Below are positions 1 through 64,000 of a stretch of DNA of 64,000 nt, piece by piece. Below the pieces are notes generated by a model. The model made no database searches. It was not told where the DNA came from and saw only the letters and a program-made list of their open reading frames with translations. A program made the position numbers and the translations under genes. The stretch's first letter is position 1, and each line of letters starts with the position of its first letter. Source of the DNA: Mariluticola halotolerans (GTDB lineage: Bacteria; Pseudomonadota; Alphaproteobacteria; Rhizobiales; Devosiaceae). The stretch covers positions 310,001-374,000 of the forward strand of contig NZ_CP090960.1 of NCBI RefSeq assembly GCF_021611515.1, written 5' to 3'.

Positions 1-1617
1 GAAGATTTCAGCGGCAAACCTGTCATTGGCATCCTCAACACATGGTCAGATATCAATCCGTGCCATGCGCATTTCAAAATGCGGGTCGAAGAGGTGAAGC
101 GTGGTGTGATCCAGGCAGGTGGATTTCCGATCGAGCTTCCCGCCATGACGCTTTCCGAACCGTTTCAGAAACCCACAACCATGCTCTATCGCAACTTTCT
201 GGCGATGGAAGCGGAGGAGGGTATTCGCAGCTATCCAGTGGACGGTGTGGTGCTTATGGGGGGGTGCGATAAAACCTCTCCGGCATTGCTGATGGGGGCG
301 ATCTCGGCGGACGTGCCGACGATATTCATGCCTGCAGGCCCGATGTTGCGTGGTAACTGGCGCGGAGAAGTGCTTGGGTCCGGCTCGGACACCTGGAAAT
401 ACTGGGACGAGAAGCGTGCCGGAAACATCACCGAGCAAGACTGGAAGGAAATAGAAGGCGGAATTGCCCGGTCGTTTGGCACCTGCATGACGATGGGCAC
501 CGCGGCGACGATGATGTCCGTAATCGAGGCGATGGGATTCACGCTTGCTGGCGCGTCTTCCATTCTTGCCGCCGATTCCGGACACGCGCGCATGGCAACG
601 CAAACCGGCCGCCGGATTGTCGATATGGTTTGGGATGATCTGAAACCAAGCCAAATTTTGTCCGACCAGTCCGTGGAAAATGGCATCGTGGTGCATCAGG
701 CCATTGGCGGTTCGACCAATGGAATTATCCATATTCTTGCCATGGCGCGTCGCGCCGGATTGTCGCTTGATTTGCCGCAATTCGATAAGATTTCGGCGCG
801 GGTGCCGGTGATCGCCAATATCCGTCCGTCAGGCAAATATCTGATGGAAGACTTCTTTTACGCAGGCGGGCTGCTGGCGCTTATGGCCGAATTGCGTGAG
901 CTTTTGTCGCTTGATTGCCTGACGGTTACCGGGCAAACGCTCGGCAGCCATATTGATGGTGCCCATACGCATAACGCCGATGTCATCCGGTCGCTGGATA
1001 ATCCTGTTTACGCCCAGGGTGCCACTGCAGTGCTCTATGGCAACCTGGCGCCATCCGGCGCTGTCATGAAGCCATCTGCAGCAGATCCTCGTTTTCTCAA
1101 ACACACTGGTCCGGCGCTGGTGTTTGAAAGCTATGACGAGATGAAGGCTGCAATCGACGACGACAATCTGGATGTCACCCCGGACCACGTTCTGGTGCTG
1201 AAAAATGCAGGGCCGCACGGCGCGCCGGGCATGCCTGAATGGGGCATGTTGCCGATTCCTAAAAAGCTGGTGCGGCAGGGTGTGCGCGACATGTTGCGAA
1301 TTTCCGATGCGCGCATGAGTGGTACATCTTATGGCGCCTGTGTTCTGCATGTTGCGCCGGAAGCCTATATCGGAGGGCCGTTGGCCCATGTGCGCACCGG
1401 CGATCTCATTTCTATCGATGTTGATGCGCGTCGTCTCGACGTGCTGATCGATGCGGCGGAATTCGCCCGCCGTGAGGCTGCATTTATGCCGCCACCACCC
1501 AAGCTGGCCAGAGGATATGGTGCCATGTTTGCCCGGCATGTCAGTCAGGCAAATGATGGTTGCGATTTTGATTTCCTCGAAGCTGGCGTCCCGTTACCCG
1601 AAGTTGAGATTCACTAA
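1..1617 (+). CDS. IlvD/Edd family dehydratase (aldonate dehydratase-like), 5' end cut by window
   Basis: The frame is open from base 1, so the start lies outside the window; 538 codons are visible before TAA at 1615-1617. This is a dihydroxy-acid/sugar-acid dehydratase with an iron-sulfur cluster. The three expected cysteine ligands are present: in NPCHAHF (codon 61-63), in GGCDK (265-267) and in GTCMT (484-486), with the NTW motif before the first. It aligns throughout with the complete paralogue at 11621-13357, which suggests only about 40 N-terminal residues are missing. The family removes water from C2-C3 of aldonates (arabinonate, xylonate, fuconate) or dihydroxy acids, giving 2-keto-3-deoxy acids. 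Its stop overlaps the next start by one base, so it is probably coupled to the enolase-superfamily gene. The exact substrate cannot be read from the sequence. Confidence 0.93.
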   Translation, partial: EDFSGKPVIGILNTWSDINPCHAHFKMRVEEVKRGVIQAGGFPIELPAMTLSEPFQKPTTMLYRNFLAMEAEEGIRSYPVDGVVLMGGCDKTSPALLMGAISADVPTIFMPAGPMLRGNWRGEVLGSGSDTWKYWDEKRAGNITEQDWKEIEGGIARSFGTCMTMGTAATMMSVIEAMGFTLAGASSILAADSGHARMATQTGRRIVDMVWDDLKPSQILSDQSVENGIVVHQAIGGSTNGIIHILAMARRAGLSLDLPQFDKISARVPVIANIRPSGKYLMEDFFYAGGLLALMAELRELLSLDCLTVTGQTLGSHIDGAHTHNADVIRSLDNPVYAQGATAVLYGNLAPSGAVMKPSAADPRFLKHTGPALVFESYDEMKAAIDDDNLDVTPDHVLVLKNAGPHGAPGMPEWGMLPIPKKLVRQGVRDMLRISDARMSGTSYGACVLHVAPEAYIGGPLAHVRTGDLISIDVDARRLDVLIDAAEFARREAAFMPPPPKLARGYGAMFARHVSQANDGCDFDFLEAGVPLPEVEIH

Positions 1618-2825
1618 TGAGAGATCGTATGAACGACACATATGCTGACGGCAAAGACATCATCCGTATCACCGGCGTCAAACTGACGACTTTGCAGACC
1701 CGCCGCCGTACGGGTGCTGTCAGCTCCCATATGATCCTGGAATTGAGCACTGATGCCGGGATTGTTGGTCTTGGTGAAATCTCGGATGTGGATTGCTACC
1801 GCATGTACATGCCGGACCCCGAGGCGGTCCGTGTTGGTATCGAGAAAGTTGCACTGGGACAAAATGCCTTCGAGATCGCGGCGCTACACGAGCGTTTGCT
1901 GGCCTATATGCCGTCCTATTTCCGTTACGCGAATACCTATCCGCCGTTCACCCCGGCATCGCAGATCGCGGCGGGTGTCGAGATGGCCTTTTATGACATC
2001 ATCGGCAAGGCGTTTGGGACGCCCGTCTACAACTTGCTGGGTGGCAAACAGCGTGATGACTTTGAGATCACCTATCCGGTGTTTCAGGCCAAAAAAGAGT
2101 CCGACACTGAACGTTATCTTGGCTACATGGATGAACTGGTTGCCGAGGGGGTGACACGCTTCCGCTACTATGTCGGTGTGGACTTTGAGCAGGACGAAAA
2201 GTTTCTCATCGCCTTTCGTGACAGGTTTGGTGACGCCGTTCAGCTCAAGGCGCTGGATTTTCAGGGTCATCATCACTGGAAAGAGACTCTGCGGATCTAT
2301 GACCGGTTCAAGCAATATGGCTTCGAGTTGCTGGAAAGCCCTTGTTGGGCTGAAGACTATGAGGGCATGGCAGAGCTCCGCAAACGCGTTGAGGTGGATA
2401 TTTCAGAGCATATATCCAGCCTTGCCCAGGCGATGCGCATGATCCGTGCTGGCGCTGTTGATGTTTTCAATATCACCATTCAGTCGGGCGGCATGTACCA
2501 GGCCAAGAAGTTGTTTGATCTCGCCGAAGCGGCGGGCCTCAAATGTCTGATCAGCACCACCCAGGAGTTGAGCATCGGCACCGCGGCAAACGCTCATCTT
2601 GGCGCGGTCGTGCCACAGCTCCATTACGCTGGCGACCCTGTCGGGCCCTTGCTTTACGTGGAAGATGTGGTGACCGAGACACTCAAATATGAGGGCACAC
2701 GTCTGATCATTCCGACAGCGCCTGGTCTCGGATTTACGCTGGATCAAGACAAGCTGGAAGCCTTGAAAGCACCATTGGTGGAATGGGACCGGCCAGCACA
2801 CGGTGCCAATTACGTATCGCAATAA
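1617..2825 (+). CDS. Enolase superfamily (mandelate racemase/muconate lactonizing type) enzyme
   Basis: 402 residues, the usual length for the family. The first ATG overlaps the previous stop; an ATG at 1629 is an alternative start. Three metal-binding acids of the barrel are visible: Asp214 in LKALDFQG, Glu240 in LLESP and Glu264 in DISEH. The capping-domain and barrel pattern AAGVEMAFYDIIGKAFGTPVYNLLGG is family-typical and is given here only as its landmark GMEMA-like helix near residue 122. The KxK motif that normally ends barrel strand 2 reads Arg183-Tyr-Tyr185, so the usual lysine base is absent. The C-terminal segment ISTTQE also lacks an obvious catalytic His. With the upstream IlvD-type enzyme it likely acts in dehydration or epimerisation of a sugar acid or hydroxy acid. 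Family is sure, substrate unknown. Confidence 0.9.
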   Translation: MRDRMNDTYADGKDIIRITGVKLTTLQTRRRTGAVSSHMILELSTDAGIVGLGEISDVDCYRMYMPDPEAVRVGIEKVALGQNAFEIAALHERLLAYMPSYFRYANTYPPFTPASQIAAGVEMAFYDIIGKAFGTPVYNLLGGKQRDDFEITYPVFQAKKESDTERYLGYMDELVAEGVTRFRYYVGVDFEQDEKFLIAFRDRFGDAVQLKALDFQGHHHWKETLRIYDRFKQYGFELLESPCWAEDYEGMAELRKRVEVDISEHISSLAQAMRMIRAGAVDVFNITIQSGGMYQAKKLFDLAEAAGLKCLISTTQELSIGTAANAHLGAVVPQLHYAGDPVGPLLYVEDVVTETLKYEGTRLIIPTAPGLGFTLDQDKLEALKAPLVEWDRPAHGANYVSQ

Positions 2826-2847
2826 GCTTTTTTGATGGAGTGAAGAA

Positions 2848-3240
2848 ATGGAACGTGGCCTCGGTGCCCTGCGCACTTTCAATGTAATAGACACGCTTGC
2901 CGGGCACCCGCCGCGGACCAACTTCAACATGTTTCGTCTTGATGGCGCTTACAACATGCGCATTGCGCGGGTAGAGGGGCGTTTTCCCTGGCACCGCCAC
3001 ACAAATGGTGATGAGGGCTGGCTCGTCTTGAAGGGGCGCTTGCGTATCGATGTTGAAGGCGAGGAATCCCAGGAAATGGGAGCTCTTGAGGGCACGATGA
3101 TCCCAAAAGGATTGGTGCATTCTCCCATCGCGCTTGAGGAAGACACCGTGGTGGCCGTGTTCAATATAGACAAGTTTGCACATGAATATGTTGAGCCGGA
3201 GCCGGATTTGCAGGCGTTCAACGAGACGGACGTGAAATAG
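2848..3240 (+). CDS. Small single-domain cupin protein
   Basis: 130 residues. The first cupin motif is clear around residues 44-60 (PWHRHTNGDEGWLVLKG), giving two His and a Glu as metal ligands. The second motif region (IPKGLVHSP) supplies a later His. Such cupins serve as sugar-acid or keto-acid isomerases, or as small metal-dependent enzymes and sensors. The gene follows the enolase-superfamily gene by 22 bases, with a purine-rich GGAGTGAAG ribosome site before its ATG, and precedes a tctCBA operon, so co-transcription with a substrate-specific catabolic operon is likely. No specific reaction can be assigned. A short hairpin (CTGCC-AAAT-GGCAG, 3246-3259) sits just after its stop. Confidence 0.85.
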   Translation: MERGLGALRTFNVIDTLAGHPPRTNFNMFRLDGAYNMRIARVEGRFPWHRHTNGDEGWLVLKGRLRIDVEGEESQEMGALEGTMIPKGLVHSPIALEEDTVVAVFNIDKFAHEYVEPEPDLQAFNETDVK

Positions 3241-3302
3241 AGAATCTGCCAAATGGCAGGAAATTGTGTCGGGAAATCCGAGACTTAAAGGAGGAGAGCA
3301 AT

Positions 3303-4241
3303 ATGCATAAACTTTTGAAGGCCTGCGTTATTTCGGCAGGCATGTTAATGCCAGGGGTGGCCTTGGCCCAAGTCGACTACCCGGTGGATACGATACGTCT
3401 GTTCGTGCCCGCCAATCCTGGTGGCGGTACCGATGCGGGCGCGCGTTTGTTTGCGGAGTATTTTCAAAAACACAGTGATGCGACTGTGGCGATCGTCAAT
3501 CAGGCTTCCGGTGGTGGTGTTGTTGCCGCGCAGACGGTGGTGAACGGCGCCAAGGATGGCAGCGACCTGTTCTTTTTTCACGCTGCGTTGCATACGGCGA
3601 ACCTTTTTGGACAGTCGCCATTTTCCTGGGATTCGTTCAAGCCGCTTGCCACTTCCTCGGAAATCAACGAGGTCTATGCTGTGCGGGCCGACGCGCCGTT
3701 CAGCACAATTGCCGAACTGGTTGCCTATGCGCAGGAACATCCTGACGAGTTGAACGTGGGTTCCCAGCTTGGTGGTACAACCCAGGTCAAGGGTGAGGCC
3801 CTTAACGCGGCAGCGGGCGGCAAGATGCGCATCGTTGATGCCGGCACAGAGTCCGACCGCATCACCACATTGCTTGGTGGCCAGGTAGAAGTCATTTCGA
3901 TGAGCGTCGCCAATGCCAAGCAATATGTTGCTGATGGTCAGATGAAGGTTCTGGCACTGCTTAATGAAAATCCGGACCCGCTCGCACCGGAATTCCCGAC
4001 GACGGTCTCGCAGGGGGTTGATATTTCACTCCCGTTGGTGATGACAATCTACGGGCCAATTGATGTGGACGAAGCAGTTGTGACCGCATTCGACAAAACC
4101 ATTGCTGAAATGCGCAATGACCCCGATTTTGCAGCCGCGCTGGCGAAGCAAAGCCAGGCTCCCGCGTTGCGTGGTCCGGCAGAGGCTGCTGCTTTCCTGG
4201 AGAAAGAGCAGTCGATGATTGCGGGTCTGCTGGGTAAGTAG
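3303..4241 (+). CDS. tctC: TctC-type periplasmic solute-binding protein (system 1)
   Basis: 312 residues from ATG 3303, chosen because a strong AAGGAGGAGAG ribosome site sits just upstream and because it begins directly with a signal peptide (MHKLLKACVISAGMLM, cleaved near ALA-QVDYP). The mature protein has the Bug/TctC landmarks: FVPANPGGGTDAGAR near the start, where the family binds the substrate carboxylate, and GTTQVKGEALN in the middle. It is the extracytoplasmic receptor for the TctB-TctA permease encoded next. Family substrates are di- and tricarboxylates and other small acids. Position after the dehydratase, enolase-type and cupin genes suggests it delivers the acid they process. Confidence 0.93.
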   Translation: MHKLLKACVISAGMLMPGVALAQVDYPVDTIRLFVPANPGGGTDAGARLFAEYFQKHSDATVAIVNQASGGGVVAAQTVVNGAKDGSDLFFFHAALHTANLFGQSPFSWDSFKPLATSSEINEVYAVRADAPFSTIAELVAYAQEHPDELNVGSQLGGTTQVKGEALNAAAGGKMRIVDAGTESDRITTLLGGQVEVISMSVANAKQYVADGQMKVLALLNENPDPLAPEFPTTVSQGVDISLPLVMTIYGPIDVDEAVVTAFDKTIAEMRNDPDFAAALAKQSQAPALRGPAEAAAFLEKEQSMIAGLLGK

Positions 4242-4257
4242 GTTTCTGTATTATGGT

Positions 4258-4277
4258 GGGGCGCCGGTTGGCGCCCC
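4258..4277 (+). terminator. GC-rich hairpin after tctC (attenuator or mRNA stabiliser)
   Basis: Perfect 8-bp stem GGGGCGCC / GGCGCCCC with a GGTT loop, 16 bases after the tctC stop and 24 bases before the GTG of tctB. The sequence that follows is GTCTTTAT, not a full U tract. It may reduce read-through or protect the 3' end of the binding-protein message, so that more receptor than permease is made. Confidence 0.6.
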
Positions 4278-4301
4278 GTCTTTATACCGGGAGAGATTCA
4301 G

Positions 4302-4808
4302 GTGACATCGGACAAATTTCTGGGACTGGTATTCGTCTGTCTTGGGACGGCTGTTTTTTTTGCCTCCCAACGCATTGTCTCAAACTTCCCCGGCTCGGGT
4401 GATCCGGGACCGGCGATGCTGCCGACGGCTCTTGGCGCATTTCTCGCCCTGTTGGGGCTGATACTGGCTTTCCGAAAAAGGGCTGTGCTTGCCGAAGGGC
4501 GGGCAGATGCCATCAGGGGCCTGTCCAGTGATATCTCCGAGGGGCCAAACGAGGTTGTTGCGCCGCCCGTCATGTGGCGTCGGGTGTGCATCGGGTTGGC
4601 GTTGTTACTTTACATTGTGAGCTTTGAGCGCGCAGGTTTTACGGTCTCGTCTTTTCTTTTTGTATGCATAACGATGATCCTGCTTGATGAATTTTCAGTG
4701 CGTCAAATCGTGAGGAAAATTCTCGTAGGGGCCGGCGTTGTTCTGGCTCTCGGTTATGTATTGAACACTCTGTTGGGCCTTTCGGTGCCTGGCGTATTGA
4801 TTGGATAG
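4302..4808 (+). CDS. tctB: TctB-type small membrane subunit (system 1)
   Basis: 168 residues from GTG 4302, with GGGAGAG about 10 bases upstream. Hydrophobic segments lie near residues 5-22, 38-55, 94-112 and 119-165, the four-helix pattern of TctB (DUF1468). The N-terminal helix ends in the family-like PGSGDPGPAMLPTALG stretch. It is the small membrane partner of TctA in the tripartite tricarboxylate transporter. It sits between tctC and tctA, 9 bases before tctA. As in most TctB proteins, sequence conservation is low and the call leans on hydrophobicity and position. Confidence 0.88.
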   Translation: MTSDKFLGLVFVCLGTAVFFASQRIVSNFPGSGDPGPAMLPTALGAFLALLGLILAFRKRAVLAEGRADAIRGLSSDISEGPNEVVAPPVMWRRVCIGLALLLYIVSFERAGFTVSSFLFVCITMILLDEFSVRQIVRKILVGAGVVLALGYVLNTLLGLSVPGVLIG

Positions 4809-4817
4809 GGGCTCGCC

Positions 4818-6314
4818 GTGTTTGAATTATTCCTGGGCAGTGTCGTCCATCTTCTAGAGCCGCAAATTCTTATCCTCATGGCGCTCGGTGTCACCGTTGG
4901 TGTTGTGTTCGGAGCGTTGCCCGGCCTGAGTGCGACCATGGCGTTGGCCATCCTGTTGCCTGTGACTTTTGCGATGAAGCCGGACGCGGGTATTGCCATG
5001 CTTGTGGCGACCTATATCGGTGGGGTATCCGGCGGGCTGGTTGCGGCAACATTGCTGCGTATTCCGGGTACACCTTCATCGATCGCGACGACTTTTGACG
5101 GTTATCCGCTGGCGCAAAAGGGTGAAGCCATCAAAGCGCTGGCCACCGGGATGGTCGCCAGTGCTGTGGGCGGCTTGCTGGGCTTGGCTGTTCTGGTGGC
5201 GTTCGCACCGATCATTGCCCGCTATGCCATTCAGTTTGGCGCTGCCGAATATACCTCACTAACGATCGCTGCACTGATGCTGGTTGTCGTGTTGTCCGAA
5301 TCCAATCTGGTGAAGGGATTAATTGCTGCGGTGCTTGGACTTTCGATCTCGACCATTGGTTTTGCGCCCATCGGGTCCGCCCAACGTTTCAGTTTTGGCA
5401 GTGTCGACCTCCTGGCAGGTGTCAGTATTATTCCGTTCATGGTTGGCCTTTTTGCGATTTCCCAGCTTCTGCGTGAATTCACCGAACCGAGTTTGCGGGT
5501 GAAGTCGCGTCTCAATCTTGGTGGGGCGGGGATCAAGGTATCCGAGTTTATTGGCAATATCGGAAATATGATCCGCTCATCGGCCATTGGTATTGGTATC
5601 GGCGTGTTGCCAGGCATTGGCGGATCGGCTGCCAACCTTGTGGCTTATGGTGCGGCCCGTTCCGCGTCAAAAGATCCCGAAGCGTTCGGCAAGGGCAGCG
5701 TCGAGGGCATTTACTCGGCGGAAAGCGCAAACAATGCGTCGGTTGGCGGGGCGCTATTGCCTTTGCTGACGCTGGGTATTCCCGGGGATGGCGTCACTGC
5801 CATTCTTATCGGGGGGTTCACCGTGCACGGTCTGCAACCCGGACCACTGCTGTTTCGCAACGAGCCGGGCATTATTGCGACAATTTACGCAGCGTTTCTT
5901 CTGGCGACGATTGCGCTCCTTGTGTTGCAACTCGCCACGATCAAGATGTTCCCGCGCGTACTGCTGATCCCGCGTCATTACCTTATGCCCGTTCTGGCAC
6001 TGTTGATGGTGGTGGGCGTTTATGTCTCGCAATACCGGTTGTTTGAGGTTTGGTTGATGCTCGGATTTGGCGGTGTCGGGTATGTGCTTGAACGGTATGG
6101 GTTTCCGCTTGGGCCGATGGTCCTCGGCTTTGTGCTGGGCACGATCTTTGAGACCAATCTCCGGCGCGCATTGATGTTCTCCAAGGGCGACTGGAGCGTC
6201 TTTCTGACGCGCCCGATATCCGGGGTGCTTTTGCTCGGGGCGGTATTATTGCTGGTTTATAGCGTTACCCAGATCGTGCGAAAGCGACGCCGGGAAACCG
6301 TGCGTCCGATTTAA
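4818..6314 (+). CDS. tctA: TctA-type large membrane permease (system 1)
   Basis: 498 residues from GTG 4818. It shows the duplicated TctA signature: FGALPGLSATMALAILLP near residue 33 in the first half, and GIGIGVLPGIGGSAAN near residue 257 in the second, plus LTLGIPGDGVTAIL. About 12 hydrophobic segments are visible. It is the substrate-conducting subunit of a cation-coupled TTT importer in the inner membrane, fed by the TctC receptor at 3303-4241. It ends the visible first operon, and a hairpin follows at 6341-6366. Confidence 0.94.
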   Translation: MFELFLGSVVHLLEPQILILMALGVTVGVVFGALPGLSATMALAILLPVTFAMKPDAGIAMLVATYIGGVSGGLVAATLLRIPGTPSSIATTFDGYPLAQKGEAIKALATGMVASAVGGLLGLAVLVAFAPIIARYAIQFGAAEYTSLTIAALMLVVVLSESNLVKGLIAAVLGLSISTIGFAPIGSAQRFSFGSVDLLAGVSIIPFMVGLFAISQLLREFTEPSLRVKSRLNLGGAGIKVSEFIGNIGNMIRSSAIGIGIGVLPGIGGSAANLVAYGAARSASKDPEAFGKGSVEGIYSAESANNASVGGALLPLLTLGIPGDGVTAILIGGFTVHGLQPGPLLFRNEPGIIATIYAAFLLATIALLVLQLATIKMFPRVLLIPRHYLMPVLALLMVVGVYVSQYRLFEVWLMLGFGGVGYVLERYGFPLGPMVLGFVLGTIFETNLRRALMFSKGDWSVFLTRPISGVLLLGAVLLLVYSVTQIVRKRRRETVRPI

Positions 6315-6340
6315 GAAAAACACCCTGTTCCTCCCCAAAG

Positions 6341-6366
6341 CCCTGCAGCGCATTAGCGTTGCGGGG
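6341..6366 (+). terminator. Probable terminator after tctA
   Basis: A 10-bp stem (CCCTGCAGCG / CGTTGCGGGG, two wobble pairs) with a CATTAG loop begins 26 bases after the tctA stop. The T-rich CTTGTTTTG follows about 10 bases later, so termination is plausible but not canonical. Confidence 0.45.
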
Positions 6367-6594
6367 CTGAACTTGTTTTGCAGGGGAGGGCGCGCTGACC
6401 GGTTCAAATTTTTATCCCGAGCGCCTTTGCCATGATAATGTGCGCATCGTGCTTGCGGGCGCAGGCGGTCGCGTGACGCAAGGCATTTATACAAAACCCG
6501 ATTTGTGATGATGATAGCGGCACTTGGCCATTCTCATGGTTGGGTCCCCATTGCCGAGGCTTAAGTTCGACGTCACGCAGTCGGCGCCGAAAAT

Positions 6595-6611
6595 ATTCCG
6601 TCAGACGAAAT
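6595..6611. promoter_or_regulatory. Putative IclR-type operator, copy 1
   Basis: ATTCCGTCAGACGAAAT matches the palindrome RTTYCR-N5-YGRAAY shared by six intergenic sites in this window. It lies 131 bases upstream of the TAXI-TRAP receptor gene, the only gene it could control. Assignment to the IclR regulator at 27710-28486 is inference from site 6, which lies in that gene's own promoter region. Confidence 0.55.
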
Positions 6612-6741
6612 GCATGTTAAGATTGGCTTCCGATCAGGCTTAGGGAGTGGTTGGGTTTTGTGGAAGCCCGGAACGGCGGGAATATGCGCAGAAAACGGGT
6701 CACTGAACTGTAAAAGACGCGGAGACGCGGGAGGACAATCC

Positions 6742-7869
6742 ATGAAGCATGCACTCAAGACTTTCTCAATTGCAGCGATGATGGCTACGTCGGCATTTGC
6801 TGCTGATGATGTTAAATTACCCGACACCCTTACCTGGACCAGTTTTGACGTGGGCGGGACGGGCTATAACCAGTCGATCGCGGTCGGCAAGGCCTTGCAG
6901 GATGCCTATGGTACATCCTTGCGCGTTATTGCCGTCAGCAATGATCAGGCGCGCATCGCACCTGTTCGCGATGGGCGTGTTCCTTTCTCTCTGGCGGGAA
7001 GCGATGTGTTCTTTGCATTCGAGGGTGTTCAAGCCTATGCCAGCGCAGAATGGGGGCCGCAAAATCTGCGTGCTCTTAATCTTGCTGGCGCAGATAACTG
7101 TGTCAGTCTCGGCGTGGCTGCGGACTCAGGCATTGAGACACCTGCCGATGTAAAGGGCAAGCGGGTAGGCTGGGTTGTGAGCTCAGGCTCATTGCAGGCG
7201 AATGTGCGTGCCTTCCTGGCATTTGCCGGCCTTACGACGGACGACGTTGAACTGGTCGAATTGCCCGGCTATGCCCAGGCATGGACCGCAATGATCAATG
7301 ATCAGATTGATGCCATGACTGGTGTGACCACCAGTGGTGTTGTTGAGCAGGCCGCTGCGAGTGCCCGTGGTCTCAAATGGCTCTCCTTTCCTCACGAGGA
7401 CCAGGAAGGCTGGGATCGTTTGCGCGAAGTGAACCCGCATTTTTCCAAACGCGTGGGCACGCTCGGTGCCGGATTTACCGGCCCGGTTGAATGTGCAGGC
7501 GTGCCTTATCCTGACCTGATCACCTATAATGCGGACGAGGATTTGGTCTACAACCTCACAAAGGCGCTTGATGCCCAGGTTGATGTGTATTCCAAGGCCG
7601 ACGCGGGCACTGTCGGATATGCGGCGGACAAGCAGATGTTCGACTGGGTTGTTCCTTATGACGCCGGTGCAATTCGCTATTACAAGGAAGCCGGGGTTTG
7701 GTCCGATGCGCTTCAGACACACAACGATGCGTTGATTGAACGGGCCGGTGTTCTTGCAGAAGCCTGGAAACAGATGGATGGCAAGAGCGGTGACGGATTT
7801 GCCGAGGAGTGGATGGACGTTCGCGCCGCAGCCCTCGAAGCGGCTGGTCTTCCAGTTTACTTCCGGTAG
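6742..7869 (+). CDS. TAXI-family TRAP transporter solute receptor
   Basis: 375 residues from ATG 6742, preceded by GGGAGG and opening with a signal peptide (MKHALKTFSIAAMMAT, cleavage near AFA-ADDVK). Family features follow: TWTSFDVGGTGYNQSIAVGK at the mature N terminus, and later a segment (EDLVYNLTKALD) typical of TAXI receptors. The protein is periplasmic and delivers an organic anion, probably a dicarboxylate-like acid or amino acid, to the fused TRAP permease encoded 5 bases downstream. Operator copy 1 lies in its upstream region, which ties it to the surrounding catabolic block. Confidence 0.92.
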   Translation: MKHALKTFSIAAMMATSAFAADDVKLPDTLTWTSFDVGGTGYNQSIAVGKALQDAYGTSLRVIAVSNDQARIAPVRDGRVPFSLAGSDVFFAFEGVQAYASAEWGPQNLRALNLAGADNCVSLGVAADSGIETPADVKGKRVGWVVSSGSLQANVRAFLAFAGLTTDDVELVELPGYAQAWTAMINDQIDAMTGVTTSGVVEQAAASARGLKWLSFPHEDQEGWDRLREVNPHFSKRVGTLGAGFTGPVECAGVPYPDLITYNADEDLVYNLTKALDAQVDVYSKADAGTVGYAADKQMFDWVVPYDAGAIRYYKEAGVWSDALQTHNDALIERAGVLAEAWKQMDGKSGDGFAEEWMDVRAAALEAAGLPVYFR

Positions 7870-7874
7870 GAAAA

Positions 7875-9866
7875 ATGACGCACACAGTATCTTCAACTGC
7901 TGACGGGGAAGTTCTCCCCGTCAGGAACATCGGCACCGCGGCCCGCTGGGTAACGCGGATTGCGACGATTGCGCTGATCATTCTTGGCATCAACCAATCG
8001 TTCAATCTCAGTTCCAAGTTCAATTTCTCGATAATCGAGAACCAGTATCTGTACGGGATATTGGGGCTTGCGATACCGATGGTCTTTTTGCTGTTTCCGC
8101 TTAGCGAGAAAACAGCAGAGGCAAAACCTACAGTGATCGATTGGATGCTGGCGGCCATTGCTGCTGTGTGTCTTGGCTATTTTGTCTACAACGCCTATCC
8201 AATCGTCCTGTTGGGCTGGGAAATGCTCCCCCCGATCGAGGCCATCGTCATGGGCGCGATCTTGTGGGGCCTGATTATAGAAGCTGGCCGACGCACGGGC
8301 GGGATCGTTCTTGCCTCTATCGTTGCCTTCTTCTCTTTATATCCGCTGTTCGCGGACAAGATGCCTGGACCGATTTCCGCATTCTCCTCGCCGTTTCAGT
8401 TTGCGGCGGCCTATCACGCCATGAGCCTGGAAAGTATTCTGGGTATCCCGCTCAAGGCGTTTGCCAATCTGGTGTTCGGCTTCATCATTTTTGGGGCTGC
8501 GCTTGAACATACCGGGGCGGGGCGGTTCTTTATCAATCTCGCCTTTGCGCTTCTTGGTCATGTGCGTGGCGGACCGGCGAAAGTCGCTATTGTTTCCAGC
8601 GGGCTGATGGGGTCGCTCAGCGGCTCTGTTGTGACAAACGTCATGACCACCGGGGTGATGACCATTCCCGCGATGCGGCGTTCCGGCATGAAAGGCGTGA
8701 CTGCTGCGGGGATCGAGACCTGCGCCTCAACCGGCGGGGTGCTGATGCCGCCCGTGATGGGGGCGGCGGCCTTTGTCATGGCGCATTTTCTGCAAGTGCC
8801 TTATGCGACCATTGCCATCGCCGCGGCCGTTCCTGCATTCCTTTATTTCTTTGGTCTGTTTATCCAGATCGACGCGCGGGCCGCGCGGGAAGGATTGAAG
8901 GGCCTGCCCAATGACGAGTTGCCTGACCTGATGCAAACGCTGAAGGAAGGCTGGCACCATATCTTTGCCATCGTATTGCTGGTGTTCATGCTGCTGGTGC
9001 TTCGCCGGGAGTCGCTCGCACCGTTTTATGCGACGGTTGTTCTTCTGGTGATCAACCAGATCGCCTCCAAGACCAATCGCTGGGGCATGGAACATGTGTA
9101 TTCCTTCCTCGACAGCCTGGCACGCCTTTTTGCCACGCTGACCGCGACGCTTGGTGCCGTCGGCATGATTGTGGGCGGGTTGTCGATGACCGGTCTCGCT
9201 GGCACGCTGGTCAATGACCTGTTGTTCATCGCGGGCAATTCGCCTTATCTGCTGCTCATCATGGGGGCGATTACAAGCCTTATCCTGGGTGTGGGGATGA
9301 CGGCTACAGCGTGCTATATTTTCCTGGCGATCATGCTGGCACCCGCTCTTGTGCAGGTTGGGCTCAATCCCTTGGCTGTGCACTTGTTCATCTTCTACTG
9401 GGGGATGCTGAGCTTCATTACACCGCCAGTGGCGCTGGGGGCTTTCGCCGCAGCCAGTATTGCCAATACCCCACCCATGCGTACCGGGTTTGAATCGATG
9501 AAGATCGGATCTGTGATCTATTTCATCCCGTTCTTTTTTGTTCTCGATCCGGCACTCATCCTGGTCGGGGAGTGGCAGAATATCGTGATATCCGTGACGC
9601 TAGCGATTTTCGGGGTGTTTATTTTCGCCAGCGCCATTCAGGGATATGTGGCAGGTATCGGCCCGATTTTCGGTCAGAATGCCAGAGGAACCCTTTTCCG
9701 GTTTCCGGTTCTTGCCGGGGCGGTGCTTATTGCCTTGCCGGGTGAGGCTATTCCGGGATGGAGCGATTTCCATCTCCTGCTGGTCGGCCTTGTATTGATT
9801 GTGCCCACGCTGGGAATTGCATGGATGCAAAACCGGCGTGCGCAGGCCGCCATCGCTCTCCCGTGA
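7875..9866 (+). CDS. TRAP transporter permease, fused 4TM/12TM (DctQ-DctM) type
   Basis: 663 residues from ATG 7875, the usual size for a TAXI-associated fused permease. An N-terminal helical part of about 160 residues replaces DctQ. The DctM-like part follows, with GHVRGGPAKVAIVSSGLMG near residue 228 and the conserved VMTTGVMTIPAMRRSG segment just after. Many hydrophobic helices are evident. The start was chosen because AGGAAAAATG follows the TAXI stop directly; a frame-continuous ATG at 7809 inside the TAXI gene is less likely. Together the two genes form a complete importer. A strong hairpin overlaps the stop. Confidence 0.93.
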   Translation: MTHTVSSTADGEVLPVRNIGTAARWVTRIATIALIILGINQSFNLSSKFNFSIIENQYLYGILGLAIPMVFLLFPLSEKTAEAKPTVIDWMLAAIAAVCLGYFVYNAYPIVLLGWEMLPPIEAIVMGAILWGLIIEAGRRTGGIVLASIVAFFSLYPLFADKMPGPISAFSSPFQFAAAYHAMSLESILGIPLKAFANLVFGFIIFGAALEHTGAGRFFINLAFALLGHVRGGPAKVAIVSSGLMGSLSGSVVTNVMTTGVMTIPAMRRSGMKGVTAAGIETCASTGGVLMPPVMGAAAFVMAHFLQVPYATIAIAAAVPAFLYFFGLFIQIDARAAREGLKGLPNDELPDLMQTLKEGWHHIFAIVLLVFMLLVLRRESLAPFYATVVLLVINQIASKTNRWGMEHVYSFLDSLARLFATLTATLGAVGMIVGGLSMTGLAGTLVNDLLFIAGNSPYLLLIMGAITSLILGVGMTATACYIFLAIMLAPALVQVGLNPLAVHLFIFYWGMLSFITPPVALGAFAAASIANTPPMRTGFESMKIGSVIYFIPFFFVLDPALILVGEWQNIVISVTLAIFGVFIFASAIQGYVAGIGPIFGQNARGTLFRFPVLAGAVLIALPGEAIPGWSDFHLLLVGLVLIVPTLGIAWMQNRRAQAAIALP

Positions 9867-9876
9867 GCGATGGCGG
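9847..9876. terminator. Hairpin between convergent genes
   Basis: A perfect 12-bp stem (CCGCCATCGCTC / GAGCGATGGCGG, 6-base loop) spans the TRAP permease stop. A second small hairpin GGGGT-GTG-ACCCC follows at 9884-9896. The site lies between two convergent genes and can act as a terminator in either direction, though no strong T tract is seen. Confidence 0.6.
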
Positions 9877-9904
9877 TGCCTATGGGGTGTGACCCCGACG
9901 GCCG

Positions 9905-10771
9905 CTAAAACCCGTAAAGGCGGGCAGGGTTGTCGACGAGAATTGCCTTTCGGGTTGTCTCGTCGGGCACCATTTCGCCCAACAGGTCGACCAGATGACC
10001 ATCATCAGGCATTGGCCGCGTCAAAACAGGATGCGGCCAATCTATGCCCCACAAGGTCCTATCGGGGGCGATTTCGACGAATTTGCGGGCGATCGGGATC
10101 ATGTCAGCAAAAGGCGGGCCGGTTTCTGAGCCGCGCTCGGCACCGGATATTTTCATCCACGTGCTCTTGCCCTGCAGCATCGTGCAAAACTCGTCAAAAT
10201 ATTTGCCGCCATAGTCACTGCCATTGAGACGGCCCATGTGATCGATCACGTGGGGCAAGGGCAGGTCGGCGATCCAATTTTTGAGTTGGGGAATTTGTTC
10301 AGGATCAAAATGCAGGACGGCATGCCAGCCGAAAGGGGCTATCCGTTCCAGTATGCCATTGATTGCCTCAAGTGACGGGGCTTTCTGGATGCGGGACATG
10401 AAATTGAAACGTACGCCACGCACGCCTACAGCATGAAGCTCTTCAATCTGCTCAATAGTACAGTCGGGCGGGAGGAGTGCGACACCCCTTAGCCTGTCAG
10501 GATAGGTTTTGAGCGCATCAATCATGGCGCTGTTGTCGAAGCCGTGACAACTGGCCTGCACGATCACCCCGCGGGAAATGCCCAGGTGCCGGTGCAGGGC
10601 CAACAGCTTTTCTATAGGCGCCTCGGGCGGGTCGTAGGCCCGTTGCGCGCTGTAGGGGAAAAGCGCTGCAGGCCCCATTATATGACAATGGCTGTCGCAT
10701 GCGTTTGCAGGCAGGGCCAAATTTGGCCGGCTGGGTTCCGGACATGGCGGTGGGCACGGTCTCCTGATCAA
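9905..10771 (-). CDS. Amidohydrolase-family lactonase-like enzyme (2-pyrone-4,6-dicarboxylate lactonase / galactarolactone isomerase type)
   Basis: 288 residues if translation starts at TTG 10771, which has an ideal AGGAGG seven bases upstream; the frame stays open another 201 bases but that part reads as non-coding. Metal-binding His residues occur near the N terminus in ACDSHCHI. Later landmarks are VIDHMGR, WGIDWPHP and a closing VDNPARLYGF, all typical of amidohydrolase group 2 (COG3618). Known members hydrolyse 2-pyrone-4,6-dicarboxylate or isomerise galactarolactones, both cyclic carboxylates. Neighbours make a sugar-acid lactone at least as likely as a pyrone. Operator copy 2 is 76 bases upstream. 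Confidence 0.88.
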   Translation of the reverse strand: MIRRPCPPPCPEPSRPNLALPANACDSHCHIMGPAALFPYSAQRAYDPPEAPIEKLLALHRHLGISRGVIVQASCHGFDNSAMIDALKTYPDRLRGVALLPPDCTIEQIEELHAVGVRGVRFNFMSRIQKAPSLEAINGILERIAPFGWHAVLHFDPEQIPQLKNWIADLPLPHVIDHMGRLNGSDYGGKYFDEFCTMLQGKSTWMKISGAERGSETGPPFADMIPIARKFVEIAPDRTLWGIDWPHPVLTRPMPDDGHLVDLLGEMVPDETTRKAILVDNPARLYGF

Positions 10772-10846
10772 AATATTTCCTCCTCTTGTGATCTGAACAG
10801 ATATTTGCCGCCGGATCATTTGGCATTTGAAGGCGCGATGTTTCCT

Positions 10847-10863
10847 ATTTTGACAGGCGGAAC
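10847..10863. promoter_or_regulatory. Putative IclR-type operator, copy 2
   Basis: ATTTTGACAGGCGGAAC fits RTTYCR-N5-YGRAAY with one mismatch. It sits in the 167-base divergent gap between the amidohydrolase (minus) and the SnoaL-like gene (plus), and contains a TTGACA that could be a -35 element, so a bound regulator could affect both genes. Confidence 0.5.
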
Positions 10864-10938
10864 AGGTTTGGGACGAAATTGACAGTGTGGACCTATCCGA
10901 GGTCTTTGCGTGGAGTAAGAATTTGAGGAGAGACTGTA

Positions 10939-11559
10939 ATGCCGTCCACGTCCGAGACCCGTCTTGCCGCAATGCTTGACCGCGAGGAGATTTGTGATCT
11001 GGTGCGCAAGGAACGTTTTGCGCGCGATCAGGGGCATTGGGAGATCATGGCGGCGTGTTTCCACCCCGATGCCCATATTCGCACCAGCTGGTTCAATGGC
11101 AATGGCGTGGATTACATTCCCGCGACCCAGGAAATGCTCAAAAGAGTACCCGGCAGTAAACACTGGGTCTTTCCAGGGTTGGTGCAGGTGAATGGTGACA
11201 AGGCGCTTGTTGAAAGCCCCGGCCTGATTTTCAATCGTATTGAACTTGAGGGCGTGGAGGTCGATTATCAGATCTTCTGCCGGTATCAGTCCCGTGTCGA
11301 ACGCCGCGATGATGTCTGGCGGCTGCTTACTTTCGAGGTGATTTTTGAGCGTGATGTCATGCGTGCGCTCGACCCATCAAAAGACTTGCCTATCGATTGG
11401 AATCTTTTGGCCAAATACCGGCCTACCTATCGCTTTCTTGCCTATCTGCAGGACAGAAGAGGGTTTGATCTGAGCCACGAATTACTGGGAGACGACCGGC
11501 CTGAGGCGTTGAGGAGATTTCACGAGGGTGAGAGCAGCTGGCTCTACGGCGCTGGTTAG
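10939..11559 (+). CDS. NTF2/SnoaL-like domain protein
   Basis: 206 residues from ATG 10939, with TTGAGGAGAG upstream. The N-terminal part (REEICDLVRKERFARDQG, then FHPDAHIRTSWF near residue 45) is typical of SnoaL-like polyketide-cyclase/NTF2 folds, such as ring-hydroxylating dioxygenase small subunits and dehydratase-like proteins. The C-terminal 70 residues are not familiar. The gene stands alone between a divergent amidohydrolase and a convergent dehydratase, with an IclR-type operator upstream. A catalytic role as a hydratase or isomerase in the local pathway is possible, but nothing in the sequence fixes it. Confidence 0.8.
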   Translation: MPSTSETRLAAMLDREEICDLVRKERFARDQGHWEIMAACFHPDAHIRTSWFNGNGVDYIPATQEMLKRVPGSKHWVFPGLVQVNGDKALVESPGLIFNRIELEGVEVDYQIFCRYQSRVERRDDVWRLLTFEVIFERDVMRALDPSKDLPIDWNLLAKYRPTYRFLAYLQDRRGFDLSHELLGDDRPEALRRFHEGESSWLYGAG

Positions 11560-11591
11560 CGAAGCACGGCAGTGAGATGAAATTGGAAGAC

Positions 11592-11614
11592 CCACGGCTG
11601 AACCTCAGCCGTGG
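11592..11614. terminator. Bidirectional terminator hairpin
   Basis: Perfect 10-bp stem CCACGGCTGA / TCAGCCGTGG with an ACC loop, between the convergent SnoaL-like and dehydratase genes. It lies only 6 bases from the dehydratase stop, so it probably serves that gene; read on the minus strand it is followed by GTCTTCCAATTTCATC. Confidence 0.65.
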
Positions 11615-11620
11615 CCGGTA

Positions 11621-13357
11621 TCAGAAGATGTCCGGTTCCGGCGTTGGGCCACCATAGTCCGACCGTAAAAAATCAAAGTCGCAACCCTTGTCGGCCTGTT
11701 CAACATGTTTGCTGAACATGTGTACGTAACCGCGTTCATATTTGGAGGTGGGGGCAATCCAGGCAGCTTTGCGGCGCGCCATTTCCGCGTCGGATATTCT
11801 GACGTTGAGTGACCGGTTGGGGACGTCCAACTCGATAATGTCGCCATTTTCTATCAGGGCCAAAGGTCCACCGATAAATGCTTCGGGCGAGACATGCAGG
11901 ATGCAGGCGCCATAGGAGGTCCCTGACATGCGCGCATCGCTTAAGCGCACCATATCGCGGTGACCCTTTTTGAGCAGGGCGCGTGGCATGGGGATCATGC
12001 CCCATTCGGGCATGCCGGGACCGCCTTGCGGTCCTGCATTGCGCAGAACCAGAACTGTATCCGGGGTCATCGGGTAATCCGGATCATCAATGATGGACTT
12101 GAGTTCCGGATAGGAATTGGCGACCAGCGCCGGCCCTGCATGGACATGAAATCCGGGGTCGCATGCGGCGGGCTTGATAACTGCGCCGGTTGGCGCGAGG
12201 TTGCCTTTCAGGACGGCCAGTGACCCTTCCTTGTAGACCGGGTTTGAGAGTGGCCTTATGACGTCTTCATTGTAGACGGTCGCCCCGGCCAAACCTTCGC
12301 CAAGCGTTTTGCCGGTAACTGTCAGTGTCGACACATCCAGTTTTTCGCCTAATTGCACCATGAGCGCCCGCAGGCCACCCGCGTAGTAGAAATCTTCCAT
12401 CAGGTAGTCTTTGCCCGAGGGGCGGACATTGGCGATGACGGGGGTCGTGCGCCCGATCTTATCAATCTCATCGAGATCGACGAAGATATCTGCGCGGCGT
12501 GCCATTGCAATAATGTGGATCAGCGCATTGGTTGATCCGCCGGTTGCCATTGCGACCGTTATCGCATTCTCTACAGCTGCCTTGGTGATGATTTTGTCAG
12601 GCGTCAGATCTTCCCATACCATGTCCACAATACGACGCCCGCACTCTGCGCTCATTCGCTGATGGCTGGTGTCGGGGGCGGGGATTGACGAGGCCCCGGG
12701 CAGACAAAGCCCCAGGCTTTCCGCAACCGCCGTCATTGTTGCCGCTGTGCCAAAGGTCATGCAATGGCCATCAGACCGTGCAATGCCGGCTTCAATGCCA
12801 AGCCACTGCTCTTTTGAAACATTGCCTGCGCGTTTCTCATCCCAGTATTTGTAGGCATCAGTGCCTGAGCCAAGCGGTTTGCCAGCGTAATTTCCGCGCA
12901 GCATTGGGCCCGCAGGCAGATAGATAAAGGGAAGTCCCACCGATATGGCGCCCATGGTCAATGCCGGGGTGGTCTTGTCACAGCCGCCCATCAGCACTGC
13001 ACCATCCACGGGTTGTGAACGCAGCGCTTCTTCAACCTCCATGGCGGCCATGTTGCGATACAGCATGGAGGAGGGTTTGATGAAAACCTCTGAGAGCGAC
13101 ATTGCGGGGATCTCGAGCGGTAATCCACCAGTCTGCAGCACGCCTCGTTTCACCCATTCCACCCGGTCCTTGAAATGCATGTGGCATTGCTGGGTGTCTG
13201 ACCAGGTGTTGATGATGGCGATGACGGGTTTGCCTTCCCAATCCTTGGGGCCATAGCCCATTTGCATTGCACGTGAGCGATGCATGAAGGAGCGAAAATC
13301 GTCCTTGGCCAGCCAGCGTGCCGAGCGTAATTCTGTATATTTTTTGTGTTTGTCCAT
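11621..13357 (-). CDS. IlvD/Edd family dehydratase (L-arabinonate/aldonate dehydratase-like)
   Basis: 578 residues from ATG 13357, with GGGGAG eight bases upstream. All three cluster ligands are present: Cys58 in QQCHMHF, Cys126 in GGCDK (with Lys128, the metal-site lysine of the family) and Cys199 in GHCMTFG. The length and the opening RSARWLAKDDFRSF-like segment match sugar-acid dehydratases rather than biosynthetic IlvD. It is a full-length paralogue of the truncated gene at the window start. The product would be a 2-keto-3-deoxy acid. The gene is downstream of an Ldh-type dehydrogenase on the same strand, with operator copy 3 in the gap, so it can have its own regulated promoter. Confidence 0.94.
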   Translation of the reverse strand: MDKHKKYTELRSARWLAKDDFRSFMHRSRAMQMGYGPKDWEGKPVIAIINTWSDTQQCHMHFKDRVEWVKRGVLQTGGLPLEIPAMSLSEVFIKPSSMLYRNMAAMEVEEALRSQPVDGAVLMGGCDKTTPALTMGAISVGLPFIYLPAGPMLRGNYAGKPLGSGTDAYKYWDEKRAGNVSKEQWLGIEAGIARSDGHCMTFGTAATMTAVAESLGLCLPGASSIPAPDTSHQRMSAECGRRIVDMVWEDLTPDKIITKAAVENAITVAMATGGSTNALIHIIAMARRADIFVDLDEIDKIGRTTPVIANVRPSGKDYLMEDFYYAGGLRALMVQLGEKLDVSTLTVTGKTLGEGLAGATVYNEDVIRPLSNPVYKEGSLAVLKGNLAPTGAVIKPAACDPGFHVHAGPALVANSYPELKSIIDDPDYPMTPDTVLVLRNAGPQGGPGMPEWGMIPMPRALLKKGHRDMVRLSDARMSGTSYGACILHVSPEAFIGGPLALIENGDIIELDVPNRSLNVRISDAEMARRKAAWIAPTSKYERGYVHMFSKHVEQADKGCDFDFLRSDYGGPTPEPDIF

Positions 13358-13444
13358 GCCCGAACTCCCCGCTTGATGCCGCTCCCCGACGTGTGCGTGT
13401 CAATTTAGGGTGGGAGCAGAAAGACAACAGGCTTGTTTGAGGCA

Positions 13445-13461
13445 GTTCCGCTTAGTGGAAC
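13445..13461. promoter_or_regulatory. Putative IclR-type operator, copy 3
   Basis: GTTCCGCTTAGTGGAAC is the cleanest palindrome of the set, with five of six arm pairs matching. It is 87 bases upstream of the aldonate-dehydratase-like start (13357) and 20 bases past the stop of the upstream dehydrogenase gene. Confidence 0.6.
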
Positions 13462-13481
13462 AGGTAGGCTGGTGGAAAGTC

Positions 13482-14534
13482 TCAGCGCAGGAACGCAGGT
13501 AACGCAACCTTCAGTTGGACAGCGCGGGCACCAAGCGCTTCGGCTACCGGCAGGGCTATGGTCATTTTTCCGTTGTTGGTTGCGATCATTTCGGCGCTGC
13601 GTTCGCCGGGCACAAAAAGCCGATCGGTTCCCTCGGCCTTTTTTGACTGGCGTATGCGTTCAACACCAGCGCGTGCATCTTCGAGAAACGCATCAATCGG
13701 CCGGAAATGGCGAATGTCGAGAGCGAGAAACAGGAGTGAGGCGTTATAGGGCTTTTCCCCCTTCATTTCACCAAGGGTTGGTCCCCATCCGCCCGAAGCC
13801 AATGCACCTGACAAGAGATCGATGACGAAAGACAGACCAAACCCTTTTGCGCCTCCGGTCGGCAGAAGAAATCCGGCCAAGGCGGTCGCCGGGTCGGTCG
13901 TTGGGTTGCCCATGGCGTCGAGTGCCCAGTTGTCAGGCAATGGTTGTCCTGAGGCGAGCTTTTGGCGGATGGCCCCGATAGTGCCTTCGGTTGTGGCCAT
14001 ATCGAAGACGACTGGTGTGTCATCTTTTACCGGGAAGCCGATTGCAACGGGATTGGTGCCGACGAGGCGTTCTGCGCCGCCTGGTGCTGACATGACGGGT
14101 TTCGAATTGCACATTGCCAGCGCGGCACAACCCTGTTCTGCGGCCATCCTGACATAACGCCCCGCCACGCCACAATGATATCCCCGCCTGACGGAGACGG
14201 CTGAAATGCCGAATTCCCGCGCTTTGGCGACGGCGATTTTCATCGCCTCTTCGGCCATCAGGTGTCCTTCCATGTCTGCCGCATCGAGGACAACCACACC
14301 GCCGCTTTCGCTGATAATCTTGGGGTGGGAGGCGGTCGACATTGTTCCATTGACCAGTCTTTCAAGATAGCCATCTGCCTGCAGGATTCCATGGGAGACC
14401 CGTCCGGAGATGTCTGCTTCGACCAGCGCCCCGGCTACGCGGTGGGCGGCATCAGTGGCGAGCCCTGCGGCGCTGAAGAGTTCGGAAATGAAGGCAGTTA
14501 CATCGGGTACATTGGCAGCTTTGGGCGATTTCAT
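13482..14534 (-). CDS. Malate/L-lactate dehydrogenase family (Ldh_2/YlbC-type) oxidoreductase
   Basis: 350 residues, standard for the NAD(P)-dependent Ldh_2 family, which is unrelated to the Rossmann-fold LDHs. Family landmarks include SHGILQADGYLERL near residue 40, RRGYHCGVAGRYVR near 115 with the conserved His, GTNPVAIGFP near 160 and the glycine-rich GGAKGFGLSFVIDLL near 230. Members reduce or oxidise 2-hydroxy acids (malate, lactate, ureidoglycolate) or ring imines. It is a paralogue of the gene at 33622-34659. The start is set at ATG 14534. It lies upstream of the dehydratase on the same strand and divergent from tctCBA system 2. Confidence 0.91.
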   Translation of the reverse strand: MKSPKAANVPDVTAFISELFSAAGLATDAAHRVAGALVEADISGRVSHGILQADGYLERLVNGTMSTASHPKIISESGGVVVLDAADMEGHLMAEEAMKIAVAKAREFGISAVSVRRGYHCGVAGRYVRMAAEQGCAALAMCNSKPVMSAPGGAERLVGTNPVAIGFPVKDDTPVVFDMATTEGTIGAIRQKLASGQPLPDNWALDAMGNPTTDPATALAGFLLPTGGAKGFGLSFVIDLLSGALASGGWGPTLGEMKGEKPYNASLLFLALDIRHFRPIDAFLEDARAGVERIRQSKKAEGTDRLFVPGERSAEMIATNNGKMTIALPVAEALGARAVQLKVALPAFLR

Positions 14535-14627
14535 TGACAGTTTCCGCCTTGAGGTCTCTGGTTTGAATGCAAATCCTTTGCGAACTGATTTTCCAAGGTT
14601 GTCGTCCAGAAAATCGAGTGCAGAGCG

Positions 14628-14654
14628 AAGCGATTAAAAAGTTTTAAGCCGCTT
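14628..14654. repeat. Interrupted palindrome in the divergent promoter region
   Basis: Outer arms AAGCG / CGCTT flank an inner TTAAAA-AG-TTTTAA palindrome; only one to two unpaired bases separate the two parts. It lies 94 bases upstream of the Ldh-type start. It could be a second regulator site or a start-region hairpin, and it does not match the IclR-type consensus. Confidence 0.4.
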
Positions 14655-14716
14655 TCAGGATGGTTTTTCCTTACATAGACTTATTGAGGGGTGCTGGCTT
14701 AATTTGCGGCACTGCC

Positions 14717-14733
14717 ATTTCGACTGGCGGAAT
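14717..14733. promoter_or_regulatory. Putative IclR-type operator, copy 4
   Basis: ATTTCGACTGGCGGAAT matches RTTYCR-N5-YGRAAY exactly. It is 121 bases upstream of tctC system 2 and 183 bases upstream of the divergent Ldh-type gene. Confidence 0.6.
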
Positions 14734-14853
14734 AGGTCCGAGTTTTGTTTCGTTTTAAGTGAGGCGGTTGATACCCACGTCAGCCATGGTCAAAGGAACC
14801 GGTCGGACCTGTGTCCGGCTTCTACAAATTCCGGGACCCCGAGGGAGGGATAT

Positions 14854-15813
14854 ATGAACTGCGTATACAAAACGACGAGCGTTGGCCTGATTGCTCTTAT
14901 GCTTTCTGCTGCACCGACCGCCATTTTGGCGGCTGATTGCCCGGCTGATTTTCCAACCAAACCTATCCAGTTTCATGTTGGCTATGGTGCCGGGGGCGGC
15001 AGTGATGCGATTGCACGCGCTATCGCAGCGGCGCTTGAGCAGCAACAGGGCTGGACGGTGGTTGTTGACAACCGGCCAGGCGCGGGGGGCGGTGTGATGT
15101 CCGCAACCCTGATGACGCTTCCATCTGACGGTTATACGATTGGTGTCGGTGCAACCGGAACGGTTGCGCTCAACCCTTACCAAAGCGATGACTCGCCCTA
15201 TACGCACGAGACGTTCGATTATCTCGGTACGGCGATGCAGATCAATTATGGCCTGGTTTCTCTGACGGACCGGCCGTACTCCACCTTGGAGGAGTTCATT
15301 GAGTTCGCCCGTGAGAACGGCAGTGCGACGGTTTCGACCGGCGGAAAAAGCCAGGAAATTCTTGTCGAGCAACTGGCAGATCACTACGGCGTCAACCTGA
15401 TTGCCGTTCCGAGCAAAGGGGCCGCAGATGCTCTGCAGAGCGCGCTTGGTGGGCATGTAGACGCTACAACCCAGGGCACCCAACACGTCCAGCAGATCAA
15501 GGCGGGCGCAATGAACCAGCTTGCCTCGCTAACCGGAAGCCGGGTGCCCTATGCCCCTGACTCTCCGACTTTGGTTGAGCTGGGGCTTGATGCCACGATT
15601 GAAGGCCAGACCATATTCATGGTGCCGAAGGGCGCTGAGCAACCGGTTCTCACATGCCTTGAGAATGCGCTTGATGAGGCGGTCAATTCTGAAGTTTATG
15701 CCGAGCTCATGCAGCGTCTCGAAAACGAGCCGATGAATCTTGGTGCGGCCGGCACCACCGAAGTGATTGCCAAGAGTGCGGCCTTCTACAAGGCTTATCT
15801 GAAGGCTGAATAG
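14854..15813 (+). CDS. tctC: TctC-type periplasmic solute-binding protein (system 2)
   Basis: 319 residues from ATG 14854, preceded by GAGGGAGGG. A signal peptide ends near AILA-ADCPADFP. The mature part carries HVGYGAGGGSDAIARAIA near residue 45 and NRPGAGGGVMS near 75, both diagnostic of Bug/TctC receptors. It has a Cys near the mature N terminus and another near residue 270. It is diverged from the system 1 receptor, so the two tct systems probably recognise different acids. It is followed after 26 bases by tctB; unlike system 1, no hairpin separates them. Confidence 0.93.
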   Translation: MNCVYKTTSVGLIALMLSAAPTAILAADCPADFPTKPIQFHVGYGAGGGSDAIARAIAAALEQQQGWTVVVDNRPGAGGGVMSATLMTLPSDGYTIGVGATGTVALNPYQSDDSPYTHETFDYLGTAMQINYGLVSLTDRPYSTLEEFIEFARENGSATVSTGGKSQEILVEQLADHYGVNLIAVPSKGAADALQSALGGHVDATTQGTQHVQQIKAGAMNQLASLTGSRVPYAPDSPTLVELGLDATIEGQTIFMVPKGAEQPVLTCLENALDEAVNSEVYAELMQRLENEPMNLGAAGTTEVIAKSAAFYKAYLKAE

Positions 15814-15839
15814 CTGCAAGACAAGGTAAACCCAGAACG

Positions 15840-16274
15840 ATGTTTTCAGAACGTTTAATTGGAGGAGCCGCCATACTGCTTGGCGGCTTCTTGCTAACGG
15901 TGCTTATCCCGAACCACGTCACGTCGATGGCCGGGCCAGTAAACCCTTCGTTGTTCCCCACCATTGCGGCGTGGCTTTTTGTAATTCTTGGCGTTGCCCA
16001 GATTGTGATGGTGCGGACGGCAACAACCGAGATCAATGGCTGGTATGAATTCATACGGCTGCTGGGTCTGGCATTATTTGTTTTTGTGTCTCTGTTGTTG
16101 ATGCCGCGCATTGGCTATTTGCCCAGCGCCGTTCTTTTGGCCGGGGCGGTTTGTGCCTTGATGCTGGAGCGCCGGCTGGGCTGGCTGGCATTGAGCATCG
16201 GCGTTGTGCCGCTGGGTGTCTGGTTCACCTTTGAGGTGATACTGGGCCGCCCGCTCCCTCCCATTCCGCTTTGA
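15840..16274 (+). CDS. tctB: TctB-type small membrane subunit (system 2)
   Basis: 144 residues from ATG 15840. Four hydrophobic segments occur near residues 6-24, 38-58, 73-92 and 96-140. The loop AGPVNPSLFPTIAAWLF after the first helix resembles the conserved entrance of TctB proteins. It is the small membrane component between the TctC receptor and the TctA permease, 11 bases before tctA. Assignment relies mainly on topology and gene order. Confidence 0.87.
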   Translation: MFSERLIGGAAILLGGFLLTVLIPNHVTSMAGPVNPSLFPTIAAWLFVILGVAQIVMVRTATTEINGWYEFIRLLGLALFVFVSLLLMPRIGYLPSAVLLAGAVCALMLERRLGWLALSIGVVPLGVWFTFEVILGRPLPPIPL

Positions 16275-16285
16275 GGAATAACTAA

Positions 16286-17806
16286 ATGTTTGATCTGGGA
16301 TCAATCCTCCTGGCGATGAGTGACGCCTTTACCATCACCAATATTCTTTTCATTATCGCCGGTGTGGCAATAGGCCAGATCGTCGGGGCTATACCTGGCT
16401 TGTCCATTCTCATGGCGCTGGCGATCGCTATTCCGCTTACCTACACGCTGGACACGCTAACGGCGATTGCCTTCCTGATCAGTGTGAACAAGGGGGGTAC
16501 GGTTGGCGGTGCCATTCCAGCCATTCTTATCAATACACCCGGCACCCCTGAATCTGCGGCGACAGCGCTTGATGGCCACCCGATGGCGAAGAACGGCAAG
16601 CCGATGAAGGCGATGAAATATTCGCTCTATTATTCGGTTTTCGGTGACCTTTCGAGCGACATCGTGTTGATAACAGTCGCCGCGCCGCTCGCTTTGGTGG
16701 CCTTGCGCATGGGGCCAATCGAGATCACGGCGTTGATGATCCTGGCTTTCACCATCATTACCGGACTGGTGGGATCCTCGATGATAAAGGGATTGATGGC
16801 TGCAGCGCTGGGGTTCTTGTTCGCCTCGGTGGGGCTGGATCCGGCGCAGGGCACACCACGTTTCACTTTCGGTATGCTCGATCTTTATGACGGACTGCCG
16901 TTGACGGCAATGTCGATCGGGCTGCTCGCGGTGAGTGAGGTGTTTGTGCAAATCTCACGCACAACCCGTTTGACGAGCACAGCCGCCCCGATCAGAGTGA
17001 GATCTGATGATCCTGAGGATCAGCGGGTTTCGATGGCGGAACTACTTGCGAACAAATATGTCGCCATTCGCGCCTGGGCTATCGGTACCGTAATCGGGGC
17101 TATTCCGGGCCTTGGGTCTGCAACGGCCGGCTTTTTGAGCTACTCAATCACCAAACAGAGCGCCAAGGACCCGGAGTCTTTTGGCAAAGGCGATCCGCGA
17201 GGAATCGCCGCTTCTGAGGCAGCAAATTCGGCTGTGGTGGGGGCAAACCTTATTCCACTGCTGACGCTTGGCATTCCGGGAAACATTGCAGCGGCCTTGC
17301 TGGTCAGTGCTTTCATTATCCATGGCGTGCAACCCGGGCCTTTGTTGTTCGAGGAGCAGGGGCGGCTGATTTACGGCATGTTCGGCGCCATGCTGATCGC
17401 CAATTTTGCCAATCTGGGGGTAGGGCAGTTCGGCATGCGTCTTTGGAGCGCGGCGATTTCTGCGCCCAATTCCGTGATCTACCCCGCAGCGTTGCTGCTG
17501 TGCATGACCGGTAGCTATGTCACCGCTGGCGGCCTTTTCGGGGTTTATATCATGCTGGCCTTCGCGGTTATGGGCTATTTCATGCGCTTGTTCGGCCTGT
17601 CGATTGTTGCATTCATAATCGGCTACGTTCTGACCCCGGAACTTGAATCCAAACTGGTACAGTCCATGCTGATCTCGCGCGGGGACCCGGCGGTGATATT
17701 GCAGCATCCCATTGCCCTGGGGCTGCTCGTTTTAGCTGTGGCATCAGTTATTTATCTCGGCCCACGCAAGAACCGCACACCCTCAACCGCTGAAACGGCG
17801 GGCTAG
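16286..17806 (+). CDS. tctA: TctA-type large membrane permease (system 2)
   Basis: 506 residues from ATG 16286, with TTGAGGAAT upstream. Both TctA repeats are visible: QIVGAIPGLSILMALAIAIP near residue 31 and GTVIGAIPGLGSATAGF near residue 270, as well as LTLGIPGNIAAALLVSAF. It forms the channel of the second tricarboxylate-type importer and ends the tctCBA unit under operator copy 4. A weak hairpin follows at 17832-17856. Confidence 0.94.
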   Translation: MFDLGSILLAMSDAFTITNILFIIAGVAIGQIVGAIPGLSILMALAIAIPLTYTLDTLTAIAFLISVNKGGTVGGAIPAILINTPGTPESAATALDGHPMAKNGKPMKAMKYSLYYSVFGDLSSDIVLITVAAPLALVALRMGPIEITALMILAFTIITGLVGSSMIKGLMAAALGFLFASVGLDPAQGTPRFTFGMLDLYDGLPLTAMSIGLLAVSEVFVQISRTTRLTSTAAPIRVRSDDPEDQRVSMAELLANKYVAIRAWAIGTVIGAIPGLGSATAGFLSYSITKQSAKDPESFGKGDPRGIAASEAANSAVVGANLIPLLTLGIPGNIAAALLVSAFIIHGVQPGPLLFEEQGRLIYGMFGAMLIANFANLGVGQFGMRLWSAAISAPNSVIYPAALLLCMTGSYVTAGGLFGVYIMLAFAVMGYFMRLFGLSIVAFIIGYVLTPELESKLVQSMLISRGDPAVILQHPIALGLLVLAVASVIYLGPRKNRTPSTAETAG

Positions 17807-17831
17807 GTTCTGAGCGACAAGAATAATGGCG

Positions 17832-17856
17832 TACGGGTCGATAATTTAGATCCGTA
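17832..17856 (+). terminator. Possible terminator or operator after tctA system 2
   Basis: Arms TACGGGTC / GATCCGTA form an 8-bp stem with one wobble pair and a 9-base loop, followed by TGCTTTTCCC. It lies in the 86-base gap before the MmgE/PrpD gene and might equally be a regulator site for that gene. Confidence 0.35.
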
Positions 17857-17892
17857 TGCTTTTCCCATACTCGTGCCGGAGGGCTATTTTGA

Positions 17893-19272
17893 ATGCCAAG
17901 TGAAAGCGAAAAACTGGCCAGATGGCTGCGGAACGTTTCACTCACCGATGTCGGCGATGATGTGATTACCAACACGAAACTGCGCATCCTTGACCATGTC
18001 GGCGTCATGTTTGGTACCAGTGATCATGACACTGTTCTTGGTGCTGCCAATGCGACCGATCTGGTGGACGGCGGTGGTGCGTATCATGACATGGCGCATC
18101 AGCGTAAAATGGGACTGGCATCTGCGGCGCTGGTGAACGGGGCCATGGCGTCGGTGCTTGAGTTTGACGATACGCATATTCAGAGCAATATCCACCCCAC
18201 CGGTGTGGTCCTCTCAGCGCTTTTGCCACTGTGCCAGAAGCGGGTTGTGACGGGCCGGGAGCTGATAAATGCTGTGCTTGTGGGGAGCGAATTATTGTGC
18301 CGAATAGGGTTGGTTTCACCCGTTCGACTGCACGAGGTGGGTTTTCACCCCACCGCAGTATACGGCACGTTTGGCGCGATTTATGCGATTGCCATGCTGG
18401 AGGGGCTTGATGAGGAAACGATTGTCAACGCGATTGGCCTTGCCGGTAGCCTGACCTCGGGGTCGATCAGTGCGTTTGAGGATGGAACCTCTGCAAAAGT
18501 CCTGCATGTCGGTTTGTCGGCAGCGTCGGCATTGCGGGCCGTTGCCCTTGCAAAACAAGGCATTACGGGTCCGCGCAAAATTTATGAAGGCAAGTTTGGC
18601 CTGTTTCGAAGCTATGTGCAGAGCGCTCCGGATTTCAGGTTTGAGGCGCTTTACAAAGATCTCGGCAGTGAATGGGAAGTGTTGAGCATTGCGTCAAAGC
18701 AATATCCTTGTGCCTACACACTTTTGCCATTCATCCGTTGTGCGCTGGACCTTCGCGATGCCCATGAAATGGCGCTCGATCAGATTGAAGAGATCCGCTG
18801 TGAAATCATGGAGCGCTCGTTCAACACTGTGTGTGTGCCGGTCGAAGACAAAAGACGTCCAAAATCGACGTGGCACGGGCGTATTAGTTTGCAGCACACA
18901 GTTGCCGAAGCGCTGGTGCGGCGCAAGATGGACAAGCATGCCTATGCCCCGGACTGCCTGGCTGACCCCTTGATAAACAGCCTGGCTGACAAGGTGCGTT
19001 ACTATCCTGACCCCATCGCCAGTGCGGACCTGACACGATCAAGGGCACGTGTGACGCTTAAATTCAAGGACGGAAGCGAAATCGCCCATGCAGTTGTCGA
19101 TATGCCCGGCACGCGCGGCAATCCGCTTGGCACTGAAGCCTATCTCGAAAAATTCGACCAGAACGTAGACGGCGTTTTAAGTTCTGTCGCTGCGACGGCG
19201 CTCAAGGAAAAACTTCTCAACCTTGAGGCGGTGGATGATGTCGAGGCGCTATTTTCTGGGTTGCGACACTAG
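17893..19272 (+). CDS. MmgE/PrpD family protein
   Basis: 459 residues from ATG 17893. The N-terminal helical domain contains DDVITNTKLRILDHVGVMFG, and the family motif DDTHIQSNIHPTGVVLSALLPL appears near residues 95-116. Further on come GFHPTAVYGTFGAIYAIA near 152 and KQYPCAYTLLPFI near 275. Characterised relatives include 2-methylcitrate dehydratase, cis-aconitate decarboxylase and iminodisuccinate epimerase, all acting on polycarboxylates. That fits the flanking Tct importer and the fumarase-like pair downstream. Which of these reactions applies cannot be told from the sequence. It may share the tct transcript. Confidence 0.92.
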   Translation: MPSESEKLARWLRNVSLTDVGDDVITNTKLRILDHVGVMFGTSDHDTVLGAANATDLVDGGGAYHDMAHQRKMGLASAALVNGAMASVLEFDDTHIQSNIHPTGVVLSALLPLCQKRVVTGRELINAVLVGSELLCRIGLVSPVRLHEVGFHPTAVYGTFGAIYAIAMLEGLDEETIVNAIGLAGSLTSGSISAFEDGTSAKVLHVGLSAASALRAVALAKQGITGPRKIYEGKFGLFRSYVQSAPDFRFEALYKDLGSEWEVLSIASKQYPCAYTLLPFIRCALDLRDAHEMALDQIEEIRCEIMERSFNTVCVPVEDKRRPKSTWHGRISLQHTVAEALVRRKMDKHAYAPDCLADPLINSLADKVRYYPDPIASADLTRSRARVTLKFKDGSEIAHAVVDMPGTRGNPLGTEAYLEKFDQNVDGVLSSVAATALKEKLLNLEAVDDVEALFSGLRH

Positions 19273-19297
19273 CGTCCCTGGCGTTTTGGAATGGGGC

Positions 19298-19314
19298 GTT
19301 TCATTGCACGGAAT
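19298..19314. promoter_or_regulatory. Putative IclR-type operator, copy 5
   Basis: GTTTCATTGCACGGAAT matches RTTYCR-N5-YGRAAY. It lies in the 118-base gap between the MmgE/PrpD gene and the class I fumarase-like pair, 76 bases before the TTG start at 19391. Confidence 0.55.
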
Positions 19315-19390
19315 GATTGGCTCTCGATGTTTGTCGTGCCCGTGAAGGCAACGTAGAGGTGAGTGACAGAGAGCGAGGGGAGCGTCTGAA

Positions 19391-20260
19391 TTGCCGATCA
19401 CCTATGACGTTATCAGGCAGGCCGCTTGCGACCTTTACGGATGGTCACTCAAAAAGGTGCCCGACGATACGCTCGACGCGCTGGCAGCAGCGCGCCTGAC
19501 GGAAACCAACCCCACCTCCCAGCGCACGCTCGATTTCATGCAGGCGGCGGCGCGGGCTGCCGAGAGCGAAGACCGGCACGCCTGTTCGGACGCGGGCTTT
19601 CCCACTTATTTCGTCAAGATCGGCACCAAGCTGACGCTGGACGGGGATATCCGCCGCGCCTTTGTCGATGGCTTTGCCGAACTGGTCGATACGATCCAGC
19701 CGCCGATCCTCAAATTCATCACCCATCCGCTGACCATGGAGCGGAGTTACAAGGGCAAGGACATGCCGATTGTCTCCTTCGATGTGATCGACGGGGCAGA
19801 TTACATGGAAATCACCTGTTCGCCCAAGGCGCTCGGGTCGGGCCGCTGGGCGGATCTGAAGATTTTCAGCTATCCCAAGATTGCGGAAATCGAGGCCTAT
19901 TTCATGGAATGCGTGCTGGCTGCCGGCTCGCAGCATTGTCCACCGGTGATTATCGGCATGGGCATTGGCGGTTCGTTCGATCATGCGGCGAAAATGGCCA
20001 AGCAGGCGACCCTGCGCAAGATCGGCTCCAAACATGCCGACCCGATGATCGCCGAGATGGAAGAGCGCCTGCTGGTCGCCGTCAACAAGACCGGCTTTGG
20101 CCCCATGGGCACCGGGGGCGACACCACGGCCCTGGCGGTGCATGTGGATTACGCCCATGGGCACGGCTTTGTGCCGGTCGCTGTGTGCTTTAACTGCTGG
20201 ATAAACCGGCGCACCGCCGTGCGCATCGACAATGACGGAAAGGTGACCCGCCTTGAATAG
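19391..20260 (+). CDS. Class I fumarase / L-tartrate dehydratase-like alpha subunit
   Basis: 289 residues from TTG 19391; GGGGAG lies eight bases upstream and no ATG or GTG in frame is better placed. Three cysteines expected to hold the 4Fe-4S cluster are visible: in RHACSDAG near residue 61, SQHCPP near 180 and VCFNCW near 272. This is the N-terminal-domain subunit of two-subunit class I hydro-lyases (tartrate dehydratase TtdA, fumarase, mesaconase). The beta subunit starts within its last codons. The reaction adds or removes water at a C4-C5 dicarboxylate. Tartrate, fumarate and mesaconate are all possible. Confidence 0.9.
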   Translation: MPITYDVIRQAACDLYGWSLKKVPDDTLDALAAARLTETNPTSQRTLDFMQAAARAAESEDRHACSDAGFPTYFVKIGTKLTLDGDIRRAFVDGFAELVDTIQPPILKFITHPLTMERSYKGKDMPIVSFDVIDGADYMEITCSPKALGSGRWADLKIFSYPKIAEIEAYFMECVLAAGSQHCPPVIIGMGIGGSFDHAAKMAKQATLRKIGSKHADPMIAEMEERLLVAVNKTGFGPMGTGGDTTALAVHVDYAHGHGFVPVAVCFNCWINRRTAVRIDNDGKVTRLE

Positions 20261-20903
20261 CGCTGAGACAGAACCCTTGCGCCTGACATTGCCGCTATCG
20301 GTTGATGTGGCCCGCTCGCTCAAGGTCGGTGATATGGTGCTGCTCGACGGCGAGGTGACCGTCACGGCAGGCTTTGTCACCCATGAACGCATGATCGCGG
20401 CGCTGGCCAAGGGCGAGCCGCTGCCGATTGATTTGCGCGGGCAAGCCTTTTTCCACATGGGCAGCAATTGCCGTGAAGAGAACGGCAAATGGCTGCCCAA
20501 TTACGTCAATCCAACCACTTCGACCCGGTTTAACGCCTTCATGCCGACCCTGATCCGGGAGCTGGGACTGACATCGGTCGGCGGCAAGGGCGGTATGGGC
20601 GCTGAATGTGTTGCCGCCTTGAAAGAAATGGGCTGCGTCTATTTCTCCATGCCGGGCGGCGCGTCGCCGCTGTTGAGCAATGGCGCGGAGGAACGGCTTG
20701 AGACCGGCTGGGACGATCTGATCGAACAGTTCCGCCTGTCGCGTTACAGGCTCAATGGGTTCGGGCCGGTGACGGTCGCGATAGATGCCCATGGCAATAG
20801 TCTTTATGAGGATTTGCAGCAGGCCGCCGTCAGCCGCTTGCCCGATATTCTCAAAGAGCTCGAAGCCACACGGCTGGCGTCGAGCACCAACAGCACCCGC
20901 TGA
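20253..20903 (+). CDS. Class I fumarase / L-tartrate dehydratase-like beta subunit
   Basis: 216 residues. The start TTG 20253 overlaps the alpha-subunit stop by 8 bases, which implies translational coupling. The sequence carries the beta-domain features: VGDMVLLDGEVTVTAGFVTHER near residue 25, the glycine-rich GGKGGMGAE near 110 and YFSMPGGASPLL near 127. It completes the iron-sulfur hydro-lyase with the gene before it. It is followed after 28 bases by a MaoC-type hydratase. Confidence 0.9.
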   Translation: MNSAETEPLRLTLPLSVDVARSLKVGDMVLLDGEVTVTAGFVTHERMIAALAKGEPLPIDLRGQAFFHMGSNCREENGKWLPNYVNPTTSTRFNAFMPTLIRELGLTSVGGKGGMGAECVAALKEMGCVYFSMPGGASPLLSNGAEERLETGWDDLIEQFRLSRYRLNGFGPVTVAIDAHGNSLYEDLQQAAVSRLPDILKELEATRLASSTNSTR

Positions 20904-20931
20904 ACCAACCTTTTATATTCCGGAGAATTGA

Positions 20932-21381
20932 ATGCCCCGCTTCCTTGAAGACTTTGAGATTGGCGAGACCTGGGTCAGCAAAAGCGTCGAGATGACCGAG
21001 GCGGATATCATCGCCTATGCGCTGCAAAACGATCCCCAGCCCATGCATACCGATCCGGTCGCGGCGGCAGCCGGGCGGTTCGGCACCGTCATTGCCAGCG
21101 GCTGGCAGATCGCGGCGCTCTCCATGCGGCTGTTCATCGAGAGCGGCGGTTATGGCGATACGCCGGTTGTGGGGCTCGGGATTGACGAATTGCGCTGGCG
21201 CAAGCCGGTGCGTCCGGGTGATGTGCTGACGGTCACCCGCGAGGTGATTTCAGCGGAACGCTCAAAAAGCCGCCCCGAATTCGGGGTGATCGGCACAAAG
21301 GTCACGGTGTCCAACCAGAAGGACGAAACCGTGATGACCCTTGTCAGCAAGGGCCAGGTGCCGGCGCGTTCAACCGAATAG
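20932..21381 (+). CDS. MaoC-like dehydratase (hotdog fold), first copy
   Basis: 149 residues from ATG 20932 with GGAGAATTGA upstream. The hotdog hydratase motif is near residues 34-42 (NDPQPMHTDP), giving the Asp/His dyad, followed by RFGTVIASGWQIAALSMRLF in place of the usual iahG segment. Relatives hydrate enoyl-CoA thioesters or act as itaconyl-/mesaconyl-CoA hydratases. Co-linearity with the fumarase-like pair suggests one acid passes through both steps, perhaps after CoA activation by the ligase at 22503-24044. It ends the plus-strand block, next to the composite repeat. Confidence 0.88.
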   Translation: MPRFLEDFEIGETWVSKSVEMTEADIIAYALQNDPQPMHTDPVAAAAGRFGTVIASGWQIAALSMRLFIESGGYGDTPVVGLGIDELRWRKPVRPGDVLTVTREVISAERSKSRPEFGVIGTKVTVSNQKDETVMTLVSKGQVPARSTE

Positions 21382-21390
21382 CTCTACACC

Positions 21391-21725
21391 GTCATTGCGA
21401 GCGCCAAAGGCGCGTGGCAATCCAGAAACTGTATGAAGGCCTGTTCTGCTTCCGTCGCTAAGGGGCGCATCTGAGCATGCGGCATGCTCCCTTTTCCCTC
21501 CCCTTGATGGGGAGGGTGGCCCGGTGTAGCCGGGTCGGGTGGGGTGGAGCCACACGTTCGGTATTGGCGGATAGCTTGTAGTTTCCTTGTTTGGCCCTTC
21601 GGGCCGACCCCCACCCTTGATCCCTCCCCACAAGGGGGAGGGAGAAGAAGTGAGCGCGCGGCAATCCAGAGCGGCTCAGCGCGTGTGGCTCAGGATCGCC
21701 ACGGCGCTTTCGCGCCTCGCGATGG
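21391..21725. repeat. Nested inverted composite of palindromic intergenic repeats
   Basis: The 376-base gap between convergent genes (21382-21757) holds no gene but four repeat units in mirror order. Unit A (21391-21425) starts GTCATTGCGAG and has the stem GCGCC-AAA-GGCGC. Unit B (21488-21550) has the stem CCCTCCCC / GGGGAGGG and then CCCGG-TGTAG-CCGGG. Reversed B' (about 21593-21650) has GGCCC-TTC-GGGCC and the stem CCCTCCCC / GGGGAGGG. Reversed A' (about 21661-21725) has ATCGC / GCGAT arms around GGCGC / GCGCC. Similar CATTGCGAG and CCCTCCCC palindromes are common between genes in alphaproteobacteria. It may also terminate transcription from both sides. Confidence 0.7.
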
Positions 21726-21757
21726 GGAAGGGTGTTTCCAGCAAAAATTGACAGGCT

Positions 21758-22510
21758 CTAGAGGTGCCGGCCTTCATCGACGGTAATGATCAGGCCGGTG
21801 CTGCTGGTCAAATCGACAATAGAGGCCACAATCGCGCGGGCGACATCATCGGCCGAGGTGATCTTTTTGAGCGGCACCTGCGCTGCCGTGGCCTCAAGCT
21901 GCGCCCGTGTGCGCCCCGCGACAAATTCGGTATCCACCCCTGCAGGCGAGATCGAGAACACGCGGATCGTTGGGGCCAGCACCTTGGCCAGCCCGATGGT
22001 GAGCGTGTCGAGCCCGCCCTTTGCAGCGCAATAGGCAAGGCTGCTGCCCACACCCTTTTGGGCGGCGAGCGAGGACACATTGACGATGGCGGCATTTGTG
22101 CCCTTGTCGAGCAGAGGCCGCATGGCGCGGATGACTGCAAACGGTCCGCGCAGATTGACCGCCACCACATTGTCGAAAATGTCGTCGGTCAGCTGATCGA
22201 GTTCGTTGAGCGGCACCGGCTTTGTATTGCCACCGCTATTGACCAGCGCGTCGAGCTTGCCGAATTGCCGGGTGATGGTCTCGGCAGCCGCTGTAATGCT
22301 GGCCGTATCTTCAAGGGCAATGCGTAAGGCCAGATGGCCGCTGCCCGCCATTTCCGCCACCAGCGCTTCGGCGGCGTCCTGATTGGAGTGATAGCCAACA
22401 ATCACGCTTGTGCCGCGCTGGGCCAGCCGCAGGGCCGTGGCGCGGCCAATGCCGCTGCTGCCGCCAGTGATCAGGGCGACGTCGGGGCCGTTCTCATGAT
22501 GCTCAGCCAT
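21758..22510 (-). CDS. Short-chain dehydrogenase/reductase (SDR), FabG-like
   Basis: 250 residues from ATG 22510, chosen because GGGAGG lies six bases upstream; an ATG two codons earlier (22516) would leave no spacing. SDR motifs: cofactor loop GGSSGIGRA near residue 17, NSGGN (usual NAGG) near 90, and the Ser-Tyr-Lys triad in NVSSLAAQKGVGSSLAYCAAK near 138-158. Such enzymes oxidise or reduce 3-hydroxyacyl or sugar substrates. It is the last gene of the minus-strand operon with an acyl-CoA ligase and a MaoC hydratase, so 3-hydroxyacyl-CoA oxidation is a plausible role. Confidence 0.9.
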   Translation of the reverse strand: MAEHHENGPDVALITGGSSGIGRATALRLAQRGTSVIVGYHSNQDAAEALVAEMAGSGHLALRIALEDTASITAAAETITRQFGKLDALVNSGGNTKPVPLNELDQLTDDIFDNVVAVNLRGPFAVIRAMRPLLDKGTNAAIVNVSSLAAQKGVGSSLAYCAAKGGLDTLTIGLAKVLAPTIRVFSISPAGVDTEFVAGRTRAQLEATAAQVPLKKITSADDVARAIVASIVDLTSSTGLIITVDEGRHL

Positions 22511-24044
22511 TGGCATCCTCCCAATAGGCTTTTTTCAGGTCCTGCTTGAGCACCTTGCCGACGGCATTGCGCGGCAGTTCAGGGCGTACTTCAATGGCCG
22601 AAGCGCGTTGCATCTTGCCCAGACGGCTATTGAGCCAGGCCAATATGTCATCCGGCGTAATCTCTGCTCCGGGTTTGGCGACCACCAGACCCAGCGGGGT
22701 TTCACCCCATTTTTCGCTCGGAATGCCGATGACGGTGGCGTCGGCGATGTCGGGGTGCTGCAGCAGCTTTTCCTCAAGGTCCGAGGCATAGATATTGAAG
22801 CCGCCCGAGATGATGACATCCTTCTTGCGGTCAACAAGGGTCAAAAACCCGTCGCTGTCGAAAACGCCGATGTCGCCGGTGCGGTGATAGAGCACGCCAG
22901 TCTTGTCGCGCCAGTAAAACGCGTCATTCGCCGCTTCGTTGCGGAAATAGCCCGACATCATCATGGCCGAACGGCCGATGATCTCGCCGCGTTCGCCAGT
23001 CGGCACATCGTTTCCAGCCTCGTCGATCACCCTGATATCATTGCCGCTTGCCGGCTTGCCCACCGTATGGGCTTTTTCGGGAAAGGCTGCGACATCGAGA
23101 ATGCAGGTACAGCCGCCTTCGGTCAGGCCATAGACTTCGAGAAAACGCCCCGGCCAGTCATGGGCGATACGCTTTTTGTCGGCGGGCGCAATCGGCGCGC
23201 CGGTGGATTGCTTGATTTTGAAATGGCTGAGGTCGCGGCTGGCAAAACCTGGGGCTGCCAGAATGCGCTGATATTGCACCGGCACCAGCATGGTATGGGT
23301 CGCGGTGAATTTCTCGGCCAGTTCGAGATAACCCTCGGCATCGAATTTGGGCATCATCACCACGCGCGCGCCATGGCAGAGGGCCGAGAGCATCGGCATC
23401 AGGGTGGTGTTAGAATAAAGTGGGGTTGCCAGCAGCATGGTGCTGTCCGGCCCGAGGCCGAACAGGCTGCGGGCAGCCTGCCGGTAGCGCATGGCATGGG
23501 GCTGGACAATGCCCTTGGCCTTGCCGGTCGTGCCGGAGCTGTAGATGATATTGAACGGGGTGTCGGCGGGCACCTGCAGCGGGGCTTCCAGCGGGGTGGC
23601 ACCGGCAACAAGGTTTGCCATGTCGTCCGTGCCAAGACGCACAGCGCGGAGATCCGCTTTGAGAAATGGCTGCAGGTTATCGAGATATTTGCCATCGGCA
23701 AAAATCAGGCTGGGCGCGCAATCGCTGACCATGCCCGCCAGGGCCTCTGGATGGGCTGAAGTCTGCAAGGGCACCGCGCATTTGCCCGCGGCAACGATCG
23801 CCAGATAGGCAATCACCAGATCTAGGCTGACATCGCCGAGCAGCACCACGCGCGCACCGATTTCGGGCGATTGGGCATAAAGTGCACCGGCCAGCGCCAG
23901 CGTCCGGCGGCGCAGCGCGCTCCAGCTTGTCTCTGTGTCACCGCAGATCAGGGCAATGTCATCGGGGCGCAGCAGGGCATGGGCGAGAATGGTCGCCAGC
24001 AGCTGGGCTTCGGCGTCCGGGGCGTGTTCTTGTGTTGCAGTCAT
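22503..24044 (-). CDS. Class I AMP-dependent acyl-CoA synthetase
   Basis: 513 residues from ATG 24044, which overlaps the MaoC gene's stop (ATGA). Adenylate-forming motifs are complete: YSSGTTGKAKG near residue 170, VYGLTEGG near 305, YHRTGDIGVFD near 385 and DRKKDVIISGGFNIY near 405, ending with RNAVGKVLKQDL, whose Lys is the adenylation lysine. It activates a carboxylic acid to its CoA ester using ATP. The downstream SDR and upstream MaoC genes would then hydrate and oxidise the thioester. The acid is unknown. Confidence 0.93.
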   Translation of the reverse strand: MTATQEHAPDAEAQLLATILAHALLRPDDIALICGDTETSWSALRRRTLALAGALYAQSPEIGARVVLLGDVSLDLVIAYLAIVAAGKCAVPLQTSAHPEALAGMVSDCAPSLIFADGKYLDNLQPFLKADLRAVRLGTDDMANLVAGATPLEAPLQVPADTPFNIIYSSGTTGKAKGIVQPHAMRYRQAARSLFGLGPDSTMLLATPLYSNTTLMPMLSALCHGARVVMMPKFDAEGYLELAEKFTATHTMLVPVQYQRILAAPGFASRDLSHFKIKQSTGAPIAPADKKRIAHDWPGRFLEVYGLTEGGCTCILDVAAFPEKAHTVGKPASGNDIRVIDEAGNDVPTGERGEIIGRSAMMMSGYFRNEAANDAFYWRDKTGVLYHRTGDIGVFDSDGFLTLVDRKKDVIISGGFNIYASDLEEKLLQHPDIADATVIGIPSEKWGETPLGLVVAKPGAEITPDDILAWLNSRLGKMQRASAIEVRPELPRNAVGKVLKQDLKKAYWEDANG

Positions 24045-24499
24045 GGATTTTCAATCAGCAGGATGTTCTGAGCGACGAGGGCAGGCTTTTCAGTGCCCTC
24101 GATCTCGATTTCGAGATCAAATACCAGCCGCGCGCCCAGCGCATGTCCGGTGGCGTCCACCAGCGACTGTTTCAGGCGAATGCGGCTTTCCACCGGCACC
24201 GGCAGAATGAACCGCACGCGATCATAGCCATAATTAAGGCCCTTGCCGCGCTGGCGGATGGCGTAGATTTCGCGCTGCAAGGCCGGCACCAGCGCCAGCA
24301 GGTAAAGGCCATGCACAATAGTGCGGCCCCGGGGCATATCGCTTTTTGCCCGCTCCACATCAATGTGGATCCAGTGGTCATCGCCAGAAAGCTCGGCGAA
24401 ATCATCGATTTCCTTTTGGGTGATGGTGCGCCATTCAGAGGCACCGAGCACCTGACCGGCATGGTTTTTGAGGTCAAGCGGGCGATCTACGGTCAGCAT
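24041..24499 (-). CDS. MaoC-like dehydratase (hotdog fold), second copy
   Basis: 152 residues from ATG 24499, overlapping the stop of the oxidoreductase gene (TGATG). The (R)-specific enoyl-CoA hydratase motif appears near residues 36-66: LSGDDHWIHID, then RGRTIVHGLYLLAL. It retains the Asp-His pair and the HG turn, closer to canonical PhaJ/NodN proteins than the copy at 20932-21381. It probably hydrates or dehydrates the CoA ester made by the neighbouring ligase. Confidence 0.9.
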   Translation of the reverse strand: MLTVDRPLDLKNHAGQVLGASEWRTITQKEIDDFAELSGDDHWIHIDVERAKSDMPRGRTIVHGLYLLALVPALQREIYAIRQRGKGLNYGYDRVRFILPVPVESRIRLKQSLVDATGHALGARLVFDLEIEIEGTEKPALVAQNILLIENP

Positions 24500-25524
24500 C
24501 AGGACTGCCCGTGGCCCGTGCCGGGCACCGTCTCGGCCAGATCGGCGTCAACGGCCATGACCACTTTGCCGATCTGCTCGTTGCGGTCCAATATGGCATG
24601 CGCCTTGCGCACTTCGCTAAAGGGCAGAATGGCGTGAATACGGGTGGTGATGCGGCCCGCTTCAATCAGCGGCCAGACTTCCTTGACCAGCGCCTCGGCC
24701 ACGCGGCCTTTATAGACCGGGCTTTGCGGGCGGATGGTCGAACCCGACAGGAAGAGACGGCGGCGGACGATCTGGCGGACATTCACTTCCGCCGTTTCGC
24801 CCTGATGGCTGGCAATCAGCACCAGCCGGCCGTCATATTTCAACAGGTCGAGCTGCTTCTGGGTATTGGGACCCGCCTGGGCGTCAAGGATGACGTCAAC
24901 GCCTTGCTTGCTGGTCAGTCCCATGATTTCCCCGGTCCAGTCACCGCGATAATCTACCGCTGCTTCGGCACCGATATCGCAGCATATCTGGCGTTTGGTC
25001 TCACTGCCGGCGGTAGCAAAAACACGCGCATTGCGCAATTGCCGGGCAATCTGGATGGCTGCCATGCCGACACCACTGGTGCCACCCTGAACGAAAAGGG
25101 ATTCGCCTTCGGCCAGCCGACCGCCCCAGATGACATTGTTCCAGGCGGTGAAAAACGCCTCGGGCAGGGAGGCCGCTTCAATGAAACTGCTGCCCTTGGG
25201 GATGGGCATGCATTGCACTGCTGGTACGGCGCAATACTCGGCATAACCGCCGCCATTGGTCAGCGCACACACGGCGTCGCCAACAGCGAGATGCGTGACC
25301 TCGCTGCCGGTTTCGGCGACAATGCCAGAAATATCGAGGCCGGGTATGGGCGATGCATTGGGCGGGGGCGGATAAAGCCCGCGCCGCTGCTGAATGTCGG
25401 GCCGGTTGATGCTGGCGGCAACAACGCGGACCACAACTTCATGGGGGCCGGGTTGTGGCCTGTTCTGGTCCGCGAAGTGCAAGACTTCAGGACCACCAGC
25501 ACCAATTATTTCAACCACCTGCAT
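24499..25524 (-). CDS. Zinc-free quinone oxidoreductase / MDR-family NADPH-dependent reductase
   Basis: 341 residues if translation begins at ATG 25524 (MQVVEIIGAGG); ATG 25536 and TTG 25542 are in-frame alternatives. Family landmarks: NRPDIQQRRGLYPPPP near residue 47, GLDISGIVAETG near 70, and the nucleotide-binding VQGGTSGVGMAAIQIAR near 147. No catalytic zinc Cys set is apparent, as in Qor/crotonyl-CoA reductase-type enzymes. It would use NADPH to reduce a quinone or the double bond of an enoyl substrate. It overlaps the MaoC gene downstream. Confidence 0.9.
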   Translation of the reverse strand: MQVVEIIGAGGPEVLHFADQNRPQPGPHEVVVRVVAASINRPDIQQRRGLYPPPPNASPIPGLDISGIVAETGSEVTHLAVGDAVCALTNGGGYAEYCAVPAVQCMPIPKGSSFIEAASLPEAFFTAWNNVIWGGRLAEGESLFVQGGTSGVGMAAIQIARQLRNARVFATAGSETKRQICCDIGAEAAVDYRGDWTGEIMGLTSKQGVDVILDAQAGPNTQKQLDLLKYDGRLVLIASHQGETAEVNVRQIVRRRLFLSGSTIRPQSPVYKGRVAEALVKEVWPLIEAGRITTRIHAILPFSEVRKAHAILDRNEQIGKVVMAVDADLAETVPGTGHGQS

Positions 25525-25560
25525 CACATCACCCATTTTCAAAACCCGAATTCTACGCGC

Positions 25561-26547
25561 CTATTTTTCCCAGTCATGCACAATCGGGTTGGACAAGTGG
25601 CCCAAGCCTTCGATTTCAATGTCGAGCTTACCCGTGAGCTGGTGCAGATTGACAGACCTGTGGCCCCTCGGAAACTTGCCGACGCCCTTGGCAGAGGTGC
25701 CAAAGCAGATCACATCACCGGCCTCAAGCGTAAAGTACTGGCTGGCTTCGGCCACGACTTCTTCAACCTTGAAACGATAGCTGGAGGTGGAATCAACCGC
25801 GAAAGGTTCGCCATCGAGCCAGCCTTTGACTTCGAGATTATTGGGGTCCTTGACCTCGTCCGCCGTGGTCAGCCACGGGCCCATCGGCCCGAACGTGTCG
25901 GTCGCCTTGGAGCGGGTGTGATAGACGAAATAAACGTCGTGATCGTCTTCGCCATGCAGGTTGCGCCAGGCGAGGTGATGGGGACGGATCATGTCCGCCT
26001 CGCGGGTGGTGGCAATGGAGTCCATGCCGAACTTCATGCCATGCGAGGTGACGTCATTGATGATCGAATAGCCGAAAATCGCGTCACGGGCTTCAGCGAC
26101 GGTGATCTTGCGGCAGCGCTTGCCGATAACGGCGGCGAGCTCAAGTTCGGGAATGGTCTCACCAAAATGCTCTTCCATGATGATCGGCTTGTTATGGCCG
26201 GTCAGGCTGGAGGGGGCTTTGAGGAAGAAATTGGGCACGCCGGGATCGACATGGGCTGATTTGCGAATGCCCATATTGTTGAAGGCGACGCCCAGAATCT
26301 TGGAGGGCCGGGTTTGCGGGGCGCACCAATCCAGCGTTTCGGGATCCAATGGGGACGCTTCTCCCTGATCCATTGCCTGCTTCAGACGCTTGCGTTCTTC
26401 TTGGGCACCGTCGATCAGGTCCTGCATGGATTTGGGTGCCTCGCCGAGGCCCGCGCTTTGGTAGAGTTCGGTCAGCAAGACGGCGGAATCGCCTTTCTTC
26501 GCGACAAGCGCTGGCTTGCCCTGACTGATTATGGTGCCGAGTTTCAT
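25561..26547 (-). CDS. Fumarylacetoacetate hydrolase (FAH) family protein
   Basis: 328 residues from ATG 26547, with CAAAGGAAAC upstream. The FAH-fold metal ligands are visible near residues 130-165: PELELAAVIGKRCRKI with two Glu, then NDVTSHGMKFGMD with an Asp. A cis-peptide/oxyanion lid segment KAPSSLTGHNKPI precedes them. Family reactions include acylpyruvate hydrolysis, oxaloacetate decarboxylation and 2-keto-3-deoxy-acid dehydration or cleavage. In this cluster it could cleave a keto acid from the dehydratase branch. It is 36 bases upstream of the reductase gene. Confidence 0.92.
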   Translation of the reverse strand: MKLGTIISQGKPALVAKKGDSAVLLTELYQSAGLGEAPKSMQDLIDGAQEERKRLKQAMDQGEASPLDPETLDWCAPQTRPSKILGVAFNNMGIRKSAHVDPGVPNFFLKAPSSLTGHNKPIIMEEHFGETIPELELAAVIGKRCRKITVAEARDAIFGYSIINDVTSHGMKFGMDSIATTREADMIRPHHLAWRNLHGEDDHDVYFVYHTRSKATDTFGPMGPWLTTADEVKDPNNLEVKGWLDGEPFAVDSTSSYRFKVEEVVAEASQYFTLEAGDVICFGTSAKGVGKFPRGHRSVNLHQLTGKLDIEIEGLGHLSNPIVHDWEK

Positions 26548-26660
26548 AGTGTTTCCTTTGACATGTGTCTCAAATCAGGCTCGAGCCAGCTGGTTAGGCC
26601 CGCAGTTTGGGACGCGGGCTTTGAGAAGGGAGATAATGCGCTGCTGCGCAAACAATGGCT

Positions 26661-27602
26661 TCAGCGTGCGCCGGTATCCAAGCCGACCAGCCGGGCAGGG
26701 TTGTCGCGCACCATCAGGCGGACATCAGCTTCGCTATAGCCCAGGGCCAGGCAAAGCTTGATTGCCTGCCGCATGCCCTCGACAGGGGAAGGGTTGTCGA
26801 CTTGCCCCAGATCGGAGCCAATCGACGTATTTGCAACTCCGGCGGCGTCGATATGTTCTTTAAGTTCGGTCGGTGTGAAAACGTTGAACCTTGAATCAAC
26901 ATACAAGCAGGCTGATTGTTCGATCTGTGCGCCGAAATCTGCAAATTCCCGGATGTCTTCGTAGGTGAAATGCAAGCCATACATTGGATGGTTGATAAGC
27001 AAGCGTTTGATGCCACGCTTTTTTGCTTCGGTAAAAAGTGTCCATATTTCGGAAACGTGCAAATGGCCAGACGAAAGGATCGCGTCGAACTCGGCAATTG
27101 AGTCGAGGATTTCCTTGACCTCGTCGAGCAGCTCGCCATAGGCGTCGATCACTGTAATTCCCGGGGATTTTTTTAGCTGAACGTTCGAGGCCAGTCGCGA
27201 TTTGCGATGTGAGCTGCGAATGTGGTTTGCCGACTGTGCAGTTGGCATCCAGATCAGTTTTGCGCCCATTTTCAGTTGAGCGTCGACGACGAATGGATCC
27301 AACCCGCCGGTGGAATTGTTGAGAACCAGGCCCCCGTACATAGCAACGTTATGCTTGCCCAGAACGCGGTCCATTATGGGCAGGAACGGCGCGACGGAAT
27401 AATGATGATCCTTGAACAGAATGCCGCGCATACCTGCTGCGGCCGCCTGTTCCACAGCTTCGAAATGATCGAGCTGTCTGGACATGGTCGACGGGCCGGA
27501 ATGAACGTGAAGATCGAGCGCACCCTGCATCAGCCCGTCGACAACCGCATCATCAATACCAGCGATCATTGCGCGGACCTGGGCCCGGTTTTCTTCAGAC
27601 AT
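26661..27602 (-). CDS. DUF6282-like metal-dependent hydrolase (amidohydrolase fold)
   Basis: 313 residues from ATG 27602, with GGAGG upstream. The N-terminal GALDLHVHSGPSTMSR (near residue 27) gives the HxH metal site; FKDHHYS near 63 and SSGHLHVSE near 175 add His residues, and INHPMYG near 200 another. It ends with DNPARLVGLD, the same closing motif as the amidohydrolase at 9905-10771. Proteins of this type are annotated as DUF6282, without a defined reaction. The gene is first in the minus-strand operon (hydrolase, FAH, reductase, MaoC, ligase, SDR) and shares a promoter region with the iclR gene. Confidence 0.82.
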   Translation of the reverse strand: MSEENRAQVRAMIAGIDDAVVDGLMQGALDLHVHSGPSTMSRQLDHFEAVEQAAAAGMRGILFKDHHYSVAPFLPIMDRVLGKHNVAMYGGLVLNNSTGGLDPFVVDAQLKMGAKLIWMPTAQSANHIRSSHRKSRLASNVQLKKSPGITVIDAYGELLDEVKEILDSIAEFDAILSSGHLHVSEIWTLFTEAKKRGIKRLLINHPMYGLHFTYEDIREFADFGAQIEQSACLYVDSRFNVFTPTELKEHIDAAGVANTSIGSDLGQVDNPSPVEGMRQAIKLCLALGYSEADVRLMVRDNPARLVGLDTGAR

Positions 27603-27641
27603 TATTGGCCTCCTTGTTTAACCTGCTTTTTGACATAGAGC

Positions 27642-27669
27642 TTGACGCGGGAAGGGGACAACGTATCTA
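27642..27669 (+). promoter_or_regulatory. Possible promoter of the IclR-family gene
   Basis: TTGACG (27642-27647) and TATCTA (27664-27669) are spaced by 16 bases, and the operator copy 6 begins 8 bases downstream, at or just after the expected start point. A second TTGACA lies at 27630. This arrangement would suit repression of its own gene. Confidence 0.35.
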
Positions 27670-27676
27670 AGAGGGC

Positions 27677-27693
27677 GTTTCGTTAGGTGGAAC
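27677..27693. promoter_or_regulatory. Putative IclR-type operator, copy 6 (autoregulatory)
   Basis: GTTTCGTTAGGTGGAAC matches RTTYCR-N5-YGRAAY. It is 16 bases before the iclR ATG (27710) and 75 bases upstream of the divergent DUF6282 gene. Because the other five copies share this sequence, it links the regulator to them. Confidence 0.6.
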
Positions 27694-27709
27694 GAGAGGA
27701 GCGGCGCCC

Positions 27710-28486
27710 ATGGGGGTTAGAGCGGTGGAACGCGCAATGCGCATTTTGCAGGAACTGAATCTGCAGCCCTATACGTCCATTGCGCGTCTGCATGCGCGCA
27801 CAGGGCTGCCCAAGCCCACACTGGTGCGCATTCTGAAAACCCTTGAGGAATCGGGCTTCGTTGAGAATGATCAACGCCTGGGTGGATACCAGGTCAGTGC
27901 GCAGGTCAGCTCGCTGAGTTCAGGGTTTCACAAGGAGCCGATGGTGGTGGAAGCGGGCCGTGCCTGGGCCATCGCGGTGACGCGCAAGCATCAATGGCCG
28001 GTTTCGATTTCGCTTCTTGACCGTGATGCGGTTGTCGTGCGGTTCAGCACGGTGCCGGACAGCTCGATGTCGCCGTTTCACGCTACAGTAAACATGCGCT
28101 TGCCGCTTATTACGCGCGGTATGGGATTGGCCTATCTGGCATTTACCTCGGAGGAGCAATTTGCGCTGATCATTGATATCCTCCGGAGTACGAACGATCC
28201 TGAGGATGCGATGGCACATCATCCGCGCGAGCTCATGAAGCTGGTCGATCATGTCAAAGAGGTCGGTTATGCGACCCGGGCGCGCCATGTTGAGCCCACC
28301 AATTCAAATACGATTGCTGTGCCCATCATCAATGGTGAGGGGCGCGTGATGGCCAGTTTGGGACTCACTTATTTCACGTCAGCATTCAAATCACAGGCAG
28401 AGGCGTGCGAGCGCTATGTGCCCGTGCTCCAACTGGCGGCATCCGAAATCACCCAGGATTTGGCGCGGCTTTCGCAAACGCTTTAA
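27710..28486 (+). CDS. IclR-family transcriptional regulator
   Basis: 258 residues from ATG 27710, with GAGAGGAGCGG upstream. The winged helix-turn-helix is near residues 5-60 (AVERAMRILQELN, then ARTGLPKPTLVRILKTLEES). The C-terminal effector domain follows, with MGLAYLAFTSEE near 138 and a C-terminal HVEPTNSNTIAVPI segment. IclR regulators sense small carboxylates or aromatic acids. It is divergent from the catabolic operon, and six copies of a matching palindrome in the window suggest a wide local regulon. Activation or repression cannot be decided from the sequence. Confidence 0.93.
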   Translation: MGVRAVERAMRILQELNLQPYTSIARLHARTGLPKPTLVRILKTLEESGFVENDQRLGGYQVSAQVSSLSSGFHKEPMVVEAGRAWAIAVTRKHQWPVSISLLDRDAVVVRFSTVPDSSMSPFHATVNMRLPLITRGMGLAYLAFTSEEQFALIIDILRSTNDPEDAMAHHPRELMKLVDHVKEVGYATRARHVEPTNSNTIAVPIINGEGRVMASLGLTYFTSAFKSQAEACERYVPVLQLAASEITQDLARLSQTL

Positions 28487-28579
28487 TTTCGATGCGGGTG
28501 TGAGGGCGCGTTAGCGGGCCTGTCGGCATTTTCACGACGGGCCGTGTTGAGAACAGGGCACTATTACCTGAGACGACAC

Positions 28580-28615
28580 AAAAAGATTGGGCCCGAAGAG
28601 CGCGCCTCGGGCCCA
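28580..28615 (-). terminator. Intrinsic terminator of the gntR-ABC-pfpI operon
   Basis: Read on the minus strand, a 9-bp stem (TGGGCCCGA / TCGGGCCCA, 10-base loop) is followed by ATCTTTTTGTG. It lies 6 bases past the PfpI gene stop. This is the most canonical terminator in the window. Confidence 0.85.
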
Positions 28616-28621
28616 GATCGG

Positions 28622-29209
28622 TCAATCGAGCACAATCTTTGTGCCAAGAACATTCAGGCATTCCCGAATGAAAGCTGCCAAGGCGGTCCAGCCTTTTGCG
28701 GATACCATCTTGCCGTCAACCAGAGCTTCGGTTGGTGAAAGATCAACATAAGTGCCGCCTGCCAGAATGACTTCCGGCTCGCAGGCACCCAGTGCGCCGA
28801 CGCGTTTGCCGCGGACCACGCCGTCGACTGCGATCAGGATCTGAACACCGTGACAGATGGTGAAGATCGGCTTGTCGTTCTCATGAAAATGACGAACCAT
28901 ATCCTGCACGCGCTTGTCCGTGCGGATATATTCGGGACCACGTCCGCCGGCGGCATAGACCGCGTCATACTCATCAAGATTGACCTCGGAAAAGGTCTTG
29001 TTGAGCTGGAAATAGTGACCCATTTTTTCGGTATAGGTCTGGTGACCTTCGAAATCGTGGAGCGAGGTTGCGATCATCTGGCCCGCCTTTTTGTCGGGAC
29101 ATACGACGTGGACGATGTGGCCGACGGCTTCCATCGCCTGCTGGTAAACGTAGATTTCGTACTCTTCGGTGAACTCGCCGACGAGCATCAGGATTTTCTT
29201 GGCGGGCAT
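28622..29209 (-). CDS. DJ-1/PfpI family protein
   Basis: 195 residues from ATG 29209. The nucleophile elbow is FTICHGVQ near residue 117, with the Cys of PfpI-type enzymes; AAGGRGPEYIR near 87 is the other conserved loop, and a Glu near residue 17 could support the Cys. Family members are glyoxalases/deglycases, proteases or hydratases. As the last gene of a sugar ABC operon it may remove reactive carbonyl by-products or act on the sugar itself; this is inference. A strong terminator follows. Confidence 0.9.
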   Translation of the reverse strand: MPAKKILMLVGEFTEEYEIYVYQQAMEAVGHIVHVVCPDKKAGQMIATSLHDFEGHQTYTEKMGHYFQLNKTFSEVNLDEYDAVYAAGGRGPEYIRTDKRVQDMVRHFHENDKPIFTICHGVQILIAVDGVVRGKRVGALGACEPEVILAGGTYVDLSPTEALVDGKMVSAKGWTALAAFIRECLNVLGTKIVLD

Positions 29210-29240
29210 AATCTATCTCCAGAAATAAATAGTGTGAGAG

Positions 29241-29265
29241 GGGCGGGCTACAGAGCAGCCCGCCC
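29241..29265 (-). terminator. Hairpin downstream of the ABC binding-protein gene
   Basis: Perfect 9-bp stem GGGCGGGCT / AGCCCGCCC with a 7-base loop, 8 bases after the binding-protein stop and before the PfpI gene. There is no T tract. It probably stabilises the upstream binding-protein mRNA rather than ending transcription. Confidence 0.65.
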
Positions 29266-29273
29266 GTAATCGA

Positions 29274-30227
29274 TCAGAACGGCGAGTCCGGGAAATAGAA
29301 CTCGTCGGCATTGTCCATAGTGATCAGAGGCGCATCGAGGATCAACTCACCCCGTACCGGTGCCTGACCGTTGAGATTGGAAGCGGTCAGATACATGGCG
29401 GTTTTGATCATTGAAGGCGGGTATGGGGTCGAGACCGGGGTGCGGGGATCACCGGCACGAACCATTTCCACGATATCAACCATGCCGTTGGCACCGAGCG
29501 CGAAACGAATATCATCGCGACCTGCCTGGTCGATGGCTTCGAGCACGCCGAGCAACATGTCGTCGTCATTGGCCCAAACCGCATCGATATGCGAGTATTT
29601 CGCAAGGTAATCCTGCATCAGGTTGAATGCTTCGTCGCGGTTCCAGTTGGCGTACTGCACGTCGAGGATATTGATGCCCGTGTCCTTAAGCGCATCCTGG
29701 AACCCCTGGATGCGTTCGTCATCGATAACGGTGGGAATGCCGCGAAGCACCACCACATCGCCTTCACCGCCAAGCTGTTCTGCCAGCCAGTCTGCGGTAT
29801 TGGCACCCACGGCGACATTGTCGCCAGCAACGTAGAGATCCTGAATGCTGGTATCGGTGAGACCACGATCAACAACTGTCACAAAGGTGCCGGCTTTCTT
29901 GACGGTTTCAACCGGTCCTGTCAGTTCCTCTGAAGTGAACGGCAGGATTACCAGCGCATCAGGATCGCGCGAGGCTTGCAGATCTTCAAGTGCACCAACC
30001 TGGGCGATGGCCGAAGGCGAGGTGTTTACGATCACGTCGATATTGGGAAAAGCCTCACGGATTTCCGCGGCAGCTGCTTCAGCGTGATAGACCACACCGC
30101 CAGTCCAGCCATGTGTTGCAGCCGGAATGGAAACTACCATGACCTTCTGCGCCTCTTGGGCAAAGACCGGTGCCGCCGCGGCGACCGCCGCGATGCTGAG
30201 CACCGTGAGTATGCTCGAATTCTTCAT
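29274..30227 (-). CDS. Sugar ABC transporter substrate-binding protein, ribose (RbsB) type
   Basis: 317 residues from ATG 30227. A signal peptide ends near APVFA-QEAQKV. The periplasmic-binding-protein type 1 fold is recognised from VMVVSIPAATHGWTGG near residue 30, LVILPFTSEELTGPVE near 92 and VWANDDDMLLGVLEAID near 200. It captures a sugar or sugar-like ligand for the permease and ATPase encoded upstream. In family terms the ligand is a pentose, hexose, polyol or autoinducer-like molecule. Confidence 0.92.
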   Translation of the reverse strand: MKNSSILTVLSIAAVAAAAPVFAQEAQKVMVVSIPAATHGWTGGVVYHAEAAAAEIREAFPNIDVIVNTSPSAIAQVGALEDLQASRDPDALVILPFTSEELTGPVETVKKAGTFVTVVDRGLTDTSIQDLYVAGDNVAVGANTADWLAEQLGGEGDVVVLRGIPTVIDDERIQGFQDALKDTGINILDVQYANWNRDEAFNLMQDYLAKYSHIDAVWANDDDMLLGVLEAIDQAGRDDIRFALGANGMVDIVEMVRAGDPRTPVSTPYPPSMIKTAMYLTASNLNGQAPVRGELILDAPLITMDNADEFYFPDSPF

Positions 30228-30283
30228 TGATTGTCCTCCCTAAGTGATGAGCCAAGCGTTATGGTGGAAGTCATGTGGCTCGA

Positions 30284-31279
30284 TCATGACCGCCGTGAGA
30301 ACCTCTGGATCAGCATGGCGACAATTATGATGACGCCCTGAACTGCTGCTACGAGGTATTCGGAAATGAAGTCGGAAAGCACCATCAGGTTGGCGATCAT
30401 CTCGAGGATGACTGCCCCAGCGATTGTGCCCCAGATATGGCCTTTGCCGCCGCGAAGTGCCGTTCCGCCAATGACAACTGCAGTGATTACCTGAAGCTCC
30501 CAAAGAAGGCCTGTGGTCGGTGTTGCCGCACCCAGACGGGGGACATAGCAGATCGCTGCAATGGCCACGCAAACGCCCTGGATGACAAACGCGGTTGTGC
30601 GGATTTTTGTGATCGAGATGCCCGAGAAGCGCGCGACTTCCTCGTTGGCCCCGACGGCGGCGCACCGGCGGCCATACTTGGTCTTGTAGAGAATGAATGC
30701 GCCAAGACCGGCAACGATTGCGCAAATGACGATGGGAATGGGTATCCCCAGTACATTTCCAAAGTATATCGGACGGAATGGATCGCGCAGGCTGCGGTCG
30801 ATGGGAATTGTGCCGCCGTTGGACATGAAAGTGATGAACGCGCGGAAGATGCCCATGGTGCCGAGCGTGACAATGAACGGCTCTATCCGGCCAATCGTCA
30901 CGATAAGGCCGTTGAACAGTCCGCAAAGAGCGCCGACGCAGATCACCAGAGCGATGCCTGCAATAATGGCATTTGCCCCGAGACTGGGCACCAGCATGTT
31001 CATGAACATGATCATGATGCCGGCGACAAAGGCCGTCATGGCGCCCACGGACAGGTCCAACCCACCTGACGAAATGACGAATGTTGCACCGACAGCGATG
31101 ATTGCGATGAAGGTCGACCGTGTGAGCACATTGGAGATATTTGTCGCCGACATGAAGTCGGGATTAATCAGAACGCCAATTACCGCCAGGACCAGCAGGG
31201 CGATGAAAGGGCCCAAATCCACCCAATTGATGCGTTTAATGATCGACTCTTGCTGCGGAGCGGCGATGGTATCAGTCAC
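30284..31279 (-). CDS. Sugar ABC transporter permease, RbsC type
   Basis: 331 residues from GTG 31279. This start was chosen because GAGAGGAATT precedes it and because the longer frame (to 31411) runs inside the ATPase gene. About ten hydrophobic helices are visible, with SSGGLDLSVGAMTAF near residue 75 and ALRGGKGHIWGTIAGAVI near 275, both conserved in BPD_transp_2 permeases. It overlaps the ATPase gene by 8 bases and is separated from the binding-protein gene by 56 bases. Confidence 0.92.
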   Translation of the reverse strand: MTDTIAAPQQESIIKRINWVDLGPFIALLVLAVIGVLINPDFMSATNISNVLTRSTFIAIIAVGATFVISSGGLDLSVGAMTAFVAGIMIMFMNMLVPSLGANAIIAGIALVICVGALCGLFNGLIVTIGRIEPFIVTLGTMGIFRAFITFMSNGGTIPIDRSLRDPFRPIYFGNVLGIPIPIVICAIVAGLGAFILYKTKYGRRCAAVGANEEVARFSGISITKIRTTAFVIQGVCVAIAAICYVPRLGAATPTTGLLWELQVITAVVIGGTALRGGKGHIWGTIAGAVILEMIANLMVLSDFISEYLVAAVQGVIIIVAMLIQRFSRRS

Positions 31280-32843
31280 GTCGTAATTCCTCTCTCGTAT
31301 CTGCAGATCCGCCATTGCTGGTGGCGGCCAGAACGACTGCGTCTTCGGTGATCTGGTCACCAGTGAGCTCTGTTGTGATGCGTCCGCTGCGCATAACCAG
31401 TACCCGGTCACACAGGCCGACGAGTTCCTGGAGTTCCGAGGAGATCACCACACAAGCCTTGCCCGCACTGACAAGCTTGTCGATGAAAGCGTAAATCTGT
31501 TTCTTGTTGCCGATGTCGATGCCGCGTGTGGGCTCGTCGATGATGACGACATCGGGGTCGAGCATCATAATTTTGGCAAGCAAAAGCTTCTGCTGATTGC
31601 CGCCGGAAAGCTGCCCTGCCGTCAGCTTCTGACTGCGCACGCGAATATCGTAATTTCCGACTGCCTGACCGAGTTCTTGGTTTTCCAGCCGTTCATCGGT
31701 GTAAAGTTTGCGATACACAGACGACAGTGCAGACAGCACCAGATTGGGTGCGAGCCGTTCGTTTAAAAGAAGGCCTTTTCCCTTGCGATCCTCGGTGAGG
31801 TAACCGATGCCCAACTCCATCGCGTCGGCGACGGATTCGATTTTGACCGGTTTTCCGCGAACCTTGACGCTTTCGGCGTGCGCGGGCCGAAGGTTCAATA
31901 GCCCCTCGAAGACTTCGGTTCGCCCTGCGCCCATCATGCCGCCAAAGCCGAGGACTTCGCCGGGTCTCACACTAAAGGAGATGTCATTCGCTGTTCCGGG
32001 AACCTGCAGTCCCTCGACTTCAAGAAGTGGCGGCTGATCTGATATTCCGCGCTTGGGTGGGTAGAGCATGGAAAGCTCACGCCCGACCATCATTCGCGCC
32101 ATATCTTCCTGGGTGAGTTCTTTGGCGGAATGTGTCCCGATCTTCTCTCCGTCACGCAATACCGTGATGGTGTCGGCGAGCGCCTGAACCTCGTCGAGGC
32201 GGTGCGAAATATAAAGAACGGCAACATTCCGCGCACGCAGGGCGCGCACGATATCCAGCACAGCTTCCACTTCATTAGCGGTGAGCACTGCCGTAGGCTC
32301 GTCGAAAATCACAAGCCGATGGTCTTCAAGCAAAGCGCGGGCGATCTGCACGAGTTGCCGTTGAGCGATGGGCAGGGCGCGTACCAGGTCGCGAGGCGCG
32401 GCGGTTGAGCCGAGTTCTGCCAACTTTTCCCGCGCAATCGCTTCCATTCTTGCGTTGTCGATTATTCCGTTTCGGGTCAACTCGCGGCCCATGAACAGGT
32501 TTTCGGCAACGGTCAGGTCATCCGCCAACAGGATTTCCTGATGAACCAGCGCAATGCCCGCATGTTCTGCGTCTGCAGGTCTGGAAAACGTTGCTGTCTG
32601 GCCCGATAACTGAATTGAGCCGGTCGTGGGGGCAACATGCCCGGAAATCAATCTCATCAAGGTCGATTTTCCGGCGCCGTTCTCACCAATGATCGCATGG
32701 ACCTCGCCGGGGTGAATATCGAGTGTCACATCCTGCAGCACCTTGATGGGGCCGTAATTTTTGCCCAGGCCGGCAAGGTGCATCAACGGAGCTGACTGGC
32801 TGCCAGCGCTGTTTGCTGTGTCAATTCTGGCGATTGCAGTCAT
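31272..32843 (-). CDS. Sugar ABC transporter ATP-binding protein, RbsA/MglA type (two ABC domains)
   Basis: 523 residues from ATG 32843, overlapping the gntR stop (ATGA). Domain 1 has Walker A GENGAGKST near residue 55 and Walker B VIFDEPTAVL near 185, with the degenerate signature IAQRQLVQIA. Domain 2 has the altered P loop GMMGAGRTE near 305, a complete LSGGNQQKLLLAK near 418 and IIDEPTRGIDIG near 440. This is the usual asymmetry of the CUT2 family. It drives import with the RbsC-type permease. Confidence 0.95.
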   Translation of the reverse strand: MTAIARIDTANSAGSQSAPLMHLAGLGKNYGPIKVLQDVTLDIHPGEVHAIIGENGAGKSTLMRLISGHVAPTTGSIQLSGQTATFSRPADAEHAGIALVHQEILLADDLTVAENLFMGRELTRNGIIDNARMEAIAREKLAELGSTAAPRDLVRALPIAQRQLVQIARALLEDHRLVIFDEPTAVLTANEVEAVLDIVRALRARNVAVLYISHRLDEVQALADTITVLRDGEKIGTHSAKELTQEDMARMMVGRELSMLYPPKRGISDQPPLLEVEGLQVPGTANDISFSVRPGEVLGFGGMMGAGRTEVFEGLLNLRPAHAESVKVRGKPVKIESVADAMELGIGYLTEDRKGKGLLLNERLAPNLVLSALSSVYRKLYTDERLENQELGQAVGNYDIRVRSQKLTAGQLSGGNQQKLLLAKIMMLDPDVVIIDEPTRGIDIGNKKQIYAFIDKLVSAGKACVVISSELQELVGLCDRVLVMRSGRITTELTGDQITEDAVVLAATSNGGSADTREELRRD

Positions 32844-33544
32844 TCGAACACCGGCAGAATTCTGTCGCGGGACCGTTCGATGTGAATATGCATCGCCCGG
32901 GCGGCAGCGTCGGGGTCGCGATGCTCGAAAGCGGAAATAATCGCTTCGTGCTCCGCCAGGGCTTCCTCGGTAACGCGCGAATGGAAGAACAGGCGGAAGA
33001 TGTGGAAATGGACATGTTGATGGGCGAGCGTGTCGCGTATCAGCTGATTGCCGGCCTCTTTGAGAATCAGGTCATGAAATATGGCGTCCTGCCGGGCAAA
33101 CTCGGAATAACGCGCCCGCTCATCGGTTTTTTTGCTTCGTGCAGCCATAACGCCAGCCGCTTCGGTAAGCTCAAGAAGGCTTGTTTCGTTCAAGTTCGCG
33201 ACCAGACGACGGGCGGCGTCAGGCTCAAGAAGCAGGCGAAGTTCGTAAAGCTCCGAGAATTGCGCACGGGTCAATTGCGGCGCGGCGCTGTACCCCATGA
33301 GGTGGGTCTTGATCACAAGACCTTCTCCTTCAAGACGCCCTAAAGCCTCCCGAATCGGGGTTTGGGAAACGCCAAACTCGCGGGCGAGTGTGTCCACAGT
33401 AATGCGCGACCCGGGCGGGATTTTCAGCGCCATCAGGTCAGAGAAAATCGTGTCGTAGATCTCGTTTGCCAGCCCTGTCGGTCGCCGGATAGGGCGAGCT
33501 GCCGGTTCGTTTGCTGCGGTGGTGGATGTGTGTTCGTGCGCCAT
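32840..33544 (-). CDS. GntR-family (FCD/FadR subfamily) regulator
   Basis: 234 residues from ATG 33544 (MAHEHTSTT); the open frame extends to 33661, but that part covers the divergent promoter and operator. The winged HTH is near residues 20-85 (FSDLMALKIPPGSRITVD, then LAREFGVSQTPIREALGRLE). An FCD effector domain follows, with LYELRLLLEPDAARRLV near 110 and His residues likely to bind metal. It is first in the ABC operon. A near-perfect 21-bp palindrome between it and the divergent dehydrogenase operon is its probable site. Confidence 0.92.
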   Translation of the reverse strand: MAHEHTSTTAANEPAARPIRRPTGLANEIYDTIFSDLMALKIPPGSRITVDTLAREFGVSQTPIREALGRLEGEGLVIKTHLMGYSAAPQLTRAQFSELYELRLLLEPDAARRLVANLNETSLLELTEAAGVMAARSKKTDERARYSEFARQDAIFHDLILKEAGNQLIRDTLAHQHVHFHIFRLFFHSRVTEEALAEHEAIISAFEHRDPDAAARAMHIHIERSRDRILPVFE

Positions 33545-33553
33545 GTTTGCCCC

Positions 33554-33583
33554 TTGACATTCACTGACTTCTAGCACGATAGT
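33554..33583 (+). promoter_or_regulatory. Predicted promoter of the dehydrogenase operon
   Basis: TTGACA at 33554-33559 and GATAGT at 33578-33583 are spaced by 18 bases. The GntR-type palindrome begins 11 bases downstream, where bound repressor would block early elongation. Confidence 0.45.
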
Positions 33584-33594
33584 TTGAGATATGC

Positions 33595-33615
33595 AATCCG
33601 ATATCATATAGGATT
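33595..33615. promoter_or_regulatory. Predicted GntR operator in the divergent region
   Basis: A 21-base palindrome with arms AATCC / GGATT and inner ATAT / ATAT. Nine of ten arm pairs match around one central base. It lies 50 bases from the gntR start and 7 bases before the ATG of the divergent gene, overlapping that gene's ribosome site (AGGA). Confidence 0.65.
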
Positions 33616-33621
33616 TTGAAA

Positions 33622-34659
33622 ATGAACATAACGGCAGCTCAGGCCCTGTCGCTTGCGACACGGCTGCTCGAAGACAAAGGGGTTATGCATGCGCACGCCC
33701 GTTTGCAGGCCGAGCTGCTTGTCGAGGCTGAGTTGCGCGGCCACCCTTCGCATGGGTTGCAGAGGCTGCCGCGTTTGCTGTTGCGTCTGGAGCGGGGGTT
33801 GGCCGTTCCCAATATTAGCGGCGCCCAGCAATGGACGGGGCCGGCTTTTCTTTCGGTCGATGGTGACGCGGGGTTAGGGCCGGTTGTGGCTTATGCAGCA
33901 ATTGAGGCGCTTGTTGCCCGTGTTGAACAGACAGGCGTCGCCGTTGCCGGCGTGAGGGATGCAAATCATCTCGGCATGCTGGCTCTTTATGCCGAATCTA
34001 TTGCCCGGCGCGGGCTGATTGGCATTGTTCTCACGAGTAGCGAGGCGCTTGTTCATCCATATGGTGGTGACAGGGCGATGCTGGGGACCAACCCCATCGC
34101 CATCGGCATACCGACTTCGGCTGAGCCTTATGTTCTCGATATGGCGACCAGTATCGTGTCCATGGGTAAAATTCACGCCCATGCCCTGAAGGGTGAGCCA
34201 ATTCCACAAGGATGGGCGCTGGATAGTCGTGGTGCGCCCACCACTGATGCTGAAAAAGCCAAGCTGGGGTCGATTGCGCCATTTGGCGGCGCCAAGGGTT
34301 ATGGGCTTGGGCTGGGATTTGAGCTCCTCATTGCCAGTCTTGCCGGCGTGCCGCCCGCACCCAGCGTTCGCGGTACGCTCGATGCAGACCATCGTGCAAA
34401 CAAAGGCGATGTCTTTATCGTCATCAAACCCGGTGGCGGGGAGACTGCGGCAGTAATTTCTCAATATCTCGATGCAGTGCGTAACAGCAATGCGCGAGAT
34501 GAGGGGGGTGTTGCAATTCCCGGTGATGGTTCCCGGCAACGCAGACAACACGCAATAAGCGCGGGCTTTGAGGTCGAGCCCCGCCTTTGGGAGGAACTCG
34601 TCGCAGCGGGTTCACATATTCCGGCCTCAGTTAGGAAACCGGATCATGAATATGTTTAG
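33622..34659 (+). CDS. Malate/L-lactate dehydrogenase family (Ldh_2) oxidoreductase, second copy
   Basis: 345 residues from ATG 33622; a TTG at 33616 is a weaker start that would lie in the operator. Ldh_2 landmarks: HPSHGLQRLPRLLLRLERG near residue 40, GVRDANHLGMLALYAE near 110, GTNPIAIGIP near 155 and GAKGYGLGLGFELLIASL near 220. It is a paralogue of the 13482-14534 gene. It opens an operon with an alcohol and an aldehyde dehydrogenase under the GntR palindrome, so oxidation of an imported sugar-type compound is the likely theme. Confidence 0.91.
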   Translation: MNITAAQALSLATRLLEDKGVMHAHARLQAELLVEAELRGHPSHGLQRLPRLLLRLERGLAVPNISGAQQWTGPAFLSVDGDAGLGPVVAYAAIEALVARVEQTGVAVAGVRDANHLGMLALYAESIARRGLIGIVLTSSEALVHPYGGDRAMLGTNPIAIGIPTSAEPYVLDMATSIVSMGKIHAHALKGEPIPQGWALDSRGAPTTDAEKAKLGSIAPFGGAKGYGLGLGFELLIASLAGVPPAPSVRGTLDADHRANKGDVFIVIKPGGGETAAVISQYLDAVRNSNARDEGGVAIPGDGSRQRRQHAISAGFEVEPRLWEELVAAGSHIPASVRKPDHEYV

Positions 34660-35875
34660 TGCCCTGCGGGCACCAAGGGAGATTGTTTTTGGGGCAGGGC
34701 AGAGGGCTTGCCTTGCGGCAATCGCACAACAATTGGGTAAGCGGGCGCTTGTCTGCTCAGACGCGCGGCTTGCCGCCGAGCCGGTATTTGAGGAGATTAT
34801 AAGCTCGTTGCGTTCAAGCGGCATGGTTGTTGAAATTGAGTCCGGTGTGCTGCCAGACGTGCCTGTTGACTCCTGTCTGGCTTCTGCAGAGCGCGCGCGC
34901 AGTTTTGCGCCTGATGTCGTGATCGGCGTTGGTGGCGGCAGTTGTATAGATCACGCCAAGTGTGTTGCCTTGCTGCTCAAGCATGGGGGTGAGCCCCAGG
35001 ACTATTACGGTGAGTTCAAGGTTCCGGGACCGGTTCTGCCGATCATTGCCATTCCGACAACTGCGGGTACCGGGTCGGAAGTAACCCCTGTGGCCGTTCT
35101 GTCCGATGCGGGCCGTTTGATGAAGGTTGGAATATCCAGCCCTCATCTTATTCCGGCGGCTGCGATATGTGATCCTGAACTGACGGTGACCTGCCCGAAA
35201 GGTTTGACGGCTGCGGCCGGTGCCGACGCGCTGACCCACGCTATAGAAGCGTTTACGGCCATCAGGCGCGCGCCGGTTGTCGGCATGGCGCAAGAACGCG
35301 TGTTTATCGGCAAGACGGCGATAACTGACCATTTTGCGCGACTGGCAATCCAGACGCTTTTTTCGAATCTTGAGCGTGCATATACGCAGGGCGATGATCT
35401 TGCCGCGCGTGAGCAGGTTATGCTTGGCGCGCTTATGGCGGGTCTTGCTTTCGGCACCGCTGGAACGGCGGCTGCCCACGCGATTCAGTATCCTGTCGGC
35501 GCGGCTACCCATACCGCTCATGGCGACGGTGTTGCGTGTGTGCTGCCTTATGTCATGCGGTTCAATTTAGAGGCAACGCCTGACGTCTTCGCTGAAATCG
35601 GTCGCATGATCGGATTGCAGGGAAATGAGGATATCGAGCTTGGCAAGAAGGCTGTTGATGCTGTTGCCAAGCTGTTTGCTGCCGTCGGCATTCCATCCAG
35701 CCTCAAGGCTCTTGGGCTGGCTGAAGACAAACTTGAATGGGCCGGCGACCAGGCTCTCGGTGTTTCGCGTCTTATCGACAATAACCCCAGACAGATCGAT
35801 GCCGCAGCTATGACGGCACTGATGCGTGCTGCCTACGAGGGCGATTTCGCGCCGATTGAATCTGTTACGACTTAG
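34646..35875 (+). CDS. Iron-containing (group III) alcohol dehydrogenase, first copy
   Basis: 409 residues from ATG 34646, overlapping the previous stop by 14 bases; ATG 34652 is possible. Fe-ADH features: GVGGGSCIDHAKCVALL near residue 93, PTTAGTGSEVTP near 137, and metal ligands in GADALTHAIEAF (Asp, His), AAHAIQYP (His) and THTAHGDGV (His). The two-domain fold uses NAD(P). Typical substrates are lactaldehyde, 1,3-propanediol, hydroxyacids or maleylacetate. It is co-directional with an aldehyde dehydrogenase 13 bases downstream, which suggests consecutive oxidation of an alcohol to an acid. Confidence 0.93.
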   Translation: MNMFSALRAPREIVFGAGQRACLAAIAQQLGKRALVCSDARLAAEPVFEEIISSLRSSGMVVEIESGVLPDVPVDSCLASAERARSFAPDVVIGVGGGSCIDHAKCVALLLKHGGEPQDYYGEFKVPGPVLPIIAIPTTAGTGSEVTPVAVLSDAGRLMKVGISSPHLIPAAAICDPELTVTCPKGLTAAAGADALTHAIEAFTAIRRAPVVGMAQERVFIGKTAITDHFARLAIQTLFSNLERAYTQGDDLAAREQVMLGALMAGLAFGTAGTAAAHAIQYPVGAATHTAHGDGVACVLPYVMRFNLEATPDVFAEIGRMIGLQGNEDIELGKKAVDAVAKLFAAVGIPSSLKALGLAEDKLEWAGDQALGVSRLIDNNPRQIDAAAMTALMRAAYEGDFAPIESVTT

Positions 35876-35888
35876 GAGTTTCTTTTAA

Positions 35889-37364
35889 ATGTCTTCTGCA
35901 ACTGCCCAATCATCATCTCGTTCCGGGAACCTGGATTGCTCGTCTTATGCGCGGGGGCTCTATATCAATGGCAAATGGCTGCCGGGAAAGGGCATTCCTG
36001 TTACCGACCCCTCTTCAGGCAATGTCATTGCTGAAGTGGCAGACGGCTCGGTCGACGATGCACGTGCGGCTGTCGACGCGGCAGCCGCAGCTGCTGGCGG
36101 TTGGCGGGCGACATCGCCGCGAAACCGTGCCCAGATCCTATTGAAATGCTTCGACTTGATGATGCAACGTCAGGATGAGCTTGCCTATCTGATCTCACTC
36201 GAGAATGGGAAGTCTCTCGCCGATGCGCGCGGGGAGGTTGCTTATGCTGCCGAATTCTTCCGGTGGTACGCAGAAGAAGGGGTGCGTATATCCGGGGAAT
36301 TCATGACGTCGCCAGGTGGCGGTAATCGCATTATCGTCGATTACGAACCCATTGGTATAGCTGTATTGATTACGCCCTGGAATTTTCCGGCGGCCATGGC
36401 CACGCGCAAGATTGCGCCGGCGCTCGCGGCTGGGTGTACAGTGGTGCTCAAGCCTGCCAGCGAGACGCCACTCACCGCCTATGCACTTGCGGCGCTTTAT
36501 TCAGAAGCCGGTGTGCCTGACGGTGTGGTCAATGTTTTGACGACGACGAATCCCGGCACGGTCACTGCAGCAATGCTGAATGATTCCCGCGTGCGCAAAC
36601 TTTCGTTTACAGGCTCGACCGGCGTGGGCCGTCTCTTGCTTGCGGAGGCTTCCAAGTCTGTTTTGAGTTGTTCCATGGAACTTGGTGGCAACGCGCCATT
36701 TATCGTTTTTGATGATGCCGATCTCGACGCCGCGCTTGACGGCGCCATGGTTGCGAAGATGCGTAATGGCGGTGAGGCGTGCACGGCGGCCAATCGTTTT
36801 CTGGTTCAGGATGGCATTTATGACCGGTTCGTCGCGGGGCTGACCGCGCGCATGAAGGCGCTCAAAGTCGGGCCGGGCACTGAACCCGATACCGAATGCG
36901 GACCGATGATTACCCGCAAGGCCATCGATAAAATAGAAGCGCTGGTTTCGGACGCGGTTGATCGGGGCGCCAAGGTGGAGCTGGGCGGTAAGGCTCTGGA
37001 CCGGGAGGGATATTTTTATCCACCGACGGTTCTCAGCAATGTTTCGCATGACGCCGACATGGCAAAAGATGAAATCTTTGGCCCTGTGGCTGCTGTCTAT
37101 CGCTTTGGCACCGCTGATGAGGCAGTTGCGATGGCCAATGATACCGAATACGGTCTGGCAGCCTATATTTATACTCAGGATATCCGCAAAGGCATGGCGA
37201 TTTCGTCCCGAATAGAAACCGGCATGATTGGTCTCAATCGCGGATTGGTCTCAGATCCCGCAGGGCCGTTTGGTGGCACCAAGCAGAGTGGTCTCGGACG
37301 GGAAGGGTCACATCACGGCGTGATTGAATTCATGGAAGCCAAGTATATAGCGACTAGTCTTTGA
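35889..37364 (+). CDS. NAD(P)-dependent aldehyde dehydrogenase (succinate-semialdehyde dehydrogenase-like)
   Basis: 491 residues from ATG 35889. ALDH motifs: TPWNFPAAMATRKIAPALAA near residue 160, FTGSTGVGR near 240, the Glu in MELGGNAPFIVFDDAD near 263 and the catalytic Cys in NGGEACTAANRF near 297. The match to the MELGGNAPF form is typical of the GabD/succinate-semialdehyde and glutarate-semialdehyde class. It probably oxidises the aldehyde made by the preceding alcohol dehydrogenase. Its stop overlaps the esterase ATG (TGATG). Confidence 0.94.
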   Translation: MSSATAQSSSRSGNLDCSSYARGLYINGKWLPGKGIPVTDPSSGNVIAEVADGSVDDARAAVDAAAAAAGGWRATSPRNRAQILLKCFDLMMQRQDELAYLISLENGKSLADARGEVAYAAEFFRWYAEEGVRISGEFMTSPGGGNRIIVDYEPIGIAVLITPWNFPAAMATRKIAPALAAGCTVVLKPASETPLTAYALAALYSEAGVPDGVVNVLTTTNPGTVTAAMLNDSRVRKLSFTGSTGVGRLLLAEASKSVLSCSMELGGNAPFIVFDDADLDAALDGAMVAKMRNGGEACTAANRFLVQDGIYDRFVAGLTARMKALKVGPGTEPDTECGPMITRKAIDKIEALVSDAVDRGAKVELGGKALDREGYFYPPTVLSNVSHDADMAKDEIFGPVAAVYRFGTADEAVAMANDTEYGLAAYIYTQDIRKGMAISSRIETGMIGLNRGLVSDPAGPFGGTKQSGLGREGSHHGVIEFMEAKYIATSL

Positions 37365-38176
37365 TGGCCGGGGCAGATCTCTTCAGGACTCGCGATCATG
37401 TGGCTGATTTTGATGGCTATGTGGCCGATTATCAGGCCCGAAGCCATCATGCCCGCGCGTCTCTGCGTCATTCGCTCAATCTTGCCTATGGAGAGGAAGA
37501 GGGCGCTCGCGTGGATCTTTTCTTTCCGGAAGATGCAGCGCCCGCCGCGCCCATCCACCTTTTTATCCATGGTGGATACTGGCGGATGTTTGACAAGTCT
37601 GACTTTTCGTTCGTCGCGGAGACTGTTTGTGCGGCGGGCGGCATTGCCGCGATCATGAATTATGACCTCATGCCTCGGGTGCGTATGGATGCTGTTGTCC
37701 GGCAGGTCCGGCAGTGCGCCAATTGGCTTGTCGAGCGGGCCAGCGCGTTTGGGGGCGACCCGGGAAAATTTACGGTGTCCGGCCATTCCGCAGGCGGCCA
37801 TTTGAGCTATTTTCTTCTGACGGAAGATAGTCCTGTGCGCCCCAGTGACGTTCTCGCTTTGAGCGGCATCTATGATCTTTCTCCTTTGCGGCAGTCTTTT
37901 CTCCAGCCTGACCTGAAGTTTACTGATGACGAGATCACCCAGTTTTCACCGTTGAATCTGGCTAGTGACGGGTCGGCGGCGATGACCCTGATGGTGGGAG
38001 AAGCGGAGACCTCTCCTTTCCATCAGCAGGCAACAGCCTTGAGGCAAAGAATGCAGGAAGAGGGGTGTCGCGCATCGCATCAGGTCGTCGAGGGTGCAAA
38101 CCATATGAGTATTGTTGCAGACCTCGGGCGGGCCGACACTATTCCGGGACGTTATCTGCGTGGCATGATTGCCTAG
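37364..38176 (+). CDS. Alpha/beta hydrolase (esterase / kynurenine formamidase-like)
   Basis: 270 residues from ATG 37364, coupled to the ALDH gene. The oxyanion motif HGGYWRM is near residue 69 and the nucleophile elbow SGHSAGGHL near 144. An Asp in the C-terminal third and His in ANHMSIV near 248 complete the triad. The pattern fits carboxylesterase/formamidase family members such as kynurenine formamidase-like hydrolases. It ends the four-gene operon and may free the acid or alcohol from an ester or amide. Confidence 0.9.
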   Translation: MAGADLFRTRDHVADFDGYVADYQARSHHARASLRHSLNLAYGEEEGARVDLFFPEDAAPAAPIHLFIHGGYWRMFDKSDFSFVAETVCAAGGIAAIMNYDLMPRVRMDAVVRQVRQCANWLVERASAFGGDPGKFTVSGHSAGGHLSYFLLTEDSPVRPSDVLALSGIYDLSPLRQSFLQPDLKFTDDEITQFSPLNLASDGSAAMTLMVGEAETSPFHQQATALRQRMQEEGCRASHQVVEGANHMSIVADLGRADTIPGRYLRGMIA

Positions 38177-38186
38177 GCAATCTTTT
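38167..38186. terminator. Short palindrome with T run between convergent genes
   Basis: GATTGCCTAGGCAATC (38167-38182) overlaps the esterase stop and is followed by TTTT. The loop is almost absent, so it is a weak candidate terminator for the plus-strand operon. Confidence 0.4.
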
Positions 38187-38194
38187 CGGGCAGA

Positions 38195-39154
38195 CTAGAT
38201 GTTTTGTGGCGGGCGCGATATCTGGCTCGTATTTCGGGGCAGGTCTATCAGTTGCTGGCTGAGCAGGCGCGCTGCAGGCGACAGGCTGCGGTCCCGTCGC
38301 TGAACGAGATAATAGGGTTCGCTTCTGGCAGGAAGATCAACGGACAATATCGTGGTGGTTTGGGTGCGGCTGAGAACCTGAGCGACTTCGGTAGACAGAA
38401 GGGCTACGAAATCCGGATTTCGCTGCAGCAGCGATAATGTTGCAAAGGCGGACGTCGTTTCTATCAGTTCGGTGGGGAATCTTAGTCCCTGGGTCTGGAA
38501 TTCCTGTTCAAGATAGCGCCGCATCGGCATGTTGGCGGCATAGACAATCCACGTGCTTGAGGCCAGGTCGCCAAGCCGCGCTTGTTTGCCAGTCAGAGGG
38601 TGGCCTGCGTTGGCGACAATCGCCAATTGTTCTTCCCAGATACGGCTGGCCAAATAGGCTTCGGGCCTAGCGCTCACACTCGTTCTGCAAATGGCGATTT
38701 CGATACGGCCGCTATCGAGCAAATCGAGCAGATGCGCGCTGGTGTCTTCAACCAGTTCAATGCGCATTGCAGGCTGCAATTCCAGCAGTTGCGTCAAATG
38801 ATCAGTCAAAAGCGGCACAGCGCCCATGATTGTGCCCACTGCGAGTCTGCCCCCGTGACCATCAAGAATCCCTTCCATTTCTTCGCGAAGGTGCGCTAAA
38901 TCCTGGTAGATCAAACGTGCATATCTGATGATGCAATGGCCAAGTTCGTTTGGTCTGAGGCCCCGGTTTGTCCGGACGAACAGGGCAGCGCCGACCGCTT
39001 CTTCCACTTCCTGTAGCGCTTTCGTTGCGCCGGGCTGACTAATTGCGACGCTTTCAGCAGCCTTTAGCAACGAACCGTGTTCATCTATCGCTATCAGTAG
39101 CCGGAAATGACGTAGCCGAAGGCGCGTAGCTATAGATTCCAGGCTGGGTATCAT
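38195..39154 (-). CDS. LysR-family transcriptional regulator
   Basis: 319 residues from ATG 39154. The N-terminal HTH is near residues 13-70 (RLRLRHFRLLIAIDEHGSL, then ESVAISQPGATKALQEVE). The substrate-binding domain follows, with a GTIMGAVPLLTDHLTQLL segment near 103. The opening resembles the GbpR-like LysR group, which controls sugar and galactarate-type uptake genes. It is divergent from the DctQMP importer operon, with repeated TTATACCGA sites between them, so it is the likely regulator of that operon. Confidence 0.93.
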   Translation of the reverse strand: MIPSLESIATRLRLRHFRLLIAIDEHGSLLKAAESVAISQPGATKALQEVEEAVGAALFVRTNRGLRPNELGHCIIRYARLIYQDLAHLREEMEGILDGHGGRLAVGTIMGAVPLLTDHLTQLLELQPAMRIELVEDTSAHLLDLLDSGRIEIAICRTSVSARPEAYLASRIWEEQLAIVANAGHPLTGKQARLGDLASSTWIVYAANMPMRRYLEQEFQTQGLRFPTELIETTSAFATLSLLQRNPDFVALLSTEVAQVLSRTQTTTILSVDLPARSEPYYLVQRRDRSLSPAARLLSQQLIDLPRNTSQISRPPQNI

Positions 39155-39169
39155 GGGTATTCCATATTG

Positions 39170-39202
39170 TTATACCGATATCGGGACTCTTCATTATACC
39201 GA
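39170..39202. promoter_or_regulatory. Candidate LysR binding region
   Basis: TTATACCGA occurs twice as a direct repeat (39170-39178 and 39194-39202, 24-base period), and the first copy runs into the perfect palindrome CCGATATCGG (39175-39184). It lies in the 117-base gap between the divergent LysR and TRAP genes. A 24-base period is a little over two helical turns. Confidence 0.5.
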
Positions 39203-39271
39203 GAACTCCGCACTGGCTAGATTCGTGACTGTGAAAAAGAGAGGGGTGTTTGAGCCCCCGGGGGGAAAGTT

Positions 39272-39805
39272 ATGCCGAAACCGCTCGAGTGGCTTTTCAA
39301 GCTTTTCGAAGTTCTTGTCGTTTTAGGCATGAGCGTTATGGGCCTGATGGTCTTCTGGAACGTCGTGCTGCGTTACGGTTTCAATTCCGGCATACCCTTC
39401 TCCGTCGAAGTATCGCGTCTCATATTTGTCTGGATCGTTTTCCTCGGGTCGATCATTGCCTTGGCGCAAGGCATGCACATGAGTGTCGACTCGCTCGTGG
39501 CGCGTCTGCCGCGTCCGCTCCGCATTCTGTGCTTTCTTGTCAGTCACGGTCTGATGCTCTGGTGTTGCTGGCTTATCTGGCAGGGCAGTTGGGTGCAGAC
39601 GCTGCTGAACTGGAAAAACAAAGCCCCCATTTCAGGAATTTCCGTAGGCACGATGTATGCAGCGGGACTGGTTGCTTCCGGATGTATGGCATTGGTCCTT
39701 CTAGTTAACCTTTGGCGGTCCCTGCGCGGCGATCTGCCACCCACATGGTCGGGCAAGGACCGGTTTGCGGACGAAACTACCGATATCCAGGAGAACCGGT
39801 CGTGA
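39272..39805 (+). CDS. TRAP transporter small membrane subunit (DctQ type)
   Basis: 177 residues from ATG 39272, with GGGGGGAAAG upstream. Four hydrophobic helices are visible near residues 12-35, 45-66, 86-108 and 130-150. The conserved FSVEVSRLIFVWIVFLGS region sits near residue 48. It is the small integral membrane partner of DctM in a tripartite ATP-independent importer. Its stop overlaps the GTG of dctM (GTGA). Confidence 0.91.
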   Translation: MPKPLEWLFKLFEVLVVLGMSVMGLMVFWNVVLRYGFNSGIPFSVEVSRLIFVWIVFLGSIIALAQGMHMSVDSLVARLPRPLRILCFLVSHGLMLWCCWLIWQGSWVQTLLNWKNKAPISGISVGTMYAAGLVASGCMALVLLVNLWRSLRGDLPPTWSGKDRFADETTDIQENRS

Positions 39806-41079
39806 CGGCAGTTGTTTTTCTGGTTTCGCTTTTCGGCGCCATTGGCATTGGCGTGCCTATAGCTTTTTCGCTGTTGGTCTGTGCCATCGCCATGATGTTG
39901 CTTATGGGCAATCTCGATGCCCAGATCATGGCACAAAAGCTTATCGATGGCGCGGATAGCTACCCTTTGATGGCTATTCCCTTTTTCCTGCTCGCTGGCG
40001 AGTTCATGAACGCGGGTGGGCTGTCACGGCGCATCGTCAATGTCGCCTTGGCGCTTTTTGGTCATTTCCGGGGTGGCCTCGGCTATGTGGTCATTGGTAC
40101 CGGTCTGCTGCTGGCAAGCCTTTCTGGTTCCGCAATCGCTGACACGGCGACCCTCGCTGTGATGCTTATTCCCCTTATGCGCGAGGCTGGTTATCAGGTG
40201 GGCCGGTCGGCAGGTCTCATGGCGGCAACTGGTATTATCGCGCCGATTATTCCGCCTTCCGTAGGTTTCGTGGTGCTGGGCGTTACAGCCAATATATCCA
40301 TCGTTCGCCTGTTCATGGCTGGCATCGTGCCCGGTTTGCTTATGGCATCGAGCCTGGTCATTGCGTGGTGGTTCATTTCCCGCCGCGATAACGTGACTGT
40401 TCTACCCAAGCAGTCCAGTCGCGAGGTCCGTAAGGCTTTTCGCGAGGCTATCTGGGCGCTGTTTCTGCCCTTGATCATCATTGGTGGTCTGCGTTTTGGT
40501 ATCTTCACGCCAACGGAAGCCGGCGTGGTTGCCGCAGTCTATGCGCTTGCGATCAGTCTTCTGATTTATCGCGAGATGACGCCAAAGGCGCTTTATTACG
40601 CCATTTTGAACGCTGGTCGCATGACCGCCGTGATCATGATCCTTGTCGCTGCATCCATGGTGACTGCCTTTCTGATCACCATCGCCAGCTTGCCCGCGCA
40701 GCTCATGTCGGTTTTGAGTCCTTTCATGGGGTCGCCCATTCTCTTGATGGCGGTGATCGTGCTCACTGTCTTCGCTATCGGGATGGTGCTCGATTTTACG
40801 CCGGCAATTACAATTCTGGTTCCGGTGCTGTTGCCGATCATAAAGGCGGCAGGCATCGACCCGATCTATTTCGGCGTGATGTTCATCATGACAGCAGCGG
40901 TGGGCATGATTACGCCCCCCGTTGGCGCTGTTCTCAATACCGTTTGCGGTGTCAGCCGTATCAGCATGGATCAGGCTGTGAAGGGCGTATTGCCGTTCCT
41001 GCTCGCCGAAATCCTGGTGCTGGTTTTGCTCGTGCTGTTCCCAGCCATCGTCACTGTGCCCGCATCCTTGTTCAACTAG
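39802..41079 (+). CDS. TRAP transporter large membrane subunit (DctM type)
   Basis: 425 residues from GTG 39802, with CCAGGAGAACC upstream; longer frames starting inside dctQ are less likely. DctM landmarks: AIPFFLLAGEFMNAGGLSRR near residue 55, GHFRGGLGYVV near 85, and IIPPSVGFVVLG near 150. About 12 helices are apparent. It conducts the substrate delivered by the DctP receptor encoded 29 bases downstream. Confidence 0.93.
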   Translation: MTAVVFLVSLFGAIGIGVPIAFSLLVCAIAMMLLMGNLDAQIMAQKLIDGADSYPLMAIPFFLLAGEFMNAGGLSRRIVNVALALFGHFRGGLGYVVIGTGLLLASLSGSAIADTATLAVMLIPLMREAGYQVGRSAGLMAATGIIAPIIPPSVGFVVLGVTANISIVRLFMAGIVPGLLMASSLVIAWWFISRRDNVTVLPKQSSREVRKAFREAIWALFLPLIIIGGLRFGIFTPTEAGVVAAVYALAISLLIYREMTPKALYYAILNAGRMTAVIMILVAASMVTAFLITIASLPAQLMSVLSPFMGSPILLMAVIVLTVFAIGMVLDFTPAITILVPVLLPIIKAAGIDPIYFGVMFIMTAAVGMITPPVGAVLNTVCGVSRISMDQAVKGVLPFLLAEILVLVLLVLFPAIVTVPASLFN

Positions 41080-41108
41080 ACCTATCAACCCAACGGAGGA
41101 GAATATTT

Positions 41109-42095
41109 ATGAAGAAACTTTTGGCCGCATTGGCCGTGAGCACCATCCTTGGTGTCGCTTCGGCCGCATCAGCCCAGGAAGCCAAGTTGGGATATGTGCC
41201 CATCGAAGCGCATCCGGTCGGGCAGGGGTCGATCCGGTTCGCTGAACTGGTTGCTGAAAAGACCGAAGGCCGCGTTACCATCCAGACTTTTGGCAATGGC
41301 GTTCTGGGTAACGAGCCACAGATGCAGTCCTCGCTGCAAGGTGGATTTCTTGACGTCATGGTCGGCCCGACCTCCAACCTTGTTGGCACTATCCCGGAAT
41401 TCCTGATCTTTGATCTGCCGTTCTTTTACGCTGACTTCAACGCTGTTGATGCGGTGATGGACGGTGCTGTGGGCGATGCACTTTTCGCCAAGCTCGACGA
41501 TATGGGGCTTGTCGGCCTTGCCTATTGGGACAATGGCTTCCGTCACATGACCAACGCGATCCGGCCTATCAACACGGTTGAAGATATGGCTGGCCTTAAA
41601 ATCCGCGTGATTCCGAACCCTTTGTTTATCAGCACGTTTGAAGCGGTTGGCACCAATCCTGTGCCGTTGCCTTATCCAGAGCTCTACAATGCGCTGGAAA
41701 GCCATACCGTTGATGCACAGGAAACCCCTGTGGGGCTGATCTATGCTTCGAAGTTCTATGAAGTGCAGGACCATCTCGCGCTGACCGGGCATGTTTATAC
41801 GCCTTACGTGCTGCTGGCGAGCAAGCGCTGGTTCGATGGTTTGTCCGAGCAAGATCAGCAACTCGTTCTGGAAGCTGCCCAGGAGTCTGCTGAATACCAA
41901 CGCTCCCTTTCACGCGATGACGCCGACCGTCTGACAGGCTTGCTGCAGGAAGAAGGTATGGAAGTAACGCGTCTCTCTGAAGAAGAAATGGCCAAGCTGC
42001 GCGATGCAGTGGCTCCGGTCGTGGCTGAATTCTCAGAAACGATCGGCGTCGATCTGGTCGAACAGGCGCGTGCTGATATGGCCGCCGCCAAATAA
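41109..42095 (+). CDS. TRAP transporter periplasmic receptor (DctP type)
   Basis: 328 residues from ATG 41109, preceded by GGAGGAGAAT and opening with a signal peptide (MKKLLAALAVSTILG, cleavage near ASA-QEAKL). DctP features: FGNGVLGNEPQMQSSLQGG near residue 60, GLKIRVIPNPLFISTFEAVG near 162 with the carboxylate-binding Arg, and NPVPLPYPELYNAL near 183. The substrate is expected to be an organic or sugar acid. A hairpin follows the stop. The next gene encodes an FAH-fold enzyme. Confidence 0.94.
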   Translation: MKKLLAALAVSTILGVASAASAQEAKLGYVPIEAHPVGQGSIRFAELVAEKTEGRVTIQTFGNGVLGNEPQMQSSLQGGFLDVMVGPTSNLVGTIPEFLIFDLPFFYADFNAVDAVMDGAVGDALFAKLDDMGLVGLAYWDNGFRHMTNAIRPINTVEDMAGLKIRVIPNPLFISTFEAVGTNPVPLPYPELYNALESHTVDAQETPVGLIYASKFYEVQDHLALTGHVYTPYVLLASKRWFDGLSEQDQQLVLEAAQESAEYQRSLSRDDADRLTGLLQEEGMEVTRLSEEEMAKLRDAVAPVVAEFSETIGVDLVEQARADMAAAK

Positions 42096-42101
42096 ACCCA
42101 A

Positions 42102-42128
42102 TAGGGGCCGGGCAGGGTCCGGCCCCTA
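42102..42128 (+). terminator. Hairpin downstream of dctP
   Basis: Perfect 10-bp stem TAGGGGCCGG / CCGGCCCCTA with a 7-base loop, 6 bases after the dctP stop and 24 bases before the next start. No T tract follows (ACTTTG). It fits a role in stabilising the binding-protein message. Confidence 0.7.
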
Positions 42129-42152
42129 ACTTTGAAGACGACAGGAGTAAAA

Positions 42153-43151
42153 ATGCGTCTAATTCAGTTCGAAACCACTAATGGCAAGCGTGCGGTGGGT
42201 GTTGTATCGCCCGATGGCATCGCGCAGATCAACGATGTCGCGTCAACGCGCGACCTGGCGCTTGACGCAATCCGCCACAAGCAAAAGATTGTGGATCGCG
42301 TTGCAGTCCTTGGTACTGGTGAGATCCATGATTATGACGCGCTTATCGAGGCAGGCCGCGTGCTCGCGCCGCTCGATCATCCGGATACCGCGCATTGCAT
42401 CATCGCCGGTACCGGCCTTACGCATATCGGTAGTGCCGCCTCGCGCAGCAAAATGCACGAATCCACGGCCGATGCCGATGAGGCTGAGCTCAATGATACA
42501 ATGAAGATGTTCAAATGGGGCGTTGAGGGTGGCAAGCCGGACAATGGTGGCCCGGGCGTTCAGCCAGAATGGTTTTACAAAGGGGATGGTTCGATCATCG
42601 CGCGTCCAGGCGCCGACCTGCCGGTTCCCAGCTTTGCAGATGATGAAGGCGAGGAGCCCGAGGTTGTGGGGCTGTATGTGATCGGTGACGATGCAGTGCC
42701 CTATCGCGTGGGTTTTGCGATTGGCAACGAAGCGACTGACCATGTCATGGAAAAGAAGAACTATCTGTATCTGGCACACTCAAAGTTGCGGTGTTGCTCT
42801 TACGGTCCTGAACTGCGCGTCGGCGATTTGCCGTCTAACGTTGAAGGGACCGCGCGTATCCGGCGTGATGGCGAAGTGATCTGGGAAAAGCCGTTCCCGA
42901 CCGGGGAAGACAACATGTCCCACTCGATCGCCAACCTTGAATATCATCACTTCAAGTACAACCAGTTCCTCAATCCTGGCGATGTGCATGTTCAGTTTCT
43001 CGGTACATCGGTCGCGTCATTCGCTGACGGGGTTGTGACCAAAGATGGCGACGTTTTTGAGATCGATATCCCTGAGTTTGGTCGTCCGCTGATCAATGGG
43101 ACACGGCGCGTGGAAGAAACCGTCAAAATGGCTTCGATTAAGGCGCTATAG
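42153..43151 (+). CDS. GguC/AraD1-like FAH-fold protein
   Basis: 332 residues from ATG 42153, with ACAGGAGTAAAA upstream. The sequence LIQFETTNGKRAVGVVSPDG at the start and GTGLTHIGSAASRSKMH near residue 92 mark the AraD1/GguC group of the FAH superfamily. The metal site is near EEPEVVGLYVIGDD (two Glu) and the later Asp. In sugar-catabolic operons of Hyphomicrobiales this group is linked to 2-keto-3-deoxy-arabinonate-type dehydration. Here it follows a TRAP importer, so a sugar-acid substrate is likely. Confidence 0.9.
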   Translation: MRLIQFETTNGKRAVGVVSPDGIAQINDVASTRDLALDAIRHKQKIVDRVAVLGTGEIHDYDALIEAGRVLAPLDHPDTAHCIIAGTGLTHIGSAASRSKMHESTADADEAELNDTMKMFKWGVEGGKPDNGGPGVQPEWFYKGDGSIIARPGADLPVPSFADDEGEEPEVVGLYVIGDDAVPYRVGFAIGNEATDHVMEKKNYLYLAHSKLRCCSYGPELRVGDLPSNVEGTARIRRDGEVIWEKPFPTGEDNMSHSIANLEYHHFKYNQFLNPGDVHVQFLGTSVASFADGVVTKDGDVFEIDIPEFGRPLINGTRRVEETVKMASIKAL

Positions 43152-43162
43152 TGCTTTGCTCA

Positions 43163-43250
43163 CTGGAGTGAATACTGCTCCAGCGATGCTGTTCCGCTAA
43201 CACCTGACTGGCGGCATTTGAGACTTTCTCTGAAAGCGACATGCCGCCAG
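43163..43250. repeat. Two nested hairpins in the gap before the second iron ADH
   Basis: First: CTGGAG / CTCCAG with a 9-base loop (43163-43183). Second: a 10-bp stem CTGGCGGCAT / ATGCCGCCAG (43208-43217 and 43241-43250) whose 23-base loop contains another inverted repeat CTTTC-TCT-GAAAG. They could terminate the TRAP operon or serve as operators for the alcohol dehydrogenase gene. Confidence 0.5.
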
Positions 43251-43281
43251 CAAGCCGAATTACTCCAACCAGAGGCCCGTT

Positions 43282-44406
43282 ATGTCGTTAATCACATATC
43301 TCACGGAAATCGAGTTTGGCGCTGGCAGTGTTGGCGAGCTTCAAAAGCATCTTGCACGTCTGGAAATCAGGCGTCCTCTGATCATCAGTGATCACGGCAT
43401 CAAGGCTGCAGGTCTGCTTGACAAGGTGATGAGACAGATTGCGGCTGACGGACCGGTCTTTCTTGATGTGCCCACCAACCCGACGGAGGCCGCGACGCAA
43501 GCTGCCGCCCAAGTTTACGCCGCCAATCAGTGTGATGGTCTTTTGGCGATTGGCGGCGGGTCGCCGATTGATCTGGCGAAAGGCGTTGCGCTGATGGCGA
43601 CGCATGGCGGTTCGCTGGCGACTTATGCGCTCATTGAGGGTGGATTGCAGGCGATCACCGACAAAGTGGCTCCTGTCATTGCCATTCCCACTACCGCTGG
43701 TACGGGGGCAGAAGTGGGCCGGGCAGCGCTCATCACGCTCGATGACGGGCGAAAGCTGGGCTTTGTAAGCCCGCACCTAATCCCTAAATGTGCTATTTGC
43801 GACCCTGAATTCACCGTTGCCATGCCGCAGTCATTGACGGCCGCAACAGCGCTTGATGCGCTGTCTCATTGCCTTGAGACCTATTTATCGCCGCGATATA
43901 ATCCGCCAGCCGATGCGATAGCGCTCGATGGTGCTGTGCGGATATGGAACAATGTCGAAACGGCTTACAATAATGGTGCCGACCTGAAAGCCCGCACCGA
44001 GCTGATGATGGGGTCGCTTCAGGGTGGTTTGACCTTTCAGAAGGGCCTCGGTGCCATTCATGCGCTGTCCCATGCTATGGGGGGATTGGGCGCACTGCAA
44101 TTGCATCACGGCACCCTTAACGCCATTCTCCTGCCCGGCGTTATGCGTCTTAATCGTGATGCAGCGCTTGAAAAAATGGAACGGATTGAAGAAGCCTTGG
44201 GTCTCGAGAACGGGGCGCTGCCGCGCGCTCTTGCCGACCTGAATGAACGTCTTGCTATCCCCAAAGGGCTTCGCACGCTGGGTGTGACCGAGCAGCATAT
44301 TGATTATATTATTGAGCGGGCTCTGGCGGATCACAGCCATGCAACCAATCCGGTTCCGCTCACAGCAGACCAGTACCGGCACCTGATCCTCGAAACCATG
44401 ATCTAA
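43282..44406 (+). CDS. Iron-containing (group III) alcohol dehydrogenase, second copy
   Basis: 374 residues from ATG 43282. Features: GFGGG-type loop in AIGGGSPIDLAKGVALMA near residue 90, PTTAGTGAEVG near 135, and metal ligands in ATALDALSHCLET (Asp, His), IHALSHAMGG (His) and LHHGTLNAILL (His). It is shorter than the copy at 34646 and closer to the maleylacetate-reductase/lactaldehyde-reductase length. It follows the GguC-like gene by 130 bases and may form the last step of the LysR-linked sugar-acid unit. Confidence 0.92.
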   Translation: MSLITYLTEIEFGAGSVGELQKHLARLEIRRPLIISDHGIKAAGLLDKVMRQIAADGPVFLDVPTNPTEAATQAAAQVYAANQCDGLLAIGGGSPIDLAKGVALMATHGGSLATYALIEGGLQAITDKVAPVIAIPTTAGTGAEVGRAALITLDDGRKLGFVSPHLIPKCAICDPEFTVAMPQSLTAATALDALSHCLETYLSPRYNPPADAIALDGAVRIWNNVETAYNNGADLKARTELMMGSLQGGLTFQKGLGAIHALSHAMGGLGALQLHHGTLNAILLPGVMRLNRDAALEKMERIEEALGLENGALPRALADLNERLAIPKGLRTLGVTEQHIDYIIERALADHSHATNPVPLTADQYRHLILETMI

Positions 44407-44847
44407 TCGGGCCTCATTTTATTGATGGCGTTCAAGGAAACATCCCATGATTACAAACAGCACCATTATCAGCGCCAACGTGCCGTAGGCCCCAGGCCAA
44501 GATCCACCATGAAAAGGTGAGTTTCTGGGGTGTCTGGGTAATGGCCAGGAAATAGCCGAACAAGATTGCGCCGATAAGAATGGTGTAGACGGCGTGGGCC
44601 GGATAAGCTGATGCTTTCCTTGGCTGTCGCACTGACGATGACAAAAGAGCACGCAGCGGTTGGTATTTATCTGGGCAGGATCGTTTCGAAACGCCGGTGC
44701 GTCTTGCGCAATCTCGAGGATGGCAGGATTGCAGGTGAGGCGTAAGTGCATGTTGTCGTGGCTACCAGTGGCGCGGTGTCTTGGTTATTTGTAGCTATGC
44801 AAAGCACCGTGTTGCTCTGTGATTTTAGCATTTTCGACAGGTAAGAT
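44407..44847. other. 441-bp gap with decayed gene remains
   Basis: No intact gene. The left part holds a DctM relic on the minus strand (44419-44606). The remainder (about 44607-44847) has no recognised element, although it precedes the 3' end of the ROK gene. Confidence 0.6.
44419..44606 (-). pseudogene. Frameshifted fragment of a TRAP DctM permease
   Basis: Two overlapping minus-strand frames read as one DctM stretch if a single frameshift is allowed. The first frame gives GAILFGYFLAITQTPQKL followed by a hydrophobic stretch. The second continues AYGTLALIMVLFVIMGCFLE and ends at TAA 44419-44421. In DctM proteins a near-identical order (FGYFLT.TQTPQKL, then YGVLALI...LGCFMD) appears in the C-terminal half. 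The first and last parts of the gene are missing. It is unrelated to the intact DctM at 39802-41079 in orientation, so it is a remnant of another importer. Confidence 0.7.
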
Positions 44848-46113
44848 TTAATCTGCGCTGCTTACAGCCAAATCACTGAACAATGTTTCGTGGAAATGGT
44901 CTATCGCCATGGCGATGGCGCCCAGTTGCCCGGCGCGTGCGCCGAGGCGGCTTGCCTCGATCGGCAGCGGGTCGGGCATGCAACCCGCCAGAGCTTCTCG
45001 CACAAGTTCAATCAGCTCAGGTCTTGTGCCGATGCCCCCGCCAAAGACCACCACCTCGGGGTCGAAAATTGCCCGAATGGCAACGATGGCGACAGCCAGG
45101 GATCGTGCTGTTTCTCCAAGTACCCAACGGGCAGCAGGCTCATTGGCCGCCAGACGCTCAAAAAGTTCGATCATCGATACGCCGGCATTGCCGCTTGCTG
45201 CGTGATAACGTTCGAGAATTGCCTGGCTAGAGATGGCGTTTTCCAACGTGCCCGCACGATGGTTGCGGCTATCAAAGGGGTCGCCTGAGACTGGGAGCCA
45301 CGCAATTTCACCGGCAGCACCATGTGCGCCACGGACAATAGCACCGTCGGAAACGAGGCCGAGGCCAACACCAGTGCCCATTGCGAGAAAGGCAAAGCTG
45401 CCGGTTGAACGTGGATTGCCGCGCCAAATTTCACCTTTAGCGGCCAGGGTTACGTCGTTCTCGACAAAGACCCGCATTCCCATTTCGTCGCCCAGCGCAC
45501 GCTCAAAATTCAAATCGTCCAGCCCGCCAATGTTGGACACAAGGCTCAGCCGGCCACTTTGCCGATCATAGGAACCCGGCACGCCCAAAGCGCCGCAGGA
45601 GATCTGATTGAACGGTAACTGCTGACCGCGCGCCAGAGATTGTGTAAGGCGGGAAATTTGGGCGATAACAGCCTCCCCACCGTCACGAACCGTCGGCTCG
45701 ATCGCTTCAGCTACGATTTCGCCCGACAGGTCTGCAATGGCAATCCGCAGCTTGGTGCCCCCCAGATCCCCGCCCCAAACGTAAGCGCGTTTGCCATTCA
45801 ACTTATAATTGGTGGGGCTGCGTCCGATATTTCCCTTTTGCTGCCCGACCTCGAGAACCCAGTTGCCCTCGAGCAGGTCCCGCATTACTTCTGAGGTGGT
45901 TTGCTTGGACAGGCCTGTTCGGCGCGCAAGTTCTGCACGAGAGATAGCGCCACACCGAACAATTTCGCGCAAGATAACGCGCAGGGCCGCGCGCCTGCTG
46001 TGTGAGGCCGCCGTGAGTTGTGTCAGGTGCCGGTTCATTCCGAATGTTCCGCTTTGTACGCTAGTGTCTGCCGCATTTGTCCGGCCGCTATTACTGGTGC
46101 TCATGCTTGTCAC
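44848..46113 (-). CDS. ROK-family transcriptional regulator (NagC/XylR-like)
   Basis: 421 residues from GTG 46113, overlapping the ATPase stop; an ATG at 46104 is an alternative. An N-terminal winged HTH lies near residues 40-90 (REIVRCGAISRAELARRTGL, then SKQTTSEVMRDLLEG). The ROK domain starts with GGDLGGTKLRIAIAD near 118 and has GTGVGLGLVSDGAIVRGAHGAAGEI near 245. The Cys-rich zinc site normally found after that segment is missing: the region reads LPVSGDPFDSRNHRAG. It probably represses or activates the upstream ABC operon in response to a sugar. Confidence 0.91.
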   Translation of the reverse strand: MTSMSTSNSGRTNAADTSVQSGTFGMNRHLTQLTAASHSRRAALRVILREIVRCGAISRAELARRTGLSKQTTSEVMRDLLEGNWVLEVGQQKGNIGRSPTNYKLNGKRAYVWGGDLGGTKLRIAIADLSGEIVAEAIEPTVRDGGEAVIAQISRLTQSLARGQQLPFNQISCGALGVPGSYDRQSGRLSLVSNIGGLDDLNFERALGDEMGMRVFVENDVTLAAKGEIWRGNPRSTGSFAFLAMGTGVGLGLVSDGAIVRGAHGAAGEIAWLPVSGDPFDSRNHRAGTLENAISSQAILERYHAASGNAGVSMIELFERLAANEPAARWVLGETARSLAVAIVAIRAIFDPEVVVFGGGIGTRPELIELVREALAGCMPDPLPIEASRLGARAGQLGAIAMAIDHFHETLFSDLAVSSAD

Positions 46114-47177
46114 AAGGCGAGGCCCGACGATGGATCGAAAAGGTGCAGCGTATCAGGCCGCGCGGTAACCCGCACAGAATCGCCGGGTGCCAGTTTGGTA
46201 AGCCCATCCGTTTGCGCGATCAGGGATTGAGACCCGGCGGTCAAATAAACGAGCGCTTCATGACCCAGACGTTCTACAATCTCTACGTGCCCCTCCAGAA
46301 TCAATCCTTTCTGGTCCTGGCCAGCTATTTCCAGCTCCGGCGGGCGAATGCCCACCGTCACTGCGCCGGCGCGGGCCCGGCCGGGCAATACGATGCTGGC
46401 ATGCTCAGTTCCCTCGAATGTAAGATTTCCCTCCGCGTCCAGTTGGCCGGGAACGAGGTTCATTGACGGGCTTCCAACAAACTGGGCAACAAAAGTATTT
46501 GCAGGTTTCCGGTAAAGCTCATCCGGTGTGCCGAGTTGTTCGATCCTGCCATCGCGCATGATGGCGATCCTGTCTGCCAGCGTCATTGCCTCGACCTGAT
46601 CGTGGGTGACGAAGACGATGGTTGATTTTAGACGCTGATGCAGACGTTTGACTTCCAGCCGCATCTGGGCACGCAACTGCGCGTCGAGATTGGATAACGG
46701 TTCATCGAACAGGAATACCGCCGGATCACGCACCATGGCACGCCCGATAGCAACCCGCTGTCGTTGTCCGCCGGAAAGTTGCGAGGGGCGTCTTTCCAAA
46801 AGCTGTGTCAAGTCCAGCATTTCTGCCGTTTCGCGAATGCGTCGGTCTTTGGCAGGCTTGTCGAGCGTCGATGTCCTCAAACCAAAGCCTATGTTTTTAT
46901 AGACGCTCATATGCGGATATATCGCGTAATTCTGGAATACCATCGCAATGTTTCGCGCTTTTGGTTCCAGATTGTTAACGACCTTGCCGCCGATGGAGAT
47001 CTCGCCGTCTGAGATCTCTTCGAGGCCAGCCAACATTCTGAGAGTAGTTGATTTTCCGCACCCTGATGGGCCGACGAGAACAACGAATTCACCATCAGCA
47101 ATGTCCAGGTCAATGCCGTGGAGAACCTCGACATCGCCATATCGCTTTACCAGTTTTTTGATCGCAACATTCGCCAC
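46110..47177 (-). CDS. Carbohydrate ABC transporter ATP-binding protein (UgpC/MalK type)
   Basis: 355 residues from GTG 47177, with GAGGAG six bases upstream. It has Walker A GPSGCGKST near residue 36, signature LSGGQRQRVAIGRA near 133, Walker B VFLFDEPLSNLDA near 155 and the switch His in VFVTHDQVEAMT near 190. The C-terminal TOBE region (GIRPPELEI) is typical of CUT1 ATPases. It energises the two permeases encoded upstream. It ends by overlapping the ROK start. Confidence 0.95.
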   Translation of the reverse strand: MANVAIKKLVKRYGDVEVLHGIDLDIADGEFVVLVGPSGCGKSTTLRMLAGLEEISDGEISIGGKVVNNLEPKARNIAMVFQNYAIYPHMSVYKNIGFGLRTSTLDKPAKDRRIRETAEMLDLTQLLERRPSQLSGGQRQRVAIGRAMVRDPAVFLFDEPLSNLDAQLRAQMRLEVKRLHQRLKSTIVFVTHDQVEAMTLADRIAIMRDGRIEQLGTPDELYRKPANTFVAQFVGSPSMNLVPGQLDAEGNLTFEGTEHASIVLPGRARAGAVTVGIRPPELEIAGQDQKGLILEGHVEIVERLGHEALVYLTAGSQSLIAQTDGLTKLAPGDSVRVTARPDTLHLFDPSSGLAL

Positions 47178-47180
47178 AGT

Positions 47181-48695
47181 CTACTCCTCTTCTGCCAACG
47201 CACGTAGCGCATCAAATCGTTCTTGCAGTAATTTCGCGGCGGTCAGGTGCCGCTTGTGGTTTGCTGCAGCTCTGTCTTCCAGTGACTGCAGCGTCTCGCT
47301 ATAAGCGCTCAATGCCTCTTCCATTGCCTCGGGTGCAGGGCCACCGAAACGGCTCCGCACGGCAACAAAATGTTCAGGGCTGACGGCCGCGCGGAATGCC
47401 TCCTGATTCAGAGACGGTTCTTTTCCTGTGTGGCGGGAGAAGGCTTCTTGAAAAGCTGCGTAACCGTAGCTTAGTGCGCCATTTTCTGCGACCACCGCCC
47501 GCGCTACCGCTGTTGCGACTTCATGAGCCTGGCGGAAAGATAACTTCTCGGCGCGCACCAAAGTATCAGCCAGTTCGGTAATGGTGATGCACGCACGATC
47601 TATATTCCGGCGTACATTGTCTGGCTGCACCTGCGCCCCGTCCAGAAATGCCGCCATAAGGTCAACCACGCGACCCGCGGTGTGGAAGGCCCTGGTGCCG
47701 GTTATCTGGACTTCGGATTCACTGTCATTCATATCGGTGAATGGGGTGTTGTGCATCGTTTGCACCACTGTGGTGGCCTGGCCAGATGCTGTGGAAGCAA
47801 GATGGCGCATGTGTTCGATTGGCACCGGGTTACGCTTCTGCGGCATGATCGAACTGATCTGCACCAAAGCGTTATTCACATAGAGTTGGCCAACTTCGAA
47901 AGCAGTCCAGTACTGGAAATCCTGAATTAGCCTGCCCAGGTGCAACATGGCCAGTGACAAGGCAGAATAGGGTGCTGTGATATAGTCCACGCCAGCGATG
48001 GAAGCGTAGGAGTTTCGCGTAGGGCCAGCAAATCCGATGAGTTCGGCGACGCGATGCCTGTCAATTGCGAAGCCGGTGGTTGTGATTGCCGCAGCTCCCA
48101 TGGGGGATTGGTCGACCACTATTCGGGCCGCTTCCAGTCGTTCAAGGTCGCGTAGCAGGGTTTCCAGCGCAGCTGAAATATAATGCCCATAGGTTGATGG
48201 TTGAGCTGGTTGTCCGTGGGTATAGGCGACGATGATTTCGTCCCTGCCGGCTTGGGCCGCGTCGAGCATGGTACGTGCTAATGCACGGCCCTTTTTGAGA
48301 AATTCGTCGAGCACAGATTTTAGCTGGATGCGCAGAATTGCATGGTCCAGATCATTTCGACTGCGTGCCGTATGCAGAGAGCCGCCCAGTTCTGAGCCAA
48401 GAATTTGTTTCAAGGCAGCTTCGACCTCAAAAAAGAGATCTTCGTGATCGCCGGTATATTCAGACGGCTCCCAAATTGTGCTGCTTTCAATCTCGTTCAG
48501 GGCCGCAGCAATGCGCGCCGCGTCGGCTTCGGGCAGTACAGCCGTTTCTGCCAACATGACGCAATGTGCCCGGTTTATCCGCATCAGCGGTTCGCCGAAA
48601 AGGGCTTTCGCATGGTCATAAAGCGGTGCCAGAACCGTTCTTGCGTAGGTCGGATCCGGAAAATGGCTGTGATCGGTTTCGGATGGGGTCTTCAT
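47181..48695 (-). CDS. Atypical argininosuccinate-lyase-family C-N lyase
   Basis: 504 residues from ATG 48695, longer than biosynthetic ArgH (about 460). The fumarase/aspartase superfamily signature is clear: SSIMPQKRNPVPIEHM near residue 277, SLHTARSRNDLDHA near 107 and the active-site YTHGQPAQP near 159. The usual ArgH opening WGGRF is absent, TGRSRND has become TARSRND and THLQ-type residues differ. It sits inside a CUT1 ABC operon rather than with arginine genes. I infer a catabolic lyase for an imported N-(dicarboxyethyl) amino compound, as with EDDS lyase-type enzymes; an ArgH role is less likely. Confidence 0.85.
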   Translation of the reverse strand: MKTPSETDHSHFPDPTYARTVLAPLYDHAKALFGEPLMRINRAHCVMLAETAVLPEADAARIAAALNEIESSTIWEPSEYTGDHEDLFFEVEAALKQILGSELGGSLHTARSRNDLDHAILRIQLKSVLDEFLKKGRALARTMLDAAQAGRDEIIVAYTHGQPAQPSTYGHYISAALETLLRDLERLEAARIVVDQSPMGAAAITTTGFAIDRHRVAELIGFAGPTRNSYASIAGVDYITAPYSALSLAMLHLGRLIQDFQYWTAFEVGQLYVNNALVQISSIMPQKRNPVPIEHMRHLASTASGQATTVVQTMHNTPFTDMNDSESEVQITGTRAFHTAGRVVDLMAAFLDGAQVQPDNVRRNIDRACITITELADTLVRAEKLSFRQAHEVATAVARAVVAENGALSYGYAAFQEAFSRHTGKEPSLNQEAFRAAVSPEHFVAVRSRFGGPAPEAMEEALSAYSETLQSLEDRAAANHKRHLTAAKLLQERFDALRALAEEE

Positions 48696-48696
48696 A

Positions 48697-49536
48697 TCAG
48701 CCCTTTAATCCTGACAATACAACGCCGCGGATGATGTATTTCTGGAAGATGATGAATACGATCAATGTCGGGATTGTCGATACCGCCGCACCTGTCATTA
48801 CCATTTCCCAGCGCGTCAGATTTTCGCTGGCGAATGATGACAGGCCCACCGGCACGGTGAACAGGTCGCGGTCAGAGGTTACGATGAGCGGCCAAAGGAA
48901 CGCTGTCCAATTGCCAAGGAATGTGAAGATTGCCAGTGCCGACAAGGCGGGAGCTACCAGCGGCAAAGCGATTTCCCACCAGATGCGGAATTCAGACAAT
49001 CCATCTATCCGGGCGGCGTCGATCAATTCGTCGGGAACCGTACCGAAGAACTGACGCATCAGGAATACACCGAAGCCTGTGATCAGTCCGGGGAACATAA
49101 TGCCCCAATAGCTGTCGAGCCAACCGAAATGGGAACTCATTACATACCACGGGATAACCAGCATCTCGGTGGGGATCATCAAGGTAGAAAGGATGGCGAT
49201 GAACACCAGGTTGCGGCCGCGAAAGCGGTACTTTGATAGTGTGTAACCCACGAGGCTGTCGAAGAAGAGTACCGACAAAGTGACCAGGGTGGAGGTGACC
49301 AGAGAATTGATGAACCAAGCGCTGAAACGCCCATCCTCGAAGAGCTCGACGTAGTTTCGGAGCGTGGGCATGGCAGGGATGAAGCGGAGGTCGTAGACCT
49401 GATCAGGGGTCTTGAGCGAGGTGGAGATCATGAACACGAATGGCGTAATCATGGCGATGCCGCCCAATGCCAGAAGTGTCCATACAAATATGCGGCCCGG
49501 ACGAATGGCGCGGAACTGTTTGGTTGTCGCGGTCAT
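48697..49536 (-). CDS. Carbohydrate ABC transporter permease (MalG/UgpE type)
   Basis: 279 residues from ATG 49536, overlapping the other permease's stop (ATGA). Six hydrophobic helices are visible. The EAA coupling loop is near residues 185-200 (DELIDAARIDGLSEFRIWW), followed by the typical PLVAPALSALAIFTFLGNW segment. It is the second membrane subunit of the CUT1 importer. Its stop is one base from the lyase start. Confidence 0.92.
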   Translation of the reverse strand: MTATTKQFRAIRPGRIFVWTLLALGGIAMITPFVFMISTSLKTPDQVYDLRFIPAMPTLRNYVELFEDGRFSAWFINSLVTSTLVTLSVLFFDSLVGYTLSKYRFRGRNLVFIAILSTLMIPTEMLVIPWYVMSSHFGWLDSYWGIMFPGLITGFGVFLMRQFFGTVPDELIDAARIDGLSEFRIWWEIALPLVAPALSALAIFTFLGNWTAFLWPLIVTSDRDLFTVPVGLSSFASENLTRWEMVMTGAAVSTIPTLIVFIIFQKYIIRGVVLSGLKG

Positions 49537-50426
49537 TTTGACCTCAGAAGACGGAGTTGCGCCACGGTTATGGCGAGGAGCACGATGAAAAGCACCATGG
49601 TTTGCGCTGTGGCGTAGCCCATTTCGTAATCCACAAAGGCTGAGTTGTAGATGTTCAAGACCAAGGGGCGCGTTGCATTCAGCGGCCCGCCTTGCCCATC
49701 AACTGTCATGTTGTAGACCTGGTCGAAGATGCGCAGGAAGCCGATGGACGACACGACCACAAGGAACAGCAGGGTTGGCTTCAACAGGGGCAACGTGATT
49801 TCCCAAAGGATCGTCCAGCGCCCAACACCGTCAATGCGCGCCGCCTCATAATAGGTGTCGGGAATTGCGCGCAGACCCGCGAGAAAGATGATGACCTGAA
49901 ATCCAAGGCCGGCCCAGATTGCCGGTGCGAGGACGGAGGGGAGTGCCTGAGCCATCGAACGAAGGAATGGTTGCTGCGGCAAGCCGACCGTTGACAGAAT
50001 TTGGTTGAAGAGACCGATCGGCACCGGCTCGTAGAACCAGCGCCAGACCCATGCCATCGCCACTGCCGTGGTCAAATAGGGCACGAAATAGAGTGCCCTG
50101 ATGAAACCGTGCATGAGGCGTACCTGATCCAGAAAATAAGCGACAACGAATGACAAAAACAAGCTGACGGGTAAGCCGATCGCCAGATACTCAAACGTGT
50201 TTATAAACACCGTCCAAAACTCGGGATCGGCGAACATGCGGGTATAATTGTCTATTCCCACAAATTCCCGCGGCCCCATGAGGGGACCTTCAGTCAGCGA
50301 AATCCACGCTGATTGCAGCGTTGGCCAGAACCGTACCACCATGAAAAATATTACTGGCACTAGCAGAAATAACCATGCGGTGGCTGCGCGTTTCTGGCTG
50401 ATCGTCATGTTGTCGCGCAATAGCAT
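49533..50426 (-). CDS. Carbohydrate ABC transporter permease (MalF/UgpA type)
   Basis: 297 residues from ATG 50426, with CAGGAGAAGC upstream; ATG 50408 is possible. Six or more helices are visible, with the EAA loop near residues 192-210 (PDTYYEAARIDGVGRWTILW). It pairs with the permease encoded immediately downstream. The binding-protein gene precedes it, separated by a hairpin. Confidence 0.92.
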   Translation of the reverse strand: MLLRDNMTISQKRAATAWLFLLVPVIFFMVVRFWPTLQSAWISLTEGPLMGPREFVGIDNYTRMFADPEFWTVFINTFEYLAIGLPVSLFLSFVVAYFLDQVRLMHGFIRALYFVPYLTTAVAMAWVWRWFYEPVPIGLFNQILSTVGLPQQPFLRSMAQALPSVLAPAIWAGLGFQVIIFLAGLRAIPDTYYEAARIDGVGRWTILWEITLPLLKPTLLFLVVVSSIGFLRIFDQVYNMTVDGQGGPLNATRPLVLNIYNSAFVDYEMGYATAQTMVLFIVLLAITVAQLRLLRSK

Positions 50427-50445
50427 TTGAGCTTCTCCTGGTGGT

Positions 50446-50470
50446 CCGGCGGCGACCTGGCCGCCGCCGG
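50446..50470 (-). terminator. Hairpin downstream of the CUT1 binding-protein gene
   Basis: Perfect 9-bp stem CCGGCGGCG / CGCCGCCGG with a 7-base loop, 7 bases after the binding-protein stop and 19 bases before the permease start. It lacks a T tract and repeats the arrangement seen after dctP and the RbsB-type gene. Confidence 0.7.
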
Positions 50471-50477
50471 CTTGATT

Positions 50478-51734
50478 TTATTCAGCGTAGAAGCTGTCGA
50501 GCAATTTCTGCTCTTCTTCAGCTGCTGCTGCCAGGGAATCCTCTACCGAGACCCCACCGATATTGATCCGGTCGATCATGTCGAGCCAGATCTTGCGCTG
50601 TTCGCTTTCGTTGACGAAGCTTGTTGTCTGGGCCGTCTCAAGGCCGGCAATGAATGGGCCGTAGATCGGGTCGTTGGCATTGCTCTCCGTCAGGGCGACG
50701 GCCGGCTTGGCCGGCAATTCGCCAACCACGTCGAGCCAAAGCTGCATGGATTCATCGGTCGTCAGAAAGGCGAGGAATTTTTCGGCAGCTTCAAGCTTTT
50801 CGCCTTCGACTGCTGCCGAAATGCCATTAACCCAGTAAGACGCATAGTTTGACGTGATGCCATCATGTGAGGGCAGAGGGGCTACCCCCCAATCAAGGCC
50901 TTCCATCTTTTGAACTGCACCGATCCGGAACGAGCCATCGATCAAAATGCCTGCGCGTTGTGCCGCAAAAGAGGCCTGGGATTCGTTCATGAAGCCATAG
51001 TCGGTCGCCTTGTGGGTCATGAACATATCAGTATAGGCATGCAGGGCTTCTGCACCTTCGGGGGTGTTATAAGCTACCTGGGTGCCGTCATCCGAATAGG
51101 GCTGTCCACCAAACTGACGGATGAGAACTTCACGCCACCAATGCGCGTCCTGTGATACTGGGGTTGCCGTGATTCCGGCGACCAGAAGATTGCCTGCATC
51201 ATCGTGTTCAGCAATGGCGGTGGCCGCCTTTACCAGATCCGCGTATGTCGCTGGCGGCGTTTCAGGGTCGAGCCCGGCTTTCTTGAACAGATCCTTGTTG
51301 TAGAACATGGCCAGCGAACGCACAGCGGTGGGCAGGCCCATATAGGCGTCATTCACTTTCATGCGCTCAACGATCGGGAAAAACGTTTCTTCAATTGCCG
51401 AAGGAGAGAATGTGGTTGTTGACAGTGGTTGGACGAGACCTGCCTTGAGATAATCCGGTAGCCAGCCATAATAAAACTGCATCACATCGGGGCCTTCGCC
51501 TGCGGGTACGGCAGCGGCGACCTTGGTGCGGTATTGTGCATAGGGAAAATGCGTATGCTTGACTGTGATGTCGGGGTTTTCCGCCTCGAACTTCTCGATG
51601 AGTTGGTCGATTGCATCGACACGTTCAGCAAAATAGTATTGCCAGTATTCAATCTCGACAGCTGATGCTGAACTGCCAAATATCAATGCGCCAAGCGCAG
51701 TTGCTGCGATAGTTTGAGAGAGTCTACGGATCAT
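50478..51734 (-). CDS. CUT1-type ABC transporter substrate-binding protein
   Basis: 418 residues from ATG 51734, with a signal peptide ending near SASA-VEIEYWQ. Family 1 extracellular solute-binding landmarks: IEKFEAENPDITVKHTHFPY near residue 50, GEGPDVMQFYYGWLPDYLKAG near 80, and a C-terminal NGISAAVEGEKLEAAEKFLAF region near 300. The usual ligands are sugars, glycerol phosphates or related compounds. Here the linked C-N lyase suggests the ligand may be an amino-acid derivative. It follows an MBL-fold gene by 51 bases. Confidence 0.93.
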   Translation of the reverse strand: MIRRLSQTIAATALGALIFGSSASAVEIEYWQYYFAERVDAIDQLIEKFEAENPDITVKHTHFPYAQYRTKVAAAVPAGEGPDVMQFYYGWLPDYLKAGLVQPLSTTTFSPSAIEETFFPIVERMKVNDAYMGLPTAVRSLAMFYNKDLFKKAGLDPETPPATYADLVKAATAIAEHDDAGNLLVAGITATPVSQDAHWWREVLIRQFGGQPYSDDGTQVAYNTPEGAEALHAYTDMFMTHKATDYGFMNESQASFAAQRAGILIDGSFRIGAVQKMEGLDWGVAPLPSHDGITSNYASYWVNGISAAVEGEKLEAAEKFLAFLTTDESMQLWLDVVGELPAKPAVALTESNANDPIYGPFIAGLETAQTTSFVNESEQRKIWLDMIDRINIGGVSVEDSLAAAAEEEQKLLDSFYAE

Positions 51735-51785
51735 GTTTTAGTCTCCAATTTCGCTATCAGGTGCCACTGTTTTTTTGTGGCTGGT

Positions 51786-52631
51786 TTATCGTTGTGGCGT
51801 TTGTTCGGGAATGAACCGCAACCCCTCGCCATGGGGTGCGGCACGGCCAAATTGTAGCTGTGCCCGGAAGTGACCCGCCGCCAGAATCCAGTTCTCGTCG
51901 ACGGCACGTTTCAGAAATTCATGTCGGCTCTTGCGGGCAAGGGCCGGGTCGTGGTCGGCCCTGTGTGACCAATCTGGCTGTTCGATTTGCGCCGGGCAGT
52001 GAAAGACGTCGCCGGTAACGGCCAATGTCATAGAGCCGGTGTTGATCAACACTGATTGGTGCCCGGGTGTATGCCCCGGTGTGGCCAGATATTTGATCCC
52101 GGGCGCAATCTCGGCGCCGTCGGGAAGAAGATCGACTCGTCCGGCCGCGATCAGGGGAGCCATGGTGGCCGCATATGCGGCGCGATGATGTTCACCCATG
52201 CCTGGTGCGCCCTGAGCGAAGAACGCCGCGTCGCGTTCGGGGGCGACATAAGGGGCGTTAGGAAATCTTGAATCGCCGGGGCTGCCTGCCCAGCCAATGT
52301 GATCCATATGCAGGTGTGTGAAGACAACCAGGTCGATGTTTTTCTCACTGACCCCGATCTCGGCCAGTCTGGCAGGCAAGTTCCCGGTGAGGCCGCCCAG
52401 ATACTGGTTTGGGCCCGGGCCGATCCCTGCATCAATCAGGATGTTCATGCCGTTAAGTTGTGCCAGGAAGCAGCCGAGGTTGGGGCTGAACTGTCCCTGA
52501 GCGTCGAGGCCTGAACAGGAAACGCTTTGCCATGCCGCCGGCGCAATGGCCGGAAACGACCATGTGGGTGACACTGATGCCGGAACGGCATCCACCAGCG
52601 GCCATAGTTGAGCGTTGTTGGTCAGTTGCAT
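51786..52631 (-). CDS. MBL-fold metallo-hydrolase
   Basis: 281 residues from ATG 52631. The metallo-beta-lactamase motif VVFTHLHMDHIGW is near residue 104, with other His in TPGHTPGHQSV near 190 and in AAGHFRAQ near 255. This gives the classic HxHxDH two-metal site. Related proteins hydrolyse lactones, thioesters or esters (N-acyl homoserine lactonase-like). It is the first gene of the minus-strand CUT1 operon, so it probably opens a lactone or ester of the imported compound. Confidence 0.91.
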   Translation of the reverse strand: MQLTNNAQLWPLVDAVPASVSPTWSFPAIAPAAWQSVSCSGLDAQGQFSPNLGCFLAQLNGMNILIDAGIGPGPNQYLGGLTGNLPARLAEIGVSEKNIDLVVFTHLHMDHIGWAGSPGDSRFPNAPYVAPERDAAFFAQGAPGMGEHHRAAYAATMAPLIAAGRVDLLPDGAEIAPGIKYLATPGHTPGHQSVLINTGSMTLAVTGDVFHCPAQIEQPDWSHRADHDPALARKSRHEFLKRAVDENWILAAGHFRAQLQFGRAAPHGEGLRFIPEQTPQR

Positions 52632-52966
52632 TCAAAACCCGAATTTAATTTGTTCTGATATGGAACTAAAGCGTGTGTTGTGATCTTCTGTCAATCCGTC
52701 TGAGTGGTAAATTGTCAGATTTGTGACTGATTTAATTCCATAGGCTTTCGAATGGTCGGTCAGCCACCAGTTCGATCGGACGGTAAAGGTTGTGAGTTTT
52801 GTGTATGCCGGCTTGGTGGAGAAGTCCAAATTGCCGTTCGAAATCTTGATTCCGGTGTGGCTGTCATTTTGCGTTCGCCTGCTTAAGCGGCGGCTTCCCG
52901 CGGGCACTCGCTCAGCTTCACTGCGGTTGATACCAGCCTTTGGTGGGGTGCGGCTTTCTTTAAATC
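52632..52966. other. Intergenic region between MBL and ArsR genes, upstream part
   Basis: This is most of a 385-base divergent gap. A 135-codon minus-strand frame covers it, but it has odd composition and no family features, so it is not called. Apart from the arsR promoter region at 52967-52996, I see no convincing element in it. Confidence 0.5.
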
Positions 52967-52996
52967 TTGACATGCAGGTAAATGCCTGCTTATTTA
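52967..52996 (+). promoter_or_regulatory. arsR promoter with overlapping inverted repeat
   Basis: TTGACA at 52967-52972 and TATTTA at 52991-52996 are spaced by 18 bases. The spacer contains GCAGG-TAAATG-CCTGC (52974-52989), a natural site for the ArsR-type repressor encoded 20 bases further on. Confidence 0.6.
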
Positions 52997-53016
52997 GTGA
53001 CGAATGAGAGATAGCA

Positions 53017-53331
53017 ATGGATTTTGACAAGGTCTTCAAAGCGCTGGCGGATCCGAGCCGTCGAAAACTGCTCGATCTGCTTTACGAGCAAAATGGCCAG
53101 ACCCTGGGGCAGCTTTGCGAGCATCTGGAAATGGCACGGCAATCAGCGACGCAGCATCTGGGGATTCTGGAGGATGCGAACCTGATCAGCACCGTGAAGC
53201 GCGGTCGGGAGAAGTTGCATTTTCTCAATCCAGTCCCGCTCCAGGATATCTATGAGCGCTGGGTGCGGAAATTTGAAAGCCAGCGGCTCAAATTGTTGCA
53301 TGACTTGAAGAGCGAACTCGAAGGAGAGTGA
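53017..53331 (+). CDS. ArsR-family transcriptional regulator
   Basis: 104 residues from ATG 53017, with GAGAGATAGCA upstream. The compact HTH protein has KALADPSRRKLLDLLYEQNG near residue 9 and EHLEMARQSATQHLGILEDA near 37. The metal-binding CxC of classic ArsR is absent; this is the non-metal form that often precedes SRPBCC genes. It likely represses its own cassette through the inverted repeat at 52974-52989. Confidence 0.92.
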   Translation: MDFDKVFKALADPSRRKLLDLLYEQNGQTLGQLCEHLEMARQSATQHLGILEDANLISTVKRGREKLHFLNPVPLQDIYERWVRKFESQRLKLLHDLKSELEGE

Positions 53332-53333
53332 TC

Positions 53334-53798
53334 GTGCCTGAAGAAAAAACCAGTTTTGTTTATGTGACTTATATTGCTGCATCGCCGCAAAAGGTGTTCG
53401 AGGCAATAACCAGGCCGGAACTTGCCCGCCGCTATTGGGGACACGAGAACGTTTCTGAATGGACGCCCGGCTCGAAATGGGAACATGTGCGGACCAATGA
53501 CGAGCGGACGGTCGAGCTTGTTGGTGAAGTCGTTGAAATTACGCCACCGTCACGCCTGGTGATGACCTGGGCCAATGCGTCGCAAGCCGATGACCCGAGT
53601 GCCTATAGCCGCGTGACATTCGAAATCGTGGAATATGACGACATGGTTCGGCTAACCGTCAGCCATGACGATTTGATCGCTGGCAGTGGCATGGCCAACG
53701 GTGTCAGCAAGGGTTGGCCAACTGTTCTTTCCAGCTTGAAGTCTTTCCTCGAAACCGGCCGTGGGCTCGACATATTCGCCAAGCCCAAGACGGCCTGA
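53334..53798 (+). CDS. SRPBCC/AHSA1-type protein, first copy
   Basis: 154 residues from GTG 53334, preferred because AAGGAG lies 7 bases upstream; GTG 53328, overlapping the arsR stop, is possible. The START/Bet v1-like fold is recognised from YIAASPQKVFEAITRPELARR near residue 10, the WTPGSKWEH segment near 39 and the final helix WPTVLSSLKSFLETG near 130. Such proteins bind hydrophobic ligands and pair with ArsR regulators. Confidence 0.88.
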   Translation: MPEEKTSFVYVTYIAASPQKVFEAITRPELARRYWGHENVSEWTPGSKWEHVRTNDERTVELVGEVVEITPPSRLVMTWANASQADDPSAYSRVTFEIVEYDDMVRLTVSHDDLIAGSGMANGVSKGWPTVLSSLKSFLETGRGLDIFAKPKTA

Positions 53799-53833
53799 TC
53801 GACGACCTTTCAGCCCCTTAAAAGGATAAGGCC

Positions 53834-54250
53834 ATGCCCAGGAGCTACAAGGGTGGATGCGCGTGTGGCGCGATCCGATATGAAACGAATAGCGAACCGG
53901 TTTTCCAGAACCATTGCCAGTGTCTGGACTGTCAGAAGCGCAGTGGCACAGGCCACGGCTCCTATCTGACTTTTGCAAACCGGCATCAGATGCACATTAC
54001 AGGTGAGGCATCGACATGGCGGGTTGCGGGAGATACCGGAAACGAAAAGATCCACGCCTTTTGTCCCAATTGTGGAACGCCAGTCTATCTCGCTTTCGCT
54101 GCGATGCCGGATCTGATCGCGATACATGCAACCAGTCTGGATGATCCGGGTCAGTTCAGTCCACAGGCACTTACCTATAGCTATCGCGGCCATGCCTGGG
54201 ATGCGATCGACCAGTCGTTGAAAATTCACGAGAGAATGCCGGCCGGCTAG
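53834..54250 (+). CDS. GFA-family protein (glutathione-dependent formaldehyde-activating-like)
   Basis: 138 residues from ATG 53834, with AAAAGGATAAGGCC upstream. Zinc-binding cysteines are clear: GGCACGAIRYE near residue 9, CQCLDCQKRSG near 30 and FCPNCGTPVYL near 77. The GFA/Mss4-like fold is abundant and its members are mostly of unknown role; few truly act on formaldehyde. It sits between the two SRPBCC genes. Confidence 0.9.
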   Translation: MPRSYKGGCACGAIRYETNSEPVFQNHCQCLDCQKRSGTGHGSYLTFANRHQMHITGEASTWRVAGDTGNEKIHAFCPNCGTPVYLAFAAMPDLIAIHATSLDDPGQFSPQALTYSYRGHAWDAIDQSLKIHERMPAG

Positions 54251-54290
54251 ACGCAATACCGGTATCTGTAATCAATACATTTAGAGGATA

Positions 54291-54752
54291 ATGATCATGA
54301 CTGAAGTGAAAGATTTCACCACTTCTTTTGTTGTCGACGCAGGTCCTGATGTGGTCTTTGCGGCGATCTGTAAGCCGCGCGCATGGTGGAGTGGTGCACA
54401 TGAGGGTGTGCCCGGCAAGCTTGGCGATGTTTTTGCCTATCGTTACCACGACATGCACTACTCCAGGCAGGAAGTGACAGAGTTTGTGCCCGGCAAGCGC
54501 GTGGCCTGGTTTGTACTTGAAGGCCAACTCAACTTCATCGAAGACAAGAATGAGTGGACGGGTACCACCATGACGTTTGATATCGAAACCAAGGCTGGCA
54601 AGACCGAGGTGAAGTTCACGCATGTTGGGCTCAAGCCGGCGGTGGAGTGCTATGATACCTGTTCGGATGCCTGGACTGCCCTGATCCAAGGTAGCCTGCG
54701 CGAATATATCGAGACCGGCAAGACCGATATGCTGGAACTTGAAACTCTTTAG
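54291..54752 (+). CDS. SRPBCC/AHSA1-type protein, second copy
   Basis: 153 residues from ATG 54291, with TAGAGGATA close upstream; ATG 54297 is an alternative. START-like features include DFTTSFVVDAGPDVVFAAI near residue 6 and the C-terminal helix DTCSDAWTALIQGSLREYIE near 125. It is diverged from the first copy. It ends the ArsR cassette, and a strong terminator follows. Confidence 0.87.
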   Translation: MIMTEVKDFTTSFVVDAGPDVVFAAICKPRAWWSGAHEGVPGKLGDVFAYRYHDMHYSRQEVTEFVPGKRVAWFVLEGQLNFIEDKNEWTGTTMTFDIETKAGKTEVKFTHVGLKPAVECYDTCSDAWTALIQGSLREYIETGKTDMLELETL

Positions 54753-54783
54753 TGTTCAGGACTGATGTTTATTTTGCCTGATC

Positions 54784-54810
54784 AGCACGGCCCGCGCTTC
54801 GGGCCGTGCT
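54784..54810 (+). terminator. Terminator after the ArsR-SRPBCC cassette
   Basis: Perfect 10-bp stem AGCACGGCCC / GGGCCGTGCT with a 7-base loop, 31 bases after the SRPBCC stop, followed by TGTAAATGTT. Confidence 0.7.
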
Positions 54811-54968
54811 TGTAAATGTTGTTAGAGCGCCCCAGCTCATCGCTATTTCAATAATGAAAGCCCTATTACAGCCATGTTGGCTGGCAAAGCTGCGCGCTTG
54901 TGCTCAAGTGCGGCCAAAGATCATTCGATCGGGTGAGATAGAGCCAATTGCTGGAAGGGATATATATT

Positions 54969-55958
54969 ATGACTTCAACCATGACGATCTGGACTGGCAA
55001 GTCTGTGCCGCGGGTGGGGCTTGGTTGCTGGGCGATTGGCGGCACGACCAGCAGTGATGGTCCTTCAACATCCTATGGCGCGGTGGACGATGCTACATCC
55101 CGCGCGGCGCTTCGGCTTGGCTATGAGCTTGGCGCGCGGGTTTTTGATACGGCTATCGGTTATGGTGCCGGCCATTCCGAGATCCTTATCGGCGAGGAGA
55201 TCTCGCGTTATGACGATGCAGTGATTGTTACGAAGTTCGGCTATGAGGTTGATGTTGAGAACAATCGCAATGGTCCTGAAAACGTTGATCCGGCCCATAT
55301 CCGCGCCTCGCTGGATGGCAGCCGGAAGCGCCTCAAGCGTGACCGGATCGATCTTGCGCTGCTGCATCTCAATACCATGGATCCAGATCTTGCGCCCCAG
55401 GTATTCGATACGCTTGAAGAGCTGGTGCAAGAGGGCAAGCTTGCTGCCTATGGCTGGAGTACCGATTTTATTCCCCAGGCCCAGTCTGCGGCTGATTATC
55501 CGCATTTTGTCGCCTTCGAGAATGATTACAATGTTTTCACCCCGGCGACTGAGCTGATGGCGTTCGCGCAACGCAAAGGCAAGATTTCGATTTCCCGTCT
55601 GCCTCTCGCCATGGGGTTGCTCACCGGCAAGTATGCAGCTGACACCCGGCTTTCCACTGATGATGTGAGGGCGCAGGCTTTTCCATGGCTGCGGTTTTTC
55701 AGGGATGGAAAGCCCGATGCGGCTTATCTCAAGCGCCTCGGTGCGTTGCGTGATCTGCTTCAGTCAGATGGCCGCACTTTGGCGCAAGGGGCACTCGGCT
55801 GGATCCTTGCCCGCTCGGGTCTTGCCTTGCCTGTTCCCGGTTTCAAGAATGAAGCGCAGGTGCGTGACAATCTGGGTGCCAATGAGAAGGGCCCTCTCAG
55901 TGAGAGCACAATGGCCGAGATTGATGCAGTACTGTCAGGCTTTGCTGAAGACGTCTGA
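54969..55958 (+). CDS. Aldo/keto reductase
   Basis: 329 residues from ATG 54969, with GGAAGGGA upstream; an ATG at 54948 is also in frame. AKR catalytic pattern: VFDTAIGYGAGHSEILIGE near residue 60 (Asp, Tyr), VIVTKFGYEVD near 86 (Lys) and LALLHLNTMDP near 127 (His). The C-terminal ILARSGLALPVPGFKNEAQVRDNL segment binds NADPH. It resembles the D-threo-aldose/pyridoxal-type oxidoreductase group. It is not clearly part of the SOS operon that follows. Confidence 0.92.
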   Translation: MTSTMTIWTGKSVPRVGLGCWAIGGTTSSDGPSTSYGAVDDATSRAALRLGYELGARVFDTAIGYGAGHSEILIGEEISRYDDAVIVTKFGYEVDVENNRNGPENVDPAHIRASLDGSRKRLKRDRIDLALLHLNTMDPDLAPQVFDTLEELVQEGKLAAYGWSTDFIPQAQSAADYPHFVAFENDYNVFTPATELMAFAQRKGKISISRLPLAMGLLTGKYAADTRLSTDDVRAQAFPWLRFFRDGKPDAAYLKRLGALRDLLQSDGRTLAQGALGWILARSGLALPVPGFKNEAQVRDNLGANEKGPLSESTMAEIDAVLSGFAEDV

Positions 55959-56008
55959 ACAGCTACGGGGTTTGTGAAGCCATACATCCGCGCGTCCACA
56001 TATTCGCC

Positions 56009-56038
56009 TTGACTTATAAAACGGGCGGATCTTATGTT
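56009..56038 (+). promoter_or_regulatory. Predicted imuA promoter
   Basis: TTGACT at 56009-56014 and TATGTT at 56033-56038 are spaced by 18 bases. The LexA box begins within the -10 element, so LexA would occlude RNA polymerase. Confidence 0.5.
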
Positions 56039-56050
56039 CGTTCTTTGTTC
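56036..56050 (+). promoter_or_regulatory. LexA box (alphaproteobacterial type)
   Basis: GTTCGTTCTTTGTTC is a perfect GTTC-N7-GTTC direct repeat, the known LexA site of alphaproteobacteria. It ends two bases before the imuA ATG at 56053. It implies SOS induction of the imuA-imuB-dnaE2 operon. Confidence 0.9.
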
Positions 56051-56052
56051 TT

Positions 56053-56652
56053 ATGGTGATGATGTCTTTATCGACCCAGTTTCCGGCCCTTAAAAACTGC
56101 CGGGCCCACGAAGTATGTGGGCCCGCCGCTTTGCCATTTGCATTGGCGATGGCAGCACGTGTTGCCGGGGCGGTAATGTTTGTCGATGCCCTGCATGAGC
56201 GGGATCAGATTTATCCTTTTGGGGCAGGTCGCTTCGTGGATATGGCGCGGGTGCTGAGCGTACGCGGCACATCGCAAGATGACATTTTATGGATTGCAGA
56301 AGAGGCTTTGCGCTCGGGATGTGTCCCGGTGGTGATCGCGCATATCACAAAGGAAATTTCATTGACGGCAGGCCGCAGGCTTCAGCTTGCTGCTGAGGTG
56401 GGCAAGTCGCTTGGCTTGTTTATCGTGCCCGAAGGTATGGGCTCAAACGCGGCAGAGACGCGATGGTATTGTCAGGCGGCGAGGGCGCAGGTGACTGCGC
56501 AATTGGATTCGACTTTATTCCAGTGGACATGTAATAAGAACAAAACAGGAACAATTGGAAGCTGGATGGTTCGTTGGAATGAAACAACGCGTCATATCGA
56601 TTGTCTTTCCAAGGCTGGCGACAGATCGCTATCTCAGGCGGCGGCCAGTTGA
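56053..56652 (+). CDS. imuA: ImuA-like protein of the SOS mutagenesis operon
   Basis: 199 residues from ATG 56053; ATGs at 56059 and 56062 are alternatives. It has the short ImuA form with a RecA/SulA-like core (LPFALAMAARVAGAVMFVDA near residue 27, CVPVVIAHI near 96) and no P-loop. In ImuA/ImuB/DnaE2 cassettes it is an accessory for translesion synthesis. It lies directly behind a LexA box with almost no leader. It overlaps imuB by 74 bases. Confidence 0.85.
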   Translation: MVMMSLSTQFPALKNCRAHEVCGPAALPFALAMAARVAGAVMFVDALHERDQIYPFGAGRFVDMARVLSVRGTSQDDILWIAEEALRSGCVPVVIAHITKEISLTAGRRLQLAAEVGKSLGLFIVPEGMGSNAAETRWYCQAARAQVTAQLDSTLFQWTCNKNKTGTIGSWMVRWNETTRHIDCLSKAGDRSLSQAAAS

Positions 56653-58102
56653 AAGGCCGTTTGTGCTCACGCATTTCGAGAAGAATGTACAACGCATTTA
56701 TTGCCTGAACGAACGAGCGGAGCGGGCCGGATTAAGACGGGAGATGAGCTTCACGGATGCTCGTACGCTTTGTGCCGACCTGGTCAGTGATCTGGCTGAT
56801 CCTTTGAGTGATCATAAATTTCTCAATGCCCTGATGCGTTGGGCCGAGCGCTATTGCCCAGTCGTATCGTGTGATGACGCGAATGGATTGCTGCTTGATA
56901 TTACAGGGGCGGCTCATTTGTTTGGTGGTGAAGAGGAACTGGTGTGTGACCTGCTTTCCCGGTTGGGCCGGGCAGGCTTATCGGCACGGCTGGGGCTTGC
57001 TGACACGGTTGGTGCAGCCTGGGCTGTGGCGCGGTTCGCATCTGAGACGCATAAAAATTATGGCGACCGGCAAACTGGAATAGTCATTGAATCATCCGAC
57101 ACTTCTCCGGCCCTCGCAAAATTGCCGGTCGCGGCCCTCAGAATTGATGCCAAAACCAGTAACACTCTACGGCGCCTGGGACTTTCCACTATCCATGATT
57201 TGCAACAGATCCCTCGTGCCACACTGTCGCGCCGTTTTGGCAAAACCTTGCTGACCCAGCTTGATCTCGCTTGGGGGCATGCCATGGAGCCGGTCAGACA
57301 ACAACGCACCGAGTTGCGTTTTGCGGCGCGCATCAATTTGCCAGAACCGATCGGACTTACTGATGATGTTTTAGGCATTGCCGGAAAACTGATGCAGCAA
57401 ATCTGTAAAAGGCTTGAAGCCGCACACAAGGGCGCCCGGCGACTGCGCCTGACGGCGCAACGGGTCGACAGTACTCATGAGGTTGCTGAAATCGGCCTGG
57501 CGCGCGCCATGCGCGATCCGGAGCGTATGACGCGTTTGTTTTCACGTGCGGTGGATACCATGAATGCGGGGTTCGGGATTGAACGGGTGTGGCTGGAAGC
57601 CATTGAAACCGAACCGCTCAGTTTTACCCAAAAAAGTCATCTCGATAAAAAGGAAAAGGAAAGCGCAGCATTAGCTGACCTGATTTCCAGAATTGGCAAC
57701 CGGGTTGGATTTGATCAGGTGCAGCGATTTTTGCCGGTTCAAAGCCACATTCCGGAGAAGAGTTTTACGGTTGTGGCAGCTGCTTATAGTGAACCTGCCC
57801 ATCATTGGCCGGTATCAAACCAGCGCCCTCTCATTATTTTTGCCCCAGAGCCAATCGCCGCACATGGCGCGGAACCGCCCAAGGCCTTTCGCTGGCGTAA
57901 TGTGCGGCTCAAGGTTGTGGGGGCTGAAGGGCCAGAGCGCATCCAGCCTGAATGGTGGCTGGATGACCCTGACTGGCGTTCGGGCTTGCGTGATTATTGG
58001 CGGGTTCAAACCCATGAGGGGCGACGCTTGTGGCTTTTCCATACCCCGCAGGTTGCAGCAAGCCACATTTCAACATGGTTCGTGCATGGGGAATTCGCCT
58101 GA
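56579..58102 (+). CDS. imuB: ImuB-like Y-family polymerase homologue
   Basis: 507 residues from ATG 56579 (MKQRVISIVFPRLATDR); TTG 56555 is an alternative. The Y-family fold is recognisable (SCDDANGLLLDITGAAHLFGG near residue 98, a helix-hairpin-helix near 195), but the acidic residues that form the polymerase active site are missing, as is normal for ImuB. It bridges DnaE2 and the sliding clamp. It begins within imuA and overlaps the dnaE2 start (TGATG). Confidence 0.93.
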   Translation: MKQRVISIVFPRLATDRYLRRRPVERPFVLTHFEKNVQRIYCLNERAERAGLRREMSFTDARTLCADLVSDLADPLSDHKFLNALMRWAERYCPVVSCDDANGLLLDITGAAHLFGGEEELVCDLLSRLGRAGLSARLGLADTVGAAWAVARFASETHKNYGDRQTGIVIESSDTSPALAKLPVAALRIDAKTSNTLRRLGLSTIHDLQQIPRATLSRRFGKTLLTQLDLAWGHAMEPVRQQRTELRFAARINLPEPIGLTDDVLGIAGKLMQQICKRLEAAHKGARRLRLTAQRVDSTHEVAEIGLARAMRDPERMTRLFSRAVDTMNAGFGIERVWLEAIETEPLSFTQKSHLDKKEKESAALADLISRIGNRVGFDQVQRFLPVQSHIPEKSFTVVAAAYSEPAHHWPVSNQRPLIIFAPEPIAAHGAEPPKAFRWRNVRLKVVGAEGPERIQPEWWLDDPDWRSGLRDYWRVQTHEGRRLWLFHTPQVAASHISTWFVHGEFA

Positions 58103-61100
58103 TGCCGGATTCTTCGCCACATCTCTATCCGCGTTTGGAAGCGAAACTTCCAAAGCCGCGCGAAAGCCATTTTCTAGCCCCCGAAACGGTAGGGAATAGT
58201 TATGCGGAATTATGTGTCACCACGAATTTTACCTTTTTGACCGGTGCCTCGCATCCGGAAGAATATATGAGCAAAGCCGCTGAGTTGGGGTTGAAGGCCA
58301 TTGCCATAACCGACGTCAATTCATTGGCAGGCGTGGTGCGGGCCTTTGCCGCCAGAAAGGAAATGGCGCGCGAGGCACAGGAGCGCAATATCGAGATTGA
58401 GCTGCCGCGTTTGATCGTCGGCGCGCGCCTGGTGCTTGCAAACAGTCCGGTTGAATGGCTGGCGCTTCCGACCGATCGCCAAGCCTATACGCGGCTAACG
58501 CGATTACTGACTTTGGGAAAGCGGCGCAGCACGAAAGGGAAATGCACATTATACAAGAATGACTTGGTCGAATGGGGCCGTGGCATGGTGCTGATTGCCC
58601 TGCCAAAACCAGACCTCGTTCTCCCGGAGAGTATTCTATCTGAATTACATTATATCGTCCGGCATTTCCCGGGGATGAGTTTTTTGGGGGCAGCGCCCAA
58701 TTATGATGGGTGTGACCAGAGGCGTTTTAAGCAATTGGCCATGTTGGGACGGCGGGCGGGCATCCCCATGGTGGCTTTGGGCGATGTGCTTATGCATGTC
58801 TCCAAGCGGCGGCAGTTGGCTGATGTTTTAACCTGCCTGCGGCTGGGCTTGCGGATTGACGATATTGGCACCTATGCGTTGTTGAATTCAGAGCGGCGCT
58901 TGAAAGGCTATGCGGATATGGCGCGTTTATTCCGCGATTATCCCGGGGCCTTGCGCCGGACACTGGATATTGCCAGGCGCTGTATGTTTGACCTGAGCGA
59001 ACTGTCTTATGAATATCCCGATGAAATTTCCGATGGGGAGGCGCCGCAAGCCCGACTGGAACGGCTGGTCTGGCGCGGGCTGACGCGCCGCTATCCTCAA
59101 GGTGCGACGCCGGACACGCTTGCCAAGATCGCAAAGGAGCTGGATCTGATCCAGAAAATGGGTTTTGCCGCTTATTTTCTGACTGTGCATGACATTGTAG
59201 AGTTTGCCCGTTCACAAGACATTTTGTGTCAGGGACGGGGTTCGGCTGCCAATTCGGTGATCTGTTATGTTCTGGGCATTACCGAGGTGCCTCCCGAGGT
59301 CATTTCGATGGTGTTCGAACGGTTTATCTCGGAAGCGCGGGGGGAGCCGCCCGATATCGATGTCGATTTCGAGCATGAGCGCCGCGAAGAGGTCATCCAG
59401 CATATTTATCAAAAATATGGCCGCCATCGTGCGGGGCTGTGTGCCACGGTTATTCACTTTCGCGCCAAAGCGGCTATTCGCGAAGTCGGCAAGGTTATGG
59501 GGATCAGTCAGGATGTGCTGGCGGCTTTAACCAGCCGCATGTGGGGCTCATCCAATAGTCTGGACGCAGGCCAGCTGAAAGAAACCGGCATAAATCTGGA
59601 GGACAAGCGACTGCTGCTCACGCTTGACCTGATCGGGCAAATCATTGGCTTTCCGCGCCATCTTTCGCAGCATGTCGGCGGTTTTATCATTACCAAAGGC
59701 CGGCTGGATGAGCTGTGTCCAATCGAGAACGCGGCCATGGAAGACCGCACTGTGATCGAATGGGATAAGGACGATATCGACACATTGGGCATATTGAAGG
59801 TTGATGTGCTCTCATTGGGCATGCTGACCTGCCTTCGCAAATGCTTTGATCTTGTGGAGCGCCATGAGCACCGAACCTGGTCGCTTGCAAACATTCCTCC
59901 TGATGATCAGGCGACTTATGCGATGTTATGCGTGGCTGATGCCGTGGGGGTGTTTCAGGTGGAAAGCCGGGCGCAGATGAATTTTCTGCCGCGCATGAAA
60001 CCGCGCAAATTCTACGATCTGGTGATTGAAGTCGCCATTATCCGCCCCGGCCCCATTCAGGGCGATATGGTGCACCCCTATATCCGGCGCCGGAATGGTG
60101 AAGAAGAGATCAGCTTTCCCTCGGGAGAACTTGAAGAGGTGTTGGGCAAAACGCTTGGCGTGCCGCTGTTTCAGGAACAGGCGATGCAGATTGCCATTGT
60201 CGCCGCCGGGTTTTCTGCAGGAGACGCAGACCGGTTGCGCCGATCACTGGCTACATTCAAGCGCATGGGGACGATCTCGAGCTTTCGGGACAAGTTTATC
60301 ACCGGCATGCTGGATAGGGGATATGCGCCCGAATTTGCGCAACGCTGTTTTTCGCAAATTGAGGGGTTTGGCGAGTATGGCTTTCCTGAAAGTCATGCTG
60401 CCAGTTTTGCGTTGCTGGCTTATGCCTCGGCTTTTCTCAAGCGACACCACCCGGCGGCTTTTGCATGTGCTTTGTTGAATTCGCAACCCATGGGGTTTTA
60501 TGCGCCAGCCCAGATCGTGCGGGATGCCCGTGATCACGGGATCGAAGTGCGCCCAGTGTGTGTGAATAATAGCGAATGGGATAATACGCTCGAATTGCGG
60601 GGCGATGGTGCTTTAGCACTTCGGTTGGGATTTCGGCAGATTAAGGGCTTTCGGGAAGAGGATGCCAACTGGATCGTGGCGGCACGCCATAATGGTTATC
60701 CTGACCCCGAGAGCTTGTGGCGAAGAGCTGGTATCGGTCCCAATATTTTGGAACGGCTTGCAGAAGCGGATGCGTTCTTGTCCATGCAGATCAGTCGCCG
60801 CGATGCGTTGTGGCAAGTCACAGCCATTCAAGGGGAAGCGCCTTTGCCCCTGTTTGCCAATCCTATTGACGGGGAGGGGATTTATGAACCCTCTGTCACT
60901 CTACCGCCCATGCATCTGGGCGAAGAGGTGGTAGAGGATTATGTGGCCATGCGTTTAAGCCTTAAGGCGCATCCAATGGAGATTTTGCGGCCGAAATGGC
61001 CTGATATTTTGCCCCATGCGCAATTGATGACAACGCCGTTGCAGCGCATCAGCGTGTGTGGTCTGGTCATTACGAGACAGCGCCCTGGCACGGCGTCGGG

Positions 61101-61428
61101 GGTGATTTTCCTGACCCTTGAAGATGAAACCGGGGTTTGTAATGTTGTGGTTTGGCCCAAAATCTACGAGAAATTCCGCCGGGCCATTATCGCTGGACGC
61201 CTGTTGCGCATCAGAGGCAAGCTCCAGCGCGAAGGTATCGTGACACATCTTGTTGCTGACAATGTTGAGGATGTCTCGGACTCTCTCTCATTACTCGGCC
61301 ATCCCGACTATGATGTGGTGGGGCTGCCTGAAACCGTCAATGATGAAACCCCACATCCCCGCCGACGGATGGCGATGCATCCGCGAGAACAGGCCAAGGC
61401 TTTGTTTCCAAGTAGAGATTTTCACTGA
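58102..61428 (+). CDS. dnaE2: Error-prone DNA polymerase III alpha subunit, DnaE2
   Basis: 1108 residues from ATG 58102, chosen for the TGATG overlap with imuB; the frame is open further upstream. The N-terminal PHP domain reads TNFTFLTGASHPEE near residue 36 and AITDVNSLAGVVRA near 64; metal residues of the PHP site are replaced, as in many DnaE2 proteins. The catalytic Asp pair is in PPDIDVDFEHERRE near residue 418. A C-terminal OB fold follows (ISVCGLVITRQRPGTASGV near 990). It carries out translesion synthesis with ImuA and ImuB under SOS control. Confidence 0.96.
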   Translation: MPDSSPHLYPRLEAKLPKPRESHFLAPETVGNSYAELCVTTNFTFLTGASHPEEYMSKAAELGLKAIAITDVNSLAGVVRAFAARKEMAREAQERNIEIELPRLIVGARLVLANSPVEWLALPTDRQAYTRLTRLLTLGKRRSTKGKCTLYKNDLVEWGRGMVLIALPKPDLVLPESILSELHYIVRHFPGMSFLGAAPNYDGCDQRRFKQLAMLGRRAGIPMVALGDVLMHVSKRRQLADVLTCLRLGLRIDDIGTYALLNSERRLKGYADMARLFRDYPGALRRTLDIARRCMFDLSELSYEYPDEISDGEAPQARLERLVWRGLTRRYPQGATPDTLAKIAKELDLIQKMGFAAYFLTVHDIVEFARSQDILCQGRGSAANSVICYVLGITEVPPEVISMVFERFISEARGEPPDIDVDFEHERREEVIQHIYQKYGRHRAGLCATVIHFRAKAAIREVGKVMGISQDVLAALTSRMWGSSNSLDAGQLKETGINLEDKRLLLTLDLIGQIIGFPRHLSQHVGGFIITKGRLDELCPIENAAMEDRTVIEWDKDDIDTLGILKVDVLSLGMLTCLRKCFDLVERHEHRTWSLANIPPDDQATYAMLCVADAVGVFQVESRAQMNFLPRMKPRKFYDLVIEVAIIRPGPIQGDMVHPYIRRRNGEEEISFPSGELEEVLGKTLGVPLFQEQAMQIAIVAAGFSAGDADRLRRSLATFKRMGTISSFRDKFITGMLDRGYAPEFAQRCFSQIEGFGEYGFPESHAASFALLAYASAFLKRHHPAAFACALLNSQPMGFYAPAQIVRDARDHGIEVRPVCVNNSEWDNTLELRGDGALALRLGFRQIKGFREEDANWIVAARHNGYPDPESLWRRAGIGPNILERLAEADAFLSMQISRRDALWQVTAIQGEAPLPLFANPIDGEGIYEPSVTLPPMHLGEEVVEDYVAMRLSLKAHPMEILRPKWPDILPHAQLMTTPLQRISVCGLVITRQRPGTASGVIFLTLEDETGVCNVVVWPKIYEKFRRAIIAGRLLRIRGKLQREGIVTHLVADNVEDVSDSLSLLGHPDYDVVGLPETVNDETPHPRRRMAMHPREQAKALFPSRDFH

Positions 61429-61498
61429 CTAAGGCGCGGAATATGTGCTGATAAATCCGGACTGACTGGTGCTGGCCAAAGGGATAAGAGCTTGCTCC

Positions 61499-63568
61499 CT
61501 AAAAGGTGAGCTTGAGCGATGCACTTGCTTTTGCGGGTACTGCCGAACAGAGCAGAACCTCTCCATCGTTCAATGGTGCGGTGATGTGCCTGATGTGCGT
61601 TACAGCGCCAGACGCGACGGTGGCGCGGCAAGTTCCGCAGGTGCCCGTGCGGCAGTCGAAGGGTGGTGAAAGTCCTGCGGCTTCGGCGCAATCGAGCAGC
61701 GTGCCGGTGTCAGGCCGCCAAACGGCCTTTACCGACGCATCGTTGAATCTGACTTCAACGGGCTCATCAGCAGGGGGCGGGCTTATTGAAAACGCCGCTT
61801 CCTTTGCAGACTGTCGCACAATTCCGGAGGGTCCAAAGGTTTCTGCATGAATTCTTTCGTCAGGAACGCTCATGCCGACAAGGCCATCATAAACCGACTG
61901 CATGAAGGGGGCGGGCCCGCAGATATAAAAGTCAAAATCATCAAAAGGCAGGGTCTCGCGCAGAAGCGCCATGTCGATGCGTCCGGCGTGATCGAATTCG
62001 GTTTCCGCTGCCGCATCTGCCGGATCGCTGAGGATGCGGATCCATCTGACCGCCCCGTTGGCGGTCTCAACAAGGTTGGCAATCTCAAAGTCGAAGGCGC
62101 GCTCTGCCCTGGTTCTTGCCGCATGGAACAACCAGGTCGGGCGGGTGCGACGGGTGCGGTTGCCTTCATAGACGAGATGCCGCAACATTGAGAGCAGCGG
62201 GGTAATGCCGATACCCGCCGCCAGCATAACGGCCGGTCGCGTTTCACTTGCATCGATTGAGAAGGCGCCGCTGGGGCCACGTGCGTCAATAGTGGCGCCG
62301 CGTTGTATCGCGTGGTGAAGGTGCGTTGATAGCAAGCCTTCCCGTTTGACGCTGATGCGCAGGAAATCGTCGGATGGGGCCGTGGACAAGGTGTAGTTGC
62401 GTATGATGGGGTGAGTGTTGCCCGGCAAGGTCAAACGGATTGCTAAATGCTGTCCCGCGGCGTGGGGTGGCTTTCCCATGCCGTCGGTTGGATAGAGATG
62501 AAATGAGCGTATTGTGGTGCTTTCATCTACAATGTCTTCAACTCGATAGGTTCTCCAGGTTGCCGCCATCGATCTTGCTGAGAGCCGTTGTTCGCTTTCC
62601 TCCCAGCTACCCGTCAGAAAAACATGGGGCGACCATGGTTTGTTTTGCATCCGCCAACGCAATGGTACCCCATCCGGGCGGCGAATGATTTTACGCGGCT
62701 TGAATGTCCAAAGGCGTTCGGCACCCTGAAATGTCTTTATTTCCTCAGAATCAAGAATGACCTTTGCCTCACCGGTGAGCTGGAGGAGTTCCCCTGAGGT
62801 GAAATCGATGAACACCAAACCAGCATGTCCGTTAATCGCGATGTTTCCCAGCGTGTTAAAAAACAGATTGCCCGCGAAATCAGGCACTGTAAGCGTGTTA
62901 TCCTGATTTAGCCGCACAAAGCCGGATTTTCCGCCGCGATGAGATACGTCTACCTGTCTTCCAGTGCCGGGTGTGTCGATATATGTGGCAACGAAAAAGG
63001 TGTCCGCGTTGCGGATCACATCCTTTGCCCTTTTATCAAGATCCACGAGTGCCTCTGCCGGGGTGGTTGTGTTTATCTCGGGCTCACGTACGAACTCATA
63101 GTCACGCAACTGAATGTATTGCGGACAATTGCCATAGGCCTGGCGGACCGTGACATCAAACCGATCCGGCGCGTGGCGCCTGATTGTGCCGTTCAGACGA
63201 TTGCGGCGGCGCGTATGCAGTTCAATCCCGAGCATGGCGACTGCATCACCGTCGCCCAGACCACTGTCGGCAGGGTCCTGCGCGTCGCGATCAATTCTGG
63301 CACTGAGCGTGTGAGCGTCGGGGGCGGAGAGAAAGCCGGGATGGCCAGTCTTTAGCGTTGCCCATACATCGCCGTGTTTGTCGACAGCACCGACTGCCAC
63401 GAATGGTAACAAAGGATAGAACAGGCGGTGTTGTTCGGTCAGGTAGTCGCGCAAAACACGCCGGCCAACGCCATCCATTTGTTCGGCCACGCCAGCGCTT
63501 TGTTGTAGCGCCAACTCACCCGCGTGCCATGGCGTGTTGTCAGGGACATGTTCTGATTTCAGCGTCAT
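61499..63568 (-). CDS. Three-domain fusion: PNPOx-like flavin domain, ferredoxin-reductase domain, 2Fe-2S domain
   Basis: 689 residues from ATG 63568, 16 bases after the GST stop. Residues 1-320 form a pyridoxamine-phosphate-oxidase-like split barrel (FFVATYIDTPGTGRQVDVSHR, then NPLGNIAINGHAGLVFIDF-type segment near 235-260). Residues 345-585 are an FAD/NAD(P) reductase with RNYTLSTAP near 425, AGIGITPLLSMLRHLV near 480 and ICGPAPFM near 573. The C terminus holds a plant-type 2Fe-2S site with Cys639, 644, 647 and 674. Electrons likely pass from NAD(P)H through FAD to 2Fe-2S and then to the flavin or a partner. Confidence 0.9.
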   Translation of the reverse strand: MTLKSEHVPDNTPWHAGELALQQSAGVAEQMDGVGRRVLRDYLTEQHRLFYPLLPFVAVGAVDKHGDVWATLKTGHPGFLSAPDAHTLSARIDRDAQDPADSGLGDGDAVAMLGIELHTRRRNRLNGTIRRHAPDRFDVTVRQAYGNCPQYIQLRDYEFVREPEINTTTPAEALVDLDKRAKDVIRNADTFFVATYIDTPGTGRQVDVSHRGGKSGFVRLNQDNTLTVPDFAGNLFFNTLGNIAINGHAGLVFIDFTSGELLQLTGEAKVILDSEEIKTFQGAERLWTFKPRKIIRRPDGVPLRWRMQNKPWSPHVFLTGSWEESEQRLSARSMAATWRTYRVEDIVDESTTIRSFHLYPTDGMGKPPHAAGQHLAIRLTLPGNTHPIIRNYTLSTAPSDDFLRISVKREGLLSTHLHHAIQRGATIDARGPSGAFSIDASETRPAVMLAAGIGITPLLSMLRHLVYEGNRTRRTRPTWLFHAARTRAERAFDFEIANLVETANGAVRWIRILSDPADAAAETEFDHAGRIDMALLRETLPFDDFDFYICGPAPFMQSVYDGLVGMSVPDERIHAETFGPSGIVRQSAKEAAFSISPPPADEPVEVRFNDASVKAVWRPDTGTLLDCAEAAGLSPPFDCRTGTCGTCRATVASGAVTHIRHITAPLNDGEVLLCSAVPAKASASLKLTF

Positions 63569-63584
63569 ATGTTCCGCCCCATGA

Positions 63585-64000
63585 TCAAGAGGGGTCCGTA
63601 AGGCCGATCCCGGTTTTAGGGAACGCCACGAACCCGCCCAGGGCTTCAACACGTTTTAGCCATGCCGTCACATTGTCGTATCTGAAGCGGTCAATATTGC
63701 CCTCGGGTGCACGCGCAATATAGCTGTAAAGCGCAACATCAGCGATCGTGGGGTGATCTGAAGCAATCCATTTCCGGTTCTTGAGTTCGGTGTCGATTAT
63801 CTCAAGGACATGATGCGCTCTGGCGATAACTTCCTGCGCGTTAAATGGCTTGTTGAATACGGTGAGCAGCCGGGCTGCGCATACGCCATATGCAATCTCG
63901 CCAGAAGCGACGGAAAGCCAGCGCTGCACCCGCGCTGCGCCCAGCGCGTCCTCGGGGAGCCAATCGGTATTTCCGGCCTTTTTGGCCAAGTAGATTAGGA
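63585..64000 (-). CDS. Glutathione S-transferase-like protein, 5' end cut by window
   Basis: The frame is still open at base 64000 (reading LIYLAKKAG at the right edge), so the N-terminal thioredoxin half lies outside. The visible 138 residues are the GST C-terminal helical domain: [21 protein letters not shown] carries the conserved N-cap Asp of helix 6, followed by a closing PKTGIGL. It lies just upstream of the fused oxidoreductase on the same strand; the two probably form an operon, a pairing often seen in xenobiotic or redox-stress metabolism. Confidence 0.88.

Follow-up and report, generated by a model that had tools for sequence, protein, structure and literature searches.

PcaU, PobR and MhpR are IclR-family activators that work from an operator upstream of the promoter, near -58 in the case of MhpR. 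They resemble the system described here in having catabolic targets, and PcaU is called an activator in the title of one paper, but their operator sequences (PMC8222616, Table 1) and the enzymes that they control are different. PheR (PMC13273656) is likewise an IclR protein set over both uptake and catabolism, but in the accessible text it is a repressor that is relieved by phenanthrene, has a GCAACG core element and governs phenanthrene genes. The accessible text of that paper and of PMC12285266 does not settle where the operators of IclR activators lie. The closest relatives by motif are the IclR group 1 sites of PMC8222616, GTTYCRYW3RYGRAAC and WTTYCRYW3RYGRAAW (the GTT-11-AAC and WTT-11-AAW type); in its accessible part that study covers 181 orthologue groups, has an IclR protein generally controlling its own gene and one or two operons next to it, and gives site positions relative to gene starts rather than -35 elements. 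In half-sites, orientation and gap, the palindrome RTTYCR-N5-YGRAAY in Mariluticola halotolerans fits this consensus, with one mismatch in the sixth site; autoregulation is predicted here too, the site standing upstream of its own regulator gene in 20 of 22 relatives, and COG3181 and COG3333 are among the functions associated with the group in that part of the study. The motif class is already published, and the regulon proposed here would be a further example of it, differing in that about seven units are predicted to belong, as against one or two adjacent operons. Searches of the accessible literature with the motif strings, and for papers naming DUF6282, found none. What is new is a TTG kept 15-16 nt beyond the operator at DUF6282 promoters and, less regularly, at other targets.

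The window, by which we mean the whole 64-kb stretch analysed, contains five exact RTTYCR-N5-YGRAAY sites, at 6595, 13445, 14717, 19298 and 27677. The first-pass annotation had listed six; the remaining one, at 10847 (ATTTTGACAGGCGGAAC), has one mismatch and so is not strictly of that form. Shuffled versions of the window had 0.44 exact matches on average and 3 at most, and none of 100 had five or more. A scoring matrix made from the iclR-region promoters of ten relatives, with the window excluded, was used to scan the 64 kb and placed the five exact sites at ranks 1 to 5. Operator 1 (ATTCCGTCAGACGAAAT; 6595..6611; rank 3, score 17.56) lies upstream of the TAXI-TRAP genes, operator 2 (10847..10863; rank 7, score 13.24) between the amidohydrolase (-) and SnoaL-like (+) genes, operator 3 (13445..13461; rank 2) upstream of the edd2 dehydratase gene (-), operator 4 (14717..14733; rank 5) between Ldh2a (-) and tctC2 (+), and operator 5 (19298..19314; rank 4) upstream of the fumarase-like pair. 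Operator 6 (27677..27693; rank 1) sits, as had been claimed, in the divergent DUF6282/iclR promoter, and is kept in related loci; none of the six is assigned a strand. The claim that all six are intergenic holds once three starts are moved downstream within their longest open reading frames, on our own reading (TAXI, ATG 6742; tctC2, ATG 14854; amidohydrolase, TTG 10771), but not with the longest-frame starts.

These palindromes are very probably docking sites for the adjacent regulator, and we consider it probable that they are the operators of the IclR protein encoded at 27710..28486 (+), forming a local regulon whose targets the protein activates while repressing itself. That protein, of 258 aa, has the N-terminal HTH_IclR domain (PF09339, 45.3 bits against a cut-off of 22), the C-terminal IclR_C domain (PF01614, 35.7 against 24) and the length of about 250 aa that define the family, and it has IclR relatives in the PDB. 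We infer that the protein occupies the 17-bp operator as a dimer; that at catabolic promoters the operator lies some 59 bp upstream of the transcription start and 15-16 nt before a weak -35 element, from where the regulator, with a pathway metabolite as effector, helps RNA polymerase to start; that at the iclR promoter this operator lies over the start (about +2 to +18) and leads to autorepression; and that the targets share a pathway in which an organic acid is taken up by TRAP/TCT importers and then broken down.

The arrangement of operators and putative promoters favours activation of the targets combined with autorepression, a choice on which the first-pass annotation is silent. On the DUF6282 side of operator 6 the putative promoter (27632..27661, -) has TTGTCC 15 nt beyond the operator; the putative fumA promoter TTGTCG-N17-TAGAGG (19331..19359, +) begins 16 nt beyond operator 5, and TTGACA stands 15 nt beyond operator 2 towards the SnoaL-like gene. 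The 15/16 offset was noticed before its test. In the loci studied, the TTG of a -35-like element was found 15-16 nt beyond the operator at every one of the 15 DUF6282 promoters that have an exact site, first in 11/11 and then in 4/4 more distant, previously unseen ones (L040, a near-copy of L038, was left out of this set), and it also follows the one-mismatch site of G058 and G064. The distance is kept between relatives that are only about 48% identical; L145 and L146 have the operator with no TTG at 15/16, and no TTG was seen at that spacing for four DUF6282 genes of 34-46% identity. By promoter score, the best candidate was at 15/16 in only two of the four distant DUF6282 rows. Second sites had the TTG there in three of four cases, and the iclR side in 0/11.

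At other targets the best sigma70-like promoter fell at 15/16 in 13 of 27 pairs, against a resampled mean of 1.4 and maximum of 5 in 200 runs, and seven of the 27 fit by TTG alone; the other 14 had their best promoter elsewhere, among them TAXI, tctC2, Ldh2a and edd2 (offset 14) of the window. One-sided sites fit forwards in 7/19 and backwards in 2/18, and seven of 22 further rows (from distant loci and from G086, part of them read in both directions) fit by promoter score. G064, a near-copy of G058, was left out of the target set, as were three sites with no assigned target gene (G079 31631, L038 4943, G015 54671) and one inside a gene (L043 8435). This spacing suggests activation from about -59.

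The iclR gene itself has a putative promoter, TTGACG-N16-TATCTA (27642..27669, +), from which the operator would begin at about +2, so that it probably covers the gene's own start. The TTGAC of this -35 element is invariant in 10 aligned loci; G015, G028, L044, L046, L049 and L050 showed no such element before the operator, so the autorepression geometry holds for part of the loci only. The position of the operator on the presumed iclR start in those 10 loci would also be expected if the same regulator, through the same sites, did nothing but repress all the units and were released by the substrate of the pathway. We regard this as unlikely: the operator does not overlap the presumed -35 elements of DUF6282, fumA and SnoaL but precedes each of them, and its distance from them is kept across non-homologous promoters, a spacing that simple blocking does not need. 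The predicted placement of the operator, about 15 nt before the -35 element, is sharp and would tell activation from repression.

Genome-wide, the pattern has 18 exact matches and its reversed control 23; with one mismatch allowed the figures are 382 and 350. The pattern by itself thus shows no enrichment, and the case rests on clustering and conservation. Five of the 18 exact sites fall within 21.1 kb of the 3.447 Mb, where about 0.11 would be expected, the interval having been picked after the sites were seen. A comparison of promoters with coding DNA came out in favour of the listed sites: they hold matrix ranks 1-5 and 7, and, away from the cluster, 11 of 13 exact sites overlap an open reading frame of at least 163 aa, including one at the very start of its frame (L008) and one straddling two (L013); a twelfth overlaps only a 99-aa frame (L010) and the last none (L006). 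These frames are mechanical calls, and the same rule puts one of the five exact sites, 14717, inside a frame too. Seven further one-mismatch sites in the window, absent from the earlier list (709, 15331, 16263, 20917, 25138, 53618 and 62716), include only one, 15331 inside tctC2, that scores like the listed six. The real matrix gives 7 hits that score no lower than the weakest of the six sites; 500 palindrome-preserving permuted matrices gave 0.97 such hits on average and 6 at most, which gives weak support to the site at 10847 taken alone. That maximum, the lack of genome-wide enrichment and the finding of the SnoaL, amidohydrolase, edd2 and TAXI sites in this genome only would fit a reading that takes the iclR/DUF6282 and fumA sites alone as genuine and several others as chance matches. 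It seems to us quite improbable, because a matrix trained on other loci ranks the five exact sites above everything else in the 64 kb, and because they are intergenic once the starts are corrected.

Conservation argues for operators that belong to this regulator. The 22 relatives are all at about 48% identity or more, and the exact site of the 20 falls within the 140 bp that precede iclR; the iclR genes of G058 and G064 have no site immediately before them. Many of the loci compared are akin to one another, so the counts overstate independence. The iclR site persists across loci with differing neighbour genes, and in sister loci sites also precede fumA (L040 and L041), Ldh2a (L040), tct, MmgE and Zn-ADH units, in keeping with the expectation that sites be conserved beside orthologous genes. 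Away from this iclR, exact sites were found before none of 28 readable edd2 homologues (L143, with no upstream DNA, was left out; L144 has no site) and neither of two fumA homologues. Sites therefore follow the regulator and not the target genes, which, with the matrix ranks, supports the earlier proposal that one IclR protein ties the local units together. As to its list of members, the fumA, Ldh2 and tct sites recur in sister loci, but membership of SnoaL, amidohydrolase, edd2 and TAXI is the weaker point, resting on a site in this one genome. Exact sites occur in the loci of five of 14 weaker IclR matches (29-42% identity), so the motif is common to other IclR proteins. That the sites belong to an IclR paralogue or to nearby GntR or LysR genes and stand beside iclR by chance is highly improbable, for although the genome has 15 HTH_IclR hits, the cluster's own included, and the motif class is common to many IclR proteins in the accessible part of PMC8222616, the site accompanies this iclR even where the neighbouring genes differ, and no exact site was found in 5.0-5.5 kb around each of the four strongest other HTH_IclR genes.

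The regulon proposed for this IclR protein brings transport and enzyme genes that are otherwise scattered, the uncharacterised DUF6282 family among them, into one testable unit. The DUF6282 protein (26661..27602, -) has an invariant H32 and a near-invariant H34 in 22 aligned rows, in which an HxH metal motif was sought; its model (pLDDT 93.1) matched dipeptidases and dihydroorotase in Foldseek (with E-values as low as 1.9e-08 and TM scores of up to about 0.6), and a PDB sequence search found no close relative. It is thus amidohydrolase-like and a candidate for that TIM-barrel superfamily. Its presumed operon continues on the same strand with an FAA-hydrolase family protein (25561..26547; family match, PDB relatives), a Zn-type/PIG3-like oxidoreductase (24499..25542), a MaoC-like dehydratase (24041..24499), an acyl-CoA synthetase (22503..24044) and, last, a short-chain dehydrogenase (21758..22516). 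The TAXI (NMT1-like) binding protein (6742..7869, +; start on our own reading) and DctM-type TRAP permease (7809..9866, +; longest frame) have counterparts in L039, L041 and G015, where they stand between DUF6282 and FAAH and share their strand. The other proposed units comprise a LigI/sulfomuconolactone-hydrolase-like amidohydrolase (9905..10771, -; NCBIfam 228.6 bits, under its cut-off of 500), the SnoaL-like protein (10939..11559, +), the L-arabinonate-dehydratase-type edd2 (11621..13357, -; NF009559, 1059.2 bits, cut-off 882), an Ldh2-type dehydrogenase (13482..14534, -), the tctC2-tctB2-tctA2 importer (14854..17806, +; start on our own reading), an MmgE/PrpD family protein (17893..19272, +), and the fumarase-like pair with a MaoC-like protein (19391..21381, +). 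We take COG3181 and COG3333 to be the TctC and TctA types respectively. Some of the enzymes are reminiscent of sugar-acid routes (the L-arabinonate-type dehydratase, the lactonase-like amidohydrolase and the FAA hydrolase), others of CoA routes (the products of the acyl-CoA synthetase, MaoC and PIG3-like genes). It is a tentative and nearly evenly balanced proposition that these genes form an undescribed DUF6282-centred pathway, fed by TAXI-TRAP and TCT importers, with an IclR activator at one strict position (centre about -59) and the same operator shutting iclR. The genes at 79-6314 (tctCBA system 1, MR_MLE, cupin and edd1) were left out, since they hold no exact site; their single one-mismatch match is inside edd1. 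The site at 374282, also left out, lies between glutathione-transferase-like and LysR-like genes, on our own reading of their translations.

Exact matches to the predicted IclR operator, the 17-bp palindrome RTTYCR-N5-YGRAAY, number five in the 64-kb window (6595, 13445, 14717, 19298 and 27677); shuffling gave 0.44 on average, with five reached in none of the 100 shuffles. The first-pass annotation had listed six sites of this form, and the sixth (10847) proves to carry one mismatch. Its gene content was borne out by a Pfam search, and its placement of all six sites in intergenic DNA holds once the start codons of the TAXI (TRAP binding-protein), tctC2 (first gene of tct importer system 2) and amidohydrolase genes are placed further downstream, which is our own reading. 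A weight matrix was built from the iclR promoters of ten relatives (nine distinct sequences), the window excluded. Scanned over the 64 kb, it placed 27677, 13445, 6595, 19298 and 14717 at ranks one to five, in that order, and 10847 at rank seven. Rank six is a strong one-mismatch site within tctC2 (15331-15347), which may be a chance match or an internal second operator. The stretch at 79-6314, with edd1, MR_MLE, cupin and tctCBA system 1, has no exact site; its MR_MLE-cupin-tctCBA block is retained about 18 kb from iclR in the related locus G066.

Genome-wide there are 18 exact sites against 23 for a reversed-pattern control, so the pattern itself is not enriched. It is the clustering that stands out: five of the 18 lie inside 21.1 kb where about 0.11 would be expected, by our own arithmetic and for an interval picked after the sites were seen. 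Outside the cluster 11 of 13 overlap a mechanical ORF of at least 163 aa, two of them only at the ORF edge; by the same rule one of the five cluster sites (14717) would overlap too. Of the 14 other HTH_IclR hits in this genome, the strongest four have no exact site in the surrounding 5.0-5.5 kb, and three of these four stretches hold one-mismatch sites.

Conservation was followed through relatives of the regulator (27710-28486, plus strand), drawn from 151 genomes comprising the window's own and its relatives (18 with a match at 1e-20), from GTDB contigs (13 loci) and from 385 genomes of the class (three, counting the window's own, matched at 1e-55). These yielded 22 relatives of at least about 48% identity (seven, 13 and two, respectively). 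The site was expected to persist in sister genomes, and it does: 20 of these 22, chosen by identity and including near-copies such as L038/L040, have an exact site no more than 140 bp upstream of iclR. In the two exceptions, G058 and G064, iclR stands behind the DUF6282, FAA-hydrolase and ADH genes; an exact site directly follows iclR and precedes a tctA unit, and DUF6282 has a one-mismatch site in front of it. Among weaker matches from the 151 genomes (29-42% identity), five of 14 loci have an exact site somewhere. Upstream of its 51%-identical iclR, locus L145 has two exact sites (1364-1443) separated by 63 bp; one more directly follows the gene. The 42%-identical iclR of L069-L070 (G086:C7; 9407-25644 in joined coordinates) has around it three DUF6282 paralogues of 34-43% identity and six exact operator-like sites, which may together form another regulon of this type.

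Exact sites also precede other units in sister loci: fumA (fumarase-like; L040, L041), Ldh2a (L040), tctC or tctA units (G058, G028 and L042 among others), tctC-MmgE (G060) and Zn-ADH (G060, G079). The tct homologues in these loci share 25-36% identity, so this is conservation of kind and not strict orthology. Of the sites in sister loci, L043 8435 falls within a gene and G028 27595 at the 5' edge of one. The L-arabinonate-dehydratase-type gene edd2 was compared with its best 29 relatives outside this genome (61-75% identity), taken from a longer list, L143 being dropped for want of upstream DNA. Between -350 and +100 all 28 readable ones lack an exact site, and L141 alone carries a one-mismatch site. 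Neither the second fumA-like gene of this genome nor that in G066 has an exact site.

The operator falls in the IclR group 1 class as set out in PMC8222616, and the predicted regulon, judged by sequence, is a further instance of that type. A literature search, whose reach ended short of that paper's supplements, found no published report of this regulon and no paper naming the DUF6282 family. DUF6282 (26661-27602, minus strand) has no close PDB sequence; its predicted structure (pLDDT 93.1) resembles amidohydrolase-superfamily barrels. Behind it come FAA-hydrolase, PIG3-like, MaoC, acyl-CoA synthetase and SDR genes. Elsewhere, edd2 scores above the L-arabinonate dehydratase cut-off, the amidohydrolase is LigI-like, and the MmgE protein is similar to IRG1-type proteins and to IDS-epimerase.

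Besides the operator, TTGAC and CAAC are invariant in an alignment of ten DUF6282-iclR regions. Towards iclR the window has TTGACG-N16-TATCTA ending 7 nt ahead of the operator; TTGAC was not seen on this side in G015, G028, L044, L046, L049 and L050. Towards DUF6282, TTG lies 15-16 nt past the operator in all 11 exact-site loci of at least 51% identity (L040 left out as a copy), in four of four loci of 48-49% identity with previously unseen flanks, and at the one-mismatch site of G058/G064; on the iclR side the count is 0/11. This TTG is absent at four DUF6282 genes of 34-46% identity, and at L145 and L146, neither with a recognisable DUF6282 neighbour within 1.5 kb. Second sites in the 48-49% loci have it in one direction (3/4) and not the other (0/4). 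In 13 of 27 further pairs of operator and gene, the best-scoring sigma70-like promoter starts at 15 or 16, against a mean of 1.4 and a maximum of five in first-order resampled sequences; by TTG alone seven of the 27 fit. One-sided sites place a promoter there in 7/19 cases forwards and 2/18 backwards, and further rows in 7/22. A standard 17-nt spacer would centre the operator near -59. From these consensus elements we infer an activator geometry, strong at DUF6282 and fumA and partial elsewhere. The fumA (19298-19360) and iclR/DUF6282 (27642-27693) promoters each contain a CAACGTA stretch close to the operator.
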